Source of the DNA: Malassezia japonica
Lineage: Eukaryota; Basidiomycota; Malasseziomycetes; Malasseziales; Malasseziaceae
Direction of reading: 5' to 3'
DNA length: 64,000 bases
Assembly (NCBI RefSeq): GCF_029542785.1
Contig: NC_083370.1
Span: forward strand, 124,001 to 188,000
The position numbers and the translations under genes are program-made. Numbering within the stretch: the stretch's first letter is position 1; each line of letters begins with the position of its first letter. The notes below the pieces were generated by a model that saw only the letters and a program-made list of their open reading frames with translations, made no database searches and was not told the origin of the DNA. Shown here one piece after another: positions 1 through 64,000 of the stretch.

Positions 1-991
1 GCGGCTTGGTGTAGATGCGCACGAGGTTCAGCTCGTCCCACATCTTGTCCACCAGCTCGTCGACGTTCAGCCACTCGCGCGAGGAGATCGGGACCGACTG
101 CGGGATCTTGTACAGCAGGTCGAGCTCCTCGATCGAGATGCTGTCGATCTTGTTCAGGACGTAGATGCACGGGATGTAGTGGCGGTTGCCCTCGACCACG
201 TCGATCAGCTCGTCGACGGTGATGTCCTCGCGGAAGGCAATGTCGGCGTTCGCGATGCGGTACTCGCTCATCACCGCCTTGATCTCGTCGTGGTCGATCT
301 TGGTGAGCGGCACGGTATTGGTAATCGCCAGGCCGCCCTTGTCCTTCTTCTTCACAATCACGTTCGGGGGGCGCTTGTTCAGGCGGATACCAAAGCCGTC
401 CAGCTCAGCCTCGAGGATCTGCTTGTCCTTCAACGGCTTGCACACGTCCAGCACGATAAAGATCAGGTTGCACGTCCGTGCCACAGCAATGACCTGGCGA
501 CCACGACCCTTGCCGTCCTTGGCACCTTCGATAATACCGGGCAGGTCGAGCACCTGGATCTTGGCACCGCGCACTGTCATGGTACCAGGAACGGTGGTCA
601 CTGCGTTAGTCGTGAGACGTACGTGTTGTGAACTCGTAGGCAGCCGCCTCGGACGTCGTTCCCGTGAGACCCGACATGCTGCGTGAGAGAAAATCGACAT
701 ACAGTGTAGATTTACCGACCGACGGGAAACCGACAAAGCCCACACTGGCGATACCAGTGCGTGCGACATCGAAACCGAGGCCGCCGCCGCCGCCGCCGCC
801 GCCGCCGCTCGACGAGATCAGCTCACGCTTGAGCTTGGCGAGCTTCGCACGCAGCTGGCCAAGGTGGTAGGCCGTGGCCTTGTTCTTCTGCGTGCCTGGG
901 GTTAGAGGTGCAACATACGGTTCATCTCATCTTCGACTTCTTTGATCTTTTGTACGGTCGTCTGCGTCAGTCAGCCAGCGCCACGCACCAT
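1..991 (-). CDS. RBG1: Developmentally regulated GTP-binding protein, DRG1/Rbg1 family (3' end cut off)
   Basis: OBG/DRG-family translational GTPase that works with ribosomes. Exons 991-989, 961-919, 895-703, 678-623 and 600-1, so introns are 27, 23, 24 and 22 nt. Spliced, the protein shows the DRG N-terminus ([14 protein letters not shown]), a nine-glycine linker, P-loop [12 protein letters not shown], the EFTTLTTVPG switch region, [18 protein letters not shown] and the NKID specificity motif. The order and wording match DRG1/Rbg1 rather than DRG2. The first exon is the ATG alone. The C-terminal TGS domain lies beyond the left edge. It is divergent from the Mam3-like gene with 106 bp between start codons. 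Identity is secure; the 3-nt first exon is an inference from the frame. Confidence 0.93.
781..807. repeat. (CCG)9 trinucleotide repeat coding for polyglycine
   Basis: Nine uninterrupted CCG units, read as nine glycines on the minus strand inside the Rbg1 gene, between the N-terminal helix and the GTPase domain. DRG1 proteins usually carry a glycine-rich linker here, so the repeat is probably tolerated and likely to vary in length between strains. Confidence 0.9.
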
Positions 992-1097
992 CGTGCCGTT
1001 CCCTGCCAAAAAGTGGAGCCGCACCCCTGCCGAAGAAGACGAAAGAAGCTCGGCCGAAAGCAGCGGTCGCGGGCTTGGACCTTAATTTTTCCACGGC

Positions 1098-2927
1098 ATG
1101 GTAAGCGAAGCGCTGGGGGGTGGTCGAACGCGCTCCGGGATATCTTCGCAGTCTACAGCCAAGCTCTTGCTCGCTCTTGTTTCCTATGGTCTGCACTCGT
1201 TGGTTGCGGGCGTTCGCGCGACGCCCGTGACGCCGTTTGCCGTCGCGCCGGCCTCGCCGGGCGCTGCCGCGGCCTTCGCCGCGGTGCAGATGCACGAGGG
1301 GGTTGCACCGATTGAGAACAAGACGCCTGTGCAAAAGATGATCGACCTGGTGATGATTGGCTTATTGGTACTGCTGGGCGGTGTCTTTGCGGGTCTTACG
1401 CTCGGCCTGATGGGCCTCGACATGGTCAACTTGCAGGTGATGATGACCTCGGGTACCGAGCAGGAGCGCATCAATGCGACCAAGGTGATGCGCCTGCTCG
1501 AGCGCGGCCGCCACTGGGTGCTGGTCGTGCTGCTCCTGGGCAATGTCATTGTCAACGAGACGCTGCCCATCTTCCTCTCGGAGTTCGGCTCGGGCCTCAG
1601 CGCGGTGATCCTCTCGACGGTGCTCATTGTCATCTTTGGCGAGATTGTGCCCCAGTCCATCTGCGCGCGCTATGGACTGTCGATTGGCGCCATGTGCGCG
1701 CCGCTCGTGCACTGCGCCATGATCCTCATGGCGCCGGTCGCGTGGCCCACGGCCAAGCTCCTCGACTACTGCCTCGGCGAGGAGCACGGCACGACGTACC
1801 GCAAGGCGGAGCTCAAGACCTTTGTCACGCTCCACCAGCAGATCGGCACAGAGCACCTGAACGACGACGAGGTGACGATCATCCGCGCAGTGCTCGACTT
1901 GAACGACAAGACGCTGCGCGATGTCATGACCCCGATCGAAGACGTGTACACGCTGCCGAGCGACCACGTTCTCGACGAGCCGGCGGTCGACAAGCTCGTC
2001 GACTCGGGCTACTCGCGTGTGCCGATCCACGAGCCGGGCAAGGACGATGCGATTATCGGCATGCTCCTCGTCAAGCGCCTGATCCAGTACGACCCGGAAG
2101 ACGGCTGGCCCGTGTCGCGCTTTACGCTCACACCGCTGCCAGAAGCGTCGCCGGAGCTGAACCTGCTCGACGCGATCAATTACATGCAGGTCGGCCGCTC
2201 GCACATGATCCTCGTGTCGGAGCACCCGGGCGAGCCGAGCGGCGCGCTGGGTGTCGTGACGCTTGAGGACATTATCGAGGAGATGATTGGCGAGGAGATT
2301 GTGGACGAGACGGACGTCTTTGTCGACGTCCACAACAAGATCAAGGTCGTGCGCCAAAAGCCGGCAGGCATCAAGCAGGAGCAGTGGCAGCCGCTGATCC
2401 GTGGCATCATCGAGCGCCGCCGCAAGTACGGCGGACCGCAGCAGACGCCGCTGCACTCGTCGTTCGGCACGATCTCGCGCCACAACCGCTCCACGAGCCA
2501 GAGCAGGTTCGGCGTCGTGCCGCAGCGCAAGGCACGCGACAAGGTCTCGCTCAAGCACCTCGGCTCGTACACGCGGGGGTACGACTCGCAGAGCGAGATG
2601 TCGCCGGGCTTTTCGCCGCAGCCGTTCCAGGCGGCGCAGGGCCAGATGTCGAGCTCGCTCATGTCGGACGCGTACAGCGACTATGCCGGCTCGCCCGATG
2701 CAATGCGCCAGCGTGGCGACGTATACCAGTCGGACCCCGAGCAGGAGTTTGAGGCGCAGGGGCCGTACATTGTCGAGATGGGCGGCAGCCAGAACCAGAC
2801 GCCGCGCGTCATCACGGTCGCCGATCTGAACAACCAGCAGGATTCCAAAGGGATGCGCACCCTCGCGGCCGCCGCGTCGGTGGCGCACGCCATGTCGGAG
2901 ACCAACAAGCAGAACGACGACAAATAA
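1098..2927 (+). CDS. MAM3: CNNM/Mam3-like metal transporter with DUF21 and CBS pair
   Basis: 609 aa, no intron needed. A hydrophobic N-terminus is followed by a DUF21 (CNNM) membrane domain at about residues 76-260, with several transmembrane helices starting at MIDLVMIGLLVLLGG and conserved NETLPIFL and FGEIVPQS motifs. Two CBS domains follow (about 275-400, from LRDVMTPIEDVYTLP to GVVTLEDIIEEMIGEEIVDETD). The remaining 200 aa are a polar, probably disordered tail. Yeast Mam3 and human CNNM proteins act in Mg2+/Mn2+ handling at vacuolar or plasma membranes; the location here is inferred. The ATG is followed directly by GTAAGC, which resembles a splice donor, but the uninterrupted frame makes an intron unnecessary. 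Confidence 0.9.
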   Translation: MVSEALGGGRTRSGISSQSTAKLLLALVSYGLHSLVAGVRATPVTPFAVAPASPGAAAAFAAVQMHEGVAPIENKTPVQKMIDLVMIGLLVLLGGVFAGLTLGLMGLDMVNLQVMMTSGTEQERINATKVMRLLERGRHWVLVVLLLGNVIVNETLPIFLSEFGSGLSAVILSTVLIVIFGEIVPQSICARYGLSIGAMCAPLVHCAMILMAPVAWPTAKLLDYCLGEEHGTTYRKAELKTFVTLHQQIGTEHLNDDEVTIIRAVLDLNDKTLRDVMTPIEDVYTLPSDHVLDEPAVDKLVDSGYSRVPIHEPGKDDAIIGMLLVKRLIQYDPEDGWPVSRFTLTPLPEASPELNLLDAINYMQVGRSHMILVSEHPGEPSGALGVVTLEDIIEEMIGEEIVDETDVFVDVHNKIKVVRQKPAGIKQEQWQPLIRGIIERRRKYGGPQQTPLHSSFGTISRHNRSTSQSRFGVVPQRKARDKVSLKHLGSYTRGYDSQSEMSPGFSPQPFQAAQGQMSSSLMSDAYSDYAGSPDAMRQRGDVYQSDPEQEFEAQGPYIVEMGGSQNQTPRVITVADLNNQQDSKGMRTLAAAASVAHAMSETNKQNDDK

Positions 2928-2978
2928 CCCTTCTTCACCCTGTAGAAATACCGAATGTATCTACCGCTTTTGTGTTAT

Positions 2979-3351
2979 TTATCCGCCGTGTAGTGTGCTA
3001 ATAAACACAATGTAGTCATTCGGCTGCAGGACATAGTCCATCTCGCCTTCCAATTCCCAGTCGCTGTCATTGATCAGCACGAGAATGCCAGGGCGCCTAA
3101 GGTCAGCTGACAAATAAAGTACGCACACGCTGTCGCCCTCCACAAACAATTCCTCGCGCTCTTGGATGAGATGTTGACGAATGAAGCGAATTAACGCGTG
3201 CATGTCGGGTGGGCCATCTTGCGTGGGTAGCGCAAGCTTGTGCACCTTCTCCTGAGGAGGGGCGAGCAGCAGCTCGGTGCCCCCGCTAGCGTCAGCGCAT
3301 GCTCGGACCGTACCCAAACTCAACCGTCACGGGAAGCGTGGCGTCGCCCAT
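2979..3351 (-). CDS. URM1: Ubiquitin-related modifier Urm1
   Basis: Urm1 is the sulfur carrier for tRNA wobble-uridine thiolation and a protein modifier. Exons 3351-3314, 3285-3127 and 3096-2979, with introns of 28 and 30 nt. Splicing restores [19 protein letters not shown] at the N-terminus and [18 protein letters not shown] in the middle. The protein ends in the diagnostic FISTLHGG tail, the diglycine needed for thiocarboxylation by Uba4. The length of 104 aa is normal for Urm1. It is convergent with the Mam3-like gene, with 51 bp between stops. Confidence 0.95.
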
Positions 3352-3813
3352 CCAGGAAACCGCCAAGCTCGAAGCGAGCGAGTGAAGTGCGTGGCTATTG
3401 AGGGCGCCCGGGGTACTTTATGTAATTGGCCGTACCTACATATGGGTGACGTAGCTGTACAAATGCGTGACCAGCCTTCGACTCGAATGTGTGGAGTTAG
3501 GGCCAATCGGATATGCAATCGGGGAAAATCATGCATGCCAACCGGGAAAATACACGCGCATCCGAGTGGCACATCTGCAGCCCATTTGACCCGACATGCG
3601 AATGGCCGAAATTCGCGCCCCGGTTGAAGCAAGTTCTCTGTAGTGGCATTCACTTGACGCATCCTCGTCTGCTTTTCACCACCACCTCATTTTTGCAGGC
3701 TATTGTCTGTTCTGTGAAGGGTGACTCCCCGTGTGGATTGTGTACGTGTTTTGCAAAGCTAACTTTCAGATTGAGTGCATCATCTCTAGTTCTCAAACGA
3801 TCCTCTGGTGAGA
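3352..3813. other. 462-bp divergent intergenic region between URM1 and the CSC1-like gene
   Basis: No coding exon is supported here; short ORFs on both strands show no family signature. It must hold both promoters. A pyrimidine-rich stretch runs from about 3665 to 3720, followed by an intron-like element at 3742-3769, probably in the 5' UTR of the downstream gene. Confidence 0.6.
3742..3769 (+). other. Candidate 28-nt 5'-UTR intron of the CSC1-like gene
   Basis: Begins GTACGT and ends GCTAACTTTCAG, so it has the donor, branch motif and acceptor seen in the coding introns of this window. It lies 44 bp upstream of the ATG at 3814 and outside any reading frame. It is supported only by motif match. 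Confidence 0.45.
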
Positions 3814-6411
3814 ATGCAGCGCTCTGCTTTCCTCGCTCTTGCCGCGGCCTTTGTGGCCCCGGCCCTGGCTGCTGATGGTGCGCCCCAGGACACCTCGACT
3901 TCGACCGTGGTGTCGGCCATGGTGCTGGCCTGTATCATGGCTGGTATCTTCAGCGTCTTGTTCATTGTCCTGCGCCCGCGCTTCAGGAACATCTACCAGC
4001 CCCGCTCCTTCCTCTCGAAGCCGGCTAGCCGCAACGTCGAGCCCCTTGACTCGAGCCTTTTTGGCTGGATCAAGCAGTTCATTGCTACTCCCGACTCCGA
4101 GGTGCTTCGCCGCAACGGTCTTGACGCGTACATGTTCATCTCGTACATCAACATGATTCTCTGGATCATTGTCCCGATCTGGATCATCAGCTGGATCTTT
4201 TTCCTTCCCCTGTACTCGGCCAACCTTCCGGGTCGTAAGAACGGTTTCAACATGTTCACTTTCGGCAACATTGTAAACTCCGACAAGCAGAACCAGAACC
4301 GTGCCGCTGGTGTCCTGATCATGAACTATGTGTTCGTTGCCTGGATCCTTGTCAACATCCACTGGCGCATGAAGCACTTCATTCAGCTCCGCCAGGAGTT
4401 CATGACCTCGCCCGAGCACGCCAACACTGAGCAGGCCAAGACCATGCTCGTCACCGGTGTGCCGAACGAGTACCTGTCCGAGACCAAGCTTGCTCAACTC
4501 TACGGCCAGCTCCCTGGCGGTGTGCAGAAGGTGTGGGTGAACCGTAACATGAAGGACCTCCCCAAGAAGGTCGAGCTCCGCGACAAGCTTGTGCTCAAGC
4601 TCGAGGGTGCCGTTACCAAGCTCACCAAGACTGCCTTCAAGCTCGTCAAGAAGGGCAAAGTCGAGGGTGTCTCGCTTGATGCTCAGCCCTCGGCTGACCT
4701 TGCCGAGCGCATCGTTCCTGAGAACAAGCGCCCCACCCACCGCCTCGGCAAGATCCCCTGCTGCGGTGAGAAGGTCGACACGATCAACTACTGCCGCACG
4801 GAGATCACTCGCCTGAACCAGGAGATCAACACCGAGCGTGAGCGTGCCATGAACGACTACGAGAGCTACCCTCCCCAGAGCAGCGCGTTCGTTCTCTTCA
4901 ACCAGCAGCTCTCTGCTCACCTTGCCGCCCGCACTGAGGGTTGCCACGAGCCGTACCGCATGGCTGAGCGTTGGGTTGAGGCTCACCCCAAGGATGTCAT
5001 CTGGTCGAACTTGAGTATGAACCCCTACGAGAAGAAGATCCGTACCGTTCTGTTCTGGGTTGTTACGTGGGCTACCGTCATCTTCTGGTGCATTCCCGTC
5101 GCTCTTGTTGGTGTCTTTGCGCAGGTCGACTACCTTGAGACCAAGGTGCCTTTCCTGGGCTGGATCAGCATGATTCCCAACATTGCCAAGGGTGTTCTGA
5201 AAACGGTCCTGCCGCTTGCTGCTCTCGCTGTGCTGAACATGCTCCTGCCCGTCTGGCTGCGTTTCCTCGCCAAGCAGAGCGGTATCCCGACCAAGAACGG
5301 TGTTGAGCTTAGTCTGATGACCCGTTTCTTCATCTTCCAGATCATCCAGAACTTCTTGTTCCTGTGTATCATCCAGGGTTCGATGAGCCAGGTGACTCAG
5401 TTCGTCAACAAGATCGTGCCGAGCCCTGATATTCCTGGTTTCGTGTCTACGATCTCGACTGCCATCCCGCCGTCGTCGACTTTCTTCCTGCAGTGGGTGT
5501 TTGTCGCTGGCTTTGGTGCTGCTCCGGGCATGTTCCTGATGATTGTTCCCCTTATTGTCTACTACGTGAAGATGATCCTGCTTGGCTCCACCCCCCGTAC
5601 CATCTGGCATCTGAAGAACGACATGGGTGCGCCTTCGTTCGGTACGCTCTTCCCGGCCACGCTCCTCATTGTCGTCATCTTCCTTGGTTTCATGATCCTC
5701 GCCCCGGTCATGAACGGTTTCGCTGCCCTTGGTATGTTCTGCCTTTATATGGCCTACCGTTACCAGTTCCTCTACGTCTACGACTTCAAGCCGCAGAACG
5801 AGACTGGTGGTCTGTATTTCCCCAAGGCTATCAGCTTCACCTTCGCTGGTATCTACCTCGGCACCCTGCTCGTCGCTGCCATGTACCTGTTCAACACTGG
5901 TAGCAACCCCACCGCCTTCATTCCCTTCGGTGTGCTGACGGTGCTGCTCCTTGTCATCATCTTTGCGTACCACTACTTCTTGATGAACTCGTATGGTCCT
6001 CTTCTCAACTCGCTCCCTCTCGACCTGAGCCTCAAGAACTCGACCGAGCAGGCCAGCAACGTCCAGGCTCTGCAGGCCCAGCCCCAGCAGCCCGCTCTCC
6101 CCGAGAAGGACGCTTACTACGTGAACAACAGTGCGCCGGCCATCCCCTCGTCGCACGTTGTCCAGATGGAGGACCCGCATCAGACTGCCATCAAGTCGAA
6201 GTCGGAGCACGACTCGAAGATGAACGCGTTCTACCACCCCGCTCGCACCTCGAAGCAGCTTGTCCTGTGGTACCCCAACGACAACTTCGGTATCGGCCGC
6301 TCGAATGTCGCTGCGGACTACAACGCTGGCTACGAGGCTACCACCGAGCAGGCCTGGATCACTGAGAAGGGCAAGGTCGATGAGGACTCCGAGTTCGCCC
6401 CCGGCGAGTAA
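3814..6411 (+). CDS. Calcium-permeable stress-gated cation channel, Csc1/Rsn1 (OSCA/TMEM63) family
   Basis: 865 aa, single exon. A signal-peptide-like N-terminus (MQRSAFLALAAAFVAPALA) precedes a first transmembrane helix, then the CSC1 N-terminal region, a long cytosolic loop (about residues 190-400, with VTGVPNEYLSE and a charged helical stretch), and the RSN1_7TM channel domain (about 410-720) with many helices. The C-terminus is polar and ends in an acidic tail. Fungal relatives are Csc1, Rsn1 and Phm7, osmosensitive channels or plasma-membrane proteins; which paralogue this is cannot be settled by eye. The ATG at 3814 is the first in-frame Met. Codon use looks more biased than in neighbours (many GTC, CTC and AAG codons), suggesting high expression. 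Confidence 0.9.
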   Translation: MQRSAFLALAAAFVAPALAADGAPQDTSTSTVVSAMVLACIMAGIFSVLFIVLRPRFRNIYQPRSFLSKPASRNVEPLDSSLFGWIKQFIATPDSEVLRRNGLDAYMFISYINMILWIIVPIWIISWIFFLPLYSANLPGRKNGFNMFTFGNIVNSDKQNQNRAAGVLIMNYVFVAWILVNIHWRMKHFIQLRQEFMTSPEHANTEQAKTMLVTGVPNEYLSETKLAQLYGQLPGGVQKVWVNRNMKDLPKKVELRDKLVLKLEGAVTKLTKTAFKLVKKGKVEGVSLDAQPSADLAERIVPENKRPTHRLGKIPCCGEKVDTINYCRTEITRLNQEINTERERAMNDYESYPPQSSAFVLFNQQLSAHLAARTEGCHEPYRMAERWVEAHPKDVIWSNLSMNPYEKKIRTVLFWVVTWATVIFWCIPVALVGVFAQVDYLETKVPFLGWISMIPNIAKGVLKTVLPLAALAVLNMLLPVWLRFLAKQSGIPTKNGVELSLMTRFFIFQIIQNFLFLCIIQGSMSQVTQFVNKIVPSPDIPGFVSTISTAIPPSSTFFLQWVFVAGFGAAPGMFLMIVPLIVYYVKMILLGSTPRTIWHLKNDMGAPSFGTLFPATLLIVVIFLGFMILAPVMNGFAALGMFCLYMAYRYQFLYVYDFKPQNETGGLYFPKAISFTFAGIYLGTLLVAAMYLFNTGSNPTAFIPFGVLTVLLLVIIFAYHYFLMNSYGPLLNSLPLDLSLKNSTEQASNVQALQAQPQQPALPEKDAYYVNNSAPAIPSSHVVQMEDPHQTAIKSKSEHDSKMNAFYHPARTSKQLVLWYPNDNFGIGRSNVAADYNAGYEATTEQAWITEKGKVDEDSEFAPGE

Positions 6412-6580
6412 ACGCTTCAGACATTGCGTAACAACCTACTCTCCTGATACGCACTGCAATTGCATTTTGTATCGATTACCATCCATTTGACAGCTGCCAT
6501 GCTCGCGACTCTTGCTAATAGGAGCATGCGCAGTCGTTTCCGTCGCTTCATAGTAAAAGGAATACATACAAGTTGCAAGA

Positions 6581-8214
6581 ATGTGGAGGACTGCCTATCG
6601 GATTTCCGACACCATAGATTCTTGGGGTATGGAGGACCCTGTGGAAAAGGCGTCGGGTCGCATCTGCGATCATATGAACCGGGACCATGACGTACGTGAT
6701 GAGACTAATTGTAGGACGCAGTTGGGCATTTTGTCATGTTTCACGGAAAGCTCGCACAGCTGCCTAAATGGACCAAGATGGAGCACATTTCGAGCCGAGG
6801 CATGGTCATCCGCTACTCTTCCCCGTCGTCCAAGGGACCGGTAGTAGACGAGAGTGTCATGCCTGCGATCTCTATCCCTTTTGAACCGCCGCTGGAAACC
6901 ACTATGGACGCACGCAAGCGGCTCGTGGCCATGAGCGAGTCGTGCGAAATAGCAAATGCCAAGTTCGCGCAGGCCTCGTCGCCCGAGTTTTGGAGCAAGT
7001 ACAATATGGATGTACTGCTGCAGTGGACGGACCGCGTACTGATGCACCCTGCGACGCTCACAGTCCTCGCCGTGCTGGCGATCCTCCTCGCAAGCCCCAG
7101 CCCGTTGCAGAGTGTTGCACTGAATGACGATCGGCGCACCGACAGCGAGCAGGTGGCGTTCACGGCATATACCTACGTGATACACTGCGTGCACATGGTG
7201 GTGCACGCTGTGCGCCTTCCGCTCCAGCTGCTGATTCTTCCTCTTGCCGTGATCCTCTTCATTCGTTTCCTCGGCTGGCTGAGCAGTGCATGGAGCAACG
7301 CGGCGCCGATGCCGAACGATATCGCCGAGCTGCCGACATGGGTGATGAGCACGCTCCTCACGCCGACGCTCCCTCCCCTGACGTCGGAGCAGTGGCGAGA
7401 AGAGAAAGTGGTCATCACAGGAGGTGCGCGCGGTCTTGGCGCTGTGCTGGCACGGCGCCTGGCCGACAAAGGCGCGCATGTGATCACGCTCGACGTCGCC
7501 AAGTCGACTGTAAAACACGCAAATGTCGTGGCGTACCGTTGTGACATTTCCAAGCAGAACGAGGTGCTTTCGGTGACACGCAACATTCTCCACCGCCACG
7601 GCGCCCCCACGATGCTGATCAATAATGCGGCGGTGCGGAATGGCTACCCCCTGCTGGACGTTTCCGTGAGTGACATTGCGCGCGTGATGGACACAAACAC
7701 AATGGCTCACTTTTGGACCTTGAAAGAATTTCTCCCCTCGATGGTCGAAAAGAAGCGCGGCCATATTATCACGGTGTCTTCGATGATGGGCCAGACCGGC
7801 GTTGCACAGATGGTCGACTATGTTGCATCGAAGCATGCGCTTGTTGGGCTGCACGATTCCCTCCGTTTCGAGCTGGACTCGATTTACAAGACGCCGTTCG
7901 TGCGTACGACCATTGTCACTACGGGGCATCTGCAAGAGACGAGCATGTTCTCGGGGATCCAGTATAACGCATTCGCACGCTTTTTTGCACCCCCCGTTAG
8001 CACCTCGAGCGTGGCTGACGCTGTGGTGGATGCCCTCGAAAGCCAAGAGAGCCGCACCGTGGCGCTTCCGTGGTACGCAGCATGGACGCCCGCCTTGCGT
8101 CTCCTTCCGTCGTTTGCGCGCGATGGAGTTCAGGCGCTGCTCGGCGCGAACCACTCCATGACCACAGCTCCGAAAGCAGCACCGGATTCGAGTGCCGATG
8201 CCCTCTCTACGTAA
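6581..8214 (+). CDS. DUF2470 membrane protein fused to a short-chain dehydrogenase/reductase
   Basis: Exons 6581-6691 and 6715-8214 (23-nt intron), 536 aa. Splicing joins SGRICDHMNRDHD to DAVGHFVMFHGK, giving an intact DUF2470 opening (HMNxDH). The DUF2470 part continues through IPFEPPL and DARKRLVAM, followed by two hydrophobic stretches (about residues 150-230). From about residue 265 a classical SDR domain begins: TGGARGLG cofactor motif, NNAA, an SS pair before MMGQTG and the YVASK catalytic motif. This resembles retinol/17-beta-hydroxysteroid dehydrogenase-like membrane SDRs. The two parts are normally separate fungal proteins. Met at 6629 is an alternative start. Substrate unknown. Convergent with the peroxiredoxin gene, 25 bp apart. 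Confidence 0.82.
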
Positions 8215-8239
8215 ATAACCACAATCTTCGCAAAACTAT

Positions 8240-8928
8240 CTAGGCGCTCTTCGAGCTGGGGTCCTCGGTGAAGCGCAGGTACGGACGCACGGTCTCGTAG
8301 CCAGGGAAGAGCTTCTCAGCCTCTTCGCCCTGGACGCTGGGGTGGACAATGACCTTGTCGCCCTTTTGCCAGTTGACAGGCGTGGTGATGCGGTGCTTGT
8401 CACCCAGCTGCAGCGAGTCGACCACACGCAGGATCTCGGTAAAGTGGCGGCCGGTCGAGGCAGGGTACGAGATCTTCAGGCGGATCACCTTCTTGGGGTC
8501 GATCACAAAGACGTCACGCACAGTGAAAGGAATGCCCTTGGCGTCGACATTGGTAGGGTCGAGGGCGTCGAGCATGTCGTACTCGGTTGCGACCTTGCGG
8601 TCGTGGTCGCCGATGATGGGGAACTGCACATCGGTCTTGCCAATGTCGTTGATGTCCTGGATCCACTTCTCGTGCGAAGCAATGTCGTTGGCCGACAGAC
8701 CAATGACCTTCACACCACGCTTCTCGAACTCGGGCGCGAGGCGGGCGACCTCACCGAGCTCGGTGGTGCACACCGGCGTAAAGTCATCGGGGTGCGAGAA
8801 GAGGATGGCCCACGAGTTGTCCAGCCAGTCGTGGAAGCGGATGGTACCCCTGTGGTTAGGCAAGAAACGTACTTGGTGGTCTCAGCAGTAAAGTCAGGGG
8901 CAACGGAGCCAAGGCGAAGGTTCGGCAT
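8240..8928 (-). CDS. 1-Cys peroxiredoxin, Prx6 type
   Basis: Exons 8928-8873 and 8849-8240 (23-nt intron), 221 aa. Reduces hydrogen peroxide and lipid hydroperoxides. The peroxidatic cysteine is Cys46 in DFTPVCTTELG, preceded by FSHPDDF. The C-terminal 1-CysPrx domain includes ISYPASTGRHFTEILRVVDSLQ and TPVNWQKGDKVIVHPSVQ, which marks the Prx6 subfamily. Splicing yields TAETTKGTIRFHDWL. The N-terminus (MPNLRLGSVAPDF) shows no obvious presequence, so a cytosolic form is likely. It is not the PMP20-type thioredoxin-fold protein known from Malassezia allergen work. Confidence 0.95.
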
Positions 8929-9202
8929 GGTGCGTATGGTGGGGAAGCCGCTCCGCCCGTGCACTTAATATATCACCCCACTGGCCTCCTCTTACGTGGC
9001 CCATGCGTTTCGCCATCGGTGCCCATCGATGGCGTGCTCGGTAGTCACGTGGGCTGTTGAACGTGCAAAGGATCCTTTAGTGTGCTGAGCATTGGATTAT
9101 GTCAGTGTGCATACAAAGTGACCCTAGCGTCCGCCCTTGGCCCGCACGGAACATTTAGTGGGACGGGGACCGCCACTTCTTCTCCTTACCACTTCTAGAA
9201 TC

Positions 9203-10579
9203 ATGTCTACCCAGCCCACTCAGCCTAGCACCGTTACCGGCCTCCAGCAGGACGCCAACAAGGTCGCCAACAACCTCCACAACGAGGCCAGCAAGGCTGC
9301 CGATACCGTTATGGGGTCCAACGAAACCAACCGGACGGAGAGCGAGGAAGACAGCGATGGCTTCGTTGCAGACCCCAACGGTGGCGTGCCTAATATACCC
9401 TCTGCGCTTGAACAAGCCAAGCAATCTGGGCACTCAGGTGCTGCCTTTGGTGTTCTCGTCTCGCTTGGATGGCTGGACCGGCTGCTCTCCTTGTTCATTA
9501 TCATTGCCATGGTTCTAGGTGTGGTAATAGGCAGGTTTGTCCCCCGCGCCAAAGAGAGGCTCAACAATGGAAACTTTGAAGGTGTAGGAGCACCATTAGT
9601 CGTCGGCCTGATCATCATGATGTGGCCGATTCTCACGGGTGTGCGTTACGAGCGCCTTCCGGGGCTCATTCGGACGCGTCGCCTTTGGTACCAGGTATTG
9701 GTTTCATTAGGCATCAACTGGATTATTGGCCCATTTATGATGCTGGCACTTGCATGGGCTACGCTCCCCGACTTGCCTGACTATCGCACGGGTATAATTA
9801 TGGTGGGCATTGCGCGGTGTATTGCCATGGTCATGATCTGGAACAGGATAGCGCGTGGCGATGGAGACACTTGCGCTGTGATTGTAATAATTAACTCTGC
9901 GCTACAAATGGTTCTCTATGCGCCATTTGCGATCTGGTTTGTCAACATCATCTCTCATGATGACACGCTCCAATTGAGCTACTCCAAAGTGGCCACATCG
10001 GTCGGCATCTACCTCGGTATTCCGCTTGGCGCAGGGATTATGACGCGGCTCGGTATGCTTCGTCTGCTGGGTAGGCGGCGTTTCCATACGCATTTCATGG
10101 CCTTCTTTGGCCCTCTTAGCCTAATGGCTCTCCTCTTCGTTATCTTCGTTGTGTTCGCATCCCAAGCACGCCAAATTTTGCACAACCTGGGCCCGGTCTT
10201 TCGGACAATTGTCCCCCTTGTACTATACTTTTTGGTGATGTGGACTTCCATTTTTTCCCTGATTTGGTTTCTCTCTGTGCGCTATGGCAAACGCGAATGG
10301 GGGTACCAAATGGCTGTCGTCCAAGCATTTATTGCTGCCTCGAACAACTTTGAATTAGCGATCGCCGTGTCGGCTGCCACGTACGGAGCCGACGCCAAGC
10401 AGACACTTGCGACAACCATCGGTCCCTTGGTCGAGGTGCCTGTATTGTTAATATTGAGCTGGATGGCACTTGTCATTGGCCGCCGGCTGCGGTGGGACGT
10501 GCGTCTCGCGGAGCAGCAAGAGAAACGGGCGAGGGAGCTCGCACCCGATGCAAGACACATTGCCGGTGTCGAAAAATAG
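9203..10579 (+). CDS. ACR3: Arsenite efflux transporter Acr3
   Basis: 458 aa, single exon; the first in-frame ATG is at 9203. A polar N-terminal extension of about 80 residues precedes ten predicted transmembrane segments of the ACR3/BASS fold. Family motifs include MMWPILTGVRYE, INWIIGPFMMLALAW, GIARCIAMVMIWNRIARGD with the conserved cysteine thought to bind arsenite, and AASNNFELAIAVSAATYG. It exports As(III), and in some species Sb(III), across the plasma membrane. No arsenate reductase or arsenic regulator lies nearby. It starts 274 bp from the divergent peroxiredoxin, an arrangement that could allow shared oxidative-stress control, but no binding site was identified. Stop is 13 bp from the recyclin stop. 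Confidence 0.92.
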   Translation: MSTQPTQPSTVTGLQQDANKVANNLHNEASKAADTVMGSNETNRTESEEDSDGFVADPNGGVPNIPSALEQAKQSGHSGAAFGVLVSLGWLDRLLSLFIIIAMVLGVVIGRFVPRAKERLNNGNFEGVGAPLVVGLIIMMWPILTGVRYERLPGLIRTRRLWYQVLVSLGINWIIGPFMMLALAWATLPDLPDYRTGIIMVGIARCIAMVMIWNRIARGDGDTCAVIVIINSALQMVLYAPFAIWFVNIISHDDTLQLSYSKVATSVGIYLGIPLGAGIMTRLGMLRLLGRRRFHTHFMAFFGPLSLMALLFVIFVVFASQARQILHNLGPVFRTIVPLVLYFLVMWTSIFSLIWFLSVRYGKREWGYQMAVVQAFIAASNNFELAIAVSAATYGADAKQTLATTIGPLVEVPVLLILSWMALVIGRRLRWDVRLAEQQEKRARELAPDARHIAGVEK

Positions 10580-10592
10580 TCAGGGTATCAAG

Positions 10593-13384
10593 TTACATCA
10601 CGCTACAGTCCTCCATAATTTTAATGCCGTACAGTTCGCCATCGATGTTGCTCTCGATCGATTTAAAATCGCTGCGCGAGCGGAGGAACTCGTACATCTC
10701 CTCGGAACGCATGGTGCCGCCGCTGAGTGTCGCATCGCGCACCATCTTGGCGAGCTCTTTTGGCTCATCGACAATGTACAAGCTGCCGACGCGCTTCAAT
10801 GCGCCAAATACCGAGGTCAGAGCAGGCTGACGTAGGGTCGTAATGAAGGTATAGTAGGCGTTCAAGTCACTAATGACTTGGAATCCGCCGTTGAGCGAGA
10901 CAATTTGGCGCTTGAGGTGCTTGCACAGTACGGCATACAAACGGAATCCAATCTCTTGGTAGAACACGTCCAGGAGCGCCTTGTCCGTGCACGAGGCCAG
11001 CATGTCGCAGTAGGTTTTCAGTGTGGCGCAGCAGTGAACACAAGCCCGGGTCGGCTCCGCAACGTCCAAGGCAGCATTCGCCTCTGGGTAAAAGTCACGC
11101 GGCCCCTGGTGCGTGAGGACAATGTGCTCGACATGATGCACAAGCAGCTCAACCCCTGCGCTCATGCCTTGTGCCACATTCTCATCCAGGTCGTTTTCCA
11201 TACGCTTCTTTTCGCGTACGGCTGCGTTCGTAAAGTCAATCTTGCCCAGGAGGGGCGATGCGACGCGGTCAAAGAAGACCTGCATCATCTGCTGAATGGT
11301 ATCACCAATGTGCACCAGCTCAAAAAAGAGAATGAGCGGGCCGACATGCTCCGACGCATCCGTCACGCCGGCTCGGTCCTTGTCGTGCTGCACAAAGTCG
11401 TACGTCCCGATCTCTTCACGGGCTTTGCTAAATCCGGGCCGGAGATGACCGTCGTTTAGCATCGCAAAGAGCTGGACTACAACGCGAATCGACGCCGCTC
11501 GGACACGCCCATCGTCCTCTAGCTTTCCGAGTGTCTGGAAACGCTGGAGAGAGAGGCGGACGACATTTACCAGCTCAATCGCCGTCTCGAGCGACAGCAT
11601 CGAGGACATGGCAAGGGGCTGCGGCGATACGCTGCGCGACCGCGCCACGTTCTCGCTGGGCGGCAGCGAAAGCGTCGGGGGTGGCGCAGGCGTCGCAGCA
11701 GGCTTTACCGGCGAATCTTCGTCGTCCCATGCATCGTCGTCCAGCGCGCTGGGCACTTCGCCTACGCCCACGTAGCCCTCATTTTCGTGATCGGGCGCAG
11801 GCGATGCACGGCGCGAATGCTCTGCACTCGATCCCCGTGGAAGCGTGCCCGAGCTCACGGAGCGCGGGATTGACACGGCCGGCGTGAGCAGCGCTCCTTT
11901 AAATTTGGACAGGAACGAGCGCTTCTCGGCGGCTGACTGCGGCGCAATAGGCGCCATTGATTCGCGGTGCTCGCGGACGACATTGTCGAGCTGCGTCAGA
12001 AGGTCGACGTACGTTGCGCTGCCACTTTTCGCACTGAGTTTCAAGCAATCCCTTCGCCCACAGCTCCTCGGCAGCGAGGTATTCGCCGAGGTGCGCGGCC
12101 CATACGCCGCCAACGACGCTCTTTGCATCGCTCAACGGGACGTGAGGCGCGATGCTGACCACGGCATCTGCCAGTGGCAGTAGTGCCTCGTACGAACGCG
12201 CGTAGGCCTCGAGGTATACGTATGCCGAGTGCGCCTCGGCGTCCTGCACAAGGCCAGCGAGATAGTCCGCTAGCTGCGTGAGTTAAAACACGTACCAAAT
12301 CTGTAGCGATCTTTTCGAAAAAGACCAGCTCAACGCCCTGCTCTTGCGGAAAGATGCGCTGCAGGAGCGTAATCTCTTCGATGAGAATTTGCTCGAGATG
12401 TGCCTCGAATGCCTTGACTGGTGCGAGCGTAAAAGCGGACTCGCTGCGCTCCGAAAATTTGATGCACTCTTTTGGGTTGTGGGGAATCTCTTGGTGAAAT
12501 ACGGGGCGTTCGTTGACGTGTGCAAAGGCAATGCCGCTGCCGCCGAGGGCGTGCATAGCCGCTGCGCGGGGCGGCCGCTTGGCAACAGCCTCGTCCGGGC
12601 CCAGGAGCCAGACCATGTGGCGCATCTTCCACGCGAGCGCGGCGTACTCCTTCATCGCAGTTTCCGCCTTTACGGTCTCGAGGCCCTTGGCGCGCTCGGC
12701 CTCTTTGGCCATGTACGCCGAGCGAAGCTCCATGTCCAAGTAGCCGACCACTTGCCGGAGCTTATTTTTTGCGGCCAGACTTTCGAGCGCAGCCGGAAGG
12801 CCTTGCACGAGCGACGATGCCATGCGCCCAAGGTTTCCCATAAGCGCGCACTGGGCCTCGAGTCCATTGACGCTGGGATGCGTAAAGAGAAGCGAGGATG
12901 TGGTGCTCGACGCGTCCAAGATCGACGTATAGAAAGGGCGCAGGACCGTGTATGCACGCTTGACGCGGTCGCTATAAGGATGCTCTGAAGCCGCTTCACC
13001 GTCCAGATCCAGGTCGGCCAGCAGGTCGATCGCGCCGCGCGGCACTTCTTTTGGCTTTTTTGGTTGAATGTCAGTGATTGGCGGGGGCGGCGTGTCCAGG
13101 AGCGCATCAGGGAGTCCTTCGACCCTTTCCCATGCCATGCGGTCCCAACGCGCCTTCCATAGCGACTCGTCACGCACCAGCTCCTGCATCGCATGCGACG
13201 CTTGAGCCACCAGTGGCAGGCTGGCAACCGGCACATGGTCGAGTATGCGGTGGACTACTTGGCGCGGCAGTCCACGCATGCCCAGTTCTTCATCCTCCGC
13301 ATGGAATACTGCGTGCACGCCTCCTATACCTTCTCCTCCAGTCGAAGACACCCGCGTAGGCGCCAGCGGGGTCCAGCGGTCCAT
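10593..13384 (-). CDS. RCY1: Recyclin-1-like F-box protein with Sec10-like domain
   Basis: Exons 13384-12296, 12273-12013 and 11990-10593 (two 22-nt introns), 915 aa. An N-terminal F-box (about residues 39-80, LPRQVVHRILDHVPVASLPLVAQASHAMQ split over two helices) is followed by a long helical region related to exocyst Sec10, in the order seen in yeast Rcy1 and fission yeast Pof6. A serine/proline-rich loop lies in the middle. Rcy1 works in endosome-to-Golgi recycling and cell separation. The second splice joins EKWQRN to LDNVVREHRES. The start at 13384 is the first Met before the F-box that stays clear of the divergent Spo7-like gene. Confidence 0.87.
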
Positions 13385-13534
13385 GCCAAGCGACAATTCG
13401 CCGGCGGCCGAGGTAGCTTTTGCTGAGTCAGCGCAGCGCACGGCCGCCGCGCACGTTGGGGACGGCTCTCTGTTCCGAGCCGCGGCACTGGGCGTGCATG
13501 TTCCCGAAGAGCGTCTAGCGCAAGTAATAGCAGA

Positions 13535-14407
13535 ATGGCAAGTGCTTCTGCAGGGGCCACATATTCCCCTGCTGCACCTTCTGCCTCGTATGCTCCAGCT
13601 CCGACGCCCACAGTCTTTCGGGATCTGTTGATTTTTGAGGAGCGGATGAAGCAGAATGCGGCGCGCCTGAAAGCGCGGAGGCAAAAGTACCAGAGTATGT
13701 GATGTGTCTGATACAGTGTTTCTGGCCCTGTTGTGCTCAGTGATTGTGCTGATGGTATACTATGTCGTGTATCAGCCGTCCGAGGTAGGTCGCTTGCCTG
13801 ACCCAGAATTGGCTCCTTCACTATTCACGGATCGGCCTGCTCTCTGTGAGCTGCACCATGCTCTTTCTATTCTTTGCCAGTGGCATCTACGCAGATCGTA
13901 TTACCGCTGCGAACAAGTGCGTAGCCCGACTGACCCAGGTTTGTCCCGCAAGCGAATCGGGCGTTGCGCACCTACAATATGTATCTCAACATGCGCACTA
14001 TAACACGGCCACCGTCATGGCTCTCTTGGCTTTATTTCTGGCGCACGCCGAAGCACACCGACACCAGTGCGACGCAGCAAGAGAAACAGCCGCGCGGGCC
14101 CTATGCCGACACGCGGTCCATGCTCCGGAACACACGCCGCATATTTCAGCGGCGGACTGCGATTCCTCCGATTCCTCCGACGCGCAACGAGCGGGGAGAA
14201 GTCATCTTTTCGTCTCGTGTCGACCCGCAGTTTCGGGACGGCTACGAACGCTACCGGAACGCGTTTGAACGAAAACGAAAGGAGAAACTCGAGGCGCAGC
14301 GGCGATCTAATTCGATATGGAGCCGTATCCATTGGCCATTCTCGCGCGATGAGCCAGCACCCAGCAAGACCGAGCCAGAAAAGGCGCTGCACGCCAAGGC
14401 CACATAG
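13535..14407 (+). CDS. SPO7: Spo7-like regulatory subunit of the Nem1-Spo7 phosphatase complex
   Basis: Exons 13535-13694, 13717-13784, 13807-13916 and 13939-14407; all three introns are 22 nt. The protein of about 268 aa opens with an Ala/Pro-rich leader, then TVFRDLLIFEERMKQN and a basic helix before a transmembrane hairpin (FLALLCSVIVLMVYYVVY and LLSVSCTMLFLFFASGIY). After it comes NKFVPQANRALRTYNMYLN. The C-terminal half has RGEVIFSSRVDPQFRDGYERY, typical of fungal Spo7-like proteins. Spo7 anchors Nem1, which dephosphorylates the lipin Pah1 at the ER/nuclear envelope. A TAATAG stop pair just upstream fixes the start at 13535 unless an upstream exon exists. Confidence 0.82.
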
Positions 14408-14457
14408 TCTTCGATACCCAGCCACGTGGCTCGCTGCCGTGTTTGTTTCGCTCCACA

Positions 14458-15958
14458 ATGGGGAAACGCGTCAAGGCCCCAGCGAAGTCCGCCAGTGCGC
14501 CGCGCTGGAAGGGCGAGGAGGCCTATGAGCACATCCGCGAGAGCAAGAATGCGATGAGGTCACAGGTAATCAAAGGCGGCGTCGCGCGCCTCAGCGCGGA
14601 AAACGGAGAAGACGTCACGAACGACGATGATACCTTGTACGTGTGGGACGATCCGCAGTACGTGCCAGACGGCGAAGTGATGTTCTCCGCACGGAGGGCG
14701 ACGTTCGACAAGGGATGGCCCCATTCGAAGAAGAAGAAGTGGAACCCGAAACCAGATGCACTCGCCATGGCAGGCTTCTATTTTACGCCGACCGAAGACA
14801 AGGACGACACATGTGCGTGTGCATACTGCCACGTCGTGCTCGGCGGGTGGGAGAGAGACGACAATGTATAGTAGGTTGATTGGCTAACGCAGCGATGAAC
14901 ATCAGCGCAGGGCAAAGGACTGCCCCTTTTTCCACTGTGTCGTCGCAGCAGGCCTGGAAGTGTCGCCCAAGGCGGATCGCCGCACGTCCGAGGGGCGCAA
15001 ACACGAGCTCGAGAGCGACTCGGACGAAGAGTACACAGCTCCAGTGAGGAGTACGCGGAAACGCACGGCACGGGCTGCGAGTGGGCGCAGCAAGGCGGGC
15101 AGCAATACGAAAGACGCCGACGTCGAGGCTCCTGTGCTGCCTGAGCCGGTTGCAGACGACCTGGACAAGAGCAACGACAATGAGGATACCGAGAACAACG
15201 GCAAAGAGGATGCCGAGGCCATGGATAGAGACGATGATGAGTACGAGGACGATGCAGGCGTCGATCGTGAAGAGGCCGAGACGGGAGAAGCGGAGGACGT
15301 TGAAGTGGCCGAACCCGAGGCTGAGGTTGAGGTCGAGTCCGAGGTTGAGCCTGAACCAGAGCCTGAACCAGAGCCTGAACCCGAGCAGGAGCAGGAGCAG
15401 GAACAGGAACAGGAACAGGAACAGGAGCCTGAACCCGAACTCGAACCCGAACCCGAACCAGAGCCAGAACCAGAACCAGAAAACGAGCCCGTGCCCGCGC
15501 CCGAACCTCTACTAAAAGGCCGCGCCTCTCGGCCTTCCAAATCTCCTGCGCCACGGGAATCCAAGACCAAGGCGGAAAGCATCAGCTCGCCCCTCGCCCG
15601 TGCTCCCGTGACACAGTCCACACCTCCCCATTCCTCTCCCTCTCTACACTCTTCTCCAGGATACCACGCCGACGACTCTGGCGACGAAGTGGAGCACATG
15701 GTCGGTTTCCAATCCACCCCGCCTTCGCTCCCGCTCATCGACGACTACCTCCCCATCCCCTTCCCCCACAAGCACACGAGCCAGTCCCCGCCAGGTGCGC
15801 CCGATCCTAACAAGATCACGGTGCTCGAGTGGATTCGCGAGCAGCAGACCTACCTGCTGGAAGCCATGAAAGAGCGCTTGGAGCAGCGCCTTGCGACCGT
15901 GCGCCAGCGCAACCTGCAAGAACGCAAACGCCTTGAAAAAGGACTCCGCTCGCAGTAG
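14458..15958 (+). CDS. BIR1: BIR-domain protein, Bir1/survivin-like chromosomal passenger subunit
   Basis: Exons 14458-14870 and 14893-15958 (22-nt intron), 492 aa. One BIR domain at about residues 78-150: [29 protein letters not shown], then CAYC and [13 protein letters not shown] supplying the CxxC-H-C zinc site. Splicing is required to bring CAYC..WERDDN together with the H and last C. A long acidic low-complexity region with Glu-Pro and Glu-Gln runs follows, ending in a helical C-terminus ([19 protein letters not shown]). Survivin/Bir1 acts with Aurora B and INCENP at centromeres. Yeast and fission-yeast proteins have two BIRs; only one is seen here. Stop is 23 bp from the Cox18 stop. Confidence 0.88.
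15347..15483 (+). repeat. Imperfect hexanucleotide repeat coding Glu-Pro / Glu-Gln runs
   Basis: About 137 bp of GAGCCT/GAACCA-type units with an internal GAGCAG/GAACAG block, read as (EP)n-(EQ)n-(EP)n within the Bir1-like gene. It keeps frame because the unit is six bases, so copy-number change alters protein length without a frameshift. Confidence 0.85.
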
Positions 15959-15981
15959 ATAATGACACATGGTATATGAGA

Positions 15982-17031
15982 CTACTTGATCTTTGCGTCT
16001 AGCCATGCAAAGTACGCATTTTGAACGAGCGTCACCAGCGCCGACGTGGTCCAGTAGACGAGCAACGCGGCCGGGACCTGGCACGCGATCGGGATCGAAA
16101 GCACCGCCGTGCCACGCAGCACGTTCCCAATGACGCGCTCACGCACCGGCTCGGCCTCGACGCCGCCGTCATTGGCGCCTGCGCGCGAGTCGCCGAGCCC
16201 CAGCTCGCGCTCACGCGCGAGTCGCCGCTCACGTACCCATTGCGCAAGTTCGATATTGAGCATGTTGAGCGACCCCACCACGATCGGCATGATCTGCGTC
16301 GAGTCGCGGTCGGCAAGCGTTGGGCCGCCGACCTTGGTCAGCTTATCGACCAAGACAGGGTCCAGGCCGCGGTCCAGGAGGATCTGCTGCGAAGCCGATG
16401 CCTGTGCCGCAAATGTCGCATCCGGCGCCCACCACGGAATGAGCTCGTGCACGAGTGGCGTGTCGGGCAACACGGTGCCCTGTCGGATCAACATTGTCAC
16501 CAGGAGAAAGAGGGGAATGTGCACCGCGAGCGAGACAATCGTAGTGCGCGTCGGCGAGCAGTCGTGCAGCGCAATGAGGTGGTTCCACTTTTCCGCCAGC
16601 GAGCGGTGGATCTGGCGCTGGATCTGGAACTCCGTCTCTTTGCTCACCTCGTTGTTTGACGCGCGCCGCTGCCAGACGGCCGCTGGGATCTGTTTCTTCC
16701 ACACGCCCCATTCAGGCAGCACGATGTTGGTCAGCCGCTCGTTCCGGCTGCGCTGCCATAGCGCAATAGGCACAGAGACACCTGTACGCAGGGCCAGCGT
16801 CATGGCGATAATTGAGGCTGTGTAGGGGTAGGGCATCGCGCCGACCAAGCCCATCGTCTCGGGCATCGACACGAGGTACCGCGCGACGGGGTCGAGCCAG
16901 CTGAGCGCAGGATCGGCTTCCGTGTGATTGCTCCGGCGCACTATAGACGTACGTACGGCACCCGGAATCCTGCCGAGCCGCACGCCGTGCAACCCGCCAG
17001 CGCGGCCGGCGAGGCCCAGTCGAAGCACCAT
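15982..17031 (-). CDS. COX18: Mitochondrial inner-membrane insertase of the Oxa1/YidC family, Cox18-like
   Basis: 349 aa, single exon. A basic amphipathic leader (MVLRLGLAGRAGGLHGVRLGR) predicts mitochondrial import. The YidC/Oxa1 core has five hydrophobic segments, including MPYPYTASIIAMTLALRTGV, TIVSLAVHIPLFLLVTMLIR, IMPIVVGSLNMLNIELAQWV and a final VPAALLVYWTTSALVTLVQ. There is no long C-terminal matrix helix of the Oxa1 ribosome-binding kind, and the HDCSP-like loop before the third segment favours Cox18/Oxa2, which exports the Cox2 C-terminus. The start codon overlaps the ATG of the divergent ligase gene. Confidence 0.82.
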   Translation of the reverse strand: MVLRLGLAGRAGGLHGVRLGRIPGAVRTSIVRRSNHTEADPALSWLDPVARYLVSMPETMGLVGAMPYPYTASIIAMTLALRTGVSVPIALWQRSRNERLTNIVLPEWGVWKKQIPAAVWQRRASNNEVSKETEFQIQRQIHRSLAEKWNHLIALHDCSPTRTTIVSLAVHIPLFLLVTMLIRQGTVLPDTPLVHELIPWWAPDATFAAQASASQQILLDRGLDPVLVDKLTKVGGPTLADRDSTQIMPIVVGSLNMLNIELAQWVRERRLARERELGLGDSRAGANDGGVEAEPVRERVIGNVLRGTAVLSIPIACQVPAALLVYWTTSALVTLVQNAYFAWLDAKIK

Positions 17032-18478
17032 GGTAGAGCCACGTGGAGATGTGGAGAACCACGATGGCATGGCGAACGGGGCACCGATCGACGCAGTAAC
17101 CGGTGCGGTCCGCACCGGGCCGCTTGGTGAAGAGTGCACGATCTATCCGGCGATTCTAATTGAGCCTGGGGAAAAGTATCGCGCGAGCGAGTCGGTTGTG
17201 GTCCAGCGGTACTCGGCGCACTATGCGTGCTCGTGCCCCGCATGGCGCTTCCACGCCGAAAAAGACGTGCGTCTCCGCTCGTGCGAGCACCTCGCCGAGG
17301 TCCTGGGCGAGGCGTACGAGGCCGCACGCATGGAGCTGGTACGTCGCGCATCTCACGTAGCAATGGCCTCCAAGTACGCCGTCCAAGCGGCAAGGAAGCG
17401 CTCAAGTAGCCCGCCAGCTCTTGGACCAGCATTCCTCGCCCGACAGCCCCTCGACGCCCCAAAAGAAGCGGCGTACGTCGGCGCCGACGACACCAAGCCG
17501 ATCGACCGGTCGGCACGCGCCGCTGCTCGGGAATGCTGGGCAAGGTACCATTTCCATCGACGTGCAGGGCGAGATGCGTGTCATTGGCCGCCAGGACCAC
17601 CGCGTGCACCTGCTGCTGGCCAGTACGTGGCCTACGCGGAGCGACGGTGCGCCGCGGCGCACCGGTGATGCACTCGATCCGACAGATTGGTGGATCAGCG
17701 AAAAGCTCGACGGCGTACGTGCGCTATGGGACGGACAGCGGCTCTGGTCGCGCCGCGGAAAGGAGTGGAACGCGCCTCGGTGGTTCCTTGAGCAGCTCCC
17801 CCGCGACCTTACGCTGGATGGCGAGCTGTGGATGGGCCGTGGGCTGTTTGAGCACACGTCAGGTGTGTGCCGCTCGCACCGGCAGGACGAGTGGGAGCAC
17901 GTCAAGTACATGGTGTTTGACACGCCCTCGTTCCCTGACGATCCGGTCGAGGCGCGTTGGGCGCGACTCCAAGCCCAATTTCCTGCCGTGTCGAGCGATG
18001 CGATGTCGACGCTCCGTGTACGTATCGTCGCTGACGCAGTCCTCTGGCGTATATTTTGTCGAGCATGTCCAGTGCGCCGGCCAGGAGCACCTCGAAACGC
18101 TTTTGGAGCACGCGCTCGCATGCGATGGCGAGGGGTACGTTGCCATGCTGACGCAGCCTCATGCTTCGGCGCCCTACATCGCTGTATGAATACAAGCGAA
18201 GCACCTCCTTGTACAAGCTCAAGCCGACGCTCGACGCCGAGGCGCGCGTCCTGGGCTATGAAGATGGGCAGAACCAGATTGTGGGCCTGGTGGGCTCGCT
18301 GATCTGCGAGACGCTCTCGGATCCCCCCCGCCGCTTCAAGGTCGGCTCGGGGCTGACCGACGCGCTGCGCCGTGATCCCCCCGCGATCGGCACGCTGATC
18401 AATTTCCAGTACGGCGGGATAGGGTCGCAAGGTGTGCCGCGCTTCCCCCGGTACCGTGGCGTAGTCGTCGACCGATAG
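17030..18478 (+). CDS. SWIM zinc-finger protein fused to a minimal ATP-dependent DNA ligase
   Basis: Exons 17030-17338, 17361-18017, 18040-18134 and 18157-18478; three 22-nt introns; 460 aa. Residues about 60-90 form a SWIM motif (YACSCPAWRF..RSCEHLAEVLG, a CxC..CxH zinc site). A basic Ser/Pro linker follows. From about residue 175 comes a nucleotidyltransferase core: DWWISEKLDGVRA with the adenylated lysine at about 218, LDGELWMGRG, GEGLMLRRP and SLYKLKP, then an OB-fold-like C-terminus with VGSGLTDALRR. The GEGLMLRRP motif exists only after the third splice, which supports the model. It is much smaller than Cdc9 or Lig4, so it is an additional ligase. An in-frame Met at 17069 could be the true start. 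Confidence 0.83.
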
Positions 18479-18517
18479 TGTTCGTGGCTTAGTGGCATTA
18501 TCTACCTCCCCAAACGT

Positions 18518-19418
18518 CTACGGGGCCTGCAGCGGGCGCTCAGCGTCAGTGGCAGGCGGGCCGAAAGCCATATCTTTCTTGATCTGGGCAATGGCCTTGG
18601 CGGGGTTCAGGCCCTTGGGGCATGTCCGGGTGCAGTTGAAGATGGTGTGGCAGCGGTACAGCGAGAAGGTGTTCTCGAGCTTCACGCGGCGCTCCTCAGC
18701 GCGGGCGTCACGCGAGTCGGCCATCCAGCGGTAGGCCTGCATGAGGACAGCAGGGCCGAGGTACTCGTCCTGGTTCCACCAGTACGACGGGCACGAGGTC
18801 GAGCAGCAAGCGCAGAGAATGCACTCGTAGAGACCGTCGAGGCGGCGGCGCTCCTCAGGGCTCTGCAGGTACTCCTTGCCGTTCGGAGGAGGACCGTCAG
18901 CCTGGAGGTATGGCTCAATACTGCGGTACTGCTTGTAGAACTGCGTCAGGTCAGGAATCAGGTCCTTGACAATGTGCATGTGAGGCAGCGGGTAAATGTT
19001 CGAGTTGGTCTTGTCGCGGTCAATGCGGCACAGGCAGGCGAGCGTGTTCACACCGTCAATGTTCATGGCGCAGCTACCGCAGATACCCTCACGGCACGAG
19101 CGGCGGAACGCGAGGGTCGGGTCGACCTCGTTCTTGATCTTGATCAAGGCGTCGAGGACCATGGGACCGGTCTTGTTCAGGTCAATGTGGTAGGTCTGCA
19201 TCTTGGGCTTCTCCGTGGGGTGGTCGGGGTCCTGCGGTCAGTGGCGATAAACATACCCAGCGGTAAATTTTGAAAGCCTTGAGCTTCTCAGGGCGCTCCG
19301 TGGCGGGCGTCGCGAGGGAAGCGACTGCAGAGGTAGTGAAGGGCGCAGCGAAGCGACCCATGGTGCTGGGCGCAGCCGCCCGAGCAGCAAGCCGGAAAGT
19401 GCTGGGAAGCATCGGCAT
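18518..19418 (-). CDS. SDH2: Succinate dehydrogenase iron-sulfur subunit, mitochondrial
   Basis: Exons 19418-19257 and 19231-18518 (25-nt intron). About 291 aa with a basic presequence ([21 protein letters not shown]). The ferredoxin domain has [10 protein letters not shown] and NTLAC for the 2Fe-2S centre; the C-terminal domain has [11 protein letters not shown] and [14 protein letters not shown] for the 4Fe-4S and 3Fe-4S centres. Splicing joins IYRW to [18 protein letters not shown]. It passes electrons from the flavoprotein subunit to ubiquinone in complex II. An SDHAF2-like assembly factor gene lies about 22 kb away. Convergent with the ligase gene, 39 bp apart. Confidence 0.97.
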
Positions 19419-19646
19419 GGTATAGACAAGGGTTGAGAACAAGTAGCTCCGTGGCAGGCTGCAAGAAGCGCCTGTTGGTCGGATGAAAGCGGAAACGGCT
19501 TCCCATTGCTAACGTCTTTATTTTGATTGGTTCCCGGGTACCCACACGCCGGTGGATGGCCGCACCCCGTCCCACGACCCTCACTCGGCCGAAACGTCGC
19601 GTGCACAGGCGCGGCAGTGCGCCAATCCGGTGCGGGGTATCACTAA

Positions 19647-20768
19647 CTATGTGGAGCGCGCCGCAGGCAGCGCTCGCCAGAAGGGCGCGTCGCGCCAGGA
19701 TGCGTCGAGACGCACCGCGCGCGTGCCGCGGGCAAAGGTACAGGGGGCATCGGGGGTAGGGTTGGCTTCGCGCACCTTGCGCGCGTTTTCAGCGTCGTGG
19801 AACGCGTCCCAGAGCGCGCGGGGCTCGGAAGGCGTGCTGTCGCGTTCCAAGTACCAAATTTCCTCGACGCCTTCTGCGATGAGATAGTCACGTAGGCGTG
19901 CATAATTCAGCGCAATTTGCTGGACACCGTGCGAGTCGTCCGAGAGGGCGATGCGGCCGTGCGCGGCGCGGATCATGCGCAGGATCTCTTTGCCAGGATA
20001 GGTCTCGCCGTCCCATCCTTTGCGGAACGCCGCCGAGTTTGCCTCAAACAGCGCCCCATAGCTCGCAGCAAACCGAATATTGCGCTCTAGCTTAGAATAG
20101 AGCGCAGCACCGCTGGGCGTGGTCGCCGAGGGGAGCCAGGGGGCTTTGGGGGTAAAGAGGCGGTACAAGTCAAAGTGCCCAATGACTTCGGGGCGCAGGC
20201 GGCCCATGACCTCGAGTTGCGCGTCCAGGTAGTTGGACAGGAGCGCAGAATACGCCGCGGGGTCGTTCGTGGGCGCGCTCGCGCTCGTGCTGTGCGCAAG
20301 GGCACGTTCAAATGTCGGTACGTCGAAATCGATCGGAATGCCGTGGGCATGGTGCACAGACCCGACCATGTATTCCACAATGCCCAGACCGACAGCAGGG
20401 GGAGGCAGCGGCGACTCGGACTCGCCCTCAGCGGACAAGACTTGGTACAGATAGTCGACACTCTGGGGCGACACGATGTTTTCCGTCTCGCACCCTACTA
20501 GGATGTGCATGGGCTTTGGAGCATCCGCATACTGTTTCTGCAGTGCGCGCGCCTTTTTCAAGTACGCTTGGAACTGGTCGTTGAGCCCTTCCGGCGTGAG
20601 GCCAGCCTCGACTTCTTCAGGGTACAGCTGCTCCGGAAGGGCGCGAGGAGAATGTTCCGACAAGTGAAAGTGGGTAAACCCTAGCTCAGCAGCACATGCT
20701 ACGACCTCGTCCAGCGTCGACTTGGCATGCTTGCAAAACTCCCCCGAGTGGGAATGATGGGAGTGCAT
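19647..20768 (-). CDS. HIS2: Histidinol-phosphatase, PHP family
   Basis: 373 aa, single exon. Catalyses histidinol phosphate to histidinol in histidine synthesis. The PHP metal site starts right at the N-terminus (MHSHHSHSGEFCKHA), with LSEHSPRALP, GCETENI, GSVHHAHGIPIDFD, IGHFDLYRLF and a late SDDSHG motif. This set and order match fungal His2 (PHP type, not the HAD type). The start sits 45 bp from the divergent gene at 20814. About 230 bp without a gene separate its stop from SDH2. Confidence 0.93.
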   Translation of the reverse strand: MHSHHSHSGEFCKHAKSTLDEVVACAAELGFTHFHLSEHSPRALPEQLYPEEVEAGLTPEGLNDQFQAYLKKARALQKQYADAPKPMHILVGCETENIVSPQSVDYLYQVLSAEGESESPLPPPAVGLGIVEYMVGSVHHAHGIPIDFDVPTFERALAHSTSASAPTNDPAAYSALLSNYLDAQLEVMGRLRPEVIGHFDLYRLFTPKAPWLPSATTPSGAALYSKLERNIRFAASYGALFEANSAAFRKGWDGETYPGKEILRMIRAAHGRIALSDDSHGVQQIALNYARLRDYLIAEGVEEIWYLERDSTPSEPRALWDAFHDAENARKVREANPTPDAPCTFARGTRAVRLDASWRDAPFWRALPAARST

Positions 20769-20813
20769 CAGCGGTCAGTGCGCCCACGTGGCCACCTTGC
20801 TTTCCTCCACCTC

Positions 20814-22283
20814 ATGAGCGCCGAGGAACTGGGCGCCGCGTCGGCGAGCGCGCCGCAGCCGCAGCGTATCCTTGGGTCCAAGAAAGGGTACTACAAGGTA
20901 TCTTTTGTGCCGCGGCGTGACTCGCGAGCGAGTGCTCCGCCGTCGGACGTAATTCCCGAGCCCGAATGGATGCCCAAAGATCAGGTGCCCGCCGATCTCG
21001 TCGCGACTTGGCGTGCGCTGCGTACCGAACGCGCTTCGTTCAAGGAGGAGATCCAAAAAGAGGCGCAGAAACGCATTGATGAAGATATACTTGCGACAGA
21101 GGCCCTCGACGAAGGGCCTCAGCCGGTGGAGGCGCCAGAAGGCGTAGCAGACGAAACGGCCAATGTGCCGCCCGCCGGAGAGAGCGTCGACGTGTCTATG
21201 TCTGATACGCGCGATGCGGACGTTTCGGCTGTGTCTGCGTTGATGGAGCAGCCCGAGTCCAACAATGATGGGGCGGTCGATGCTTCCAACATACCCCGTG
21301 AGGACGACACCGCGCCCCCCGGCCCTCAGGAGCACCAGACGCCCCGCAAAGAAGGCATATTGACTTCGGCAGTCGCCGCAATCCGTGCGCGTTTCCACCC
21401 TACGTCGTCTCCGTCGGAGCAGCAAGGCAGAGAGTCTGGATCTGCGCCGCCTTCCGAGTCCGCGCCGTCCCGGCGTGTGCGTCGCCCGGTGGATGGCGGC
21501 TCCGAGTTCCGCCCTCAAGGCGACTCGATCGAGAGCGTGACGCAAGACGCCCAGGCCTTTATCCAGCGCCTCTTGCACGAAAAAGATCAGATGCGCGAAG
21601 AGCTTGGTTTTGTACGCAAACTCTACCAAGAAGCCTCGTCGAGCGCCGTCGACAATACCACGCAGCTCGAAGAGGCCCGCAAAGAAATCGTCATGCTTAA
21701 AGGCCAGCTCAAAGACGGACTTGCTCTGCAGCAGCAGTTTGTCCAGGCACAGAAGCAGCAGTGGGAGGACGAGGCGGCGCAGCTGCGTGCGCAACTCGCC
21801 CTTTTCCAAGGGCAGCAAGCACGCACCGATGCCGAAATACGCCGCAAGGCGGCCGAGTGGGACATGCACCTGGAGCGCGAGCGTATCGAGGCCGAGCAGC
21901 GCGCAAAGGCCTGGGCGAAATGGGACGAGCGGAGAAAGCGCGATGGACTTTTTTATGCAGGCGAAGCACAGCCTGCTGAGGCGCTGGCCGCTCTCGAGCC
22001 CATTGTTTCCGCACCTGCTCCTGTCTCTTCTATTCCTATCCCTGATACCATTACCGACGAGCTTGCAGAGCTCGCGGCCGAGGCCCAAGAGGCGGGCCTC
22101 GAGGATACGCTGCCCCAGCCACGATCGCGCCGCCGCCGCGCGCGCCCTGACCCAGAGGATCCTTCAAAGCGGCCGCGGGTCGAAGACAATGTACCGACGC
22201 CGCCTGCCGCGGTCTCGGAGCCGCTGGTAACTGATCCGATCACTACGGTGTCTACCGAGGTGCCAATGCCGCCCTTCCCTTAG
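20814..22283 (+). CDS. Unrecognised coiled-coil protein with basic, probably nuclear tail
   Basis: 489 aa, single exon. The frame is open upstream to 20727, but the first ATG clear of the divergent HIS2 gene is 20814. The N-terminus has GSKKGYYKVSFVPRRD and EPEWMPKDQVPADLVATWRAL, which look conserved but match no family I can name. A Ser/Pro/acidic region (about residues 100-230) is followed by a long predicted coiled coil (about 245-390, EKDQMREELGFVRKL to RAKAWAKWDERRKRDG). The tail carries a basic patch (RSRRRRARPD, SKRPRVED) that could be a nuclear localisation signal. No function is assigned. Confidence 0.72.
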   Translation: MSAEELGAASASAPQPQRILGSKKGYYKVSFVPRRDSRASAPPSDVIPEPEWMPKDQVPADLVATWRALRTERASFKEEIQKEAQKRIDEDILATEALDEGPQPVEAPEGVADETANVPPAGESVDVSMSDTRDADVSAVSALMEQPESNNDGAVDASNIPREDDTAPPGPQEHQTPRKEGILTSAVAAIRARFHPTSSPSEQQGRESGSAPPSESAPSRRVRRPVDGGSEFRPQGDSIESVTQDAQAFIQRLLHEKDQMREELGFVRKLYQEASSSAVDNTTQLEEARKEIVMLKGQLKDGLALQQQFVQAQKQQWEDEAAQLRAQLALFQGQQARTDAEIRRKAAEWDMHLERERIEAEQRAKAWAKWDERRKRDGLFYAGEAQPAEALAALEPIVSAPAPVSSIPIPDTITDELAELAAEAQEAGLEDTLPQPRSRRRRARPDPEDPSKRPRVEDNVPTPPAAVSEPLVTDPITTVSTEVPMPPFP

Positions 22284-22433
22284 AGCGCTTGTCATAGTGT
22301 GGAGGTCTGCACTGCCGCGACGCGCCCCTTGCGCAAACCACGTGTGAAGGCATTTGTGTGCGAATGCGGAAAGCGACGCGCTGACTTTGGAAAAAGCTAC
22401 ACGAACGGTTGGCACGGGGTTGCCTGTCTGACG

Positions 22434-23832
22434 ATGAGTGTTGACCTCCCCCCCTCAGACACGCCGTCTGGGAGTGAGCAAGGGAGCCCTGTCAAGCGCA
22501 GCGCGCCTTCGCTGGAGCAGCTCGCCGCACGGTATCACAAAGACCGGCCAGCCACTGAAGAAGTGAAGCGGAGTCCGGACGCCGAGTCGGGTACGTGCCG
22601 AAACTAACGCAGCGCCGAGCCTCCGACGCCTAGGCCTTGCTGGTCGTCTAGGAAATGCAAGTGACTCCGCAAAGCAGACGCAGACATGGACCAAGAGCAA
22701 CGTCATTCCCAGCCTGAATGAAATCCGCGCACGATTGAATCAGCGGGGCGTGGACGTCACCTCGTCGAAATGGAGCAAGAGAGGCTCGAGTCCGACCAAG
22801 GAGCTGGAGGAGGTCGTACAGGAACTGTGCGCAGGCGCGCAGGATCCGAATGTTGATGCGGCGGAGGGCGCGAAGGAGAGCGAGCCCAAGAAGGAAGCGC
22901 CCGCCGGGGAGAGTCACAGCGGGGAACTGAATGCAACGGAAGAGAAGGCCAACGAGCCCGAGTCGAATATCACGAAAGAGGCGCCTGCCGCGCCCAGCAA
23001 CGAAGGAAACGAAGCCCCTGCCCCTGCCCCCGAGTCGCAAAGCAGCGACACCCCCTCGACAGGGCCTGCGCTGTCTGGTAAAGAAGCAGCTGTTGCGGCC
23101 AAGTCCGGCAAGAAACACCCTCTGCAAAATACATGGACCCTCTACTACGACGGCCAGTCGCACCAAAAGCCAAGCAGCAGCGACCAGTACGAGTCCAAGC
23201 TCAAGTGCATCGGGCACTTTAAGACGCTCGAGTCCTTCTTTGACACGTTTGCGACGCTGCACCGACCGAGCCAGCTTGGGCGGAATACCAACTACCACCT
23301 GTTCAAGAACGGCATTAAGCCGATGTGGGAAGATCCTGCGAATGCCAAAGGGGGCCGCTGGGTGCTGACGCTGCGTGAGCAAGCGAACTCGGTCGGCGGC
23401 CGTGCGGCGCACGAAGCCATCCTCGACCGCAGCTGGATGTGGCTCGTGTTTGGCCTGATTGGCGAGCACTTTGACGAGAAAGACCAAGTGACCGGTGCCG
23501 TATGTTCGCTGCGAACCAAAGGCGACCGTATTGCCCTCTGGCTCCGCGAGAAGGAGCCGGTGGAGGATGTGAATGCGCTGGGCGAGCGCTTCTTGCGCCT
23601 CCTCGAGATCCACGATTTGCCAAACACGAATTTGGAGTTCTCGGTGAACGACGGCCCGAAAGGCAACTACATGTCGGTGCGCAACGGCCCCAAGCCCAAA
23701 CAGGATCCCGTCGAGATCGACGACAAGGAGCCTGCGCTCGAGACGTGGCTTGACAGCGATATCACGCTGCACCCACAAGACCATGCGCGATACTATGCGC
23801 AGCATGCGCACGGCAAGGAGGGTGAAATGTAG
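22434..23832 (+). CDS. eIF4E-family cap-binding protein, 4EHP-like, with long N-terminal extension
   Basis: Exons 22434-22590 and 22613-23832 (22-nt intron), 458 aa. The eIF4E core starts at about residue 221 (HPLQNTWTLYYDG) and keeps LFKNGIKPMWEDPAN with the cap-stacking Trp (about 291), GGRW, SWMWLVFGLIGE and GAVCSLRTKGDRIALW. The second cap-stacking Trp (human W56) is Tyr here (about 245, SSSDQYESK), as in 4EHP/class II proteins. The dorsal Trp that contacts eIF4G (human W73) is Phe (LESFFDTF). The 220-residue extension is Glu/Ala/Pro-rich. Canonical eIF4E is about half this size, so this may be a regulatory 4E protein rather than the main initiation factor. Confidence 0.85.
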
Positions 23833-23885
23833 GTTTAGGATAGACTACGTCCCACAAAAGACGAAAGACGATACTATGCATACAG

Positions 23886-24195
23886 CTAGTGCAGCTCGAG
23901 CGAGTCACCCTGCGTCAGTTGCAACACCTACGTCGTGAATCTCGTCTGGGTCAGCAAGGGCACGTACAGTCGGCGAGCGTGATATGGTCCTTAAAGGTGC
24001 TGTACGCCTTCTTGAGGATGATCTGGGTGAGCCGTGTCGCTTACCTTTTGCGGCGCCGTACCAGTCTGCGCTGCAATGAGCTTCTTCAGGTCTCCGACCG
24101 TGTCGTCCGGCGAGCACTTGACACGCACTGCATTAGCACACACGCCTACCTTTGCGGCCAAGACGGTCGTTGGCGATCACCTCAATCATCGGCAT
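23886..24195 (-). CDS. HUB1: Ubiquitin-like splicing modulator Hub1/UBL5
   Basis: Exons 24195-24150, 24127-24045, 24022-23968, 23945-23932 and 23909-23886; all four introns are exactly 22 nt; 73 aa. Spliced protein: [68 protein letters not shown]. This follows Hub1/UBL5 along its whole length, including the surface that binds HIND motifs of Snu66. Two differences from UBL5 are visible: the usual KKWY is KKAY, and the C-terminal di-tyrosine is replaced by a single His. Met at 24189 is an equally good start. Hub1 binds the tri-snRNP and helps use of weak 5' splice sites. Confidence 0.93.
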
Positions 24196-24230
24196 GGTGG
24201 AGGAAGTGGAGGGGCAAAGGGGGTATCGCG

Positions 24231-25175
24231 CTAGCCCAACATGGCCACGTCTTCTATGGGCGTCGGCAGGAACTGGGACGCATGGGCATACATGCGCCCC
24301 CACACCTGTTCCGGCAGTGTTTCTAGTATAGTAGGGTCGTCGAACACGTAGTGAAACTCGGGCGTCGCACACACCCAAAACAGGTGCTTGTCGGGCTCCT
24401 CGAAGCGGCGCAGCGCGCGCACCATCGCGAGCAGGTCGAGCGTGTACACGCCCTCGATCTCTGCGAGCATCCGCGCGTTGGTATCATTGGAGAGAAGAAA
24501 GACGCGGGGGTGCGAGGCACGCAGGTCCGTGCACAAGGCGACGATGCTTTGGTCGTTGGTCTGGGTAAGCAGCGGCACGTACCAGAGACGAGTGCACCCT
24601 TGCACTGTCGGGCGGAGCCGTCTGCACGTGCAGCACCCACCGCGCACGGTGACTGGCCGCCGGAGTCTGCTTTTGGCGCTGGACGGTTTCCAGGAGCCAG
24701 CGGCTGGCATGGCGCGCGGCGCCGCCGACGCTGCTGTGCGTATCCTCGAGCTTGCGCTCGCTGTGTTTCATTCCGTCGAGCTCTTCCAGTACCGTGTGGG
24801 GTACAACGAGATACACAGGCGTCGTGCTATGCACGGCCGCTGCAAAGAGCATGTCAAAGAGATGCTGCACATTTCGCAAGAGACGCAGCAAAACGTTGCT
24901 ACATGAGTGCAATATACGTACGTATCGAGCACCCAGACCATGCTGTGCGTCGTAGCAAATGGCAGCAGCGGCGCTGTCGACGGCCTCGTCGGCGCCGCGG
25001 CCGGTCGCTGCGCCGGCGCCTCGTCCTCGACCTGGTCCATCAGCTCCTCCTCCACCCATGTCTCTTCGTGCCCCTCCGCGTCGCCTCCCTGACTTCTGCC
25101 GATGGTGAGGCGGACGGGCCCCGAGGCGACCGGACCCTGGTACTGTGCATTAAAATAGTCCGCGTACGTCCCCAT
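24231..25175 (-). CDS. PIN-domain protein, Swt1-like
   Basis: Exons 25175-24922, 24898-24583 and 24560-24231 (introns 23 and 22 nt), 299 aa. A polar N-terminus of about 80 residues precedes a PIN nuclease domain: MVWVLDTNVLLRLL with the first catalytic Asp, VVPHTVLEELDGMKHS, ARHASRWLLE, TNDQSIVALCTDLRASHP and VFLLSNDTNARMLAE. VLDTNVLL and TNDQSI appear only after splicing. This motif series is that of Swt1, an endonuclease involved in mRNP quality control at the nuclear pore, but the protein is shorter than yeast Swt1; Nmd4-like PIN proteins are the alternative. Same strand as HUB1, 35 bp upstream of it. Confidence 0.8.
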
Positions 25176-25210
25176 GCACAACGCGGCACGTGGAGGAAGA
25201 GCTACGACAA

Positions 25211-26216
25211 CTAGTGGGTGTTAAAGTAGTGCATGATCACCTCGTAGGTCAAGATCGTCAAGCCCGAGTTGGGTACGGTGCGGACGAGGTTGACGCCCAT
25301 GCCCTTGTAGAAGCCGTGGATGCCCTCTTGCCGTGCGATCAGCTGGATGGCTTGGACAAAGCCGGTATAGCGGTTCGATTGTGCGCCGCTCGCAGCGCGC
25401 TCGGGAACCATTTGAAGGCGTGTGCGCAGCACTTCGTGGGGGTATGTAGCAATGGATGCGAGCATTTTCGAGCCGCCGCTGCACAGCAGAATCATACCTG
25501 GCGAGAGTGCCTCGGTCTGCTGGTAGTCCACTGCGGTCAGAGGTGATACGTACTTGCAAGCCGCTTAAAGTGCTCGTAAAGAGGAAACTGAACCACAACA
25601 TGGGATACGCCCAAGAGACTCGGGAAGAGGCCCTTGTAAAAGCCGCCGATGCCCTCCTGCCGGTAAATTTTGGCAAACGCGTCGAGGATATTTCGGTAGC
25701 GGAGCTCTTCGGGCTCTTTCGATGTTTGGAGCATCGAGCGTGTCTTGACCACCCAGAGCGGGCTCGTACACGTCGTGCTCGCAGCGCCCGCCGTCATGGC
25801 GCTCGCAATGTGGGTAAGGAAGGTTTCTTTTCCGTCGGTGGCTGGGTGAGTCGGGACACGTACTCAGATGCGTGCGGAAGAAGGTTTTTCCTGCGTCGTA
25901 TACTGAAAAGTAGATCGCCCAGGTCGGCAGATAGCCGACCATCGTCGGCCCGAGCCCGCGATAGAAGCCGCGGAACCCGTCATCGTGCCAGATGTGGCGA
26001 ATGATGTCTGCGTGAGATACACCACGTACGAGTTACACCTTGTACGCTGGATGTAGAGGCCCCGATCTCGGAGCGGATGCCTGTCTGGACTTGGAGGCGT
26101 GTCTTGATCACGTCCAGAGGACAGGTCACGATACTCGACACCAAGCCTGCACAGGCACCCGCAATCGCCGAGTCGCGGGCCTCCGAGCGGGGGTTATCGC
26201 TGGAGCGCGTAGACAT
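25211..26216 (-). CDS. Mitochondrial carrier, NAD+ transporter (Ndt1/Yia6) type
   Basis: Exons 26216-26030, 26007-25864, 25841-25554 and 25530-25211 (introns 22, 22, 23 nt), 312 aa. Three carrier repeats with signatures [26 protein letters not shown] and [37 protein letters not shown] and [20 protein letters not shown] resemble the yeast NAD+ carriers Yia6/Yea6; the folate/FAD carrier group is the nearest alternative. The repeat phasing and PX[DE] motifs are intact. Short N-terminus, no presequence, as usual for inner-membrane carriers. Confidence 0.87.
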
Positions 26217-26356
26217 GCAGTGCCCGTGCGAATCGTTCTTGACGCCTGCGCCTAGCGCTCGCTGCAGCTTGCCAGTCGGCCCGAGGAACCTGCGCGCCGC
26301 GACGACTGCCCACGTAATTCCGTGGATGGGAGATATGCGCGTTTGCTGTGGCCGCG

Positions 26357-27047
26357 ATGGCCTACGCTAGGGCGAGGGTGTGGGCGGCGAATGCGACGCG
26401 CCTCAGCGTGTTCACTGTGCAGGTGATGTGCGTCGTGCACCTTGTGAACCAGCACCTGTTTGAAGTGCGGATGGTAGGTGCCTGATCTAATGTAGTGCAA
26501 AGGCGCCTCGATGCTGCCTACTTTGTCGCCTGCAGGCGACCTTGTCTTGCATATGCGGCTGCCATTTTTGCGGGCGCTGGCCAAGACGCCGCTCGCAGAT
26601 AGCGACCTGACCTCGCGCTTCCCCCCCGTACCAAAAGGGCTACCGTGCGCAAAGACAGACCCCAGCATGGGCCTCGGGTTAAAGCTCGGCGACATGGTCG
26701 TCGCCATTTCGCCCGCCGATCCGTCGCGCACGGTGTGCAAACGGATTCTGGGCATGCCGGGCGACACGGTCCTGGTCGACCCCAGAGACGTAGCGAGCGG
26801 CCTGTCGGACGCGGCGATCGCCCACGCGGAGCTCGCGCGCCATCTCGAAGGACCGCACGCGCGGATGCACAATGCGCGTATCGTCACCATTCCGCCCGGG
26901 CACGTCTGGCTCGCGGGCGACAACCTCGCGAACAGTACCGACAGCCGGCATTATGGGCCGGTGCCGATGGCGCTCGTAAAAGGACGCGTCGTCGCGCGGC
27001 TATACCCCCACCCGCAGTGGCTGCGCAATGCGCTGCATCGTGTATAG
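26357..27047 (+). CDS. IMP1: Mitochondrial inner membrane protease subunit 1
   Basis: Exons 26357-26473 and 26496-27047 (22-nt intron), 222 aa. Type I signal-peptidase family. An N-terminal hydrophobic anchor (SVFTVQVMCVVHLVNQHLF) is followed by CKGASMLPTLSPAGD with the catalytic serine, which is completed only by splicing. Then come LGDMVVAISPADPSRTVCKRILGMPGD with the catalytic lysine, and VWLAGDNLANSTDSRHYGPVPMALVKGR. Imp1 matures Cox2, Gut2-type and cytochrome b5 reductase precursors in the intermembrane space. There is an insert of about 25 residues after LRALAKTPLADSD compared with short family members. Its stop is one base from the convergent stop at 27049. Confidence 0.93.
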
Positions 27048-27048
27048 A

Positions 27049-28054
27049 CTACGAAGAAGTACCTTGCGCCACGGTCTGCAGGCGCTGCTCAAAGAGCGCC
27101 GCATTTTCCACCTTCACGCTCACTTCGCTCTGGAAGTGGTCGGGCAGGCGCGCGACGATCTCCTTGTCGGACTCGGGCGCAGGACCGCGGTAGGAAAGCA
27201 GCACTGCGTCGTCCTTGCCGACGCCTGACAGGTCCGGGAGACGCACGTTGTAGCGCAGCACGCCCGTGTCGTCGAGCGACGCGGGCGCGACGTACCGCGA
27301 GCGCCAGTGCGCCGTCGCCGTGCGCGTGTCGGCAAAGAGGGAGCAGGTATACTCGTCGGCAGTGGCACCGTCGGCGATCTGCACACCAGTGAGCGCCTCG
27401 AGGAGCGTCTGGCGCGCCTCGGCGCGCTCGAGCTTCGCCTTGAGTTCCTCGAGCTCCTTGCTGCTCGCCGCGCCCTGCGCCGGTGCCGCATTCTCAGCGC
27501 GCTCGCTGGGGCTGAGCACCATCTCATCCGGCGCCAGCATCGGCTGCCGCGACTCTTGCGGCTGGCGGCGGTTGAGCATCACGAGGAGCTGGTCGTCGGA
27601 TGTGCCTGCTTGGCTTTTCTGCGTGAGTATAAACACGTACGCGAATCTCTTCCCATGCCTTCTTCTTATCAAAGCTCTGCGTGCTCTTGGTATAGTCAAA
27701 CTCTTCCAAATAGTTCACAGGGGGAGCCGTCGTCGGCGTCGACGTGCCCTTCTTTTTGCCCGAGCGCTTCTTTTTCGACTCGGACGGCGGCGCAGGCGCA
27801 GGCGCAGCAGGCGCGGCAGCAGCCGGTGCTGCCGGCGTCGCCGCGGCACTCGCAGCCTCAGCCACGGCACCGACGCCCTCCGAGACAATGCTCACGTCCA
27901 GGAGCACATCGCGGCGCACCTGGCACGTCTCGCCCGTGTCTTTGCGCTCCACAGTCAATGTCGCAGTAGTAGGATCTACACTCAAAATCTTGGCAGGATA
28001 TGCATCGCCATTGCGCAGCGTGAGCTTCACGAGCGCGCCCGTAAACGAGGACAT
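27049..28054 (-). CDS. Edc3-like N-terminus (LSm, FDF) joined to a Csm1/Pcs1-like C-terminal domain
   Basis: Exons 28054-27641 and 27618-27049 (22-nt intron), 327 aa. Residues 1-60 read as an LSm domain (FTGALVKLTLRNGDAYPAKI). An Ala/Pro-rich linker leads to an FDF-type motif (EEFDYTKSTQSFDKKKAW) and a LNRRQ..APDEMVL stretch like that of decapping activator Edc3. Instead of Edc3's YjeF-N domain there is a coiled coil (KELEELKAKLERAEARQTLL) and a globular end: EALTGVQIADG, YTCSLF, LRYNVRLPD, IVARLPDHFQSEVSVKVENA. This is reminiscent of the monopolin subunit Csm1/Pcs1. Both assignments are from motif memory; the joined frame itself is clear. What it does is not known. Confidence 0.68.
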
Positions 28055-28095
28055 GACCGATCCAAGCAACCCGGTGGAGATGTTTAGTCAGCGTA

Positions 28096-29400
28096 CTACG
28101 GCGCCGACTCGATGCGATTCGACGTGCTGCTGGCGGGCCGTGCAATGGCTTGGCCCGCGGCAGCGCGCGAAGTATTGGACGCAGCAACGTCGGCGTGGAG
28201 GAGGTGTGGCGTGCGAGAGCGGCTGGGGGCACGCGACGCGGTCTCTTCGCTTTCGTCGAGTGTAAAGATGGCCGGCCGCGCGCCGCTCTCCTCGTCGTGG
28301 CTTGCGTGAGGCGCCTCGGCGCCCGATACCGACTTCCACGTATCATTTTGGAGCGTGCCCATCGCCACCGTGTCGGGGTTACTGGATTCGGTGCGCTCCA
28401 TGACGGCGACACGCTGTTCCATCGCGTCGCGCACTTCCTCAGTGCGGAATACGTAGAAGCACACGGTCGCAAGGCAGCCGCCCGCGACCAGGTCGATGAG
28501 GTAGTGGTGCATCAGGTACATGGTGCACCAGTACAGCCAGAAGCTGTAGCCCCAGTAAAAGACGCGCTTGTCGATCGCAAAGCGGCCGATGCGGACCTGG
28601 CCGGGGAAAAAGTACGAAAGGAAGAGCGACTCGCACGTCGCGCATGCCGCGTGCAGCGACGGGAATGCGCCAAAGACGACCGGGGCGCCGGTGAACGTGA
28701 GCGTGTACCCGTGTCCTTTGAACAAAGCGTCGATGCGTGCCAGACCAGCCGGCGATCCGCGCATGCCGTAGTTGGCCGGCGTAAGACCCTCGCGCAGCTC
28801 GTACCAGGGCGGCGCACACGGGAATGCGATCTGAATTAGCACACCGATCAGGTTCGTAAAGCCGAACGCGTTGCCAAACACCTTGACACTGCCGACCGGG
28901 GCGTAGACAAAGATGAAGGCGGCGACGACAAAAGGCGCTGCAAAGTGCACGACACCGTACGGGATCCACGCGAGGATATCAAGTGCGGGGTGTCCAAAGC
29001 GCGTGAGGATGTCCGAGATATTTGCGCCGTACCAGATCGTCTCGAGCGTCGGGAGGACCGAGACCCAAATGTGCGGGCGCGTGCTGGCGGGGATAAAGCG
29101 GCACGAATAGAAAAGAAGAAGCCACAAAAGGATGGGTGATGCTGGAAGGATGAACTGCGATGAGATGGGGAAGAGCAGCGCCAGCGTATAGAGAATGGGC
29201 GGCAGGAGTTTATAAGGAAAGGGCGGCTCGCGAATGACGATCACCGAAAAAAGCGCAATCACAAACATCGCGCCGTACTTGAACCGCTCACCTCGTGTCA
29301 TGCGGTACTCGCGCAATTTGCGCAAGTTATCCGCCGGCGACGTACTAAACGTCAGCCGCGAGACGGAGGCCAGTACCGCGGTCAAGAGCTGTTGGATCAT
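28096..29400 (-). CDS. AUR1: Inositol phosphorylceramide synthase catalytic subunit Aur1
   Basis: 434 aa, single exon. Transfers phosphoinositol from phosphatidylinositol to ceramide in the Golgi, an essential fungal step and the target of aureobasidin A. Several transmembrane helices, and the lipid phosphatase-like motifs: APPWYELREGL, ANYGMRGSPAGLARID, GAFPSLHAACA with the catalytic His, and HHYLIDLVAGG. The cytosolic C-terminal tail of about 100 residues is Ser/Thr-rich. The start at 29400 is 35 bp from the divergent CX9C gene. About 41 bp separate its stop from the upstream start of the Edc3/Csm1-like gene on the same strand. Confidence 0.96.
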   Translation of the reverse strand: MIQQLLTAVLASVSRLTFSTSPADNLRKLREYRMTRGERFKYGAMFVIALFSVIVIREPPFPYKLLPPILYTLALLFPISSQFILPASPILLWLLLFYSCRFIPASTRPHIWVSVLPTLETIWYGANISDILTRFGHPALDILAWIPYGVVHFAAPFVVAAFIFVYAPVGSVKVFGNAFGFTNLIGVLIQIAFPCAPPWYELREGLTPANYGMRGSPAGLARIDALFKGHGYTLTFTGAPVVFGAFPSLHAACATCESLFLSYFFPGQVRIGRFAIDKRVFYWGYSFWLYWCTMYLMHHYLIDLVAGGCLATVCFYVFRTEEVRDAMEQRVAVMERTESSNPDTVAMGTLQNDTWKSVSGAEAPHASHDEESGARPAIFTLDESEETASRAPSRSRTPHLLHADVAASNTSRAAAGQAIARPASSTSNRIESAP

Positions 29401-29435
29401 GGCGCCGGAAGCAAAGCCACGTGGCTTCCTCCACG

Positions 29436-29646
29436 ATGGCCAAGCCACGCAACTTGGCGCCGCTCCGGTCGCTCTCCGCGGCAGCGGGCCAGTGCAAGAG
29501 CCAGGCACAGGCGTATGGACAGTGCATGCTTGCAAACTACCAGAATATTGAGAGGGATGCGTGCGCGACCGAGTTTGCCGCGTTCCAGCGATGTGTGCAG
29601 ACGACGGTACGTGGCGAGGCTAATGCAGATGAAGCGGCGTGCGTAG
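29436..29646 (+). CDS. Twin CX9C protein, NDUFAF8-like complex I assembly factor
   Basis: Exons 29436-29606 and 29629-29646 (22-nt intron), 62 aa. Two CX9C motifs in a helical hairpin: GQCKSQAQAYGQCM and DACATEFAAFQRCV. The spacing and wording resemble human NDUFAF8 (C17orf89), a Mia40 substrate needed with NDUFAF5 for complex I assembly. The second exon adds only MKRRA, giving a short basic end. Without splicing the frame runs on into low-quality sequence. Function is inferred from a very short protein; other twin CX9C proteins remain possible. Confidence 0.8.
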
Positions 29647-29884
29647 TCGATACGAGGAAAGGAGAGAGATTCGATCAAGGACAAAGAGTGGCTGGTACAG
29701 TGTACATGTGCTTGTCTTTCTGCGAGTCATTTGGTTTCACCTGTATACACATGTCGCATGGGGCCCGTACGTGGGACGGTGACTGTGCCAGGACCCTGGC
29801 TTGCAGCACGAGATCCTTGCGCCACACACGAAACCCCTTGCACCATAGCATAGTTTACCTATATACCTGCAGGATACCTGCTTT

Positions 29885-32800
29885 CTATGCCACACCGGTA
29901 AGCCGGTCGAGTGCATCCCACACCGACTGGTAGAACGTCTCGAGCGCCGCTTTGTCCTCGCAGAACCGCTGGAAGGTGCGGCGCAGCTCGTCCGCGTCCG
30001 GAGGCGGCGCGAGCGACTTGCCTTGCATGTTCTTTACCGACGGCAGGTGCGACGACAGGAGCCGGTTGTTGAGCCAGAGGAACCCATCGGCGCCCCCCCG
30101 CACCTGCGCAAACGCAATGCCGGAGCGGTGCACAAACTGCGAGTACTCAAACTGCGTCGGGCGCGACGAGCATAGCAGCTCCATGTTCGGTGGGTATCGC
30201 GACGCAGCCTCCTGGTCCAGCACGAACCCAAAGTGGCGCAGGAGCGCAAATTCAAAGAGCTGGTCGATATGCGCCGCGTAGTCCGCGAGGACATGGCGAA
30301 AGAGCCAGTACTCCATGTCGTTGCGCGGCGGAGAAATGTCCGTCTCGCTGTGCGCCAGGCGCGCATCCTGCACGAGGTGGGCGTACTCGTCGCGCGCCGG
30401 CGGCGCGAGCGCAAGTGCGATCGGCAGCGGCGCCTGGAACGGATTTTGTTGGCTCACGTCCTTGATCTGCCCGATCGGCGCCTCGACAAGGCGCAGACCG
30501 TAGCGCTCGACCGTACGCGTCCACGTCTGCACGATATCTTCAATGAGCCGCGCCGTCGTGCCGAGCCAGTGGATTTGGAAGTTGAAACCATTTTCGGCAT
30601 TGTGCGCCCAGTCGTGGTGCAGCACAGCAATCTCTGCACGGTCGCTCTTTTTCCCTGGATCGAGGTCGATCAGGAGCGAGCGGCTGAGCTGCAGGCGGTC
30701 GCGCGTGCGGGCGCGCCGCGGCGACGTGTGCGTCTTGGGCGGTGCCCACTCGACGCCCTCGTCGCTCTTTTGCGCGAGGCGGTAAAAGTAGTGGCCGTCC
30801 AAGAAGCCGTGGACGTGGCGCACATGCTCAATGTAGCCCTCGTCGAGGAGCTGGCGGCCCAGCAGCACCGCGTCATCACGCGCACGCACGTCGCTGTACG
30901 CACGGCACAGATAGTTGACGAGGTCCGTGCCGGTAAAGGTATCGGGATACAGCACGCGGTCCCAGAGGCGGTCGTGGATCTTGAGCTCCTTGGCACTCTG
31001 CCGCAGCTCGGCCGCGAGCGTCGCAAGAGAGCGCGAGTGTGCATCGCACCGGCGGCGTGGCTCAGTGGTGCGCCGCCGCGATAGCTCGTCCGCAACGGCG
31101 CGTAGTCCGTCGATAAACTGCGTGTCGAGCATCGACGAGCTGGGGTCGAGTGTCGTGGGGAGGAAGCGTAGGACCGCGTTGCGCTCCGGGCGTGCGGCGT
31201 GCGGCGGATGGTACTCGGCACGCGCAAAGAGCTCGGCGAGACGGTCGGTGCCAAGCAGCCGCACCTCCTCGTCGCTGAGTTTCTCGCCGCTCGGCGCAGT
31301 CATAGCCGGGGGCGAGCCTTCGCTGGGGACCAGCACGAAGCGTGCGCGCCAGAAACGCAGCGAGTCGGTAAGTGACTCTTCGTAGCCCGCAATGAGCGAG
31401 TCGAGGTACGTCCAGTTGTACGCGTGGGGATCGGGGTAGGCAAAGTGCGCGTGGTGCGCGTGGTATCCCGAGAGGTAGCGCGGCCAGATGCAGCACTTGT
31501 ACGACACGGGCTCGGTCGAGTACGGCGTCTTTTTGAGGTAGCGCTTCACGTGGATCATGCCGGCTTGGCGGTTGTACGCAATGCAGTGGATCTGCGTCGT
31601 GGTGCTCAGGTAGATGGGGTCGCCTGTCGAAAAGTTGCCTGGACGCAGCAGCTCTGCGGGGTGCTGCAGGGCGTAGTACCGCGACTCGCGCCCGGCGTAG
31701 TAGCCTGGGCGCAGCACCTGGTGCTCGACAAACTGGAAGCCTTGCGAGAGGCGCTGCGCGCACATCTCGCGCAGCATCGCAAGTGCGGGCGAGGTCGACG
31801 TGCCGCGCTTGAGCAGGAACGACGCCGCGTCCGAGTACACCGAAATCGAGTAGGGGTACTCTTCCCAGCCCGTCTGCAGCTCGGCGTCGGTCGGCAGGTG
31901 CTGCGTCGTGAGTGGCAGGCACGCAGGCGACGTCATCGACCACCACTTGACTGCGTGGTGGTTCGTGCGCTCCAAGAACACATGCTGCCAGCGCAGCAAG
32001 AGCGAATCCGGTGCGTGTAATGTCGTTGCGCGCGGATTCGAGGGGTTCACGAGCGGCTGCGCCGCCGCCTCTTCTTCCAGCGGAAGAAGCACCGGCGCAG
32101 CCTCGGCAATCTGCACCGACTCGCTGGCGGGGTGCACGAGCAGCAGCGCGTCGCTCGCCTCTTCTGCGGTGCGGTGCGCAAGCGCCTCAGAAATTAGTGC
32201 CGAGGCGTTCTTGGCGCTCGTATGCGCCAAGTCGCCAGCGCGCGATGCAGCGAGAGCCGCCAAGCCCCAGCGGCCCAGGACACTGCGCAGGAACGAGGCG
32301 GGCTTGGGGCGCGCACGCGCCTCGCCCGCCGGCACGGCCACAAGCTCGGTCACGGTCTCTGCGACGAGCGGCGGCGCCTTTCCGGGATCTTCGAGGAGCG
32401 TAGAGAAGGACGCGTGCGACGCAATCGACGGCGCACGCGTCCCGGGGGTATATCGTATATCCGATCGCGCCCGCGACCCCGCACGGTTCGCTGCCGGAGC
32501 GCGCGAGCGTGAGCGCGAGCGTCTTGGCAATGGCCCACGCGCGTGGCCTGGTGACGAGGCGCGTGTACGCACCGGTGATGGCGGGCGCGAGCGCGAGCGG
32601 CGTGGCGACGCGGCGCGCCGCCTCGATGGCGACGGCGGCCGTGCCTCGACGTTGGAAAACGGCGCGGCGACCGGGTGCGATCCGCGGCTGGTTTCGCGCG
32701 ATGATGTGCGCGTGAGCTGTGGCGAGCGCGCGCCGCCGCGCCCACGGCCGGGCGACGTGGCGTCGCGCTGGCGCGTTGACTTGGCCGGCAGGCCGATATG

Positions 32801-34576
32801 CATCGCGGCGCTTGGCCCCGGCACGGGCCCTGGCGAGGAGAGAGGCGCGGCGGCCTTGCCGACGCCCCGAAAGACGTTGGCGTCGAAGCGCTCGCGTGCC
32901 GAGCGGCGCTGCGCGGCGCTGGGCGAGGCGTGTGCGTCGCCCGACAGGTCGAGGTACGGAATCGAGAGGTCCTGGTGCCCCGATCCAATGAGCTCGATCA
33001 TGCGCAGGCCGTCCATTTTGCAGCGCGACACGAAGCGATCCGCACGGAAGGACTTGTCCTGTTCCTGGTTGTAGAAGGAGCAGTTGATCCAGTACGGCAT
33101 AAAGTAGTAGGTCCGTGTATCGTCCGTGTCGTTCGAGTCCGAGTAGAGCGGTGTGTCTGTGTCTGTCGGCGAGCGCTCCAGCGTCGGCTTGCCCGTGCGC
33201 GAATTCCGGCGGTCGAGCGGGGGTGCGGACCGAAAGTAGAAGATCGGTGCGGTGTGCAGCGGCATCTGTGCGAGGCACACGAGGTCGACCGAGATCCCGA
33301 TCTCGGCCATGCGCTGGGTCGTGGTGCGCAAGAGCGCCTTGTCCACCTGAAAGTGACCTGTTCCGGCGGTGATCAGCACGAGTTCGAAGCCGGTGCGCGT
33401 CAGATCGCGGTCGATATAGTGCTTATCGAACGGGTTGAGCGCCAGGTTCACCGCCTCGAGCACGTTGCCCTCGTGGGCGTGTGCAAACTCGCCGAGGAGC
33501 ACGCGCCCTCCGATTGCTGCCGCATCGACACGCATACCGTCGGCCGGCGCCGGCGGCGCCACCTGCCCCGACGCGGCGCGGCGTGGCAGCAGGAGGATAT
33601 CGTGCTGGAAGCGGAAGAACTCCTCCTTGAGCACGCGCATCACAGTCGGCCAGTGTGTATTGGACTCGAGGTCGACAATCACCTTGTAGTAGTCGACGTA
33701 CAGCTGCCCCGTGCACGTCTGCTGGACTGGCAGCCCCTCGAGGCGGTCGCGTTCGTCCTTGGCGTAGAGCACGCGAGTAAAAAGCACGACCGATACGATG
33801 TGGTTCGTCCCGATCGCGTCCCACTTGGACAAGAGCGCAGGAAGAAATCCCTGGAGCACCTTTTCGTAGTAGATCTCGCCGCCCTCGTCAAACTCCCACA
33901 TTTCCTTGCTCATCTGGATCAGGATATCGTACTTGGCCGACTCCGAGCGGAACACGGCCTTGGTCGAGGGCGCGACGTAGCCAGAGAGCGCGCGCTTCCC
34001 GTCGATATACAGGCGCCCGATCGTCGCGCGCATCCCCGCCGGCATCTGGATCTTTTGGCCGACGTAGACGCACTGGTCCTGGAGCGAGGTGCTCAGGCGC
34101 CACATGTCCGAGCGCCCAATGTACTGGTCCTTGAAGTAGAGCTCGACATGGTCTATCGTGTGCGCCGCGCGCGATGTGCGCCCCAATACGACATCGGTGC
34201 GATTCGCAAAGCCATAGAGCCCTGCAATGTTCTTGGCAATGCTCAGCTGGAGCTGCTGCTGCCGCGAAATCACGTCGACGTCCGCCAGCGCCTGCGCCGG
34301 GGTAAACACGAGCGCGCGCTGCACACGCCCCCGGTCCCCACACAGCGATGCCCACCCTGCTGCGTCGGTCAGCACAAGGAGCTCCGCATCCGACACCTGC
34401 GGCAGCGCGTACGCCGGATTCAGGACAAAGCTATGCGTCGAGAAATTCGGCGGCTGGTGCGTCCACAGGGTGATTTCGCGCGAGTAGACCCCATCATGAC
34501 CCACCATCGCGTCCGCCGACGTGTCGCGGCTCCGCGACGCGCCGCCCGACGCCGTCGGCGCCCCACGCCGTCGCAT
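29885..34576 (-). CDS. IML1: Iml1/DEPDC5, catalytic subunit of the SEACIT/GATOR1 complex
   Basis: 1563 aa in one uninterrupted exon, the largest gene here. The N-terminal Iml1 domain has YSREITLWTH, LSIAKNIAGLYGFANRTDVVL, VELYFKDQYIGRSDMWRL, VFRSESAKYDILIQMSKEMWEF and GEIYYEKVLQGFLPALLSKW. A disordered Arg/Ser/Pro-rich insert follows (about residues 570-760). A DEP domain lies near residues 1230-1310 (DRVLYPDTFTGTDLVNYL). GATOR1 is the GAP that switches off Gtr/Rag GTPases and so restrains TORC1 when amino acids are scarce. The start at 34576 is 92 bp from the divergent SEC23 start; a further 5' exon cannot be excluded. Confidence 0.94.
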   Translation of the reverse strand: MRRRGAPTASGGASRSRDTSADAMVGHDGVYSREITLWTHQPPNFSTHSFVLNPAYALPQVSDAELLVLTDAAGWASLCGDRGRVQRALVFTPAQALADVDVISRQQQLQLSIAKNIAGLYGFANRTDVVLGRTSRAAHTIDHVELYFKDQYIGRSDMWRLSTSLQDQCVYVGQKIQMPAGMRATIGRLYIDGKRALSGYVAPSTKAVFRSESAKYDILIQMSKEMWEFDEGGEIYYEKVLQGFLPALLSKWDAIGTNHIVSVVLFTRVLYAKDERDRLEGLPVQQTCTGQLYVDYYKVIVDLESNTHWPTVMRVLKEEFFRFQHDILLLPRRAASGQVAPPAPADGMRVDAAAIGGRVLLGEFAHAHEGNVLEAVNLALNPFDKHYIDRDLTRTGFELVLITAGTGHFQVDKALLRTTTQRMAEIGISVDLVCLAQMPLHTAPIFYFRSAPPLDRRNSRTGKPTLERSPTDTDTPLYSDSNDTDDTRTYYFMPYWINCSFYNQEQDKSFRADRFVSRCKMDGLRMIELIGSGHQDLSIPYLDLSGDAHASPSAAQRRSARERFDANVFRGVGKAAAPLSSPGPVPGPSAAMHIGLPAKSTRQRDATSPGRGRGGARSPQLTRTSSRETSRGSHPVAAPFSNVEARPPSPSRRRAASPRRSRSRPPSPVRTRASSPGHARGPLPRRSRSRSRAPAANRAGSRARSDIRYTPGTRAPSIASHASFSTLLEDPGKAPPLVAETVTELVAVPAGEARARPKPASFLRSVLGRWGLAALAASRAGDLAHTSAKNASALISEALAHRTAEEASDALLLVHPASESVQIAEAAPVLLPLEEEAAAQPLVNPSNPRATTLHAPDSLLLRWQHVFLERTNHHAVKWWSMTSPACLPLTTQHLPTDAELQTGWEEYPYSISVYSDAASFLLKRGTSTSPALAMLREMCAQRLSQGFQFVEHQVLRPGYYAGRESRYYALQHPAELLRPGNFSTGDPIYLSTTTQIHCIAYNRQAGMIHVKRYLKKTPYSTEPVSYKCCIWPRYLSGYHAHHAHFAYPDPHAYNWTYLDSLIAGYEESLTDSLRFWRARFVLVPSEGSPPAMTAPSGEKLSDEEVRLLGTDRLAELFARAEYHPPHAARPERNAVLRFLPTTLDPSSSMLDTQFIDGLRAVADELSRRRTTEPRRRCDAHSRSLATLAAELRQSAKELKIHDRLWDRVLYPDTFTGTDLVNYLCRAYSDVRARDDAVLLGRQLLDEGYIEHVRHVHGFLDGHYFYRLAQKSDEGVEWAPPKTHTSPRRARTRDRLQLSRSLLIDLDPGKKSDRAEIAVLHHDWAHNAENGFNFQIHWLGTTARLIEDIVQTWTRTVERYGLRLVEAPIGQIKDVSQQNPFQAPLPIALALAPPARDEYAHLVQDARLAHSETDISPPRNDMEYWLFRHVLADYAAHIDQLFEFALLRHFGFVLDQEAASRYPPNMELLCSSRPTQFEYSQFVHRSGIAFAQVRGGADGFLWLNNRLLSSHLPSVKNMQGKSLAPPPDADELRRTFQRFCEDKAALETFYQSVWDALDRLTGVA

Positions 34577-34668
34577 GGTGTTCGTGTGGAGGTCCTGGTA
34601 GGCACGCGGCTGCCAACACGCTCGGCCGGGACGCCCCGCGGGCGACTCGTTGTTGTCTTCCGTGAGCG

Positions 34669-37011
<2,343 letters not shown>

Positions 37012-37016
37012 ATAGG

Positions 37017-38450
37017 TTACTCGTCCATTAACTCGGCTAGCTCGGCTTCTTCCTCGGCCGTCAGCAGACTCGGCACAGGCGCAGACGAGGGCGCGGGGGG
37101 GTGCAGCACCTCGGCAAGCGGCCACCGCCGGATCGTCCCGTCGAGCGACGCCGAGAGGATCCACAGCGTGTTGTCGGCTCGCCGCCACGCGTCCAGAAAC
37201 GTAACTTCGTGCCAGTGCCCATCGAGCACACGCACAAGCTCCGGAGGGGTCGACACGCGCCACACATCCACGTCCCCATCGTCGTGGCCGACCAGGAGAA
37301 GATCACTATAGGCGCTTCCCAGCTGGCTCAGCGGCAACACGGCCTTGGCCGCATCGCGCAGCGGAAGGACAACGTCTGCACGCAGCGAGGACAGCTTGCC
37401 ATGTGCCGCACCAGCATGCGACACACGCCCGGGCGCTACGCCGCGGCGCGCGCGCGCAGAGAGGGGGAAGCGCCGCACACTCTTGTCCGCCGACGTCGTC
37501 CACACCTCGGCCGTGTACTGGGTATCGTCGTCGTCCATACGCCACAACGGGGAAATGTGCAGCACGCCCGTCTCGGGGCCATCGAGCTCACGCACAATCT
37601 CGCACTGCCCCTCGCGCCCCTCGCGCCAGGCAATCGTGATCTGCAGGATGCGACCCATCGAGTCGCCGGAGAAAATCGTGCACTCGGTCGGCACGTCATC
37701 CGCCGCAGGCGCGTCGACAGGGGCGGGGGGGAGCGACGCAAGGCTCAGCACGGGGCGCGTGTGCGCACGCACCGTGTCCACGACACGGGGCGCAGGACAG
37801 CCGCGCGGCGACGCCCAGCTGTCGGCCGTCTGCTGCTCGGCCCACGCACGCAGCGGCGCAACGTCCCACACACGCACGACCTTGTCGCTTCCGCCGCTCA
37901 CTAGGCACGCGTGCGCGGCGTCGACGTGCAGTGCCTTGATAAAGTCGCTCGCCGCGTCTGGCACCACGACCAGGGGCACAGGTCGCTTCTCGGTGCCGGC
38001 GGCCCACACACGGATACTCTTGTCCCAGGATGCAGTAAACATGAGGAGGCGCTCGCCGACCTGCAGCGACGCAAGCGCAGACACGGGCGCCGTGTGCCCA
38101 CGCAGCTGCTGGACACACTCGCCCGACTCAATGTCGGTCGCACGCGCGAGACGCCCGCTCTCGGCCGTCCATATGCACCGATCGCCAGGCGACGCGAGGT
38201 GTGCCGTGATCGCCTTGGCAAGGCCGCCGTCGGCGCCGGCCGCCTTGGTCGCGAGTGCACGCACGTCGGGGGGAGGAGCATCCGGACTCGCGGCCGTGTT
38301 GCCCGGCAGAGGGCTGCTGTGCGTGCCAATCCAAATGGGATAGCCGTACTCGCCGCCGCGCGCGGTACGCTCGGCCTTGGCGGCGCGCTCGCGCCCGATC
38401 GCTAGCGAAGTATCCGACTGGAAGAGCTGCGCGGCGCTCGCGGCTTGCAT
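37017..38450 (-). CDS. WD40-repeat protein of unknown role
   Basis: 477 aa, single exon. At least five WD-type blades are visible: GHTAPVSALASLQVGERLLMFTASWDKSIRVW, then CLVSGGSDKVVRVWDV, VRAHTRPVLSLASLP, EVWTTSADKSVRRFPL, LLLVGHDDGDVDVW and LDGHWHEVTFLDAW..SASLDGTIRRWPL (each a separate segment). The C-terminus is acidic (LTAEEEAELAELMDE), a feature of some nuclear WD proteins. The N-terminal 90 residues are polar. I cannot assign a named orthologue. The frame stays open upstream to 38750, but the first Met clear of the DUF1115 gene is at 38450. 22 bp separate it from the DUF1115 stop upstream. Confidence 0.78.
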   Translation of the reverse strand: MQAASAAQLFQSDTSLAIGRERAAKAERTARGGEYGYPIWIGTHSSPLPGNTAASPDAPPPDVRALATKAAGADGGLAKAITAHLASPGDRCIWTAESGRLARATDIESGECVQQLRGHTAPVSALASLQVGERLLMFTASWDKSIRVWAAGTEKRPVPLVVVPDAASDFIKALHVDAAHACLVSGGSDKVVRVWDVAPLRAWAEQQTADSWASPRGCPAPRVVDTVRAHTRPVLSLASLPPAPVDAPAADDVPTECTIFSGDSMGRILQITIAWREGREGQCEIVRELDGPETGVLHISPLWRMDDDDTQYTAEVWTTSADKSVRRFPLSARARRGVAPGRVSHAGAAHGKLSSLRADVVLPLRDAAKAVLPLSQLGSAYSDLLLVGHDDGDVDVWRVSTPPELVRVLDGHWHEVTFLDAWRRADNTLWILSASLDGTIRRWPLAEVLHPPAPSSAPVPSLLTAEEEAELAELMDE

Positions 38451-38472
38451 CGTGGCCGGTCGAACCTCCACA

Positions 38473-38937
38473 TTACGGGCGCATCGCGCGGCGGTAAAAG
38501 GGCTCCCACGCGTCACCGCACGGCGTCGCGGCATGTGCCTTGGCATGGCGCTCGTCCGCGTCGCGCAGGAGCGGCGTGATGGTCTTGAGCGTATCGAGCT
38601 CCACGAGTCCCGAGCGGCGCGACATGCGCGAGGTCTGGGCGGGGCCGTGCACGGCCGCATGTAGACTCTCGAGCATAGCAGGACACGCAACAGGTTCGAG
38701 GAGACGCAGCTCACACGTCTGCCACGGCAGGCGCTTGACGCGGCGGACATACTCGGCGACGTTGCCGGGGGAATTCGGCGCGCGGTCGACCAAGAGCGCG
38801 ACGCCAGGGTAGCCAGTCTTTAATATACCTTGCAGATGGAGCTCCTGGGCCCATGCATGCATTGTACTGATCTTTTTCGAGGATAGGATATGATGAAAGG
38901 CCATCAGCGCGCGCTGAGGGGTCCCTCGATGGCCCAT
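38473..38937 (-). CDS. DUF1115 (RWDD2/Prp3 C-terminal-like) protein lacking an RWD domain
   Basis: 154 aa. The sequence FHHILSSKKISTMHAWAQEL, LQGILKTGYPGVALLVDRA, VAEYVRRVKRLPWQTCELRLLEP is the DUF1115 domain found at the C-terminus of RWDD2-type proteins and of the splicing factor Prp3. Family members normally have an N-terminal RWD domain; there is no room for one because the Pam18 gene starts only 60 bp away on the other strand. An alternative Met is at 38904. The protein is therefore either a stand-alone DUF1115 protein or a reduced RWDD2. Function unknown. Confidence 0.72.
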   Translation of the reverse strand: MGHRGTPQRALMAFHHILSSKKISTMHAWAQELHLQGILKTGYPGVALLVDRAPNSPGNVAEYVRRVKRLPWQTCELRLLEPVACPAMLESLHAAVHGPAQTSRMSRRSGLVELDTLKTITPLLRDADERHAKAHAATPCGDAWEPFYRRAMRP

Positions 38938-38997
38938 GCTGGCGCTCGCCAAGTGTCGGGGAATTACGTACTCCACCTCTCCTCTCTTCCAGTTGCG

Positions 38998-39510
38998 ATG
39001 CTGGTCGCTCGTGGTGTGTACAAGGCAGCGGCGGTGCGTGCCGAGGTTGCTCGCGCCGCTCTGCCTGGTGTGCGTACAATGTCTACTTCGCCTTTTCGCC
39101 CGAGCAGCCCCCAGCTGCTCCGCGCGACGCAGCCGCAGGCTGTGGCGACGCCGATCATTATTGGCTGCTCGCTGATCGGAGCGTACGTGGATGTGCTAAC
39201 GCAGTGGTCTGGCGGCCCGTATGATGATGAGCCCCAAGTCGGGTGCCTCGGGCAAGTGGGTCAAGGGCGGATTCCAGGCCAAGATGGACCGCAAGGAGGC
39301 CGTCCAGATCCTCGGCTTGCGGTACGTCGCGCAGCTAACCCAGCGAGTCGAGCGTCACGCGGAATCGTATTAAGGATTCGCACCGCCGTATGATGATTGC
39401 CAACCACCCGGATCGTGGCGGATCGCCGTACTTGGCGAGCAGTACGTACTGGCGCTGACACAGAAATCAACGAGGCCAAGGACCTCTTGGAACGCAACAC
39501 GTCGCGTTGA
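38998..39510 (+). CDS. PAM18: J-protein of the mitochondrial import motor, Pam18/Tim14
   Basis: Exons 38998-39182, 39205-39321, 39344-39441 and 39464-39510; three 22-nt introns; 148 aa. One transmembrane segment (VATPIIIGCSLIGAGLAA) after a basic N-terminus, then WVKGGFQAKMDRKEAVQILGLRESSV, and the J-domain core [29 protein letters not shown] (two adjoining segments) with the HPD motif that stimulates mtHsp70. The HPD-containing exon and its flanks are in three different frames, so every splice is needed. Ends NTSR. Identity is firm. Confidence 0.96.
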
Positions 39511-40077
39511 ATAGTGCTGACTCTGTGAAATGGGTTATCTATGAACGAGCGAGTGTATGAGGGGTGTGTCATGCTGTACGTAGGGGGTTGTTGGGTTTGC
39601 CGAGTCCGCAAATCCGCGGCGTGGTCGTGTGTCAGGGAACAGAAAGACGGCTAAGGCGCAGCCAGTCAGTAAAGCAAAAGACTGGACGCAGAGTAGTTCA
39701 GCCCAGGTCGAAATGCGCAGAGGCATAGCTTCCGCCTCGTACGTGCCCACACTACGTCTTTTCCCTGCGCTAGACTTGCTCACGTCATGCCCTCACTGTC
39801 GCCATGGCACACCCCACTTGCATGACGAATGCCTCAAGAGCGCCGCTGACACTGGCTGTACTATGCCCACACGCACCCCTCGCGTCTTCTATTGCACACA
39901 CACAAAATCATCGGTCATAGATGTAGGTATTCACCTCGGCACCAAGGCCATCGCCGCACCCGACCGGGCTACAGCTCATACACAAATGCATATATACGCA
40001 AGTCGCTCATAGGCAGACTCGGCACCGGGTGGCGGACCGTGCAACGGTGTTTTGGGTCGAAGCAATGCAAAAGTTGC
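39511..40077. other. 567-bp region between PAM18 and RPL43 with no firm gene
   Basis: Apart from the doubtful small minus-strand ORF at 39535-39726, nothing is recognised. Base composition is less GC-rich than the flanking genes. No tRNA cloverleaf or snoRNA boxes were convincing. It contains the 3' ends of both flanking genes, so its length is unusual for this window. Confidence 0.5.
39535..39726 (-). CDS. Doubtful small ORF with one hydrophobic segment
   Basis: 63 codons from the ATG at 39726. Residues 11-30 are hydrophobic (LLCVQSFALLTGCALAVFLF), followed by a basic patch and a polar tail. The frame is open upstream to 39783 but has no ATG there. No family match is recognised. It is listed because it is the only plausible coding stretch in a 567-bp gap; it may equally be chance. 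Confidence 0.22.
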   Translation of the reverse strand: MPLRISTWAELLCVQSFALLTGCALAVFLFPDTRPRRGFADSANPTTPYVQHDTPLIHSLVHR

Positions 40078-40572
40078 TTACGCCTCGCTCAGCTCACGCA
40101 GACGACGGATGGTGCTAAGGTTAACTCGACGCGAAAAAAACGTACCTGCGCACAGTAGCAGCGGCGGTGGTGTTAAGCGACCAGGCGCCACCGGCAACGA
40201 CCTTCTTGCAGGAGTTGCAGTTCCAGATACCGACGGCAGTGCGCTTCACGGTGTCCTTACCGCAGAACGAGCAGGTGTAGCGGCCGTGCTGCGAGACTTC
40301 GATCTTCTTGATCTGGCGACGGAGCGACGAGCCGTAGCGCGTGCCGTACTTGCCTGTGATTCCAACCTTGACCGTGCGCTTAGACTGTATGGTTAGTACT
40401 GATTCACACGAGGGTCTGTGGAGACGCGTTGGTGTCGTGCGCGCTTCGTATGACCAAGCAGCGTGCGCGGCTATGCTATCATTGCAACGCAGTCGCCATA
40501 TTGTCTGGAAACGGTGCCGTATGGCACACGCCCTTGCGCCTCACACAAACCTCACAAGTCAATACGCACCAT
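40078..40572 (-). CDS. RPL43: 60S ribosomal protein eL43 (L37a)
   Basis: Exons 40572-40570 (ATG only), 40384-40146 and 40114-40078; introns of 185 and 31 nt; 92 aa, the standard length. Protein: [42 protein letters not shown] (split), [17 protein letters not shown] and [14 protein letters not shown]. The two CxxC pairs form the zinc ribbon. The ATG-then-intron structure is common for fungal ribosomal protein genes. The last exon of 37 nt is recovered only by splicing and supplies the expected IRRLRE ending. Confidence 0.96.
40385..40569 (-). other. 185-nt first intron of RPL43
   Basis: Starts GTGCGT and ends TACTAACCATACAG, so it has the full TACTAAC branch box seen in yeast introns. It is the only long intron supported in the window; all others are 22-34 nt. 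I looked for C/D or H/ACA snoRNA signals inside and found none that were convincing. Confidence 0.88.
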
Positions 40573-40712
40573 CTCGAGCTATGCCAGAAGAAGAGGTGGG
40601 ATAGCAGCAGAAACCGCGGAGCGACCCTACGCCGCCTTTCTCATCACGTGTAAAAATTATAATTCATCACGTGAAGGTTATCATTGTGGAGGCCGCGTGC
40701 CACCACTCCACC

Positions 40713-41321
40713 ATGTGGGTCCGAGCGACAGGAACGAGGTCAGTGCGCGCGACGGCTGCCGCCGGCGTCCGCACGCTGCGCACCGCTCCAGTGCTCTTGG
40801 AGAAGAAGCGGCCTGATAGTCCAGAGGATCACGGCAAGGGTGAGGCGCGCTCTGCATTTGCGGACCCCTTCCCCTTGCCCTTCTCGCGCGAGCTCGACCC
40901 CGCGAAGAAGGCCGAGGGTATCAACCTCGCGAGCGAGAGCCAGCGCATCGACGACTTTGTCGTACCAGTGCGTGTGTCGAATCGTCTGGACGAGGAGCGC
41001 CCCAAGAAGCTCGCGCGCCTGCAGTACCAGTGCCGCAAGCGCGGCACGCTCGAGACCGATCTCATTCTGAGCACCTTTGCGATGAAGGAGCTCGCGTCGC
41101 TGCCGGACGCGGAGCTGGACGAGCTCGATATGCTCCTGGATGAGCCTGACTGGGACATTTTTTATTGGTGCACTGACAGGAAGCCCGTCCCGGAGCGCTG
41201 GGCTGCGACATTTGCCACAGAAGGCCAGCTCGGCCACCGGCTGCGCATGCACACCCGCAACGACGAGCGCACCTTGCGCCGATTCCCCCAGCTCGCGTCC
41301 GATATCCAGTCTCCTGCGTAG
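40713..41321 (+). CDS. SDH5: Succinate dehydrogenase assembly factor 2 (Sdh5-like)
   Basis: 202 aa, single exon. A basic leader (MWVRATGTRSVRATAAAGVR) predicts mitochondrial import. The SDHAF2 core has ARLQYQCRKRGTLETDLIL, LSTFAMKELASLPDAELDE and LLDEPDWDIFYWCTDRKPVP, the signature of the factor that promotes covalent FAD attachment to Sdh1. Frame is open upstream, but 40713 is the first ATG. The C-terminus extends about 25 residues beyond the core. Convergent with the importin gene, 16 bp between stops. Confidence 0.95.
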   Translation: MWVRATGTRSVRATAAAGVRTLRTAPVLLEKKRPDSPEDHGKGEARSAFADPFPLPFSRELDPAKKAEGINLASESQRIDDFVVPVRVSNRLDEERPKKLARLQYQCRKRGTLETDLILSTFAMKELASLPDAELDELDMLLDEPDWDIFYWCTDRKPVPERWAATFATEGQLGHRLRMHTRNDERTLRRFPQLASDIQSPA

Positions 41322-41337
41322 ATTTTATGAAATTATG

Positions 41338-44300
41338 TTACGCCTGACCCTCGGGCTTGCCGAGTCCCGTTGCCTGCGAGTCCTGAAGAGCATACACCTG
41401 CTGGAACTGCTGCTTCTGGTCCTCGGAGAAGCCGTCCGTGAGGCTCTGGAAGAGGGTGGCGTGCTGCGTCTGCAGCTGGCCGACCACCGTGCGGAACGGC
41501 TCGTAGACCGGCACGTTCTCGAGCGGCGACTCGTAGATCAGGTCGTCGCCCTCCAGGTCCGCGAGGTCGTCGAAGTCGTCCTCGTCGTCCTCGCCCTCGT
41601 TCAAGTTCGCGATCTTGGAGCGCAGCTGAGCCGCCTCGTGTGCCAAGAGCTCGAGGTAGTTGTTCTCGTCGTCCTGCACGTCGACGTCGTCGTCAAAGTC
41701 GCCGACCTCGGCGAGGTCATCCTCGTCCTCGTCTTCAAAGCCCTCGTCGAGCTGCTTCTGGAGCTCGTTGCGCTGAGCGACGAGCGTCGGCAGCAGCTTG
41801 AGCTGGTTCACAAGCGCAGTGAGCAGGTGTGCGTAGCCGGTCTTGACCGCTTCAGGCACTGCGTTAGGGTCAAGCGAGAGGATGCTGAGCAGCGACACAA
41901 TCGTCACCTTGCACTCGTGGACGCGGTTAAACTTGCGGAGCTTCAGCAGAGCCTGCGTGAAGAAGGCACTGGTCGCGCCGTGCGCCTCGAGCACCTCGAG
42001 CGCAAGGGTGGGGTTGTAGTAGATCGCCTCCAGTACGACCATGATGCACCACTTGCGCAGGTTCGCCGAGACGTCGTCGTTCTTGCTCTCGATGAGCGGC
42101 AGCAGGGTCGTGATGATGCCAGGCACAGCATCGTCCACGTAGCCCTTGAGGAGCAGCAGGATGACCTCGCCCAGCTGGCACGCCGCAATCCGGTCGCTGG
42201 CGCCGAGCTGGTCACTGGTCATGGCCGTGCTAAAGATATCAAGGAGCATGTTGCGGTACTCTGCATTCTGCTGGAGGAACTCGGTGCCGTAAGAGGCGCA
42301 GTTGTCAAAGGTACCGATCATCTCCGACAAGTAGTCAATGCCGCTGCCCTTGAACGACTTGTACATCAGTGCAAAGATACCCCACATGCCGGGTGAGATG
42401 CGCTTCTGGTAGTAGGTCAAGATATCCGTGAGCTGGAAGCAGTCGTCGTACAAATCGATCGTCTCGCTCTCGAGCGTAAAGGCGACGACCGGCAGCAGGA
42501 CATTCTCCAGCTCGGCGAGGATCTCGGGGCGCGACTCGGCCGTGGTCACCATCTGGTACATGGTGCTGAGGCAGCCCAAGGCAGCAAAGTACTTGTCCTC
42601 TTCGCCCTGGTCCATGCCAAAGGCACGGATACCCTCACCGTCCGCGTCGCCGTCACCGCTGGCCATGTTCTCCTGCACAAGGCGCATGTAGCTGCTGGCC
42701 ATCTGTTGGACCAGCTGCACAGAGAAAGGAAGCAGCTCCTCGGCAAAGTTGTTGACGATCTTCTCCTGCGTTGCCATCAGCACGTCGAGGTCGGTGTCGT
42801 CCGAGAGCTTGAGCAGCTCCTGCATCAAGCGGCCCGCGTTCGGCGCCATGGCGTTGTGCACCTCGTCGTGGGCAATCAGCTCGCCGATCGCCTCGGCGGC
42901 CTGGACACGTACCGGGACCTCGCTGTCCATGATGCAGTCCATCACGCCGCGGAAGGCCGCCTCGAGCGCTTCGTTCGTGTGCCACTTCATACCGGCCTGG
43001 TCAAAGGTCTGGACGCAGGCGCACGCACGCAGGCGGAGGTGCGCGTGGGGACTCTTGAGCGAAGGAAGGACGTGCTGCATAAAGAAGGCGTCGAGCTTAT
43101 CCTTGACCTGCTCCTGGTTCACCATCACCTGGCAGATCGCGATGCACATCTTCAGCGCGCCGTCAAACTGGCGGGGTGTGCACTGGTCGGGGTATGCGTT
43201 CAGCACCGAGGTAATAAACTCGAGCGTCGGCTCAAACATCGACTTGGTGCGCTTCGAGACGGCAGTGTACAGCAGGACACTCGCAGCGCTCGCGACCGTG
43301 CCGACGTCCTCGTGCGGATCAGCCGAGGCACGCACAAAGTCGATCGGGTCGAGCTCCCAGAGCTCCTCGTCCTCGTCCGAGAAGCACATGCGGGGGTACA
43401 CAAACGACTCGATAAGCTGGCGCATGTGCGGGCGGAGCTGCATCCAGATCGACTTGGGCTTGATGCTGGGTCAGAGAGGGATACACACCATTCCTGGAAG
43501 AAGAGTATCATGTAGCGCGTCACCGGGCGGCTGAGCCACTGCTGCTGCGTGAGCGCCGCCTCGCAGATCTGCAGGTACGCCTTGAGGATCTCCGGCGCAA
43601 AGCTGTTCAAAAACGTTTCGGCAAAGGCCTTGTACGAGCGCATGCCAGGCGCAAGCTGCGAAGGGATACCGTAGCGGCTAAAGAGCTTGTTCAGGGAAAA
43701 GAACGCCCACTTTTTCGCCTTCCACCAGCTCGTCGCCTCGCGCGCTTCAGGGTCGGAAGCGAGCGCGGCGTCGTCGAGCTCCTTTTGGGCCACACGCAGG
43801 AGCACGGTACCCCACGGCACGATGCTGTCCTGCGACTGCTGGTGCTGCGTGAGGGTAATCACCATGCTCGTCTTGTAGGTCTTCAGGGCGTAGTACACAA
43901 TCTCACCGACAGCCGGCAGCTGCGATTGCGGCGAGTCCATCAGCGCCTTGGTCGTCGTGAGGAGCTGGGGGAAAGTTGCCGTGACGACCTGCTCGAGCTT
44001 TGTGTCCGAGTCGGCAAAGCGGAAGCTTCGCACGGTTTCCAGCAAGGCGCGCACGCCTGCATAGATGTCGGCCTCCTGCGCCGAAGCAAGGAGCTTGTTA
44101 ATCTCGTCCAAAAGTGTCGGCCACTGCTCCGGGAAGTCGTAGCGGGCGATCGAGTGGATCGACGATGCAATGTGCACACGCAGTGCCGTCGGCACCACGG
44201 CAATGGTGCTGAGGATCGAGCCGCGCACCGCCGCGCGGTCGTCCTCCGGAATAGGCGCAGTACCGCCCAGTCGGTTCGGCGTCGAATCCCATGCGCGTGC

Positions 44301-44520
44301 AATGCGGTTCTTGACGTAGATCGCTGCCGCCTGGCGCACAGCCATGTCCACCTGGTCGGATGTCAGAATTTGAAACGAGGCGGCGAGCATGCCGGGCTGG
44401 CCTTCCATACGGCGGAGCTCGAGCTCCGAGGCCCGACGCACATTGACGTCGGGGCTATATGTGAGCTTCGCTGTCTACCTACCTCAGCGTCGACGGAAAG
44501 AGGTTCAGGAGTGTCTCCAT
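41338..44520 (-). CDS. Importin-beta family receptor, Sxm1/Nmd5 (importin-7/8) type
   Basis: Exons 44520-44483, 44454-43489 and 43465-41338 (introns 28 and 23 nt), 1043 aa. The importin N-terminal domain reads METLLNLFPSTLSPDVNVRRASELELRR across the first splice. HEAT repeats follow, with RYDFPEQWPTLLDEI typical of importin-7/8, and FFQEC-IKPKSIWMQLRPH across the second splice. The C-terminal part has the acidic stretch (EGFEDEDEDDLAEVGDFDDD) that contacts Ran or cargo in this group. Imports ribosomal proteins and other cargo. Sxm1 and Nmd5 cannot be told apart by eye. Confidence 0.93.
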
Positions 44521-44621
44521 ACTCTTTCGCTCGTGGGTCAGGGCGAGAAAGGCGCGGCCCAAAAAAGCAAAGGCCACGTGGGAAACAAACACCTGCCAAA
44601 TCCTCCTCCACGCGCACTGGG

Positions 44622-46469
44622 ATGCCTCCACGCGCACGGCGGCCGCCCGCGGCCGGCGAGCCGCGCAAGCTGAGCTTTACGCAGGGTGTCGGTGCGCGTC
44701 TGCCTATGGCTGCGCGTACGGCACCTCTTTCGAAAAAAGAGGCGTCGCCTGCGCCGTCTCCACGACGCGTACGTGCTGAAACTAATGGCAGGAAGACTTG
44801 GCCGTCCACAAGCGCAAGGTCGCCGACGTGCAGGCATGGCTGTCCGAGGCATTTACGCCCCCTACGTCCAAATACCGAGTAGGTTTCCCGGCTTACCCAG
44901 CGCATTCTCGCCCTCACCGGCCCAAGTGGAGCAGGAAAAACGACGACGGTGCGGGCATTGGCCGCGGCCGACGCGCTGGATTTTGACGTGGTCGAGTGGG
45001 AAAACAAGGATAGCTATTACGATGCAGGCGAGCGGCAGTCGGCGATGGACCGTTTTGCTGCGTTTGTGCATGGCGCGCAGCGCTACCCCATGCTTCCGTT
45101 GGCCCCGCGCAACACGCCGCAATTCGTGCCGCGGCGACGCAAGGCGATCCTCGTCGAGGACCTGCCGAACCTGGCACACGATGCGACCCGCGCGCAGTTC
45201 CACCAGGTCCTGGAGCAGGTCGTGCAGCGCACGAGCTCGGCCAACGTCCCCCTCATTCTTATTGTGTCGGACAGTGTCCCCCGAGCCGAAGACGAGGCCG
45301 CGGCGATGGCCGGCGCGTCGTCGACGTGGCGTGCACGCCGCGACGCACAGATGGACGTGCGTGCGGCCGTGCCCGAGAGCGTGCGCACGCATGCGTCGTT
45401 TGCCGAGATTCGTTTCAACCCGCTGACCTCGCGCATGATCCAGAGCGCGCTTAGCCGCCGCGCCGCCGAGCTCGGCGTGTCGCGCAATGCGCTCGCCGAG
45501 ATCAGCAGTGCGTCGGCCGGCGACGTGCGTGGCGCGTCGAATACGCTTGCGCTCCTCGCCGCTGGTCGCGCGCGTGCGGGCGCGAAGCGCAAGAGCGACG
45601 ACGAGGTGCCTGCCGGCTTCCTGGCGCGCACCTCGGCCATGGTCCTGTTCCATGCGATCGGCCGTGTGCTATACAACAAGCGCGCCGGCGACCCAGGCCT
45701 CGAGGCCGAGATACCCCCCAAAAGCAGCGGCGCGACGACGACTACCTCGTGGATGCAGCCGCTGCGCGACGAAACCGCGCCGCCTCGGCCGTGGCTGGCC
45801 GATCGCCGCGAGAGCCTGGTCGAGGTGGACGAGCTGTGGGCGGATCTGCCTGTGGATCCCTCGACATTCCAGCTCTATCTATACCACAACTACACTCCCT
45901 TTACGAACGAGCTTGAAGAGGCCATGCACTTCTCGGACGCGCTGAGCTGTGCTGAGAGCATGCCGGTCCCCCCCGATGAGCCCCGTGCGGCGCCCGCCGC
46001 GGCGTTGTACGGCTTTGAGATTGCGACGCGCGGCGCGCTGCTTGCGCTCCCCTCGCCTGTACCCCGGCGCGGCCAGGCGCTGACGAAGCCCGCCTTTTAC
46101 GACATGGCGCAACGTGCGCGCGTGTGTGAAGAGCAGCTTGCCGATATGCGCGCGTCACTCGCACGGCCCGACCTGATCGGCGCCAAGAGCGACGCGGCCA
46201 ACGTCCCCCTGGTGACGCTCGCGACCGAGATCCTCCCCCTGCTCGCGCGCCTGGAGCCTAGTGAATCGGGTACGCCCCTCTTGCGTTTTGCAGAGGACCA
46301 CCAGCTTTCCGAGGCGGCGCACGATGACCTGGATCTTCCGCCAGCCGATCCTCCGGTCATGCGCCCACGTCCTGCACAGATTCTACAGGGACCCTGGCGC
46401 TTGCGCACAGGCCGTGCCACGGAAGCTGCAGCACATTTCTCCGAGGATGAATTAGAAGAGCTCTCATAG
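44622..46469 (+). CDS. RAD17: Checkpoint clamp loader Rad17/Rad24
   Basis: Exons 44622-44768, 44792-44878 and 44901-46469 (introns 23 and 22 nt), 600 aa. The motif EDLAVHKRKVADVQAWLSEA is typical of Rad17. RILALTGPSGAGKTTTVRAL is the Walker A site and RRKAILVEDLPNLAH the Walker B region. SFAEIRFNPLTSRMIQSAL and later RAGDPG, DLPVDPSTFQLYLYHNYTPF match the family. It loads the 9-1-1 clamp after DNA damage. The W..Y.P segment normally just before the AVHKRKV motif is missing, so the first exon (49 codons of Arg/Pro/Ala-rich sequence) is the least certain part. Start is 101 bp from the divergent importin. Confidence 0.88.
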
Positions 46470-46521
46470 GCCTATCCGGTTGGCTCATGCGCATTGAACT
46501 CCGCGTGCAGATGCTTATTTT

Positions 46522-46558
46522 GTATGTGATTGGCTAATTATGGGGTGTCCGGCTATAG
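46522..46558 (+). other. Candidate 37-nt 5'-UTR intron of GUT2
   Basis: Starts GTATGT, contains GATTGGCTAAT and ends CTATAG. If spliced it removes the upstream in-frame ATG at 46540 and leaves 46648 as the first Met. The GATTGGCTAA string could instead be a CCAAT box; the same string ends two coding introns in this window. Confidence 0.35.
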
Positions 46559-46647
46559 CCAGCGCGGTGCTCCAACTTGTTCCGAGATTGTCGGCCGCGG
46601 TTTCGCGGTCTAGGCGCTTTTCTTCCAAGCTACACGCTCCCCTCAGC

Positions 46648-48774
46648 ATGTTCCGCCCCACTCTACGGACGCTTTCGCAGGCGCAATCCCAAGCGTCTGC
46701 GGCTACTGGCCTGAACTCGCGTCGGCAACGTGGCCGCGGCGTGGTCCTGATCGCTGCTGCGCTCACCGGTGCTTTCGCCGCTTATGCGCTCACGCCCCGT
46801 AAATCCGAGTGGGACGAGAATGTATCGCATGACATCCGCCCTGCGCTGCACTGGTCGCCGCCCACGCGTGCACAGATGATCGAGGCCCTGAAGAAAGGCT
46901 CGCCCGACTCGCTGCGCTCGGACGGCAGCCTCGAGCAGATGCGCTCGCTCCTTGTGCCGGAGCACAAGGCGGTGGGCAGCAGCCCCATCCCCGAGGTGGA
47001 GCACGCCTACTCGGGCAGCAATGATGATGACGGCTTCGACCTGCTGATCATTGGTGGTGGTGCGACGGGTGCCGGTGTTGCCGTCGACGCGACCACGCGT
47101 GGCCTCAAGGTCGCCGTGGTGGAGCGTGACGACTACGGTGCGGGCACTTCGTCCAAGTCGACCAAGCTTGTGCACGGTGGTGTGCGCTACCTGCAGAAGG
47201 CCATCATGCAGCTCGACTACGATCAGTACAAGATGGTCCGCGAGGCGCTTCACGAGCGCAAGACGTTCCTGCACATTGCTCCCTACCTGAGCCACAGTCT
47301 GCCCATTCTGATTCCTGCGTACGCTTGGTGGAAGATTCCCTATTACTACGCTGGCACCAAGCTGTACGACCTCATTGCCGGTGAGGAGAACATGGGCAGC
47401 TCGTACATGGTGGGCCGCGACAAGACGCTCGAGATGTTCCCCATGCTCCGTCCCCACAACCTTGCCGGTGGTGTCGTGTACTACGACGGTCAGCAGAACG
47501 ACACGCGTATGAACATCGCACTGATCCTCAGTGCCATCCAGCACGGCGCTGTCGCCGCGAACCACACCGAGGTGATCTCGCTGATCAAGAACCCCGGTGC
47601 CGACGGCAAGGAGCAGATCACGGGTGCTCGCGTGCGCGACCGCTTCACCAACGAGGAGTTCAACATCAAGGCCAAGGTACGTTTACTAGACTAACACCAG
47701 GGTGTGATCAACGCGACTGGTCCTTTCTGTGACAGCATCCGCAAGATGGACGTGCCCACGGCGGCCGAGATTGTTGCTCCGTCGTCGGGTGTTCACATCA
47801 CCTTCCCTGGCTACTTCTCGCCGAGCGGCATGGGTCTGCTCGACCCTGCAACGAGCGACGGTCGTGTCATCTTCTTCTTGCCGTGGCAGGGCTCGACCAT
47901 CGCCGGTACCACTGACACGGCGGCCAAGGTCGAGGACCACCCCGTTCCTGGCGAGCAGGAGATCCAGTGGATCCTGGACGAGGTGCGCAACTACCTCAAC
48001 ACCGACGTCACCGTCAAGCGCTCGGACGTGCAGAGCGCCTGGAGCGGTCTCCGCCCGCTGGTCAAGGACCCCTCGGCGAAGGACACGCAGAGCCTTGTGC
48101 GCAACCACCTGATCAACATCAGTGACGCCGGCCTCCTCACCATCTCGGGTGGTAAGTGGACCACCTACCGTGAGATGGCCGAGGAGACCGTCGACAAGGC
48201 CATCGAGGCGTTCAAGCTGCACCCCCTGCGCGGGTGTGTCTCGAAGCAGGTGCGCCTGATCGGTGCGCACGACTGGTCGCGTACCATGTACGTGCGCCTC
48301 CTGCAGGAGTTCAGCCTGGACCTCGACGTTGCGCAGCACCTTTCGCACTCGTACGGTGACCGTGCCTGGAGCCTGTGCGCCATCGCCGAGCCTACCGGCG
48401 AGCGCTACCCCAAGCACGGCGTCCGCCTTGACTCGCAGCTGCCCTACATCGAGGCAGAGGTCCGCTACGCTACCCGCATGGAATACGCCGCAAAGGTTGC
48501 CGACTTTATCGCGCGTCGTTCGCGCATGTCGTTCCTCGACACCGAGGCCACGATCGCTGCCCTCCCCCGTGTGATTGACATCATGGGCGAGGAGCTCGAC
48601 TGGTCCGAGACCCGCAAGCAGACCGAGTTCCAGGAGGGTATTCAGTTCCTCGCCTCCATGGGTGTCGACCCCCAGCGCGTCGCCGAGCTCGCCAAGACTC
48701 CGCTCGTCGAGGCCCGCCGCTGGAAGGACTCTAACCCGCCTCCCCGTGCAGCCGCGGCCCCCGTTGCGCTGTAA
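46648..48774 (+). CDS. GUT2: Mitochondrial FAD-dependent glycerol-3-phosphate dehydrogenase
   Basis: Exons 46648-47676 and 47701-48774 (24-nt intron), 700 aa. Oxidises glycerol-3-phosphate at the outer face of the inner membrane. A basic presequence and a hydrophobic anchor (GVVLIAAALTGAFAAYAL) precede DLLIIGGGATGAGVAVDATT and the long FAD-binding motif TSSKSTKLVHGGVRYL. The dehydrogenase and C-terminal domains follow, with LLTISGGKWTTYREMAEE. Splicing joins NIKAK to GVINATGPF. An in-frame ATG at 46540 would add 36 residues; I prefer 46648 because a possible 5'-UTR intron covers the upstream one. Codon bias suggests strong expression. Confidence 0.95.
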
Positions 48775-48810
48775 ATTGCCGTACATAGCATATACAAGAG
48801 GCAATGCCGA

Positions 48811-49424
48811 TCAACTACCCTGTGAAGGTGACGCAGATCGCCGGCGAGTCCGGCGGCGGCGGTGCGCATCGTGCCGCGCGGCACGCGCGGCCTCGGGCGT
48901 ATCATGCGCGGCGCGCGCGTGCCGCGAAGCATGCTGCAGCTTTTCCGCGCACGGATCGCACAGGACGACTTTGACTAGCGCCTGCTTCGCGACCATGCGC
49001 CCGTCTGCGTCCGGCTCCTCGTACGCAAACGGCACCTCGAATTCGCCGAGGGGGGGCGGCGCGTCGACCTCGTAGTGGTCGGCACACCGCTGGTTCGCGC
49101 AGCTGTCCTGCCCGATCCCGTCCACGACCTCGTCCTCGGTGCGCCAGCGCAGCGCAATGCCGCGTGTACGATAATGCTTCAGATTCGCAATGGCGTACTG
49201 CATAAGGACGCGCGACGTACCTCTTTGAAGAGCGCATCGTAGTACTTGCGTGCCACCTGCGCTTCGTAGCTCACTTCGTCGCGGTCGTCGTGCAGAAAGC
49301 GGTGGTGCGCGCGCAGCACGTCGAGATCGGTCTTGCGTGAGGACGCTGTGCGCCCGCCACTCGTCTCGACGCGCGGCACAGCGCGCTCCGTACCGCGACG
49401 CTCCGCGCCGGCCGCGGCGGTCAT
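48811..49424 (-). CDS. FRA10AC1-like spliceosome-associated protein
   Basis: Exons 49424-49221 and 49197-48811 (23-nt intron), 196 aa. RKYYDALFKE-YAIANLKHYRTRGIALRW crosses the splice and matches the FRA10AC1 domain, followed by EVVDGIGQDSCANQRC and LCDPCAEKLQ with cysteines that probably bind zinc. In animals FRA10AC1 associates with the late spliceosome; no fungal role is established to my knowledge. The C-terminal 30 residues are basic and low-complexity. Convergent with GUT2, 36 bp apart. Note the weak branch motif CTTAT in its intron. Confidence 0.88.
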
Positions 49425-49460
49425 GGCAAGAGGAACCTCCACACTAATCTACAAGACGGC

Positions 49461-50381
49461 CTACGGCGCGGCGAGCTGGCTGCGCTTCCGGGTGGTGTTC
49501 ATGTACGGCCGGAGGACCCACTCGACGTCCGCCTCGCTCTGCTCCAGCGTGCCGAGCCGGATCTCGTACGGGCGCATATCAAATCGCGGCCCCACCTCGG
49601 CGAGGTGTACCTCGCGGTGCGATGCGACAAACACATGTTGCCTGCGTTAGCTCGACCACGTACCGGAAAGAGATAAAGTCGTTATTGTTGGCAAAGGTCA
49701 TGACACGCTTCGAGTCCTCCTTCGGGACCGGGAACAAGAAGCGCAGTGCGTTCTTCACGCGGTCGCCGAGGCGCCCCCCGAAGCCGTCCAAGATCAGGTG
49801 GGGATACTGCTCGCTCACCGTGCTGTTGCTGTGGCTTGCGACCTCGTGGCGCAGCGTAACATTGTGCAGCGTAAAGAGGAGCGTCGGGCCATGGGGGAAG
49901 TGCGACACGATCAGCGCATCCGGCACGCCGCGGTGCTCGTGCACGACCACCATATCCGTCACACCGTTCGCGCGCGCGGCGGTCGCCAGCTCCTGCATCG
50001 TGTATGCACCGCGGTTCAGCCGCGTCGAGTTGGGAAAGACGAAGCGCAGCTCCTTGGCAAACTGCGACAGGCGCGACGAGGGGCTGCGCGACGTCGTGAT
50101 CAACACACGCGGATCGTACTGCCCTGCACGCGAGTACTCGTCGTCAATGGACGTCTGCGGCACGGCCTGCGCCTCGTCCAGCGTGAGGTTTTTGGCGAGC
50201 TCCTGCGCCTCGGGGCCGCGCAGCTCGGGCGGCAGCGGCTTGCCACTCGCGAGCGCCTCGCGGATTTTTTGCTTGCGCTCGTAGATCTGGCGCTGCTTTG
50301 ACTCAAGCGCCTTCTTATACACGTACTCGCGCCGCTCGCGCGCTTGGCGTCGCAACTGGGTCAGGGCGCTCCACGTACCAT
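49461..50381 (-). CDS. IMP4: U3 snoRNP protein Imp4
   Basis: Exons 50381-50379 (ATG only), 50355-49664 and 49641-49461 (introns 23 and 22 nt), 291 aa, the usual size. Spliced start MLRRQARERREYVYKKALE matches Imp4. The Brix domain includes VLITTSRSPSSRLSQFAKEL, FPNSTRLNRGAYTMQEL and LILDGFGGRLGDRV. The second splice gives ISFRQHVFVASHREVHLAEVG and the C-terminus ends DVEWVLRPYMNTTRKRSQL. It works in 18S rRNA processing in the nucleolus. Confidence 0.95.
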
Positions 50382-50441
50382 GGCGTCTGGGAAGCGTCAA
50401 AAAAATTCTGCACGTGACGAGAAGACTGGGCTCTGACGATC

Positions 50442-50891
50442 ATGTTTCGCTCGCTGGTGCGCTGGTCGCGGACGACGTACCGCGGCGCGCGCGGATCCGG
50501 CCCTGGTCGGTCCGGCAAGACCGATGCGCGGTCCTCGCCCGCATCGCGCCCTACCGAGGTGCAGGCGGCGCACGCTGGCCACACGTTCAAGCGCGCGCAG
50601 CGCGGCCTGTACGATGGCAAGATCCTGCAGTTTGGCAATACCATTCCCAACTCGCGCCACAAGACCGGGCGGCGCTGGGAGCCGAATGTGCAGCCCAAGT
50701 CGCTCTGGAGCGAGACGCTGCAGACATGGGTGCACACGCGTGTCGCCACGTCGGCTCTGCGCTCGATCAGCAAGCACGGCGGCCTGGACCAGTACCTGGC
50801 GCAGACCAAGGACACGCACCTCGGCGAGTTCGGGCGCAAGCTGCGCGAACGTGTCGCACGCACGTTGCGTGAAAAGCGGCTGAGCCAGTAA
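50442..50891 (+). CDS. MRPL24: Mitochondrial ribosomal protein bL28m
   Basis: 149 aa, single exon. A basic presequence is followed by the L28 domain: KRAQRGLYDGKILQFGNTIP, NSRHKTGRRWEPNVQ, KSLWSETLQTWVHTRVATSA and LRSISKHGGLDQYL. Shorter than yeast Mrpl24 but within the fungal range. Its TAA stop (50889-50891) directly abuts the convergent stop of the release-factor gene. 60 bp divide it from the divergent IMP4 start. Confidence 0.93.
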   Translation: MFRSLVRWSRTTYRGARGSGPGRSGKTDARSSPASRPTEVQAAHAGHTFKRAQRGLYDGKILQFGNTIPNSRHKTGRRWEPNVQPKSLWSETLQTWVHTRVATSALRSISKHGGLDQYLAQTKDTHLGEFGRKLRERVARTLREKRLSQ

Positions 50892-51522
50892 CTACGGTTT
50901 GGCACGCCGCCCACTCTTGGTGGCGCTGCGCATCTGCTTCTCTCTCTTGACGCGCTCGCGGTGCTTCTTTTCGAGGCGTGCGACGCGCTCTTTCTGCTCC
51001 GGTGGCGTATCGCCACGCAGGCCGTCGGCGGCAATACGTAGCACCTCGGCATGCAGCTGTGTAAGGCGACGTAGTGTACATACCTTGCTCAGCGCATCCT
51101 GCACATTCTGCGACTGCGTCCGGTGCCGCTCGCTCGAGACGTGCAGCGCATGCGCGGATTGGACGTAGAGCGGCTGATTCGTGAGGGGCGACGACCTACC
51201 GACTGCTTCGCGAGGTCGCGCACGAGGCCCGCAGGGAGCGGCTGCCCCTGGAGATCAAAGCGCGCGTGCACCTTGGTGTTCACTGCATTAGCGTCGCAGC
51301 CTACCCTTGTTCACATTCTGTCCGCCGGGGCCCGAACTGCGCGCATAGGTAATGTGCACCGCGCCTGCGTCAGCCATACCACCTACCGCGCTCGAACGGC
51401 TGCGCGCGAAACGCATCTACCCACTTTCGCCGCGCGCTCGGATCCTCCCACGCGACCGGTGCCGCGCTAGTAGTCAGGGGCCGCGCCCACACCCACCCCG
51501 CACGCACCACCCCTCGCAGCAT
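50892..51522 (-). CDS. Mitochondrial class I release-factor-like peptidyl-tRNA hydrolase (ICT1/Pth4 type)
   Basis: Exons 51522-51387, 51364-51305, 51282-51200, 51173-51084 and 51056-50892 (introns 22, 22, 26, 27 nt), 177 aa. A mitochondrial leader (MLRGVVRAGWVWARPLTTSA) precedes YARSSGPGGQNVNKVNTKVH, which holds the catalytic GGQ and is complete only after the second splice. SPLYVQSAHALHVSSERHRT follows. There is no codon-recognition domain. The C-terminal helix is lysine/arginine-rich, as in ICT1/Pth4 proteins that enter the mRNA channel to rescue stalled ribosomes. It was invisible as a long ORF, being split into five short exons. Confidence 0.9.
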
Positions 51523-51631
51523 CGCGTCGTGGTAGATTTGGAATTAATTCTGACCAAGCAGCAGCGCTCGCATGCGCACGGAACGGGCCGCCGCTTGGTG
51601 CGCTCCTCTGTCCCGAACTCGCTGAACGACG

Positions 51632-53227
51632 ATGGCGGGCCCCCGGTTGTCGGAAAAGGAGCTCTTTGAGCTGAATGCAAAGGCTGCGTACGTATGCCGC
51701 ACTAACGAGTCAGTGTGCAGAATTACAGTGTGGAGCCGCGTCTGGATTACCGGACAGTGTCGGCTATCAATGGGTACGTCGATTGGCTAACGCAGTCCGC
51801 TAGTGGTGCTGGACAATGTCAAGTTCCCCTCGTACAACGAGATTGTGTCGCTGACGCTCCCTGACGGCTCGACGCGTGGCGGTCAGGTGCTCGAGGTGTC
51901 CGGCAGCAAGGCCATCGTCCAGGTCTTTGAGGGCACTTCTGGCATTGACGTGAAGGACACGCATATCGAGCTCACGCGCCACTCGATGAAGCTCCCCGTG
52001 TCCGAGGACATGCTTGGCCGTGTGTTCAACGGCTCGGGTAACCCCGTCGACAACGGCCCCAAGGTCTTTGCCGAGGACTTTTTGGACATCAACGGCTCGC
52101 CGATCAACCCGTACTCGCGTGCCTACCCCGAGGAGATGATCCAGACGGGTATCTCGACCATCGACACGATGAACTCGATCGCCCGTGGCCAAAAGATCCC
52201 CATCTTCTCCGCCTCGGGTCTGCCGCACAACGAGATTGCCGCGCAGATTTGTCGCCAGGCCGGCCTTGTGAAGCGCCCGGGCGCCGGCAAGGGTGTGCAC
52301 GACGACCACGAGGACAACTTCAGCATTGTCTTTGCGGCGATGGGTGTGAACATGGAGACGGCCCGCTTCTTCAAGCAAGACTTTGAGGAGAACGGCTCGC
52401 TGGACCGTGTGACGCTCTTCCTGAACTTGGCCAACGACCCGACGATTGAGCGTATCATTACGCCGCGTCTCGCGCTGACCACCGCAGAGTACTTTGCCTA
52501 CCAGCTCGAGAAGCACGTCCTCGTCGTGCTGACCGACATGACCTCGTACGCCGACGCGCTGCGTGAGGTTAGTGCTGCGCGTGAGGAGGTGCCGGGTCGC
52601 CGTGGTTACCCCGGTTATATGTACACAGACTTGGCCACGATCTACGAGCGTGCTGGTCGTGTGCAGGGCCGCAACGGTTCGATCACCCAGATCCCGATTC
52701 TGACCATGCCCAACGACGACATGACCCACCCGATTCCCGACTTGACGGGCTACATTACCGAGGGCCAGATCTACGTCGACCGGCACCTGTACAACCGTCA
52801 GATCTACCCGCCGATCAACGTGCTGCCGTCGCTTTCGCGTCTCATGAAGAGCGCCATCGGCGCAAAGCACACGCGTGCCGACCACGGCGACGTGTCGAAC
52901 CAGATGTATGCTGCGTACGCCACCGGTCGTGACGCCGCCTCGATGAAGGCGGTCGTCGGTGAGGACGCGCTGAGCCACGAGGACAAGCTCACCCTCGAGT
53001 TCATGGAACGCTTCGAGAAGGAGTTTGTCACGCAGGGCGCCTACGAGACCCGCTCCATCTTTGACTCGCTCGACATCGGCTGGTCGCTGCTGCGGATTAT
53101 GCCCAAGGAGATGCTCAACCGTATCAGCCCCAAGATTCTCAAGGAGTACTACTCGCGCAAGAGCTCCAAGGCACAGCCCGAGGAAGAGGAGCAGGCGAAC
53201 AAGGCGAGCGTCACCGACGAGAAGTAG
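51632..53227 (+). CDS. VMA2: V-type proton ATPase subunit B
   Basis: Exons 51632-51687, 51714-51773 and 51796-53227 (introns 26 and 22 nt), 515 aa. Non-catalytic nucleotide-binding subunit of the V1 sector. Splicing gives [39 protein letters not shown] and [17 protein letters not shown]. The signature [20 protein letters not shown] and [20 protein letters not shown] is intact. The C-terminal tail is charged. Length matches the family. Strong codon bias as in SDH2 and GUT2. Confidence 0.98.
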
Positions 53228-53297
53228 ACGTGTGTGCATAGTCGTTTGGGTTCGCCGTTCGTAGCATGCAAGCATTCGGAACGGATTGGTCTATGTA

Positions 53298-54410
53298 CTA
53301 CAGCTTGGACCGGGTCTCGTCTTCCTCAGACACCACGCCGGGCGCAGGGCGCAGGACACACTGCTGCGTACACGTCACGAGCAGCTCGCCCGAATCTGAA
53401 TAGGCGCGCGCTTCCGTGTAATGGCGCTGCCAACCACCAGCCAACGTCTGGATCTCACGCATGGAAAACTTGTTCATGTCGATGTTGTCCGTGTGGTAGC
53501 GCTGCGCAAAGTCGAGCGTCGAAGCGATACTGGCGTTGAGCAACGACTCGTTGTTGAGCGACATGGGGGCAAAGGCAATCGCACCGTCCATCGCAAAGGC
53601 CAGCGCACAGAGATGCGCCATAACCGACGTCATGGGGAGCATGCCATCGTCGCCGCCAGCCGTCATCTCAGTCGAGCCGTCGGCGGGGGGGAGCTGCTGA
53701 CGCAGCTTGAACCAGTCGTACGCACGACGGTCGCTCACAGCACGGTCGTCCTGCGTAGTGGGCTTCAGGTGAAGACCCATCAGGTTCTGCGTCATCATAC
53801 TCTCCGGCACCACGCGGTCCTCAAACATCCGGAGCCAGAGACCGAGAAACTCTTGAAACATGCCGGCTTGGAACTCGTTGAGCTCGCCCGACGCGACGCG
53901 GCGTTTGACCGACTCGACCGGCATCTCTAGCTCCTTGAAGCTCTTCGGAGTAAACGAGGGGGGGATCTGGTAGCGCAGCAGCGACTTGACCTTGCCGGGA
54001 TCCGCCCCACGCGCCTTGGCCTTCTCCAGCGCCTCCTTTGTCGAGTTCGGCGACGCGATCATGTCGAGCGTCAGCGCAAGCACCGGGCGCAGTTTGCCCT
54101 TGATATCCTGGTTGACCGTGACGTGGCGCGTCGCAAACGTACGCGTGTCGCGCACCGGGCGCACCTCGCACACGAACGGCGTATCGAGCGCCGCGGGGCC
54201 AAGGAAGTGGCCGACCATGGAATACGGCACCATGCGCGGTTCCTGCTTGATGGTCTGCCCGGCGGCGTTGAGGGCAACCGTAGTAGCACAGCCGCCGTAC
54301 GCAATCGGCTGCTGGTTGCCTGCACGTCCTGGAAGTGAGACCGAGACAAAGACCCATGGGTCGTCTGTCTTGCGGACGCCAATCAGGCGCAAAAAATCGC
54401 CAGAAGCCAT
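53298..54410 (-). CDS. Peroxisomal acyl-CoA thioesterase, copy 1 of a tandem pair
   Basis: 370 aa, single exon, ending in SKL, a peroxisomal targeting signal. It has the double hot-dog fold layout of TesB/Tes1 proteins: N-terminal GNQQPIAYGGCATTVALNAA, SMVGHFLGPAALDTPFVCEV and RPVRDTRTFATRHV, and C-terminal MTSVMAHLCALAFAMDG with SLNNESLLNASIASTLDFAQ. It hydrolyses fatty acyl-CoA to free acid and CoA. The neighbour at 54598-55710 has the same length and near-identical stretches. The two are head to tail on the minus strand, 187 bp apart. Substrate range is not evident. Confidence 0.9.
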   Translation of the reverse strand: MASGDFLRLIGVRKTDDPWVFVSVSLPGRAGNQQPIAYGGCATTVALNAAGQTIKQEPRMVPYSMVGHFLGPAALDTPFVCEVRPVRDTRTFATRHVTVNQDIKGKLRPVLALTLDMIASPNSTKEALEKAKARGADPGKVKSLLRYQIPPSFTPKSFKELEMPVESVKRRVASGELNEFQAGMFQEFLGLWLRMFEDRVVPESMMTQNLMGLHLKPTTQDDRAVSDRRAYDWFKLRQQLPPADGSTEMTAGGDDGMLPMTSVMAHLCALAFAMDGAIAFAPMSLNNESLLNASIASTLDFAQRYHTDNIDMNKFSMREIQTLAGGWQRHYTEARAYSDSGELLVTCTQQCVLRPAPGVVSEEDETRSKL

Positions 54411-54508
54411 GGTGTGGAAATGCGGGGAAAGCGCTGCAAATGTCTATGCTTTTACCAAAATTTTGCTCGGGGATAGGCCGCCCGCCTGGCCTCCACCGGC
54501 TTGGCACA

Positions 54509-54539
54509 CCGGCAATCGGGCCCGGTCCTGGCCCGATTT
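54509..54539. promoter_or_regulatory. Inverted-repeat element upstream of thioesterase copy 1
   Basis: CCGGCAATCGG at 54509-54519 and GCCCGATTT at 54531-54539 give a perfect inverted repeat AATCGGGC-N9-GCCCGATT. It lies about 100-130 bp upstream of the start at 54410. CGG/CCG half sites are typical of Zn2Cys6 regulators; no factor is named here. Confidence 0.5.
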
Positions 54540-54597
54540 GCGAAGACCGTGGAGGCCGTGCGAGAAAAAGGAGCACCAGAGGAACCCAAGTACGAAA

Positions 54598-55710
54598 CTA
54601 TAGCTTGGACTTGGGTTCTTCGTCCTCGTTCAATACACCAGGAGCCGCGCGCAAGATGCACTGCTGCGTGCATGAGACGACCAACTCGCCGTCCTCGTTG
54701 TATGCGTGCGACTCAGAGTACGTGCGCTCCCATCCAGCCTGCACCGCGCGCAGTTCACGCATCTTGAATTTGTTCATGTCGATAATGTCCGTGTGGAAGC
54801 GCTGCGCAAAGTCGAGCGTCGATGCAGCACCTGCGTGGAACATAAGCTCGTTGCTGAGGCTCATCGGGACAAAGGCGAGGCCGCCGTCCATAGCAAAAGC
54901 GAGCGCACAGGTGTGCGCAAGGACCGACGACATCGGAAGCATTCCGTCGTCGCCCGCTGGCGTGAACTGCGTCGAGCCGTCTGCAGGAGGGAGCTGCTGG
55001 CGGATGCGGAACCAGTCGTACGCACAACGCTCCGTCACCGGGCGGTCGTCCTGCGTCGTCCCCTTGAGCTGGAGGGCCATGAGGTTCTGCGCCATCATGC
55101 TCTCTGGCACGACGCGGTCCTCGACCATATTGTTCCACAGGCCCACGAACTCGATGAAAGCGCCGACCTGCATATCGTCGAGCTCGCCCGACTTGTGACG
55201 GCGCTTCAGGTGCGCCGGCCCCGTCTCGAGCAGGTCGACATTGTCGAGGGCGATCGTAGGCGGGATCTGGTAGCGCAGCAGCGATTTGACCTTGCCCGGG
55301 TCCGCCCCACGCGCCTTGGCCTTCTCCAGAGCCTCCTTTGTCGAGTTCGGCGACGCAATCATGTCGAGCGTCAGCGCAAGCACCGGGCGCTGCTCTCCCT
55401 TAAAGTCCTGCTTCAGCGTGACATGGCGCGTCGCAAACGTACGCGTGTCGCGCACAGGCCGCACCTCGCAGATGAAAGGCTTATCGAGCGACGCAGGCCC
55501 CAAAAAGTGCCCAAGGATCGAGTAGGGCACCATGCGCGGCTCGGCCTTGATGGTCTGCCCTGCGGCATTTACTGCAATTGCCGTCGTGCAGCCGCCGTAG
55601 GCGATCGGCTGCTGGTTGCCCGCGCGCCCCGGAAGCGACACGGACTCAAAGACCCACGGGTCATTCGTCTTGCGCACGCCAATTAAGCGCAAAAAGTCCT
55701 GCGACACCAT
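54598..55710 (-). CDS. Peroxisomal acyl-CoA thioesterase, copy 2 of a tandem pair
   Basis: 370 aa, single exon, ending in KSKL (PTS1). Same motifs as copy 1 (GNQQPIAYGGCTTAIAVNAA, SILGHFLGPASLDKPFICEV, SVLAHTCALAFAMDGG). The block from VLALTLDMIASPNSTKEALE to GKVKSLLRYQIPP is identical at protein level in the two copies and almost identical in DNA, whereas the following 40 residues differ strongly. This suggests duplication followed by local gene conversion. The ATG at 55710 gives MVSQDFLRLIGV, matching the N-terminus of copy 1. Confidence 0.9.
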   Translation of the reverse strand: MVSQDFLRLIGVRKTNDPWVFESVSLPGRAGNQQPIAYGGCTTAIAVNAAGQTIKAEPRMVPYSILGHFLGPASLDKPFICEVRPVRDTRTFATRHVTLKQDFKGEQRPVLALTLDMIASPNSTKEALEKAKARGADPGKVKSLLRYQIPPTIALDNVDLLETGPAHLKRRHKSGELDDMQVGAFIEFVGLWNNMVEDRVVPESMMAQNLMALQLKGTTQDDRPVTERCAYDWFRIRQQLPPADGSTQFTPAGDDGMLPMSSVLAHTCALAFAMDGGLAFVPMSLSNELMFHAGAASTLDFAQRFHTDIIDMNKFKMRELRAVQAGWERTYSESHAYNEDGELVVSCTQQCILRAAPGVLNEDEEPKSKL

Positions 55711-56064
55711 GAGCAATTGCAAGCGGGGTGGCCCTGCATCATGGCTTCATTTATGGCGCGCCCTCCGGACATAATTGCGGAGTTGAGCACAGGTCTTCGC
55801 GTCGACCGGCAATCGGCCGACCGGCTGCACTGGCGCGTGTCTTTTGCCCGATTTACCGTGATGACGGCCGTTGGGGCATGCGACCGGTGCAGCAGGAAAA
55901 CAGGCCAATCAGCGTAAAGCGCGCGCGTCCCCCCACAGCGGTGCGTGCCAGAGCCAGGCCCTCCGCTGAGCCGCGCGCCCGGCCGAGAGGGCTGGGGAGC
56001 TCGTCGGGGAGTGCCCATTGCGCGCCGTCTCGTTCTATCCCCACCGCCTAGTGCTGCACCGGAG
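55711..56064. other. 354-bp divergent promoter region between thioesterase copy 2 and SCS2
   Basis: No gene is seen. It holds the shared CCGGCAATCGG / GCCCGATTT element (55806-55854) and a GC-rich stretch close to the SCS2 start. Short ORFs on both strands show no family features. Confidence 0.6.
55806..55854. promoter_or_regulatory. Copy of the same element upstream of thioesterase copy 2
   Basis: CCGGCAATCGG at 55806-55816 and GCCCGATTT at 55846-55854, about 96-144 bp upstream of the start at 55710. Both strings also occur, in the same order, before copy 1. Here the spacing is longer and the left half reads AATCGGCC. Confidence 0.5.
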
Positions 56065-57046
56065 ATGTCTGTCGAGTAAGTTTTTTTTCGCGTGAGCTGA
56101 CCTCGTAGAATTAGCCCCCACGCGCAGCTCGGCTTCTCGCGTAGGTATTCACCCCTGCCATCCGCTAACCGCAGGTCCTCTGACCCAGGTCGTGAAGAAG
56201 TCGCTGACCATCACCAACTCGAACTCGCAGCCGGTGGCCTTCAAGGTGAAGACTACTGCGCCCAAGCAGTACTGCGTGCGCCCCAACTCGGGTCGCATTG
56301 AGGCTGGCGAGCGCGTCGAGGTCCAGGTTCTCCTGCAGCCCTTCAAGGAGGAGCCCCCGACGAGCGCCAAGTGCCGTGACAAGTTCCTGGTCCAGTCGGC
56401 GGTGATCTCTGCTGACAAGGAGACCTTGCCCATGACCGAGTTCTGGGCGCTCCAGGAGCGCGAGAAGGAGTCCATCTTTGAGCACAAGATCCGCTGCGCC
56501 TTCCTCCCCCCCTCTAGCGCTACGGTGCCTGAGGAGAACGAGGCGTCGGAGGGTGCGTACGACAACCAGAGCGCCATCCAGAGGGCCAAGGCGGCTGCCC
56601 TTGCTGCCGGCTCGGCTACGGCCGCCGGTGCGGGTGCGGCGTACGCCGCCGTCAAGGACCAGGGTTCGCGTGCTGTGACCGGTGCCCAGGAAGTCGTCTC
56701 GCCCGCCGTCTCGTCGCCGACTTCGGTGCGCAGCGCGGGTGCTGAGCCCCCGATCTCGATCGCCTCGCTGAACGGCCTCGCTGCGTCGCCCACCGCGGCC
56801 ACCACGACCTACCCCGCGACTTCGACTGCGGTGCCCGCTGCCGCCTACACCTCGAGCGTGCCGGTGACGGCCAGCTCGCCCCAGGAGCTCGAGGCCGAGG
56901 TGCAGCGCCTGCGTGCCCAGCTCGCCTCGCAAGGCGGCGTGGCCACCCGCAGCGGTGCCGTTGCCCAGAAGTCGAGCGGCGTTCCCGTGCACATTGTTGC
57001 TGCGATCGCCGTCGGTGTCTTTGCCATCACCTACCTGTTTTTTTGA
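56065..57046 (+). CDS. SCS2: VAP-family ER membrane protein Scs2
   Basis: Exons 56065-56075, 56109-56140 and 56175-57046 (introns 33 and 34 nt), 304 aa. Spliced N-terminus MSVEISPHAQLGFSRPLTQV leads into the MSP domain: VVKKSLTITNSNSQPVAFKV, KTTAPKQYCVRPNSGRIEAG, CRDKFLVQSAVI. This fold binds FFAT motifs at ER contact sites. A Ser/Thr/Ala-rich linker, a short coiled coil (SPQELEAEVQRLRAQLAS) and a tail anchor (VPVHIVAAIAVGVFAITYLFF) follow. The first two exons are only 11 and 32 nt. These are the two longest of the short introns here. Confidence 0.93.
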
Positions 57047-57087
57047 GTAGGGGAGGGACTGGGCGCCCCCGTCTGTTTTCCTCGCAG

Positions 57088-57210
57088 TCGGGTGCCGGCC
57101 CTGTGGAGTGGCTTCGCCGCTTCCTCTCGGACAAGAAGAACTGGAATGTGATGCAGTCGCGCACCGAATCGACGTGGCAGCAGCTCCACGCATGGTGGGT
57201 GCGGAAGTAA
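57088..57210 (+). other. Unexplained 41-codon reading frame just after SCS2
   Basis: Starts right after a CTCGCAG that looks like an acceptor and ends TAA. It encodes 40 residues rich in Trp and basic residues (VEWLRRFLSDKKNWNVM, STWQQLHAWWVRK) that look protein-like. It has no Met until near its middle. It could be an alternative last exon of SCS2, an extension, or a relic. No family is recognised. Confidence 0.35.
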
Positions 57211-57342
57211 TCCCCCCCGCCGGCACGTTGCTGCGTAGCATGTCTGCGTCGTGTTAATGCTGCTCATGGCGTGCCTCCCAGATCTCAGTCTCTCCCCCCG
57301 TTTCGTTCAATAGCTTGTGCATACAGTGTGTGCTGTTGGCTC

Positions 57343-58875
57343 TTACGTATCTACTTGTGCAAGCACACTTTCCAACGCGCTCGTGCCTAGCGGAATGCAG
57401 AGCTCGTCGCCGGCTGCGATCGCGTGGCTGCTTCCGATCGACGCGGGACCGCGGAAGACGAGGACGAGGCCGTGGTCGACCATCTCGCCGAGCAGCTGCT
57501 TGACGCCTTCGTCGCTCGACGCGATGAACTCTTGGATCGCCTCGCGGACAAGCGTCGCATAGGGCGTACGCGGTACCCCGTCCTCGTCCGACGGGTGCTG
57601 GTCCGCGGCCGCGAGCTGGAGCAGGGCAAGCTGCGAAAAGAGCGAGCGCGCACGCGCGGTGATCGTGTTGAGCACTTGCAGTGCGGCCTTTTCGGAAATC
57701 GGCGCGCCGGGCGCCGTGCCAGGCGCCGCCTGGACCTTGGCGCCGCGCCCGGCGAGGTCGAGCGCCGCGGGGAGTTTGAGCGTCGCAAGGCCGGAAAACT
57801 GCGCCGAGGCCGACGTCGACGAGGTCATTGTCGCGCCACGCGAGTGCAGCAGCTCGGTCACGGGGGGGATATAGGTCGTGCAGTGGTGCCACAGCCAGGG
57901 GGCACGCACGTCGCGCTCGGGCGCCGATCCACGCCGCGCACGCTCCTCGGCGTGCGAGGAAATGCCGTAGCTAAACGCACCAGACGCGCCGTCGAGCACA
58001 AGGCCCGCGTGGACGTGGGACACAGACGCGACAAGGTGGATGTAGGGGCACCGCGCCAGGGCGTGGAGCAGGGTATGCAGTCGCGATGTGTGCAGCAGAG
58101 GATGGTCAAAGGCGACCAGTCCGACAAACACGCGCTGGGGATGCTCGGCGGGTGGATGGCGCGCGGCGTGCTCGAGCAGGTGTGTGATGCGCCGGATACG
58201 CTGGGCGACACGCGACAGGCGCGCCATCGCCGGCTCGCTCGGCGCATCGCACGGCGGCACGGCCGGCGTCTGGACGCGTACTGCAGACTCGATCGCGTCC
58301 AGCATGCGGTCGACATTCAGCGCACGGCCCGCGGCGCCTTGGACGAGCACCGCGGCGCCGTGGTGCTGCTTGGCGGCTTTTTGGACGATGCTGCGCACGA
58401 CGGGCAGTCGGTCGCCGACGCCGTACAAGATCAGGTGAAAGCCAGAGAGGAGCTGCGCGATGAGCATCGCCTGGCGCTCGGGGCGCATGTGCAGCGCCAG
58501 CGCCAGGCGCGAGTGGGTCGTGCGGGCGGGCGCAAGAGGCTCGCCGTCCACGGACGCGTCCAGCGCGATGCGCGGCAGCTGCGCAATGTCGAGCGGTCCG
58601 AGCAGCTCCGAGACCTTTTTCCCGGACGTCCCCCTGAGCAGGTCGCGCCCGAGCTTACGGCTGGCAAAGTTGCGCCGGTGCGAGTTGGAGAGAAAGTAGG
58701 CGTCCGACGACGTCGCGCGCACAAACGACATCGCCTCGAACGCGCGTGCTGGACGCCGTGCGCTCTGTGCATCGTCTCCGCCCCCGTCGCTGCCCTCGTC
58801 CATCCCCTCCTCCTCCTCGGTCTTGGCACGCTTCACGTGCGGCTCCGTCCTGCTCGGCGCCTCGGTGGTGGCCAT
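57343..58875 (-). CDS. ORC2: Origin recognition complex subunit 2
   Basis: 510 aa, single exon. ORC2 motifs: AYFLSNSHRRNFASRKLG, LLSGFHLILYGVGDRLPVV, HLVASVSHVHAGLVLDG, APWLWHHCTTYIPPVTELL and a C-terminal winged-helix region (ALVREAIQEFIASSDEGVKQ-like). It belongs to the six-subunit complex that marks replication origins. The N-terminus is short and acidic (about 45 residues), with a bipartite-looking KRAK patch. Start at 58875 is 52 bp from the divergent NDUFAF6 gene. Confidence 0.92.
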   Translation of the reverse strand: MATTEAPSRTEPHVKRAKTEEEEGMDEGSDGGGDDAQSARRPARAFEAMSFVRATSSDAYFLSNSHRRNFASRKLGRDLLRGTSGKKVSELLGPLDIAQLPRIALDASVDGEPLAPARTTHSRLALALHMRPERQAMLIAQLLSGFHLILYGVGDRLPVVRSIVQKAAKQHHGAAVLVQGAAGRALNVDRMLDAIESAVRVQTPAVPPCDAPSEPAMARLSRVAQRIRRITHLLEHAARHPPAEHPQRVFVGLVAFDHPLLHTSRLHTLLHALARCPYIHLVASVSHVHAGLVLDGASGAFSYGISSHAEERARRGSAPERDVRAPWLWHHCTTYIPPVTELLHSRGATMTSSTSASAQFSGLATLKLPAALDLAGRGAKVQAAPGTAPGAPISEKAALQVLNTITARARSLFSQLALLQLAAADQHPSDEDGVPRTPYATLVREAIQEFIASSDEGVKQLLGEMVDHGLVLVFRGPASIGSSHAIAAGDELCIPLGTSALESVLAQVDT

Positions 58876-58927
58876 GACGCTTGGGCCCAAGCGCTGACAA
58901 ATCGAATTCGGCCTATTTTCTCATACG

Positions 58928-60006
58928 ATGACGTTAGCCACAGTTGGTGTGCGCCGTGCGCTGGGTGCGCGCCGTGTGCTTGCGCGGAGCCTGAGCACCG
59001 AGGCACAAACGCAGGTCGTAGAACAGTCCATGCAAGACATGGTGCGTCAGCGTGACTACCCTGCGTACCTGACGCACTTTGCCTACGACCGTGCTCTGCA
59101 GCCCCACTTTTTTGCGCTGCGCGCCTTCCACATCGAGCTTGCCTCCCTGAAAGACGCAGTGAGCAACGAGCTGGTGGGCCGCGTGCGCATGCAGTGGTGG
59201 CGCGATGCGATCGAGGGCATTTACAACGTACGTTCGACGTGCTTACCCAGAACCGCCCCCCGAAGCACCCCATTGCGCTCGCCCTCGCCGACGCCGTGCT
59301 CGACCCGGCGGTGGCGGCGCGCGGCCAGCTGGTCAAGGAGCACTTTCTCGCGATCATTGATGCACGCGAGACCGACCTCGGCGACCCCCTTGCGCCGCCC
59401 GCGCTCGCAGAGCTCGAAAAGTACGCCGAGTCGACTTCGTCGCGCATACTTTACCTCTTGCTGAACCTGCAAGGCGTGTCGGAGCGCGCGCTCGACGAAA
59501 TTTTCTCCCATCTCGGCAAGGCAATGGGCCTGAGTATTCTGCTCGGCGCGCTTCCGTTCCACACGCACCCCCCTCCCCGGCCACGCACCGGCGGCGGCGG
59601 CAATATACCCGGCCTGCCCGGCGCGGCGCGGTACGCTCCCCAGAGCGACGGCATTCCCCGCACGCCCACGCTCCCCCTTCCTCTGGAGTACCTCGTGCAA
59701 TGCAACGTGACCCAAGAGGATGTATACCGCAATGGAATCAACGCAAAAGGTCTACGCGACGCTATCTTTTACACGGCGACGCGTGCGAATGACTATCTCA
59801 TTACTGCGCGCACAGCGCTCCGCGATGCGTACGGCGGCGAGATGCCGGCGCCTGCCATTGGTCCGATGCTCTCGGCAGTAAATACACGCCAGTTTCTCCA
59901 GAAACTCGAGGCATGCGACTTCAACCCGTACGACCGCACCTGCCAGCAGCGCTCCTGGACGCTGCCCTGGCACATGTACCGCGCTGCGTACCGTCGGACT
60001 TTGTAG
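58928..60006 (+). CDS. NDUFAF6-like complex I assembly factor (squalene/phytoene synthase fold)
   Basis: Exons 58928-59227 and 59251-60006 (23-nt intron), 351 aa. A mitochondrial leader (MTLATVGVRRALGARRVLAR) is followed by a squalene/phytoene-synthase-like domain: RDYPAYLTHFAYDRALQPHF, FALRAFHIELASLKDAVSN, GRVRMQWWRDAIEGIYN joined to NRPPKHPIALALADAV. The aspartate-rich catalytic motifs of true synthases are degenerate, as in NDUFAF6. An insert of Gly/Pro-rich sequence (about residues 205-245) follows LLGALPFHTHP. It is expected to help build the ND1 module of complex I. Confidence 0.9.
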
Positions 60007-60106
60007 GCATATATGACTAAGCGACAATATATCCACGTGGTCCAGGAACGCGCACAGTGACTGGGGCTTGGCACTTTGCCTTCGGATCTTGGTCCGCGCG
60101 CACACG

Positions 60107-61575
60107 ATGAATGGCGTACCCTCTCCCAAGCGGAAGACGCGAAACTTTAAGGGTCTTTTGCTAAAAGACACCTCTGTGTCCCAGGCCGAGCGCGTGTCGC
60201 CCCTGGATGAAGCAGGCCGTAGTTTTACGCGCCTCATGCGCCCGCTGGGTGACTCGAAGGACAGCGCGACCTACGACAATCTGGCAGGCGTTGCACTGGG
60301 GCCACGGGCGTCCTCTCGCCTCGAACTGCCAGAGTGGTTTTCTCCGAAGCTTCGGCAACCCCACATCTCGCCGCCAAGGTCGAATGGATCCGGAGCGACA
60401 CAGGGCGCTTCGGAGCCCGGTCCGAATTATGCGCAGGCCGACGGGCAGGCCGTACCCAGTCTGTCGTCTGCGCCACTGTCAAACCGGAGTGCGGAGCTGT
60501 CCCAGCGCATCAATGGCATGCGGCTCCACAGCGACGACGACGCGTCGCAGCGGCTGGAGCTTAAGAACAGTAATCTCCGCACGGTCTGCGAGCTGGGCGC
60601 CGGCAACGGCGGAACGGTGACCAAAGTCGTGCACATTCCCACTGGTATCACCATGGCAAAAAAGGTCGTCTTCATTGATGCCAAACCCGAGGTGCGCAAG
60701 CAGATTTTGCGCGAACTCCAGATTCTGCACGAGTGCCAGTCGAATTACATCGTGAGCTTCTATGGAGCGTGCCTCAGCGACATTCACATTTACATGTGCA
60801 TGGAGTACATGGATGTAGGGTACGTTGGCTGACACTCACCGCAGGTCGCTCGACTCTATATATACCAAACACGGTCCGATTGATGCAGACGTCTGCGGCA
60901 AGATTGTGGTGACCGTCGTGCACGGTCTTTCGTACCTGTACGAGGTGCACCGCATCATCCACCGAGGTACGTTTTTTGCCCCCTTACCCAGACGTCAAGC
61001 CGAGCAATATTCTCGTGAACAAGCACGGCCAGATGAAGCTGTGCGACTTTGGCGTATCGGGCGAGCTGATCAACTCGATTGCGGATACCTTTGTCGGCAC
61101 GAGCACCTATATGAGTGTATGTACCCCCTGCTGACCCCAGCCCGAACGGATCCAAGGCGATCAGTATAGTATCAAGTCGGACGTGTGGTCGCTTGGAATT
61201 ACCATGATCGAGCTGGCGCACGGGTGTTTCCCGTTTGCACTCGACAGCGAAGACACCCTGCACGCGCCCGAACATTCGACGACGACCGCGGCAAGCCTAG
61301 GCGGCGCCCCGGCGTCGCGCCCTGCCCCCCAGCGCCAAGCACAACCAATGAGCATCTTGGAGCTGCTACAGCATATTGTATACGAACCTCCTCCACGGCT
61401 GAGCGCCGACATGCATTTCCCCGCGTCTATGGTTCGGTTTGTGGACTTATGCCTAAGTAAGGACCCTACAGTACGCCCCAACCCCATGGACTTGCGGAGT
61501 CACGAGTTTGTGCGCCAATCCGAGGCCAGTCCCATCGACCTGTCGGCGTGGGTACGCCGATTGGGGTATCATTAA
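60107..61575 (+). CDS. MAP kinase kinase, Fuz7/Ste7/Byr1 type
   Basis: Exons 60107-60819, 60845-60966, 60992-61116 and 61141-61575 (introns 25, 25, 24 nt), 464 aa. An N-terminal MAPK docking-like motif ([12 protein letters not shown]) precedes the kinase domain: [23 protein letters not shown] with the ATP lysine, [29 protein letters not shown] and [19 protein letters not shown], with phosphosites in SIADT. The HRDVKPSN and YMSPERIQG motifs are completed by splicing. [10 protein letters not shown] marks the mating-pathway MEK rather than Mkk1 or Pbs2. A proline/alanine-rich insert lies before [13 protein letters not shown]. Confidence 0.95.
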
Positions 61576-62095
61576 TAGAACAGACCCGTGCGCCAGGGAC
61601 GTTCGGACGTAACGGTTCATAGTCCGAACAGTGGAAATATGATGGCGTGCGACGACACCTAGTACACGACTCGCTCGAATCCAGCAGCACATTAGGCCCC
61701 AAATTAAACTTTGGGTGAAACCCGGGTGGTGACCGGTTCTTTTTATTATCGCCTCGTTTAGATTGGTCGGATTCCCGATTCGACAGAGCCGCAGCCGCCG
61801 CAGCCTGTCTGGGTCTCTGCACGTGAGGGTAAAAATAAGTCGGTGCATGTCCCAATTGGGGAGATAAGTCGCCCTGCCCAACGCTCGTTGGCCTAGACCG
61901 TTGGGAGGGGATCGGGAGTCAGGTGTCGACCTCCCTAGAGCAGGCCGTTCTTTTTCCGTGCGCGTGGGGCGTTGGACAGCAAGCAACGGCTACCATCTCT
62001 TGCTGTAGGACAAGTGTGTGCGCCGGGCAACACCCAGCATTCTTGAGCCTTTGGTAGACAGCTTCCCTCGCGTCGGCACCGTGTCGTTCGGTGGC
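61576..62095. other. 520-bp intergenic region upstream of the Cdc25-like gene
   Basis: No coding exon is supported. A minus-strand ORF crosses it but has no family features and overlaps the MAPKK end. I checked for tRNA A/B boxes and found only weak A-box-like sequence near 61890. Presumably promoter and 5' UTR of the gene at 62096. The composition is less GC-rich than average, with AT-rich stretches near 61700 and 61740. Confidence 0.5.
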
Positions 62096-64000
62096 ATGGC
62101 CTTGCCTCCCCTGGTTTCAGGCACACGACCGGTGCAAAAATGCGGATCGCCCGATACAACGCCGCAGCAGGCACAGTCGGGCCGGTCACAGGCTGCCAAG
62201 GCCATGGTAGCACTCCATGACTTTGATCCGAGTGTTTCTCTCGGCTGCGTCCGCCTCGTGACCGGACAGATCGTTCAGCGATACCTGCACGACGCGTCGG
62301 GATGGAGCGATGTCGCGGTCAACGACCAGCGCGGGTGGGTCCCGACTAGCTTTTTGATGGGCTTGGACGAGTGGAACGAACGGAACGCGGCATTTGGCCA
62401 CCCGACTTCGCTCGCAACTGACAAGTACGTGCGCTTACAGGACGCGCCCGCACCACCCTCTGCCGAGGACGCGGCGCTGCCGCTGCACGGCCCGGTGGCC
62501 CCCCTTTACATTCCCACGGCGTGCTCCGCGATGCTGGATTCGTGTGTGCACACTGCACAGGCGCTCTATCAGGCGCTCTGTGCACAACAGCCGACGCGGA
62601 CAGCGGCCCAGGCCTTTGTCACATCGGTCCGCTCCCTTTTGTATGATCTCGAATACGTGCATCAGGCCATGTCACCCAGGAATATACGGGAACGCGACTC
62701 GCTCTTGATGCGTACCGGTGCAGTGGCTGCTTTTGTCGACGTGACCGAGGCAACACCGCCTTGCGCCGGCCTCCTCGTGGCCGTGGACGAGCTGAACGGA
62801 TTGCTGTGCTCGATTGCCAAGTTTGTGTGCGCCGTGAGCCGCGCCAACTCACACTGCGATTACGAGGCAGAAAGCAATGCGGTCGACTCGGGTGAAACAT
62901 CGCGTGCGTCGTCACTGCTAGACGAGCTCTCGCTGAATGATACCAGCTCGAGTCTACGCAACTCGTCCGACTCGACCAAGGAACCTTCCTCCATCGAGAC
63001 CCCGCCCCCGATCGGTGCTGTGGCTGTGTCCGAGGCACGCGACACGCCGGAACGCGTGTCCGACGTACTCGTACTGAGTCCTGCCCAGGTCCTTGCCACG
63101 GCGCGCGCAGCATACGACCAGCTGGCGTCGGTCACCGCCGCGTTCCTCGGTCAAGTGCACATGTTTGAAGACTTTATGCTGCTCTCTGCTTTCCAGCGCC
63201 TGCTGGACATGGGTCTTGAGCTGCTGTTGAGTTCACGCAGCCTCATGGCCCTCGTCGAGTCGCTCGGCCCGCACCTCGACGAGGAGTGGGTGCCGGCGCG
63301 CGTCGCGCGGGAGTACATCGACTGCCTGTCGCAGCTCGCCGAGTCGGTCTCCAACTTTGCAAAGGCCAACAAGCTGAGCGCCGAGGGCCAGCATGCGGTA
63401 CTCAATGCGCGCGGAACGCAACTCAAGAAGCAGCTTATCCACGTTTCCAACATGCCCCTCTGCACCTCGACCAAGGTTATGCGCTCGATGTCTACTCTGC
63501 TGGAGCGTGCGCCGAGTTCGCTTGCATTGCGCGTGTATGGCCCGCCGCAATCGATACAGGCGCTGCAGAAGCTATGCAAAGAGCGTGCGACGCCGGTGCG
63601 CAACGCATCTGCTCCTGTTGCAGCCAAGCCTGCGCCGATCAACGTGCTGTGCGAGCCCAAACGCACCGCATCGCCCCAGGAGATGGAGGGCGTGTCGCCC
63701 AAGACGACTGGGGTTCTCGCGACGCACGGCGCGTTGACCGACTCGGTGGTCCCGATCCGGCGCCCCAGCTTTGATGCACCTCTCACCGAGTCGTTTTGCA
63801 GTGACGACAGTCCCTCTTTGCGCGTGGCGGCGTCTGAGGCGCAGTCGCCTGCGCCGTCGGACGATCTCTTGCGCAACGCCAAGAACGACGTGGTTGGCGG
63901 CACGCTCCCTGCGCTCGTGCGCTGGCTCTGTGAAGAGGACCGCAGCGCGCACAGCCTGCCGGTGCGCGCATTCTTTTTGAATTTCCGCTTCTTTACGTAC
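62096..64000 (+). CDS. CDC25: Cdc25-like Ras guanine nucleotide exchange factor (N-terminal part, runs off the window)
   Basis: 635 codons to the window edge, open throughout. An SH3 domain at about residues 37-95 (AKAMVALHDFDPSVSLGCVR, GWSDVAVNDQRGWVPTSFL) is followed by a long helical region and a Ser-rich linker. Near the edge a RasGEF-N domain begins (AKNDVVGGTLPALVRWLCEE, FFLNFRFFTY). SH3 plus RasGEF-N in this order is the fungal Cdc25/Ste6 layout; the catalytic CDC25 domain should lie to the right. It activates Ras upstream of cAMP or mating MAPK signalling, and the MAPKK gene is its neighbour. The start at 62096 is the first Met before the SH3 domain. Confidence 0.88.
   Translation, partial: MALPPLVSGTRPVQKCGSPDTTPQQAQSGRSQAAKAMVALHDFDPSVSLGCVRLVTGQIVQRYLHDASGWSDVAVNDQRGWVPTSFLMGLDEWNERNAAFGHPTSLATDKYVRLQDAPAPPSAEDAALPLHGPVAPLYIPTACSAMLDSCVHTAQALYQALCAQQPTRTAAQAFVTSVRSLLYDLEYVHQAMSPRNIRERDSLLMRTGAVAAFVDVTEATPPCAGLLVAVDELNGLLCSIAKFVCAVSRANSHCDYEAESNAVDSGETSRASSLLDELSLNDTSSSLRNSSDSTKEPSSIETPPPIGAVAVSEARDTPERVSDVLVLSPAQVLATARAAYDQLASVTAAFLGQVHMFEDFMLLSAFQRLLDMGLELLLSSRSLMALVESLGPHLDEEWVPARVAREYIDCLSQLAESVSNFAKANKLSAEGQHAVLNARGTQLKKQLIHVSNMPLCTSTKVMRSMSTLLERAPSSLALRVYGPPQSIQALQKLCKERATPVRNASAPVAAKPAPINVLCEPKRTASPQEMEGVSPKTTGVLATHGALTDSVVPIRRPSFDAPLTESFCSDDSPSLRVAASEAQSPAPSDDLLRNAKNDVVGGTLPALVRWLCEEDRSAHSLPVRAFFLNFRFFTY

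Follow-up and report, generated by a model that had tools for sequence, protein, structure and literature searches.

Coding introns pinned at 22 nt in a 64-kb window of the Malassezia japonica genome

How short can an intron become in a fungus and still be spliced? In the skin yeast Malassezia japonica the question is raised by a stretch of 64,000 nucleotides (the window), in which roughly half of the introns identified have a length of exactly 22 nt, and this pinning is confirmed here. Counting of the short introns was based on the window motif listing of 68 rows, which gives 30 introns of 22 nt with spacers of 7 and 1 and 11 introns of 23 nt, the same numbers as in the initial annotation; one row, 51692-51713 (22 nt, the 31st of that length), was dropped because it is nested within the 26-nt intron 51688-51713. 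With the 15 introns of 24-34 nt (14 from the motif listing, and 3286-3313 from gene models only) the total is 56 introns in 28 genes (Table 1), slightly fewer than the 58 in 29 genes counted before, of which a 185-nt intron and one other could not be located. The gene model underlying 3286-3313 and 3097-3126 is weak. Twelve rows of the listing were excluded as nested, antisense or beyond the coding models; among these, 3742-3769 may be an intron of a 5' UTR, and 13423-13441 (minus strand) is a 19-nt match beyond the gene models. The gene models contain a single intron shorter than 22 nt (19 nt, 50356-50374), which was rejected as the tail of the IMP4 23-nt intron 50356-50378.

Table 1. Introns of the window and their support. 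L, length-flat model; G, gene models; M, motif list; H, hand splicing; S, strict pattern; D, domain match; P, product equal to public protein. The names Spo7-like (13695-13938) and ligase-like (17339-18156) are those of the initial annotation.
Intron and gene	Position	Strand	Support
22 nt, DRG1/Rbg1	601..622	-	L, M, H, S; gap-free to Rbg1
24 nt, DRG1	679..702	-	M, H; Rbg1 alignment
23 nt, DRG1	896..918	-	L, M, H; Rbg1 alignment
27 nt, DRG1	962..988	-	M, H; Rbg1 alignment
30 nt, weaker gene model	3097..3126	-	L, G, M
28 nt, weaker gene model	3286..3313	-	L, G
23 nt, dehydrogenase/DUF2470	6692..6714	+	L, M; inside PF10615
23 nt, 1-Cys peroxiredoxin	8850..8872	-	L, M; inside PF00578
22 nt, gene unnamed	11991..12012	-	L, M, S
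22 nt, gene unnamed	12274..12295	-	L, M, S
22 nt, Spo7-like	13695..13716	+	M, H
22 nt, Spo7-like	13785..13806	+	M, H, S
22 nt, Spo7-like	13917..13938	+	M, H, S
22 nt, BIR-domain gene	14871..14892	+	L, M, S; inside PF00653
22 nt, ligase-like	17339..17360	+	M, H, S
22 nt, ligase-like	18018..18039	+	L, M, H, S
22 nt, ligase-like	18135..18156	+	L, M, H, S
25 nt, Fer2_3/Fer4 iron-sulphur protein (presumably SDHB-like)	19232..19256	-	L, M; inside PF13085
22 nt, eIF4E-family	22591..22612	+	L, M, S; upstream of PF01652
22 nt, HUB1/UBL5	23910..23931	-	L, M, S, P; inside full-length PDB match
22 nt, HUB1/UBL5	23946..23967	-	L, M, S, P; PDB match
22 nt, HUB1/UBL5	24023..24044	-	L, M, P; PDB match
22 nt, HUB1/UBL5	24128..24149	-	L, M, P; PDB match
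22 nt, PIN-domain gene	24561..24582	-	L, M, S; inside PF13638
23 nt, PIN-domain gene	24899..24921	-	L, M; inside PF13638
23 nt, mitochondrial carrier	25531..25553	-	L, M, D
22 nt, mitochondrial carrier	25842..25863	-	L, M, S, D
22 nt, mitochondrial carrier	26008..26029	-	L, M, S; inside PF00153
22 nt, presumably inner-membrane-peptidase-like	26474..26495	+	M, H
22 nt, gene unnamed	27619..27640	-	L, M, S
22 nt, small Cys-rich gene (presumably CHCH-like)	29607..29628	+	M, H
22 nt, SEC23	34673..34694	+	L, M, S; junction precedes Sec23-aligned part
23 nt, SEC23	34894..34916	+	L, M; junction gap-free vs Sec23
22 nt, TIM14/PAM18	39183..39204	+	L, M, S, P
22 nt, TIM14/PAM18	39322..39343	+	L, M, S, P; gap-free to TIM14
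22 nt, TIM14/PAM18	39442..39463	+	L, M, S, P; TIM14 alignment
23 nt, gene unnamed	43466..43488	-	L, M
28 nt, gene unnamed	44455..44482	-	L, M
23 nt, Rad17/Rad24-family	44769..44791	+	L, M, D
22 nt, Rad17/Rad24-family	44879..44900	+	L, M, S; inside PF03215
24 nt, gene unnamed	47677..47700	+	L, M
23 nt, Fra10Ac1-family	49198..49220	-	L, M; inside PF09725
22 nt, IMP4-like (Brix)	49642..49663	-	L, M, S; inside PF04427
23 nt, IMP4-like (Brix)	50356..50378	-	M, H
27 nt, ICT1-like (RF-1 domain)	51057..51083	-	L, M; inside PF00472
26 nt, ICT1-like	51174..51199	-	L, M, D
22 nt, ICT1-like	51283..51304	-	L, M, D
22 nt, ICT1-like	51365..51386	-	M, H, S
26 nt, V-ATPase subunit B	51688..51713	+	L, M; junction gap-free
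22 nt, V-ATPase subunit B	51774..51795	+	L, M, S; junction gap-free
33 nt, MSP-domain gene	56076..56108	+	L, M; inside PF00635
34 nt, MSP-domain gene	56141..56174	+	L, M, D
23 nt, SQS_PSY-family	59228..59250	+	L, M; inside PF00494
25 nt, protein kinase	60820..60844	+	L, M; inside PF00069
25 nt, protein kinase	60967..60991	+	L, M, D
24 nt, protein kinase	61117..61140	+	L, M, D

A motif-blind gene finder with a flat length prior of 8-200 nt, run on 264 kb, placed 28 introns of 22 nt and 13 of 23 nt and recovered the GTACGT...CAG ends, while the same finder given seven control dinucleotide pairs placed only 1-4 at 22 nt and 0-3 at 23 nt with no peak at 22, which excludes a chance origin of the peak. 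With learned splice signals, still length-neutral, 74 of 163 introns in the 264 kb were of 22 nt, and of the 140 model introns with lengths of 22-40 nt, 62 differed from 22 nt, forming a tail upward from 23 nt. In the window the length-flat models placed 33 of the 41 introns of 22-23 nt (23 and 10, respectively), and the remaining eight were spliced by hand to open frames (three in the Spo7-like gene and one each in the ligase-like, IMP-like, CHCH-like, ICT1-like and IMP4 genes). The frame support claimed earlier is borne out, as all 41 leave an open reading frame on removal. The strict pattern GTRNGT-Nk-CTNAC-N-YAG with k=7 (22 nt) matched 24 times in the window against 0.02 expected from shuffles, and every one of the 24 is a frame-supported intron. 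Genome-wide, with the reversed pattern as control, there were 2,576 matches at k=7 (control 4), 325 at k=8 (control 1), 98 at k=9 (24 nt; control 4) and 91 at k=10 (25 nt; control 7), and 4 at k=6 (21 nt, branch-to-3' spacing unchanged; control 6). A peak at 22 and 23 nt could also arise if multiples of three were avoided because their retention would escape nonsense-mediated decay, as neither length is divisible by three and 21 nt is rare; however, 24 nt is as common as 25 nt in the matched pattern and no avoidance is seen, making this explanation highly improbable.

The gene products give the same picture. Spliced Tim14 (three 22-nt introns removed) and spliced Hub1 (four removed) are each 100% identical over full length to a public M. 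japonica protein, and the intron segments are absent from both of these public products. Comparison of the spliced products with Rbg1, TIM14, V-ATPase B and Sec23 left no gap at the covered junctions, and spliced HUB1/UBL5 equals its UBL5 PDB match in length (71 on 71 residues). Judged by frame, homology, motif and public gene products, the segments are probably spliced from mRNA, with A17 as the likely branch point. We give almost no credence to the reading of the segments as retained coding sequence or chance matches, as it is opposed by the 2,576 matches against 4 in the control, by the frameshift that retention of 22 or 23 nt would cause, by the gap-free junctions and by the two public products.

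A 22-nt intron opens with the six bases of the 5' splice site, in most cases GTACGT, followed by a 7-nt linker, the branch motif CTNAC with its A at position 17, one base and CAG. The linker (positions 7-13) is nearly free in sequence with 0.07-0.55 bits per position, so that conservation does not extend throughout the intron; preferences are weak, position 9 being G in 1 of 90 introns and position 13 a purine in three quarters. Two distances have a floor. Between the 5' splice site, taken at the first base of the intron, and the branch A it lies at 16 nt and is a hard edge; between the branch A and the last G of the 3' splice site it lies at 5 nt and is softer. When motif sites of the 264 kb were arranged by 5' spacer (k) and 3' spacer (m), 90 of the 190 sites with k>=7 and m>=1 fell in the corner (7,1), and no site had k=5, k=6 or m=0. 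A further 14 of 204 sites had k<5; these are presumably noise, the reversed control totalling 30 over all spacings. Forms of 21 nt that are short only on the branch-to-3' distance number 40 genome-wide (control 1), all outside the window, and of the 17 inspected in their loci one clear (L044) and one less clear case (L038) would bring an in-frame stop if retained. The branch-to-3' splice site floor can thus probably be broken. The earlier statement that no intron is below 22 nt stands for the window, where the single 19-nt model is artefactual, and probably does not extend to the genome. The sharp lower edge is evident from 2,576 matches at 22 against 4 at 21 nt, as would be expected if the spliceosome of this lineage set the minimum, although there are really two edges, one of them soft.

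It is likely, and we hold this with moderate confidence, that the 22-nt class represents ordinary U2-type GT-AG introns which have shrunk to the smallest size that the M. japonica spliceosome can process. The linker would have to span the gap between a 5' splice site bound by U6 and a branch site bound by U2, and the first floor would be geometric because 7 nt is the shortest workable linker here; the second would be softer because the choice of the AG waits until the second step. Introns may be driven down to the floor by deletion pressure or by selection for compactness, and purifying selection would eliminate those that fall below it; the same threshold-plus-deletion idea has been stated for mikrocytids (PMC10245619). 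In the genome U6 was found above the cut-off with the standard ACAGAGA box. A U2AF65 homologue scored 224 bits with U2AF_lg, below the model cut-off of 310 and with two bacterial control genomes also matching weakly, and was confirmed by comparison with U2AF65 chains. U1 (RF00003) and RED_N (PF07808) gave no match in the genome, and none in the control genomes either.

If introns simply eroded against a wall under a constant deletion bias, the ratio between successive lengths should stay the same, but the net ratios were 0.13, 0.29 and 0.89, indicating an excess at exactly 22 nt and a flat tail. Being at one floor also goes strongly with being at the other (90, 13 / 35, 52; Fisher p 9e-12), which suggests that there is a compact class beside a relaxed one and that the two distances did not erode independently. 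The excess at k=7, this association and the weak linker preferences would all agree with 22 nt being a preferred optimum and not a wall alone, the spliceosome working fastest with both helices on a 7-nt linker, selection keeping introns right at that corner, with longer introns as a separate, slower class. We regard this as rather unlikely: a pure optimum would tolerate 21 nt nearly as well as 23 nt, yet k=6 is at background and k=8 has 325 matches, and a one-sided wall is therefore needed besides the optimum. Another tentative possibility is that an opisthokont spliceosome contains a true spacing ruler: this yeast clade would have a compact splicing mode that engages the 5' splice site and the branch helix at once over the 7-nt linker, far below the human minimum of roughly 50 nt. 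If so, the early cross-intron stage of U1 and U2 must be changed or bypassed, and 22-nt introns would form a functional class in which both distances are fixed, and not the mere end of erosion. Recent gain as templated, introner-like 22-nt units, with size reflecting origin, would explain why a single length dominates the genome, but is very unlikely, as the linkers compared among 90 introns of 22 nt resemble one another hardly more than after column shuffling and lack copy similarity (identical pairs 2 against 1.0 expected, one-off 21 against 17.6, two-off 147 against 119.9), and the same signals are common to introns of 23-34 nt.

With both internal distances at their lowest usual value, the 22-nt introns provide a natural measure of the lower size limit for a spliced intron in a fungus, and the 2,576 matches of one geometry amount to a saturation experiment, done by nature, on the smallest substrate of the spliceosome. 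The question of the minimal substrate is testable, since a transformation system exists for two Malassezia species (PMC5654937). Such genomes would probably be misannotated by gene finders and aligners whose intron minimum is 20-30 nt.

Malassezia introns have already been called "very short" in print (PMC7426719), and those of M. restricta have a mean of 37.2 and a median of 30 nt; a 22-nt mode or spacing floors do not appear in the passages on the genus (PMC7426719, PMC9241646, PMC4634964), and 22-nt pinning was not found in the literature searched. The annotated mean of 76-79 nt in M. globosa (PMC4634964) means that the pinning may not hold genus-wide. Nor is 22 nt a universal minimum, as introns of 15-16 nt are reported in heterotrichs, 16-17 nt in mikrocytids and 18-21 nt in a nucleomorph (PMC10245619); Trichomonas has introns of 23 nt (PMC12316389). 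The initial annotation, which held that few lineages beyond nucleomorphs and some ciliates approach 22 nt, left mikrocytids and Trichomonas off its list. Of the traits of ultra-short introns of nearly fixed length, those of M. japonica show the sharp mode at or below about 25 nt but not the near absence of longer introns. Mikrocytos mackini is alike in its nearly fixed length (217 of 224 introns of 16 bp), but this intracellular parasite has only 224 introns, of 16-17 nt and conserved sequence, and a strongly reduced spliceosome (PMC10245619), whereas M. japonica has thousands of pattern matches, a nearly free linker and a retained U2AF65 homologue. The fixed length is shared with Stentor and other heterotrich ciliates, which are unrelated protists (PMC10245619, PMC12316389), and the narrow range with the chlorarachniophyte nucleomorph, a relict algal nucleus with >800 introns (PMC10245619). 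In human short introns that need Smu1 and RED the limit is likewise the distance from the 5' splice site to the branch, but its minimum is about 50 nt (PMC6692369) compared to 16 nt here, and the yeast spliceosome must therefore, it seems, assemble or activate differently.

A scan of the whole Malassezia japonica assembly (8,433,779 bases in 9 contigs, both strands) with the pattern GTRNGT-Nk-CTNAC-N-YAG gave 2,576 matches at a 5' spacer of k=7, that is, introns of 22 nt, against 4 for the reversed control; all genome-wide figures are pattern matches, with individual inspection confined to the fetched stretches. At k=6 (21 nt) there were 4 matches (control 6), while k=8, 9 and 10 had 325, 98 and 91 (controls 1, 4 and 7). 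The other route to 21 nt, k=7 with a branch-to-3' spacer of zero, was matched 40 times (control 1). When both spacers were varied over 264 kb of fetched M. japonica DNA, 204 sites were obtained (reversed control 30), 90 of them at the corner where both are minimal, i.e., 16 nt from the 5' splice site to the branch A and 5 nt from there to the 3' splice site. No site in this sample had a 5' spacer of 5 or 6 or a branch-to-3' spacer of 0, and 14 of the 204 were scattered over 5' spacers 0-4. For the 190 sites in which neither spacer falls below its floor, the minimum at one spacer was associated with the minimum at the other (90, 13 / 35, 52; Fisher p 9e-12). Avoidance of multiples of three was rejected, as 24 nt is as common as 25 nt (98 vs 91), and an introner origin was rejected by comparing linkers among introns. 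Matches below 22 nt with CTRAC numbered 33 against 16 in the control, and at least five of them are tails of longer introns that have the same 3' end under other patterns (see the table); one of these is also among the four k=6 matches. In the 264 kb, introns of 22-36 nt were more frequent in the 5'-most quarter of genes than further along (54, 32, 31 and 21 by quartile), a bias commonly interpreted as loss via cDNA.

The same lengths came from a gene finder supplied only with codon usage and GT/AG dinucleotides, all lengths of 8-200 nt being equally likely. On the 264 kb, 28 of its introns were 22 nt long and 13 were 23 nt, where seven other dinucleotide pairs gave 1-4 and 0-3; one of the seven was GC-AG, a rare intron type in its own right. 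GT-AG had 6 introns in the 8-21 nt bin against 14-25 in the controls, and 48 against 50-66 in the 61-200 nt bin, which is mostly noise. Most of the 22/23-nt segments shared GTACGT, CTNAC and CAG, of which the gene finder had no prior knowledge. With signals learned and length still flat, 74 of 163 introns in the 264 kb were of 22 nt and 22 of 23 nt; members longer than about 40 nt in this set and in a set of 160 include false ones. The strict 22-nt pattern has 24 matches in the window where 0.02 are expected, all 24 with frame support; for the strict 23-nt pattern there are 3 where 0.01 are expected.

The motif listing of the window comprised 68 rows, from which one nested 22-nt row was removed, and 12 rows were left out of the intron count. 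Among its rows are 30 introns with a length of 22 nt and 11 with 23 nt, in full agreement with the initial annotation, whose total of 58 introns in 29 genes came down to 56 in 28, with 15 of 24-34 nt; its 185-nt intron and one other were not located. Length-flat gene models placed 33 of the 41 introns of 22/23 nt, and the remaining 8 left open frames after hand splicing. Two of the 15 longer ones belong to a weak gene model, and a 19-nt intron in IMP4 was rejected on hand splicing. The first motif-rich gene model ran introns too long, and a first-YAG rule was added to stop this; one intron of a ligase-like gene was still overextended and was fixed by hand splicing.

Features located in the window (positions 1-64,000, lying at C1:124001-188000) or, where a contig is named, in the M. 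japonica assembly (G000)
Position	Strand	Feature	Remark
601-622		intron	574-622 in first motif-rich model
3097-3126		intron of 24-34 nt	weak gene model
3286-3313		intron of 24-34 nt	weak gene model
3742-3769	+	28-nt intron-like match	directly upstream of first ATG of gene 3814-6411; could be 5' UTR intron
17339-17360		intron of ligase-like gene	17339-17567 in first motif-rich model; still overextended with first-YAG rule
22591-22612		intron	22591-22651 in first motif-rich model
23886-24195	-	HUB1/UBL5	73 codons; four introns, each exactly 22 nt
53298-54410, 54598-55710	-	tandem pair of intronless 370-residue proteins	alike by eye
C1:221363		sub-22-nt match	tail of longer intron
C1:729476		sub-22-nt match	tail of longer intron
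C1:794545		sub-22-nt match	tail of longer intron
C3:233710		sub-22-nt match	tail of longer intron
C3:583435		sub-22-nt match, k=6	tail of longer intron
C9:362333-363724		U2AF65 homologue	locus L050

Removal of three 22-nt introns from Tim14 gave a product identical to the public M. japonica protein across 148 residues, and removal of four from Hub1 gave the public M. japonica Hub1 across 73 residues; judging from these sequences, both public products checked are already without the 22-nt segments. Junctions were free of gaps in the alignments of DRG1 with ribosome-interacting GTPase 1 (four introns), Tim14 with TIM14 (two of three introns within the aligned part), V-ATPase B (two introns) and Sec23 (one of two covered), and Hub1 aligned with UBL5 over 71 on 71 residues, spanning all four introns as judged from the alignment ends. 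A Pfam scan of 20 of the spliced proteins from the window gave matches for each, two with matches below cut-off only (DUF150_C in one protein, Pam16 and DnaJ in Tim14). HUB1/UBL5 is itself counted among the human spliceosome B-complex proteins (PMC6692369).

The rare 21-nt form, present at 40 places in the assembly, is almost always GTACGT-N7-CTCACCAG. GTACGT was found in 39/40 sites against 56/78 matched 22-nt sites of the 264 kb (Fisher p 5e-4) and CTCAC in 36/40 against 23/78 (p 3e-10), with CTAAC and CTGAC in only 2/40; stop avoidance as the cause of this scarcity was ruled out by the mixed phases. Seventeen of the 40 sites were inspected in 16 fetched regions (L030-L045), and the reading frame was taken as clear in 11 loci, in 8 of which the 21-nt 3' end scored highest; in L031, L038 and L042 a longer 3' end was slightly ahead. 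At the 6 remaining sites the frame was not clear. Retention would bring an in-frame stop in two of the 11, L044 and, with a less certain 3' end, L038, and as a length of 21 nt is divisible by three, frame cannot separate the other nine from retained coding sequence. Among the k=6 sites, L046 and L048 had a good frame once the 21-nt segment was removed, whereas in the case of L047 and L049 the higher score went to a 3' end further on, L049 being the tail of a 25-nt match.

The 22-nt introns have one base only between the branch motif and YAG, and the U2AF65 homologue is kept although this leaves no space between branch and 3' splice site in which a pyrimidine tract could lie. The homologue scored 224 bits with U2AF_lg, a model whose cut-off is 310 and which also matched two bacterial control genomes weakly. 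It aligned with U2AF65 chains across the two central RRMs (E 4e-35) and a portion of the C-terminal domain. The one U6 gene found has an unchanged ACAGAGA box; searches of the genome for U1 and RED gave no match, and the control genomes were likewise without one. In about three quarters of the 90 introns of 22 nt in the 264 kb, base 4 is C, which by pairing rules pairs with neither U1 nor U6. The linker, positions 7-13, is largely free; the exceptions are position 9, where G occurs in just 1/90, and position 13, which is a purine in three quarters.

In human, the minimum from 5' splice site to branch is about 50 nt, attributed in work on Smu1/RED to a separation of 15 nm between two extended helices of the B complex (PMC6692369). 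A distance of 16 nt is incompatible with that geometry, from which we infer that in the spliceosome of this yeast the helices would be shorter or brought together at an earlier stage. For mikrocytids, deletion pressure against a functional threshold has been proposed (PMC10245619), and here, too, deletion pressure may shrink introns down to such a threshold; it seems rather probable that erosion of this kind explains the one-sided length edge, which it fits. From each length to the following one the net ratio changes (0.13, then 0.29, then 0.89), so a single wall with a single deletion rate is too simple. The excess at exactly 22 nt suggests a preferred fit in addition to the threshold, a reading that appears less probable than erosion.

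'Very short introns' in Malassezia are already in print (PMC7426719): M. restricta introns have a mean of 37.2 and a median of 30 nt (PMC9241646), and its annotation used a minimum intron length of 20, later 15 nt (PMC6473144). The mean of 76-79 nt in M. globosa (PMC4634964) suggests that pinning at 22 nt may be limited to part of the genus. Among the open-licence literature matches listed and in their excerpts, there was no mention of a 22-nt mode or of the two floors. Fixed-length introns shorter than 22 nt are described elsewhere, at 15-16, 16-17 and 18-21 nt (PMC10245619), and the M. japonica case is thus a fungal addition to a known phenomenon. Mikrocytids and nucleomorphs both have fewer introns by far than M. 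japonica, in which the linker is nearly free.
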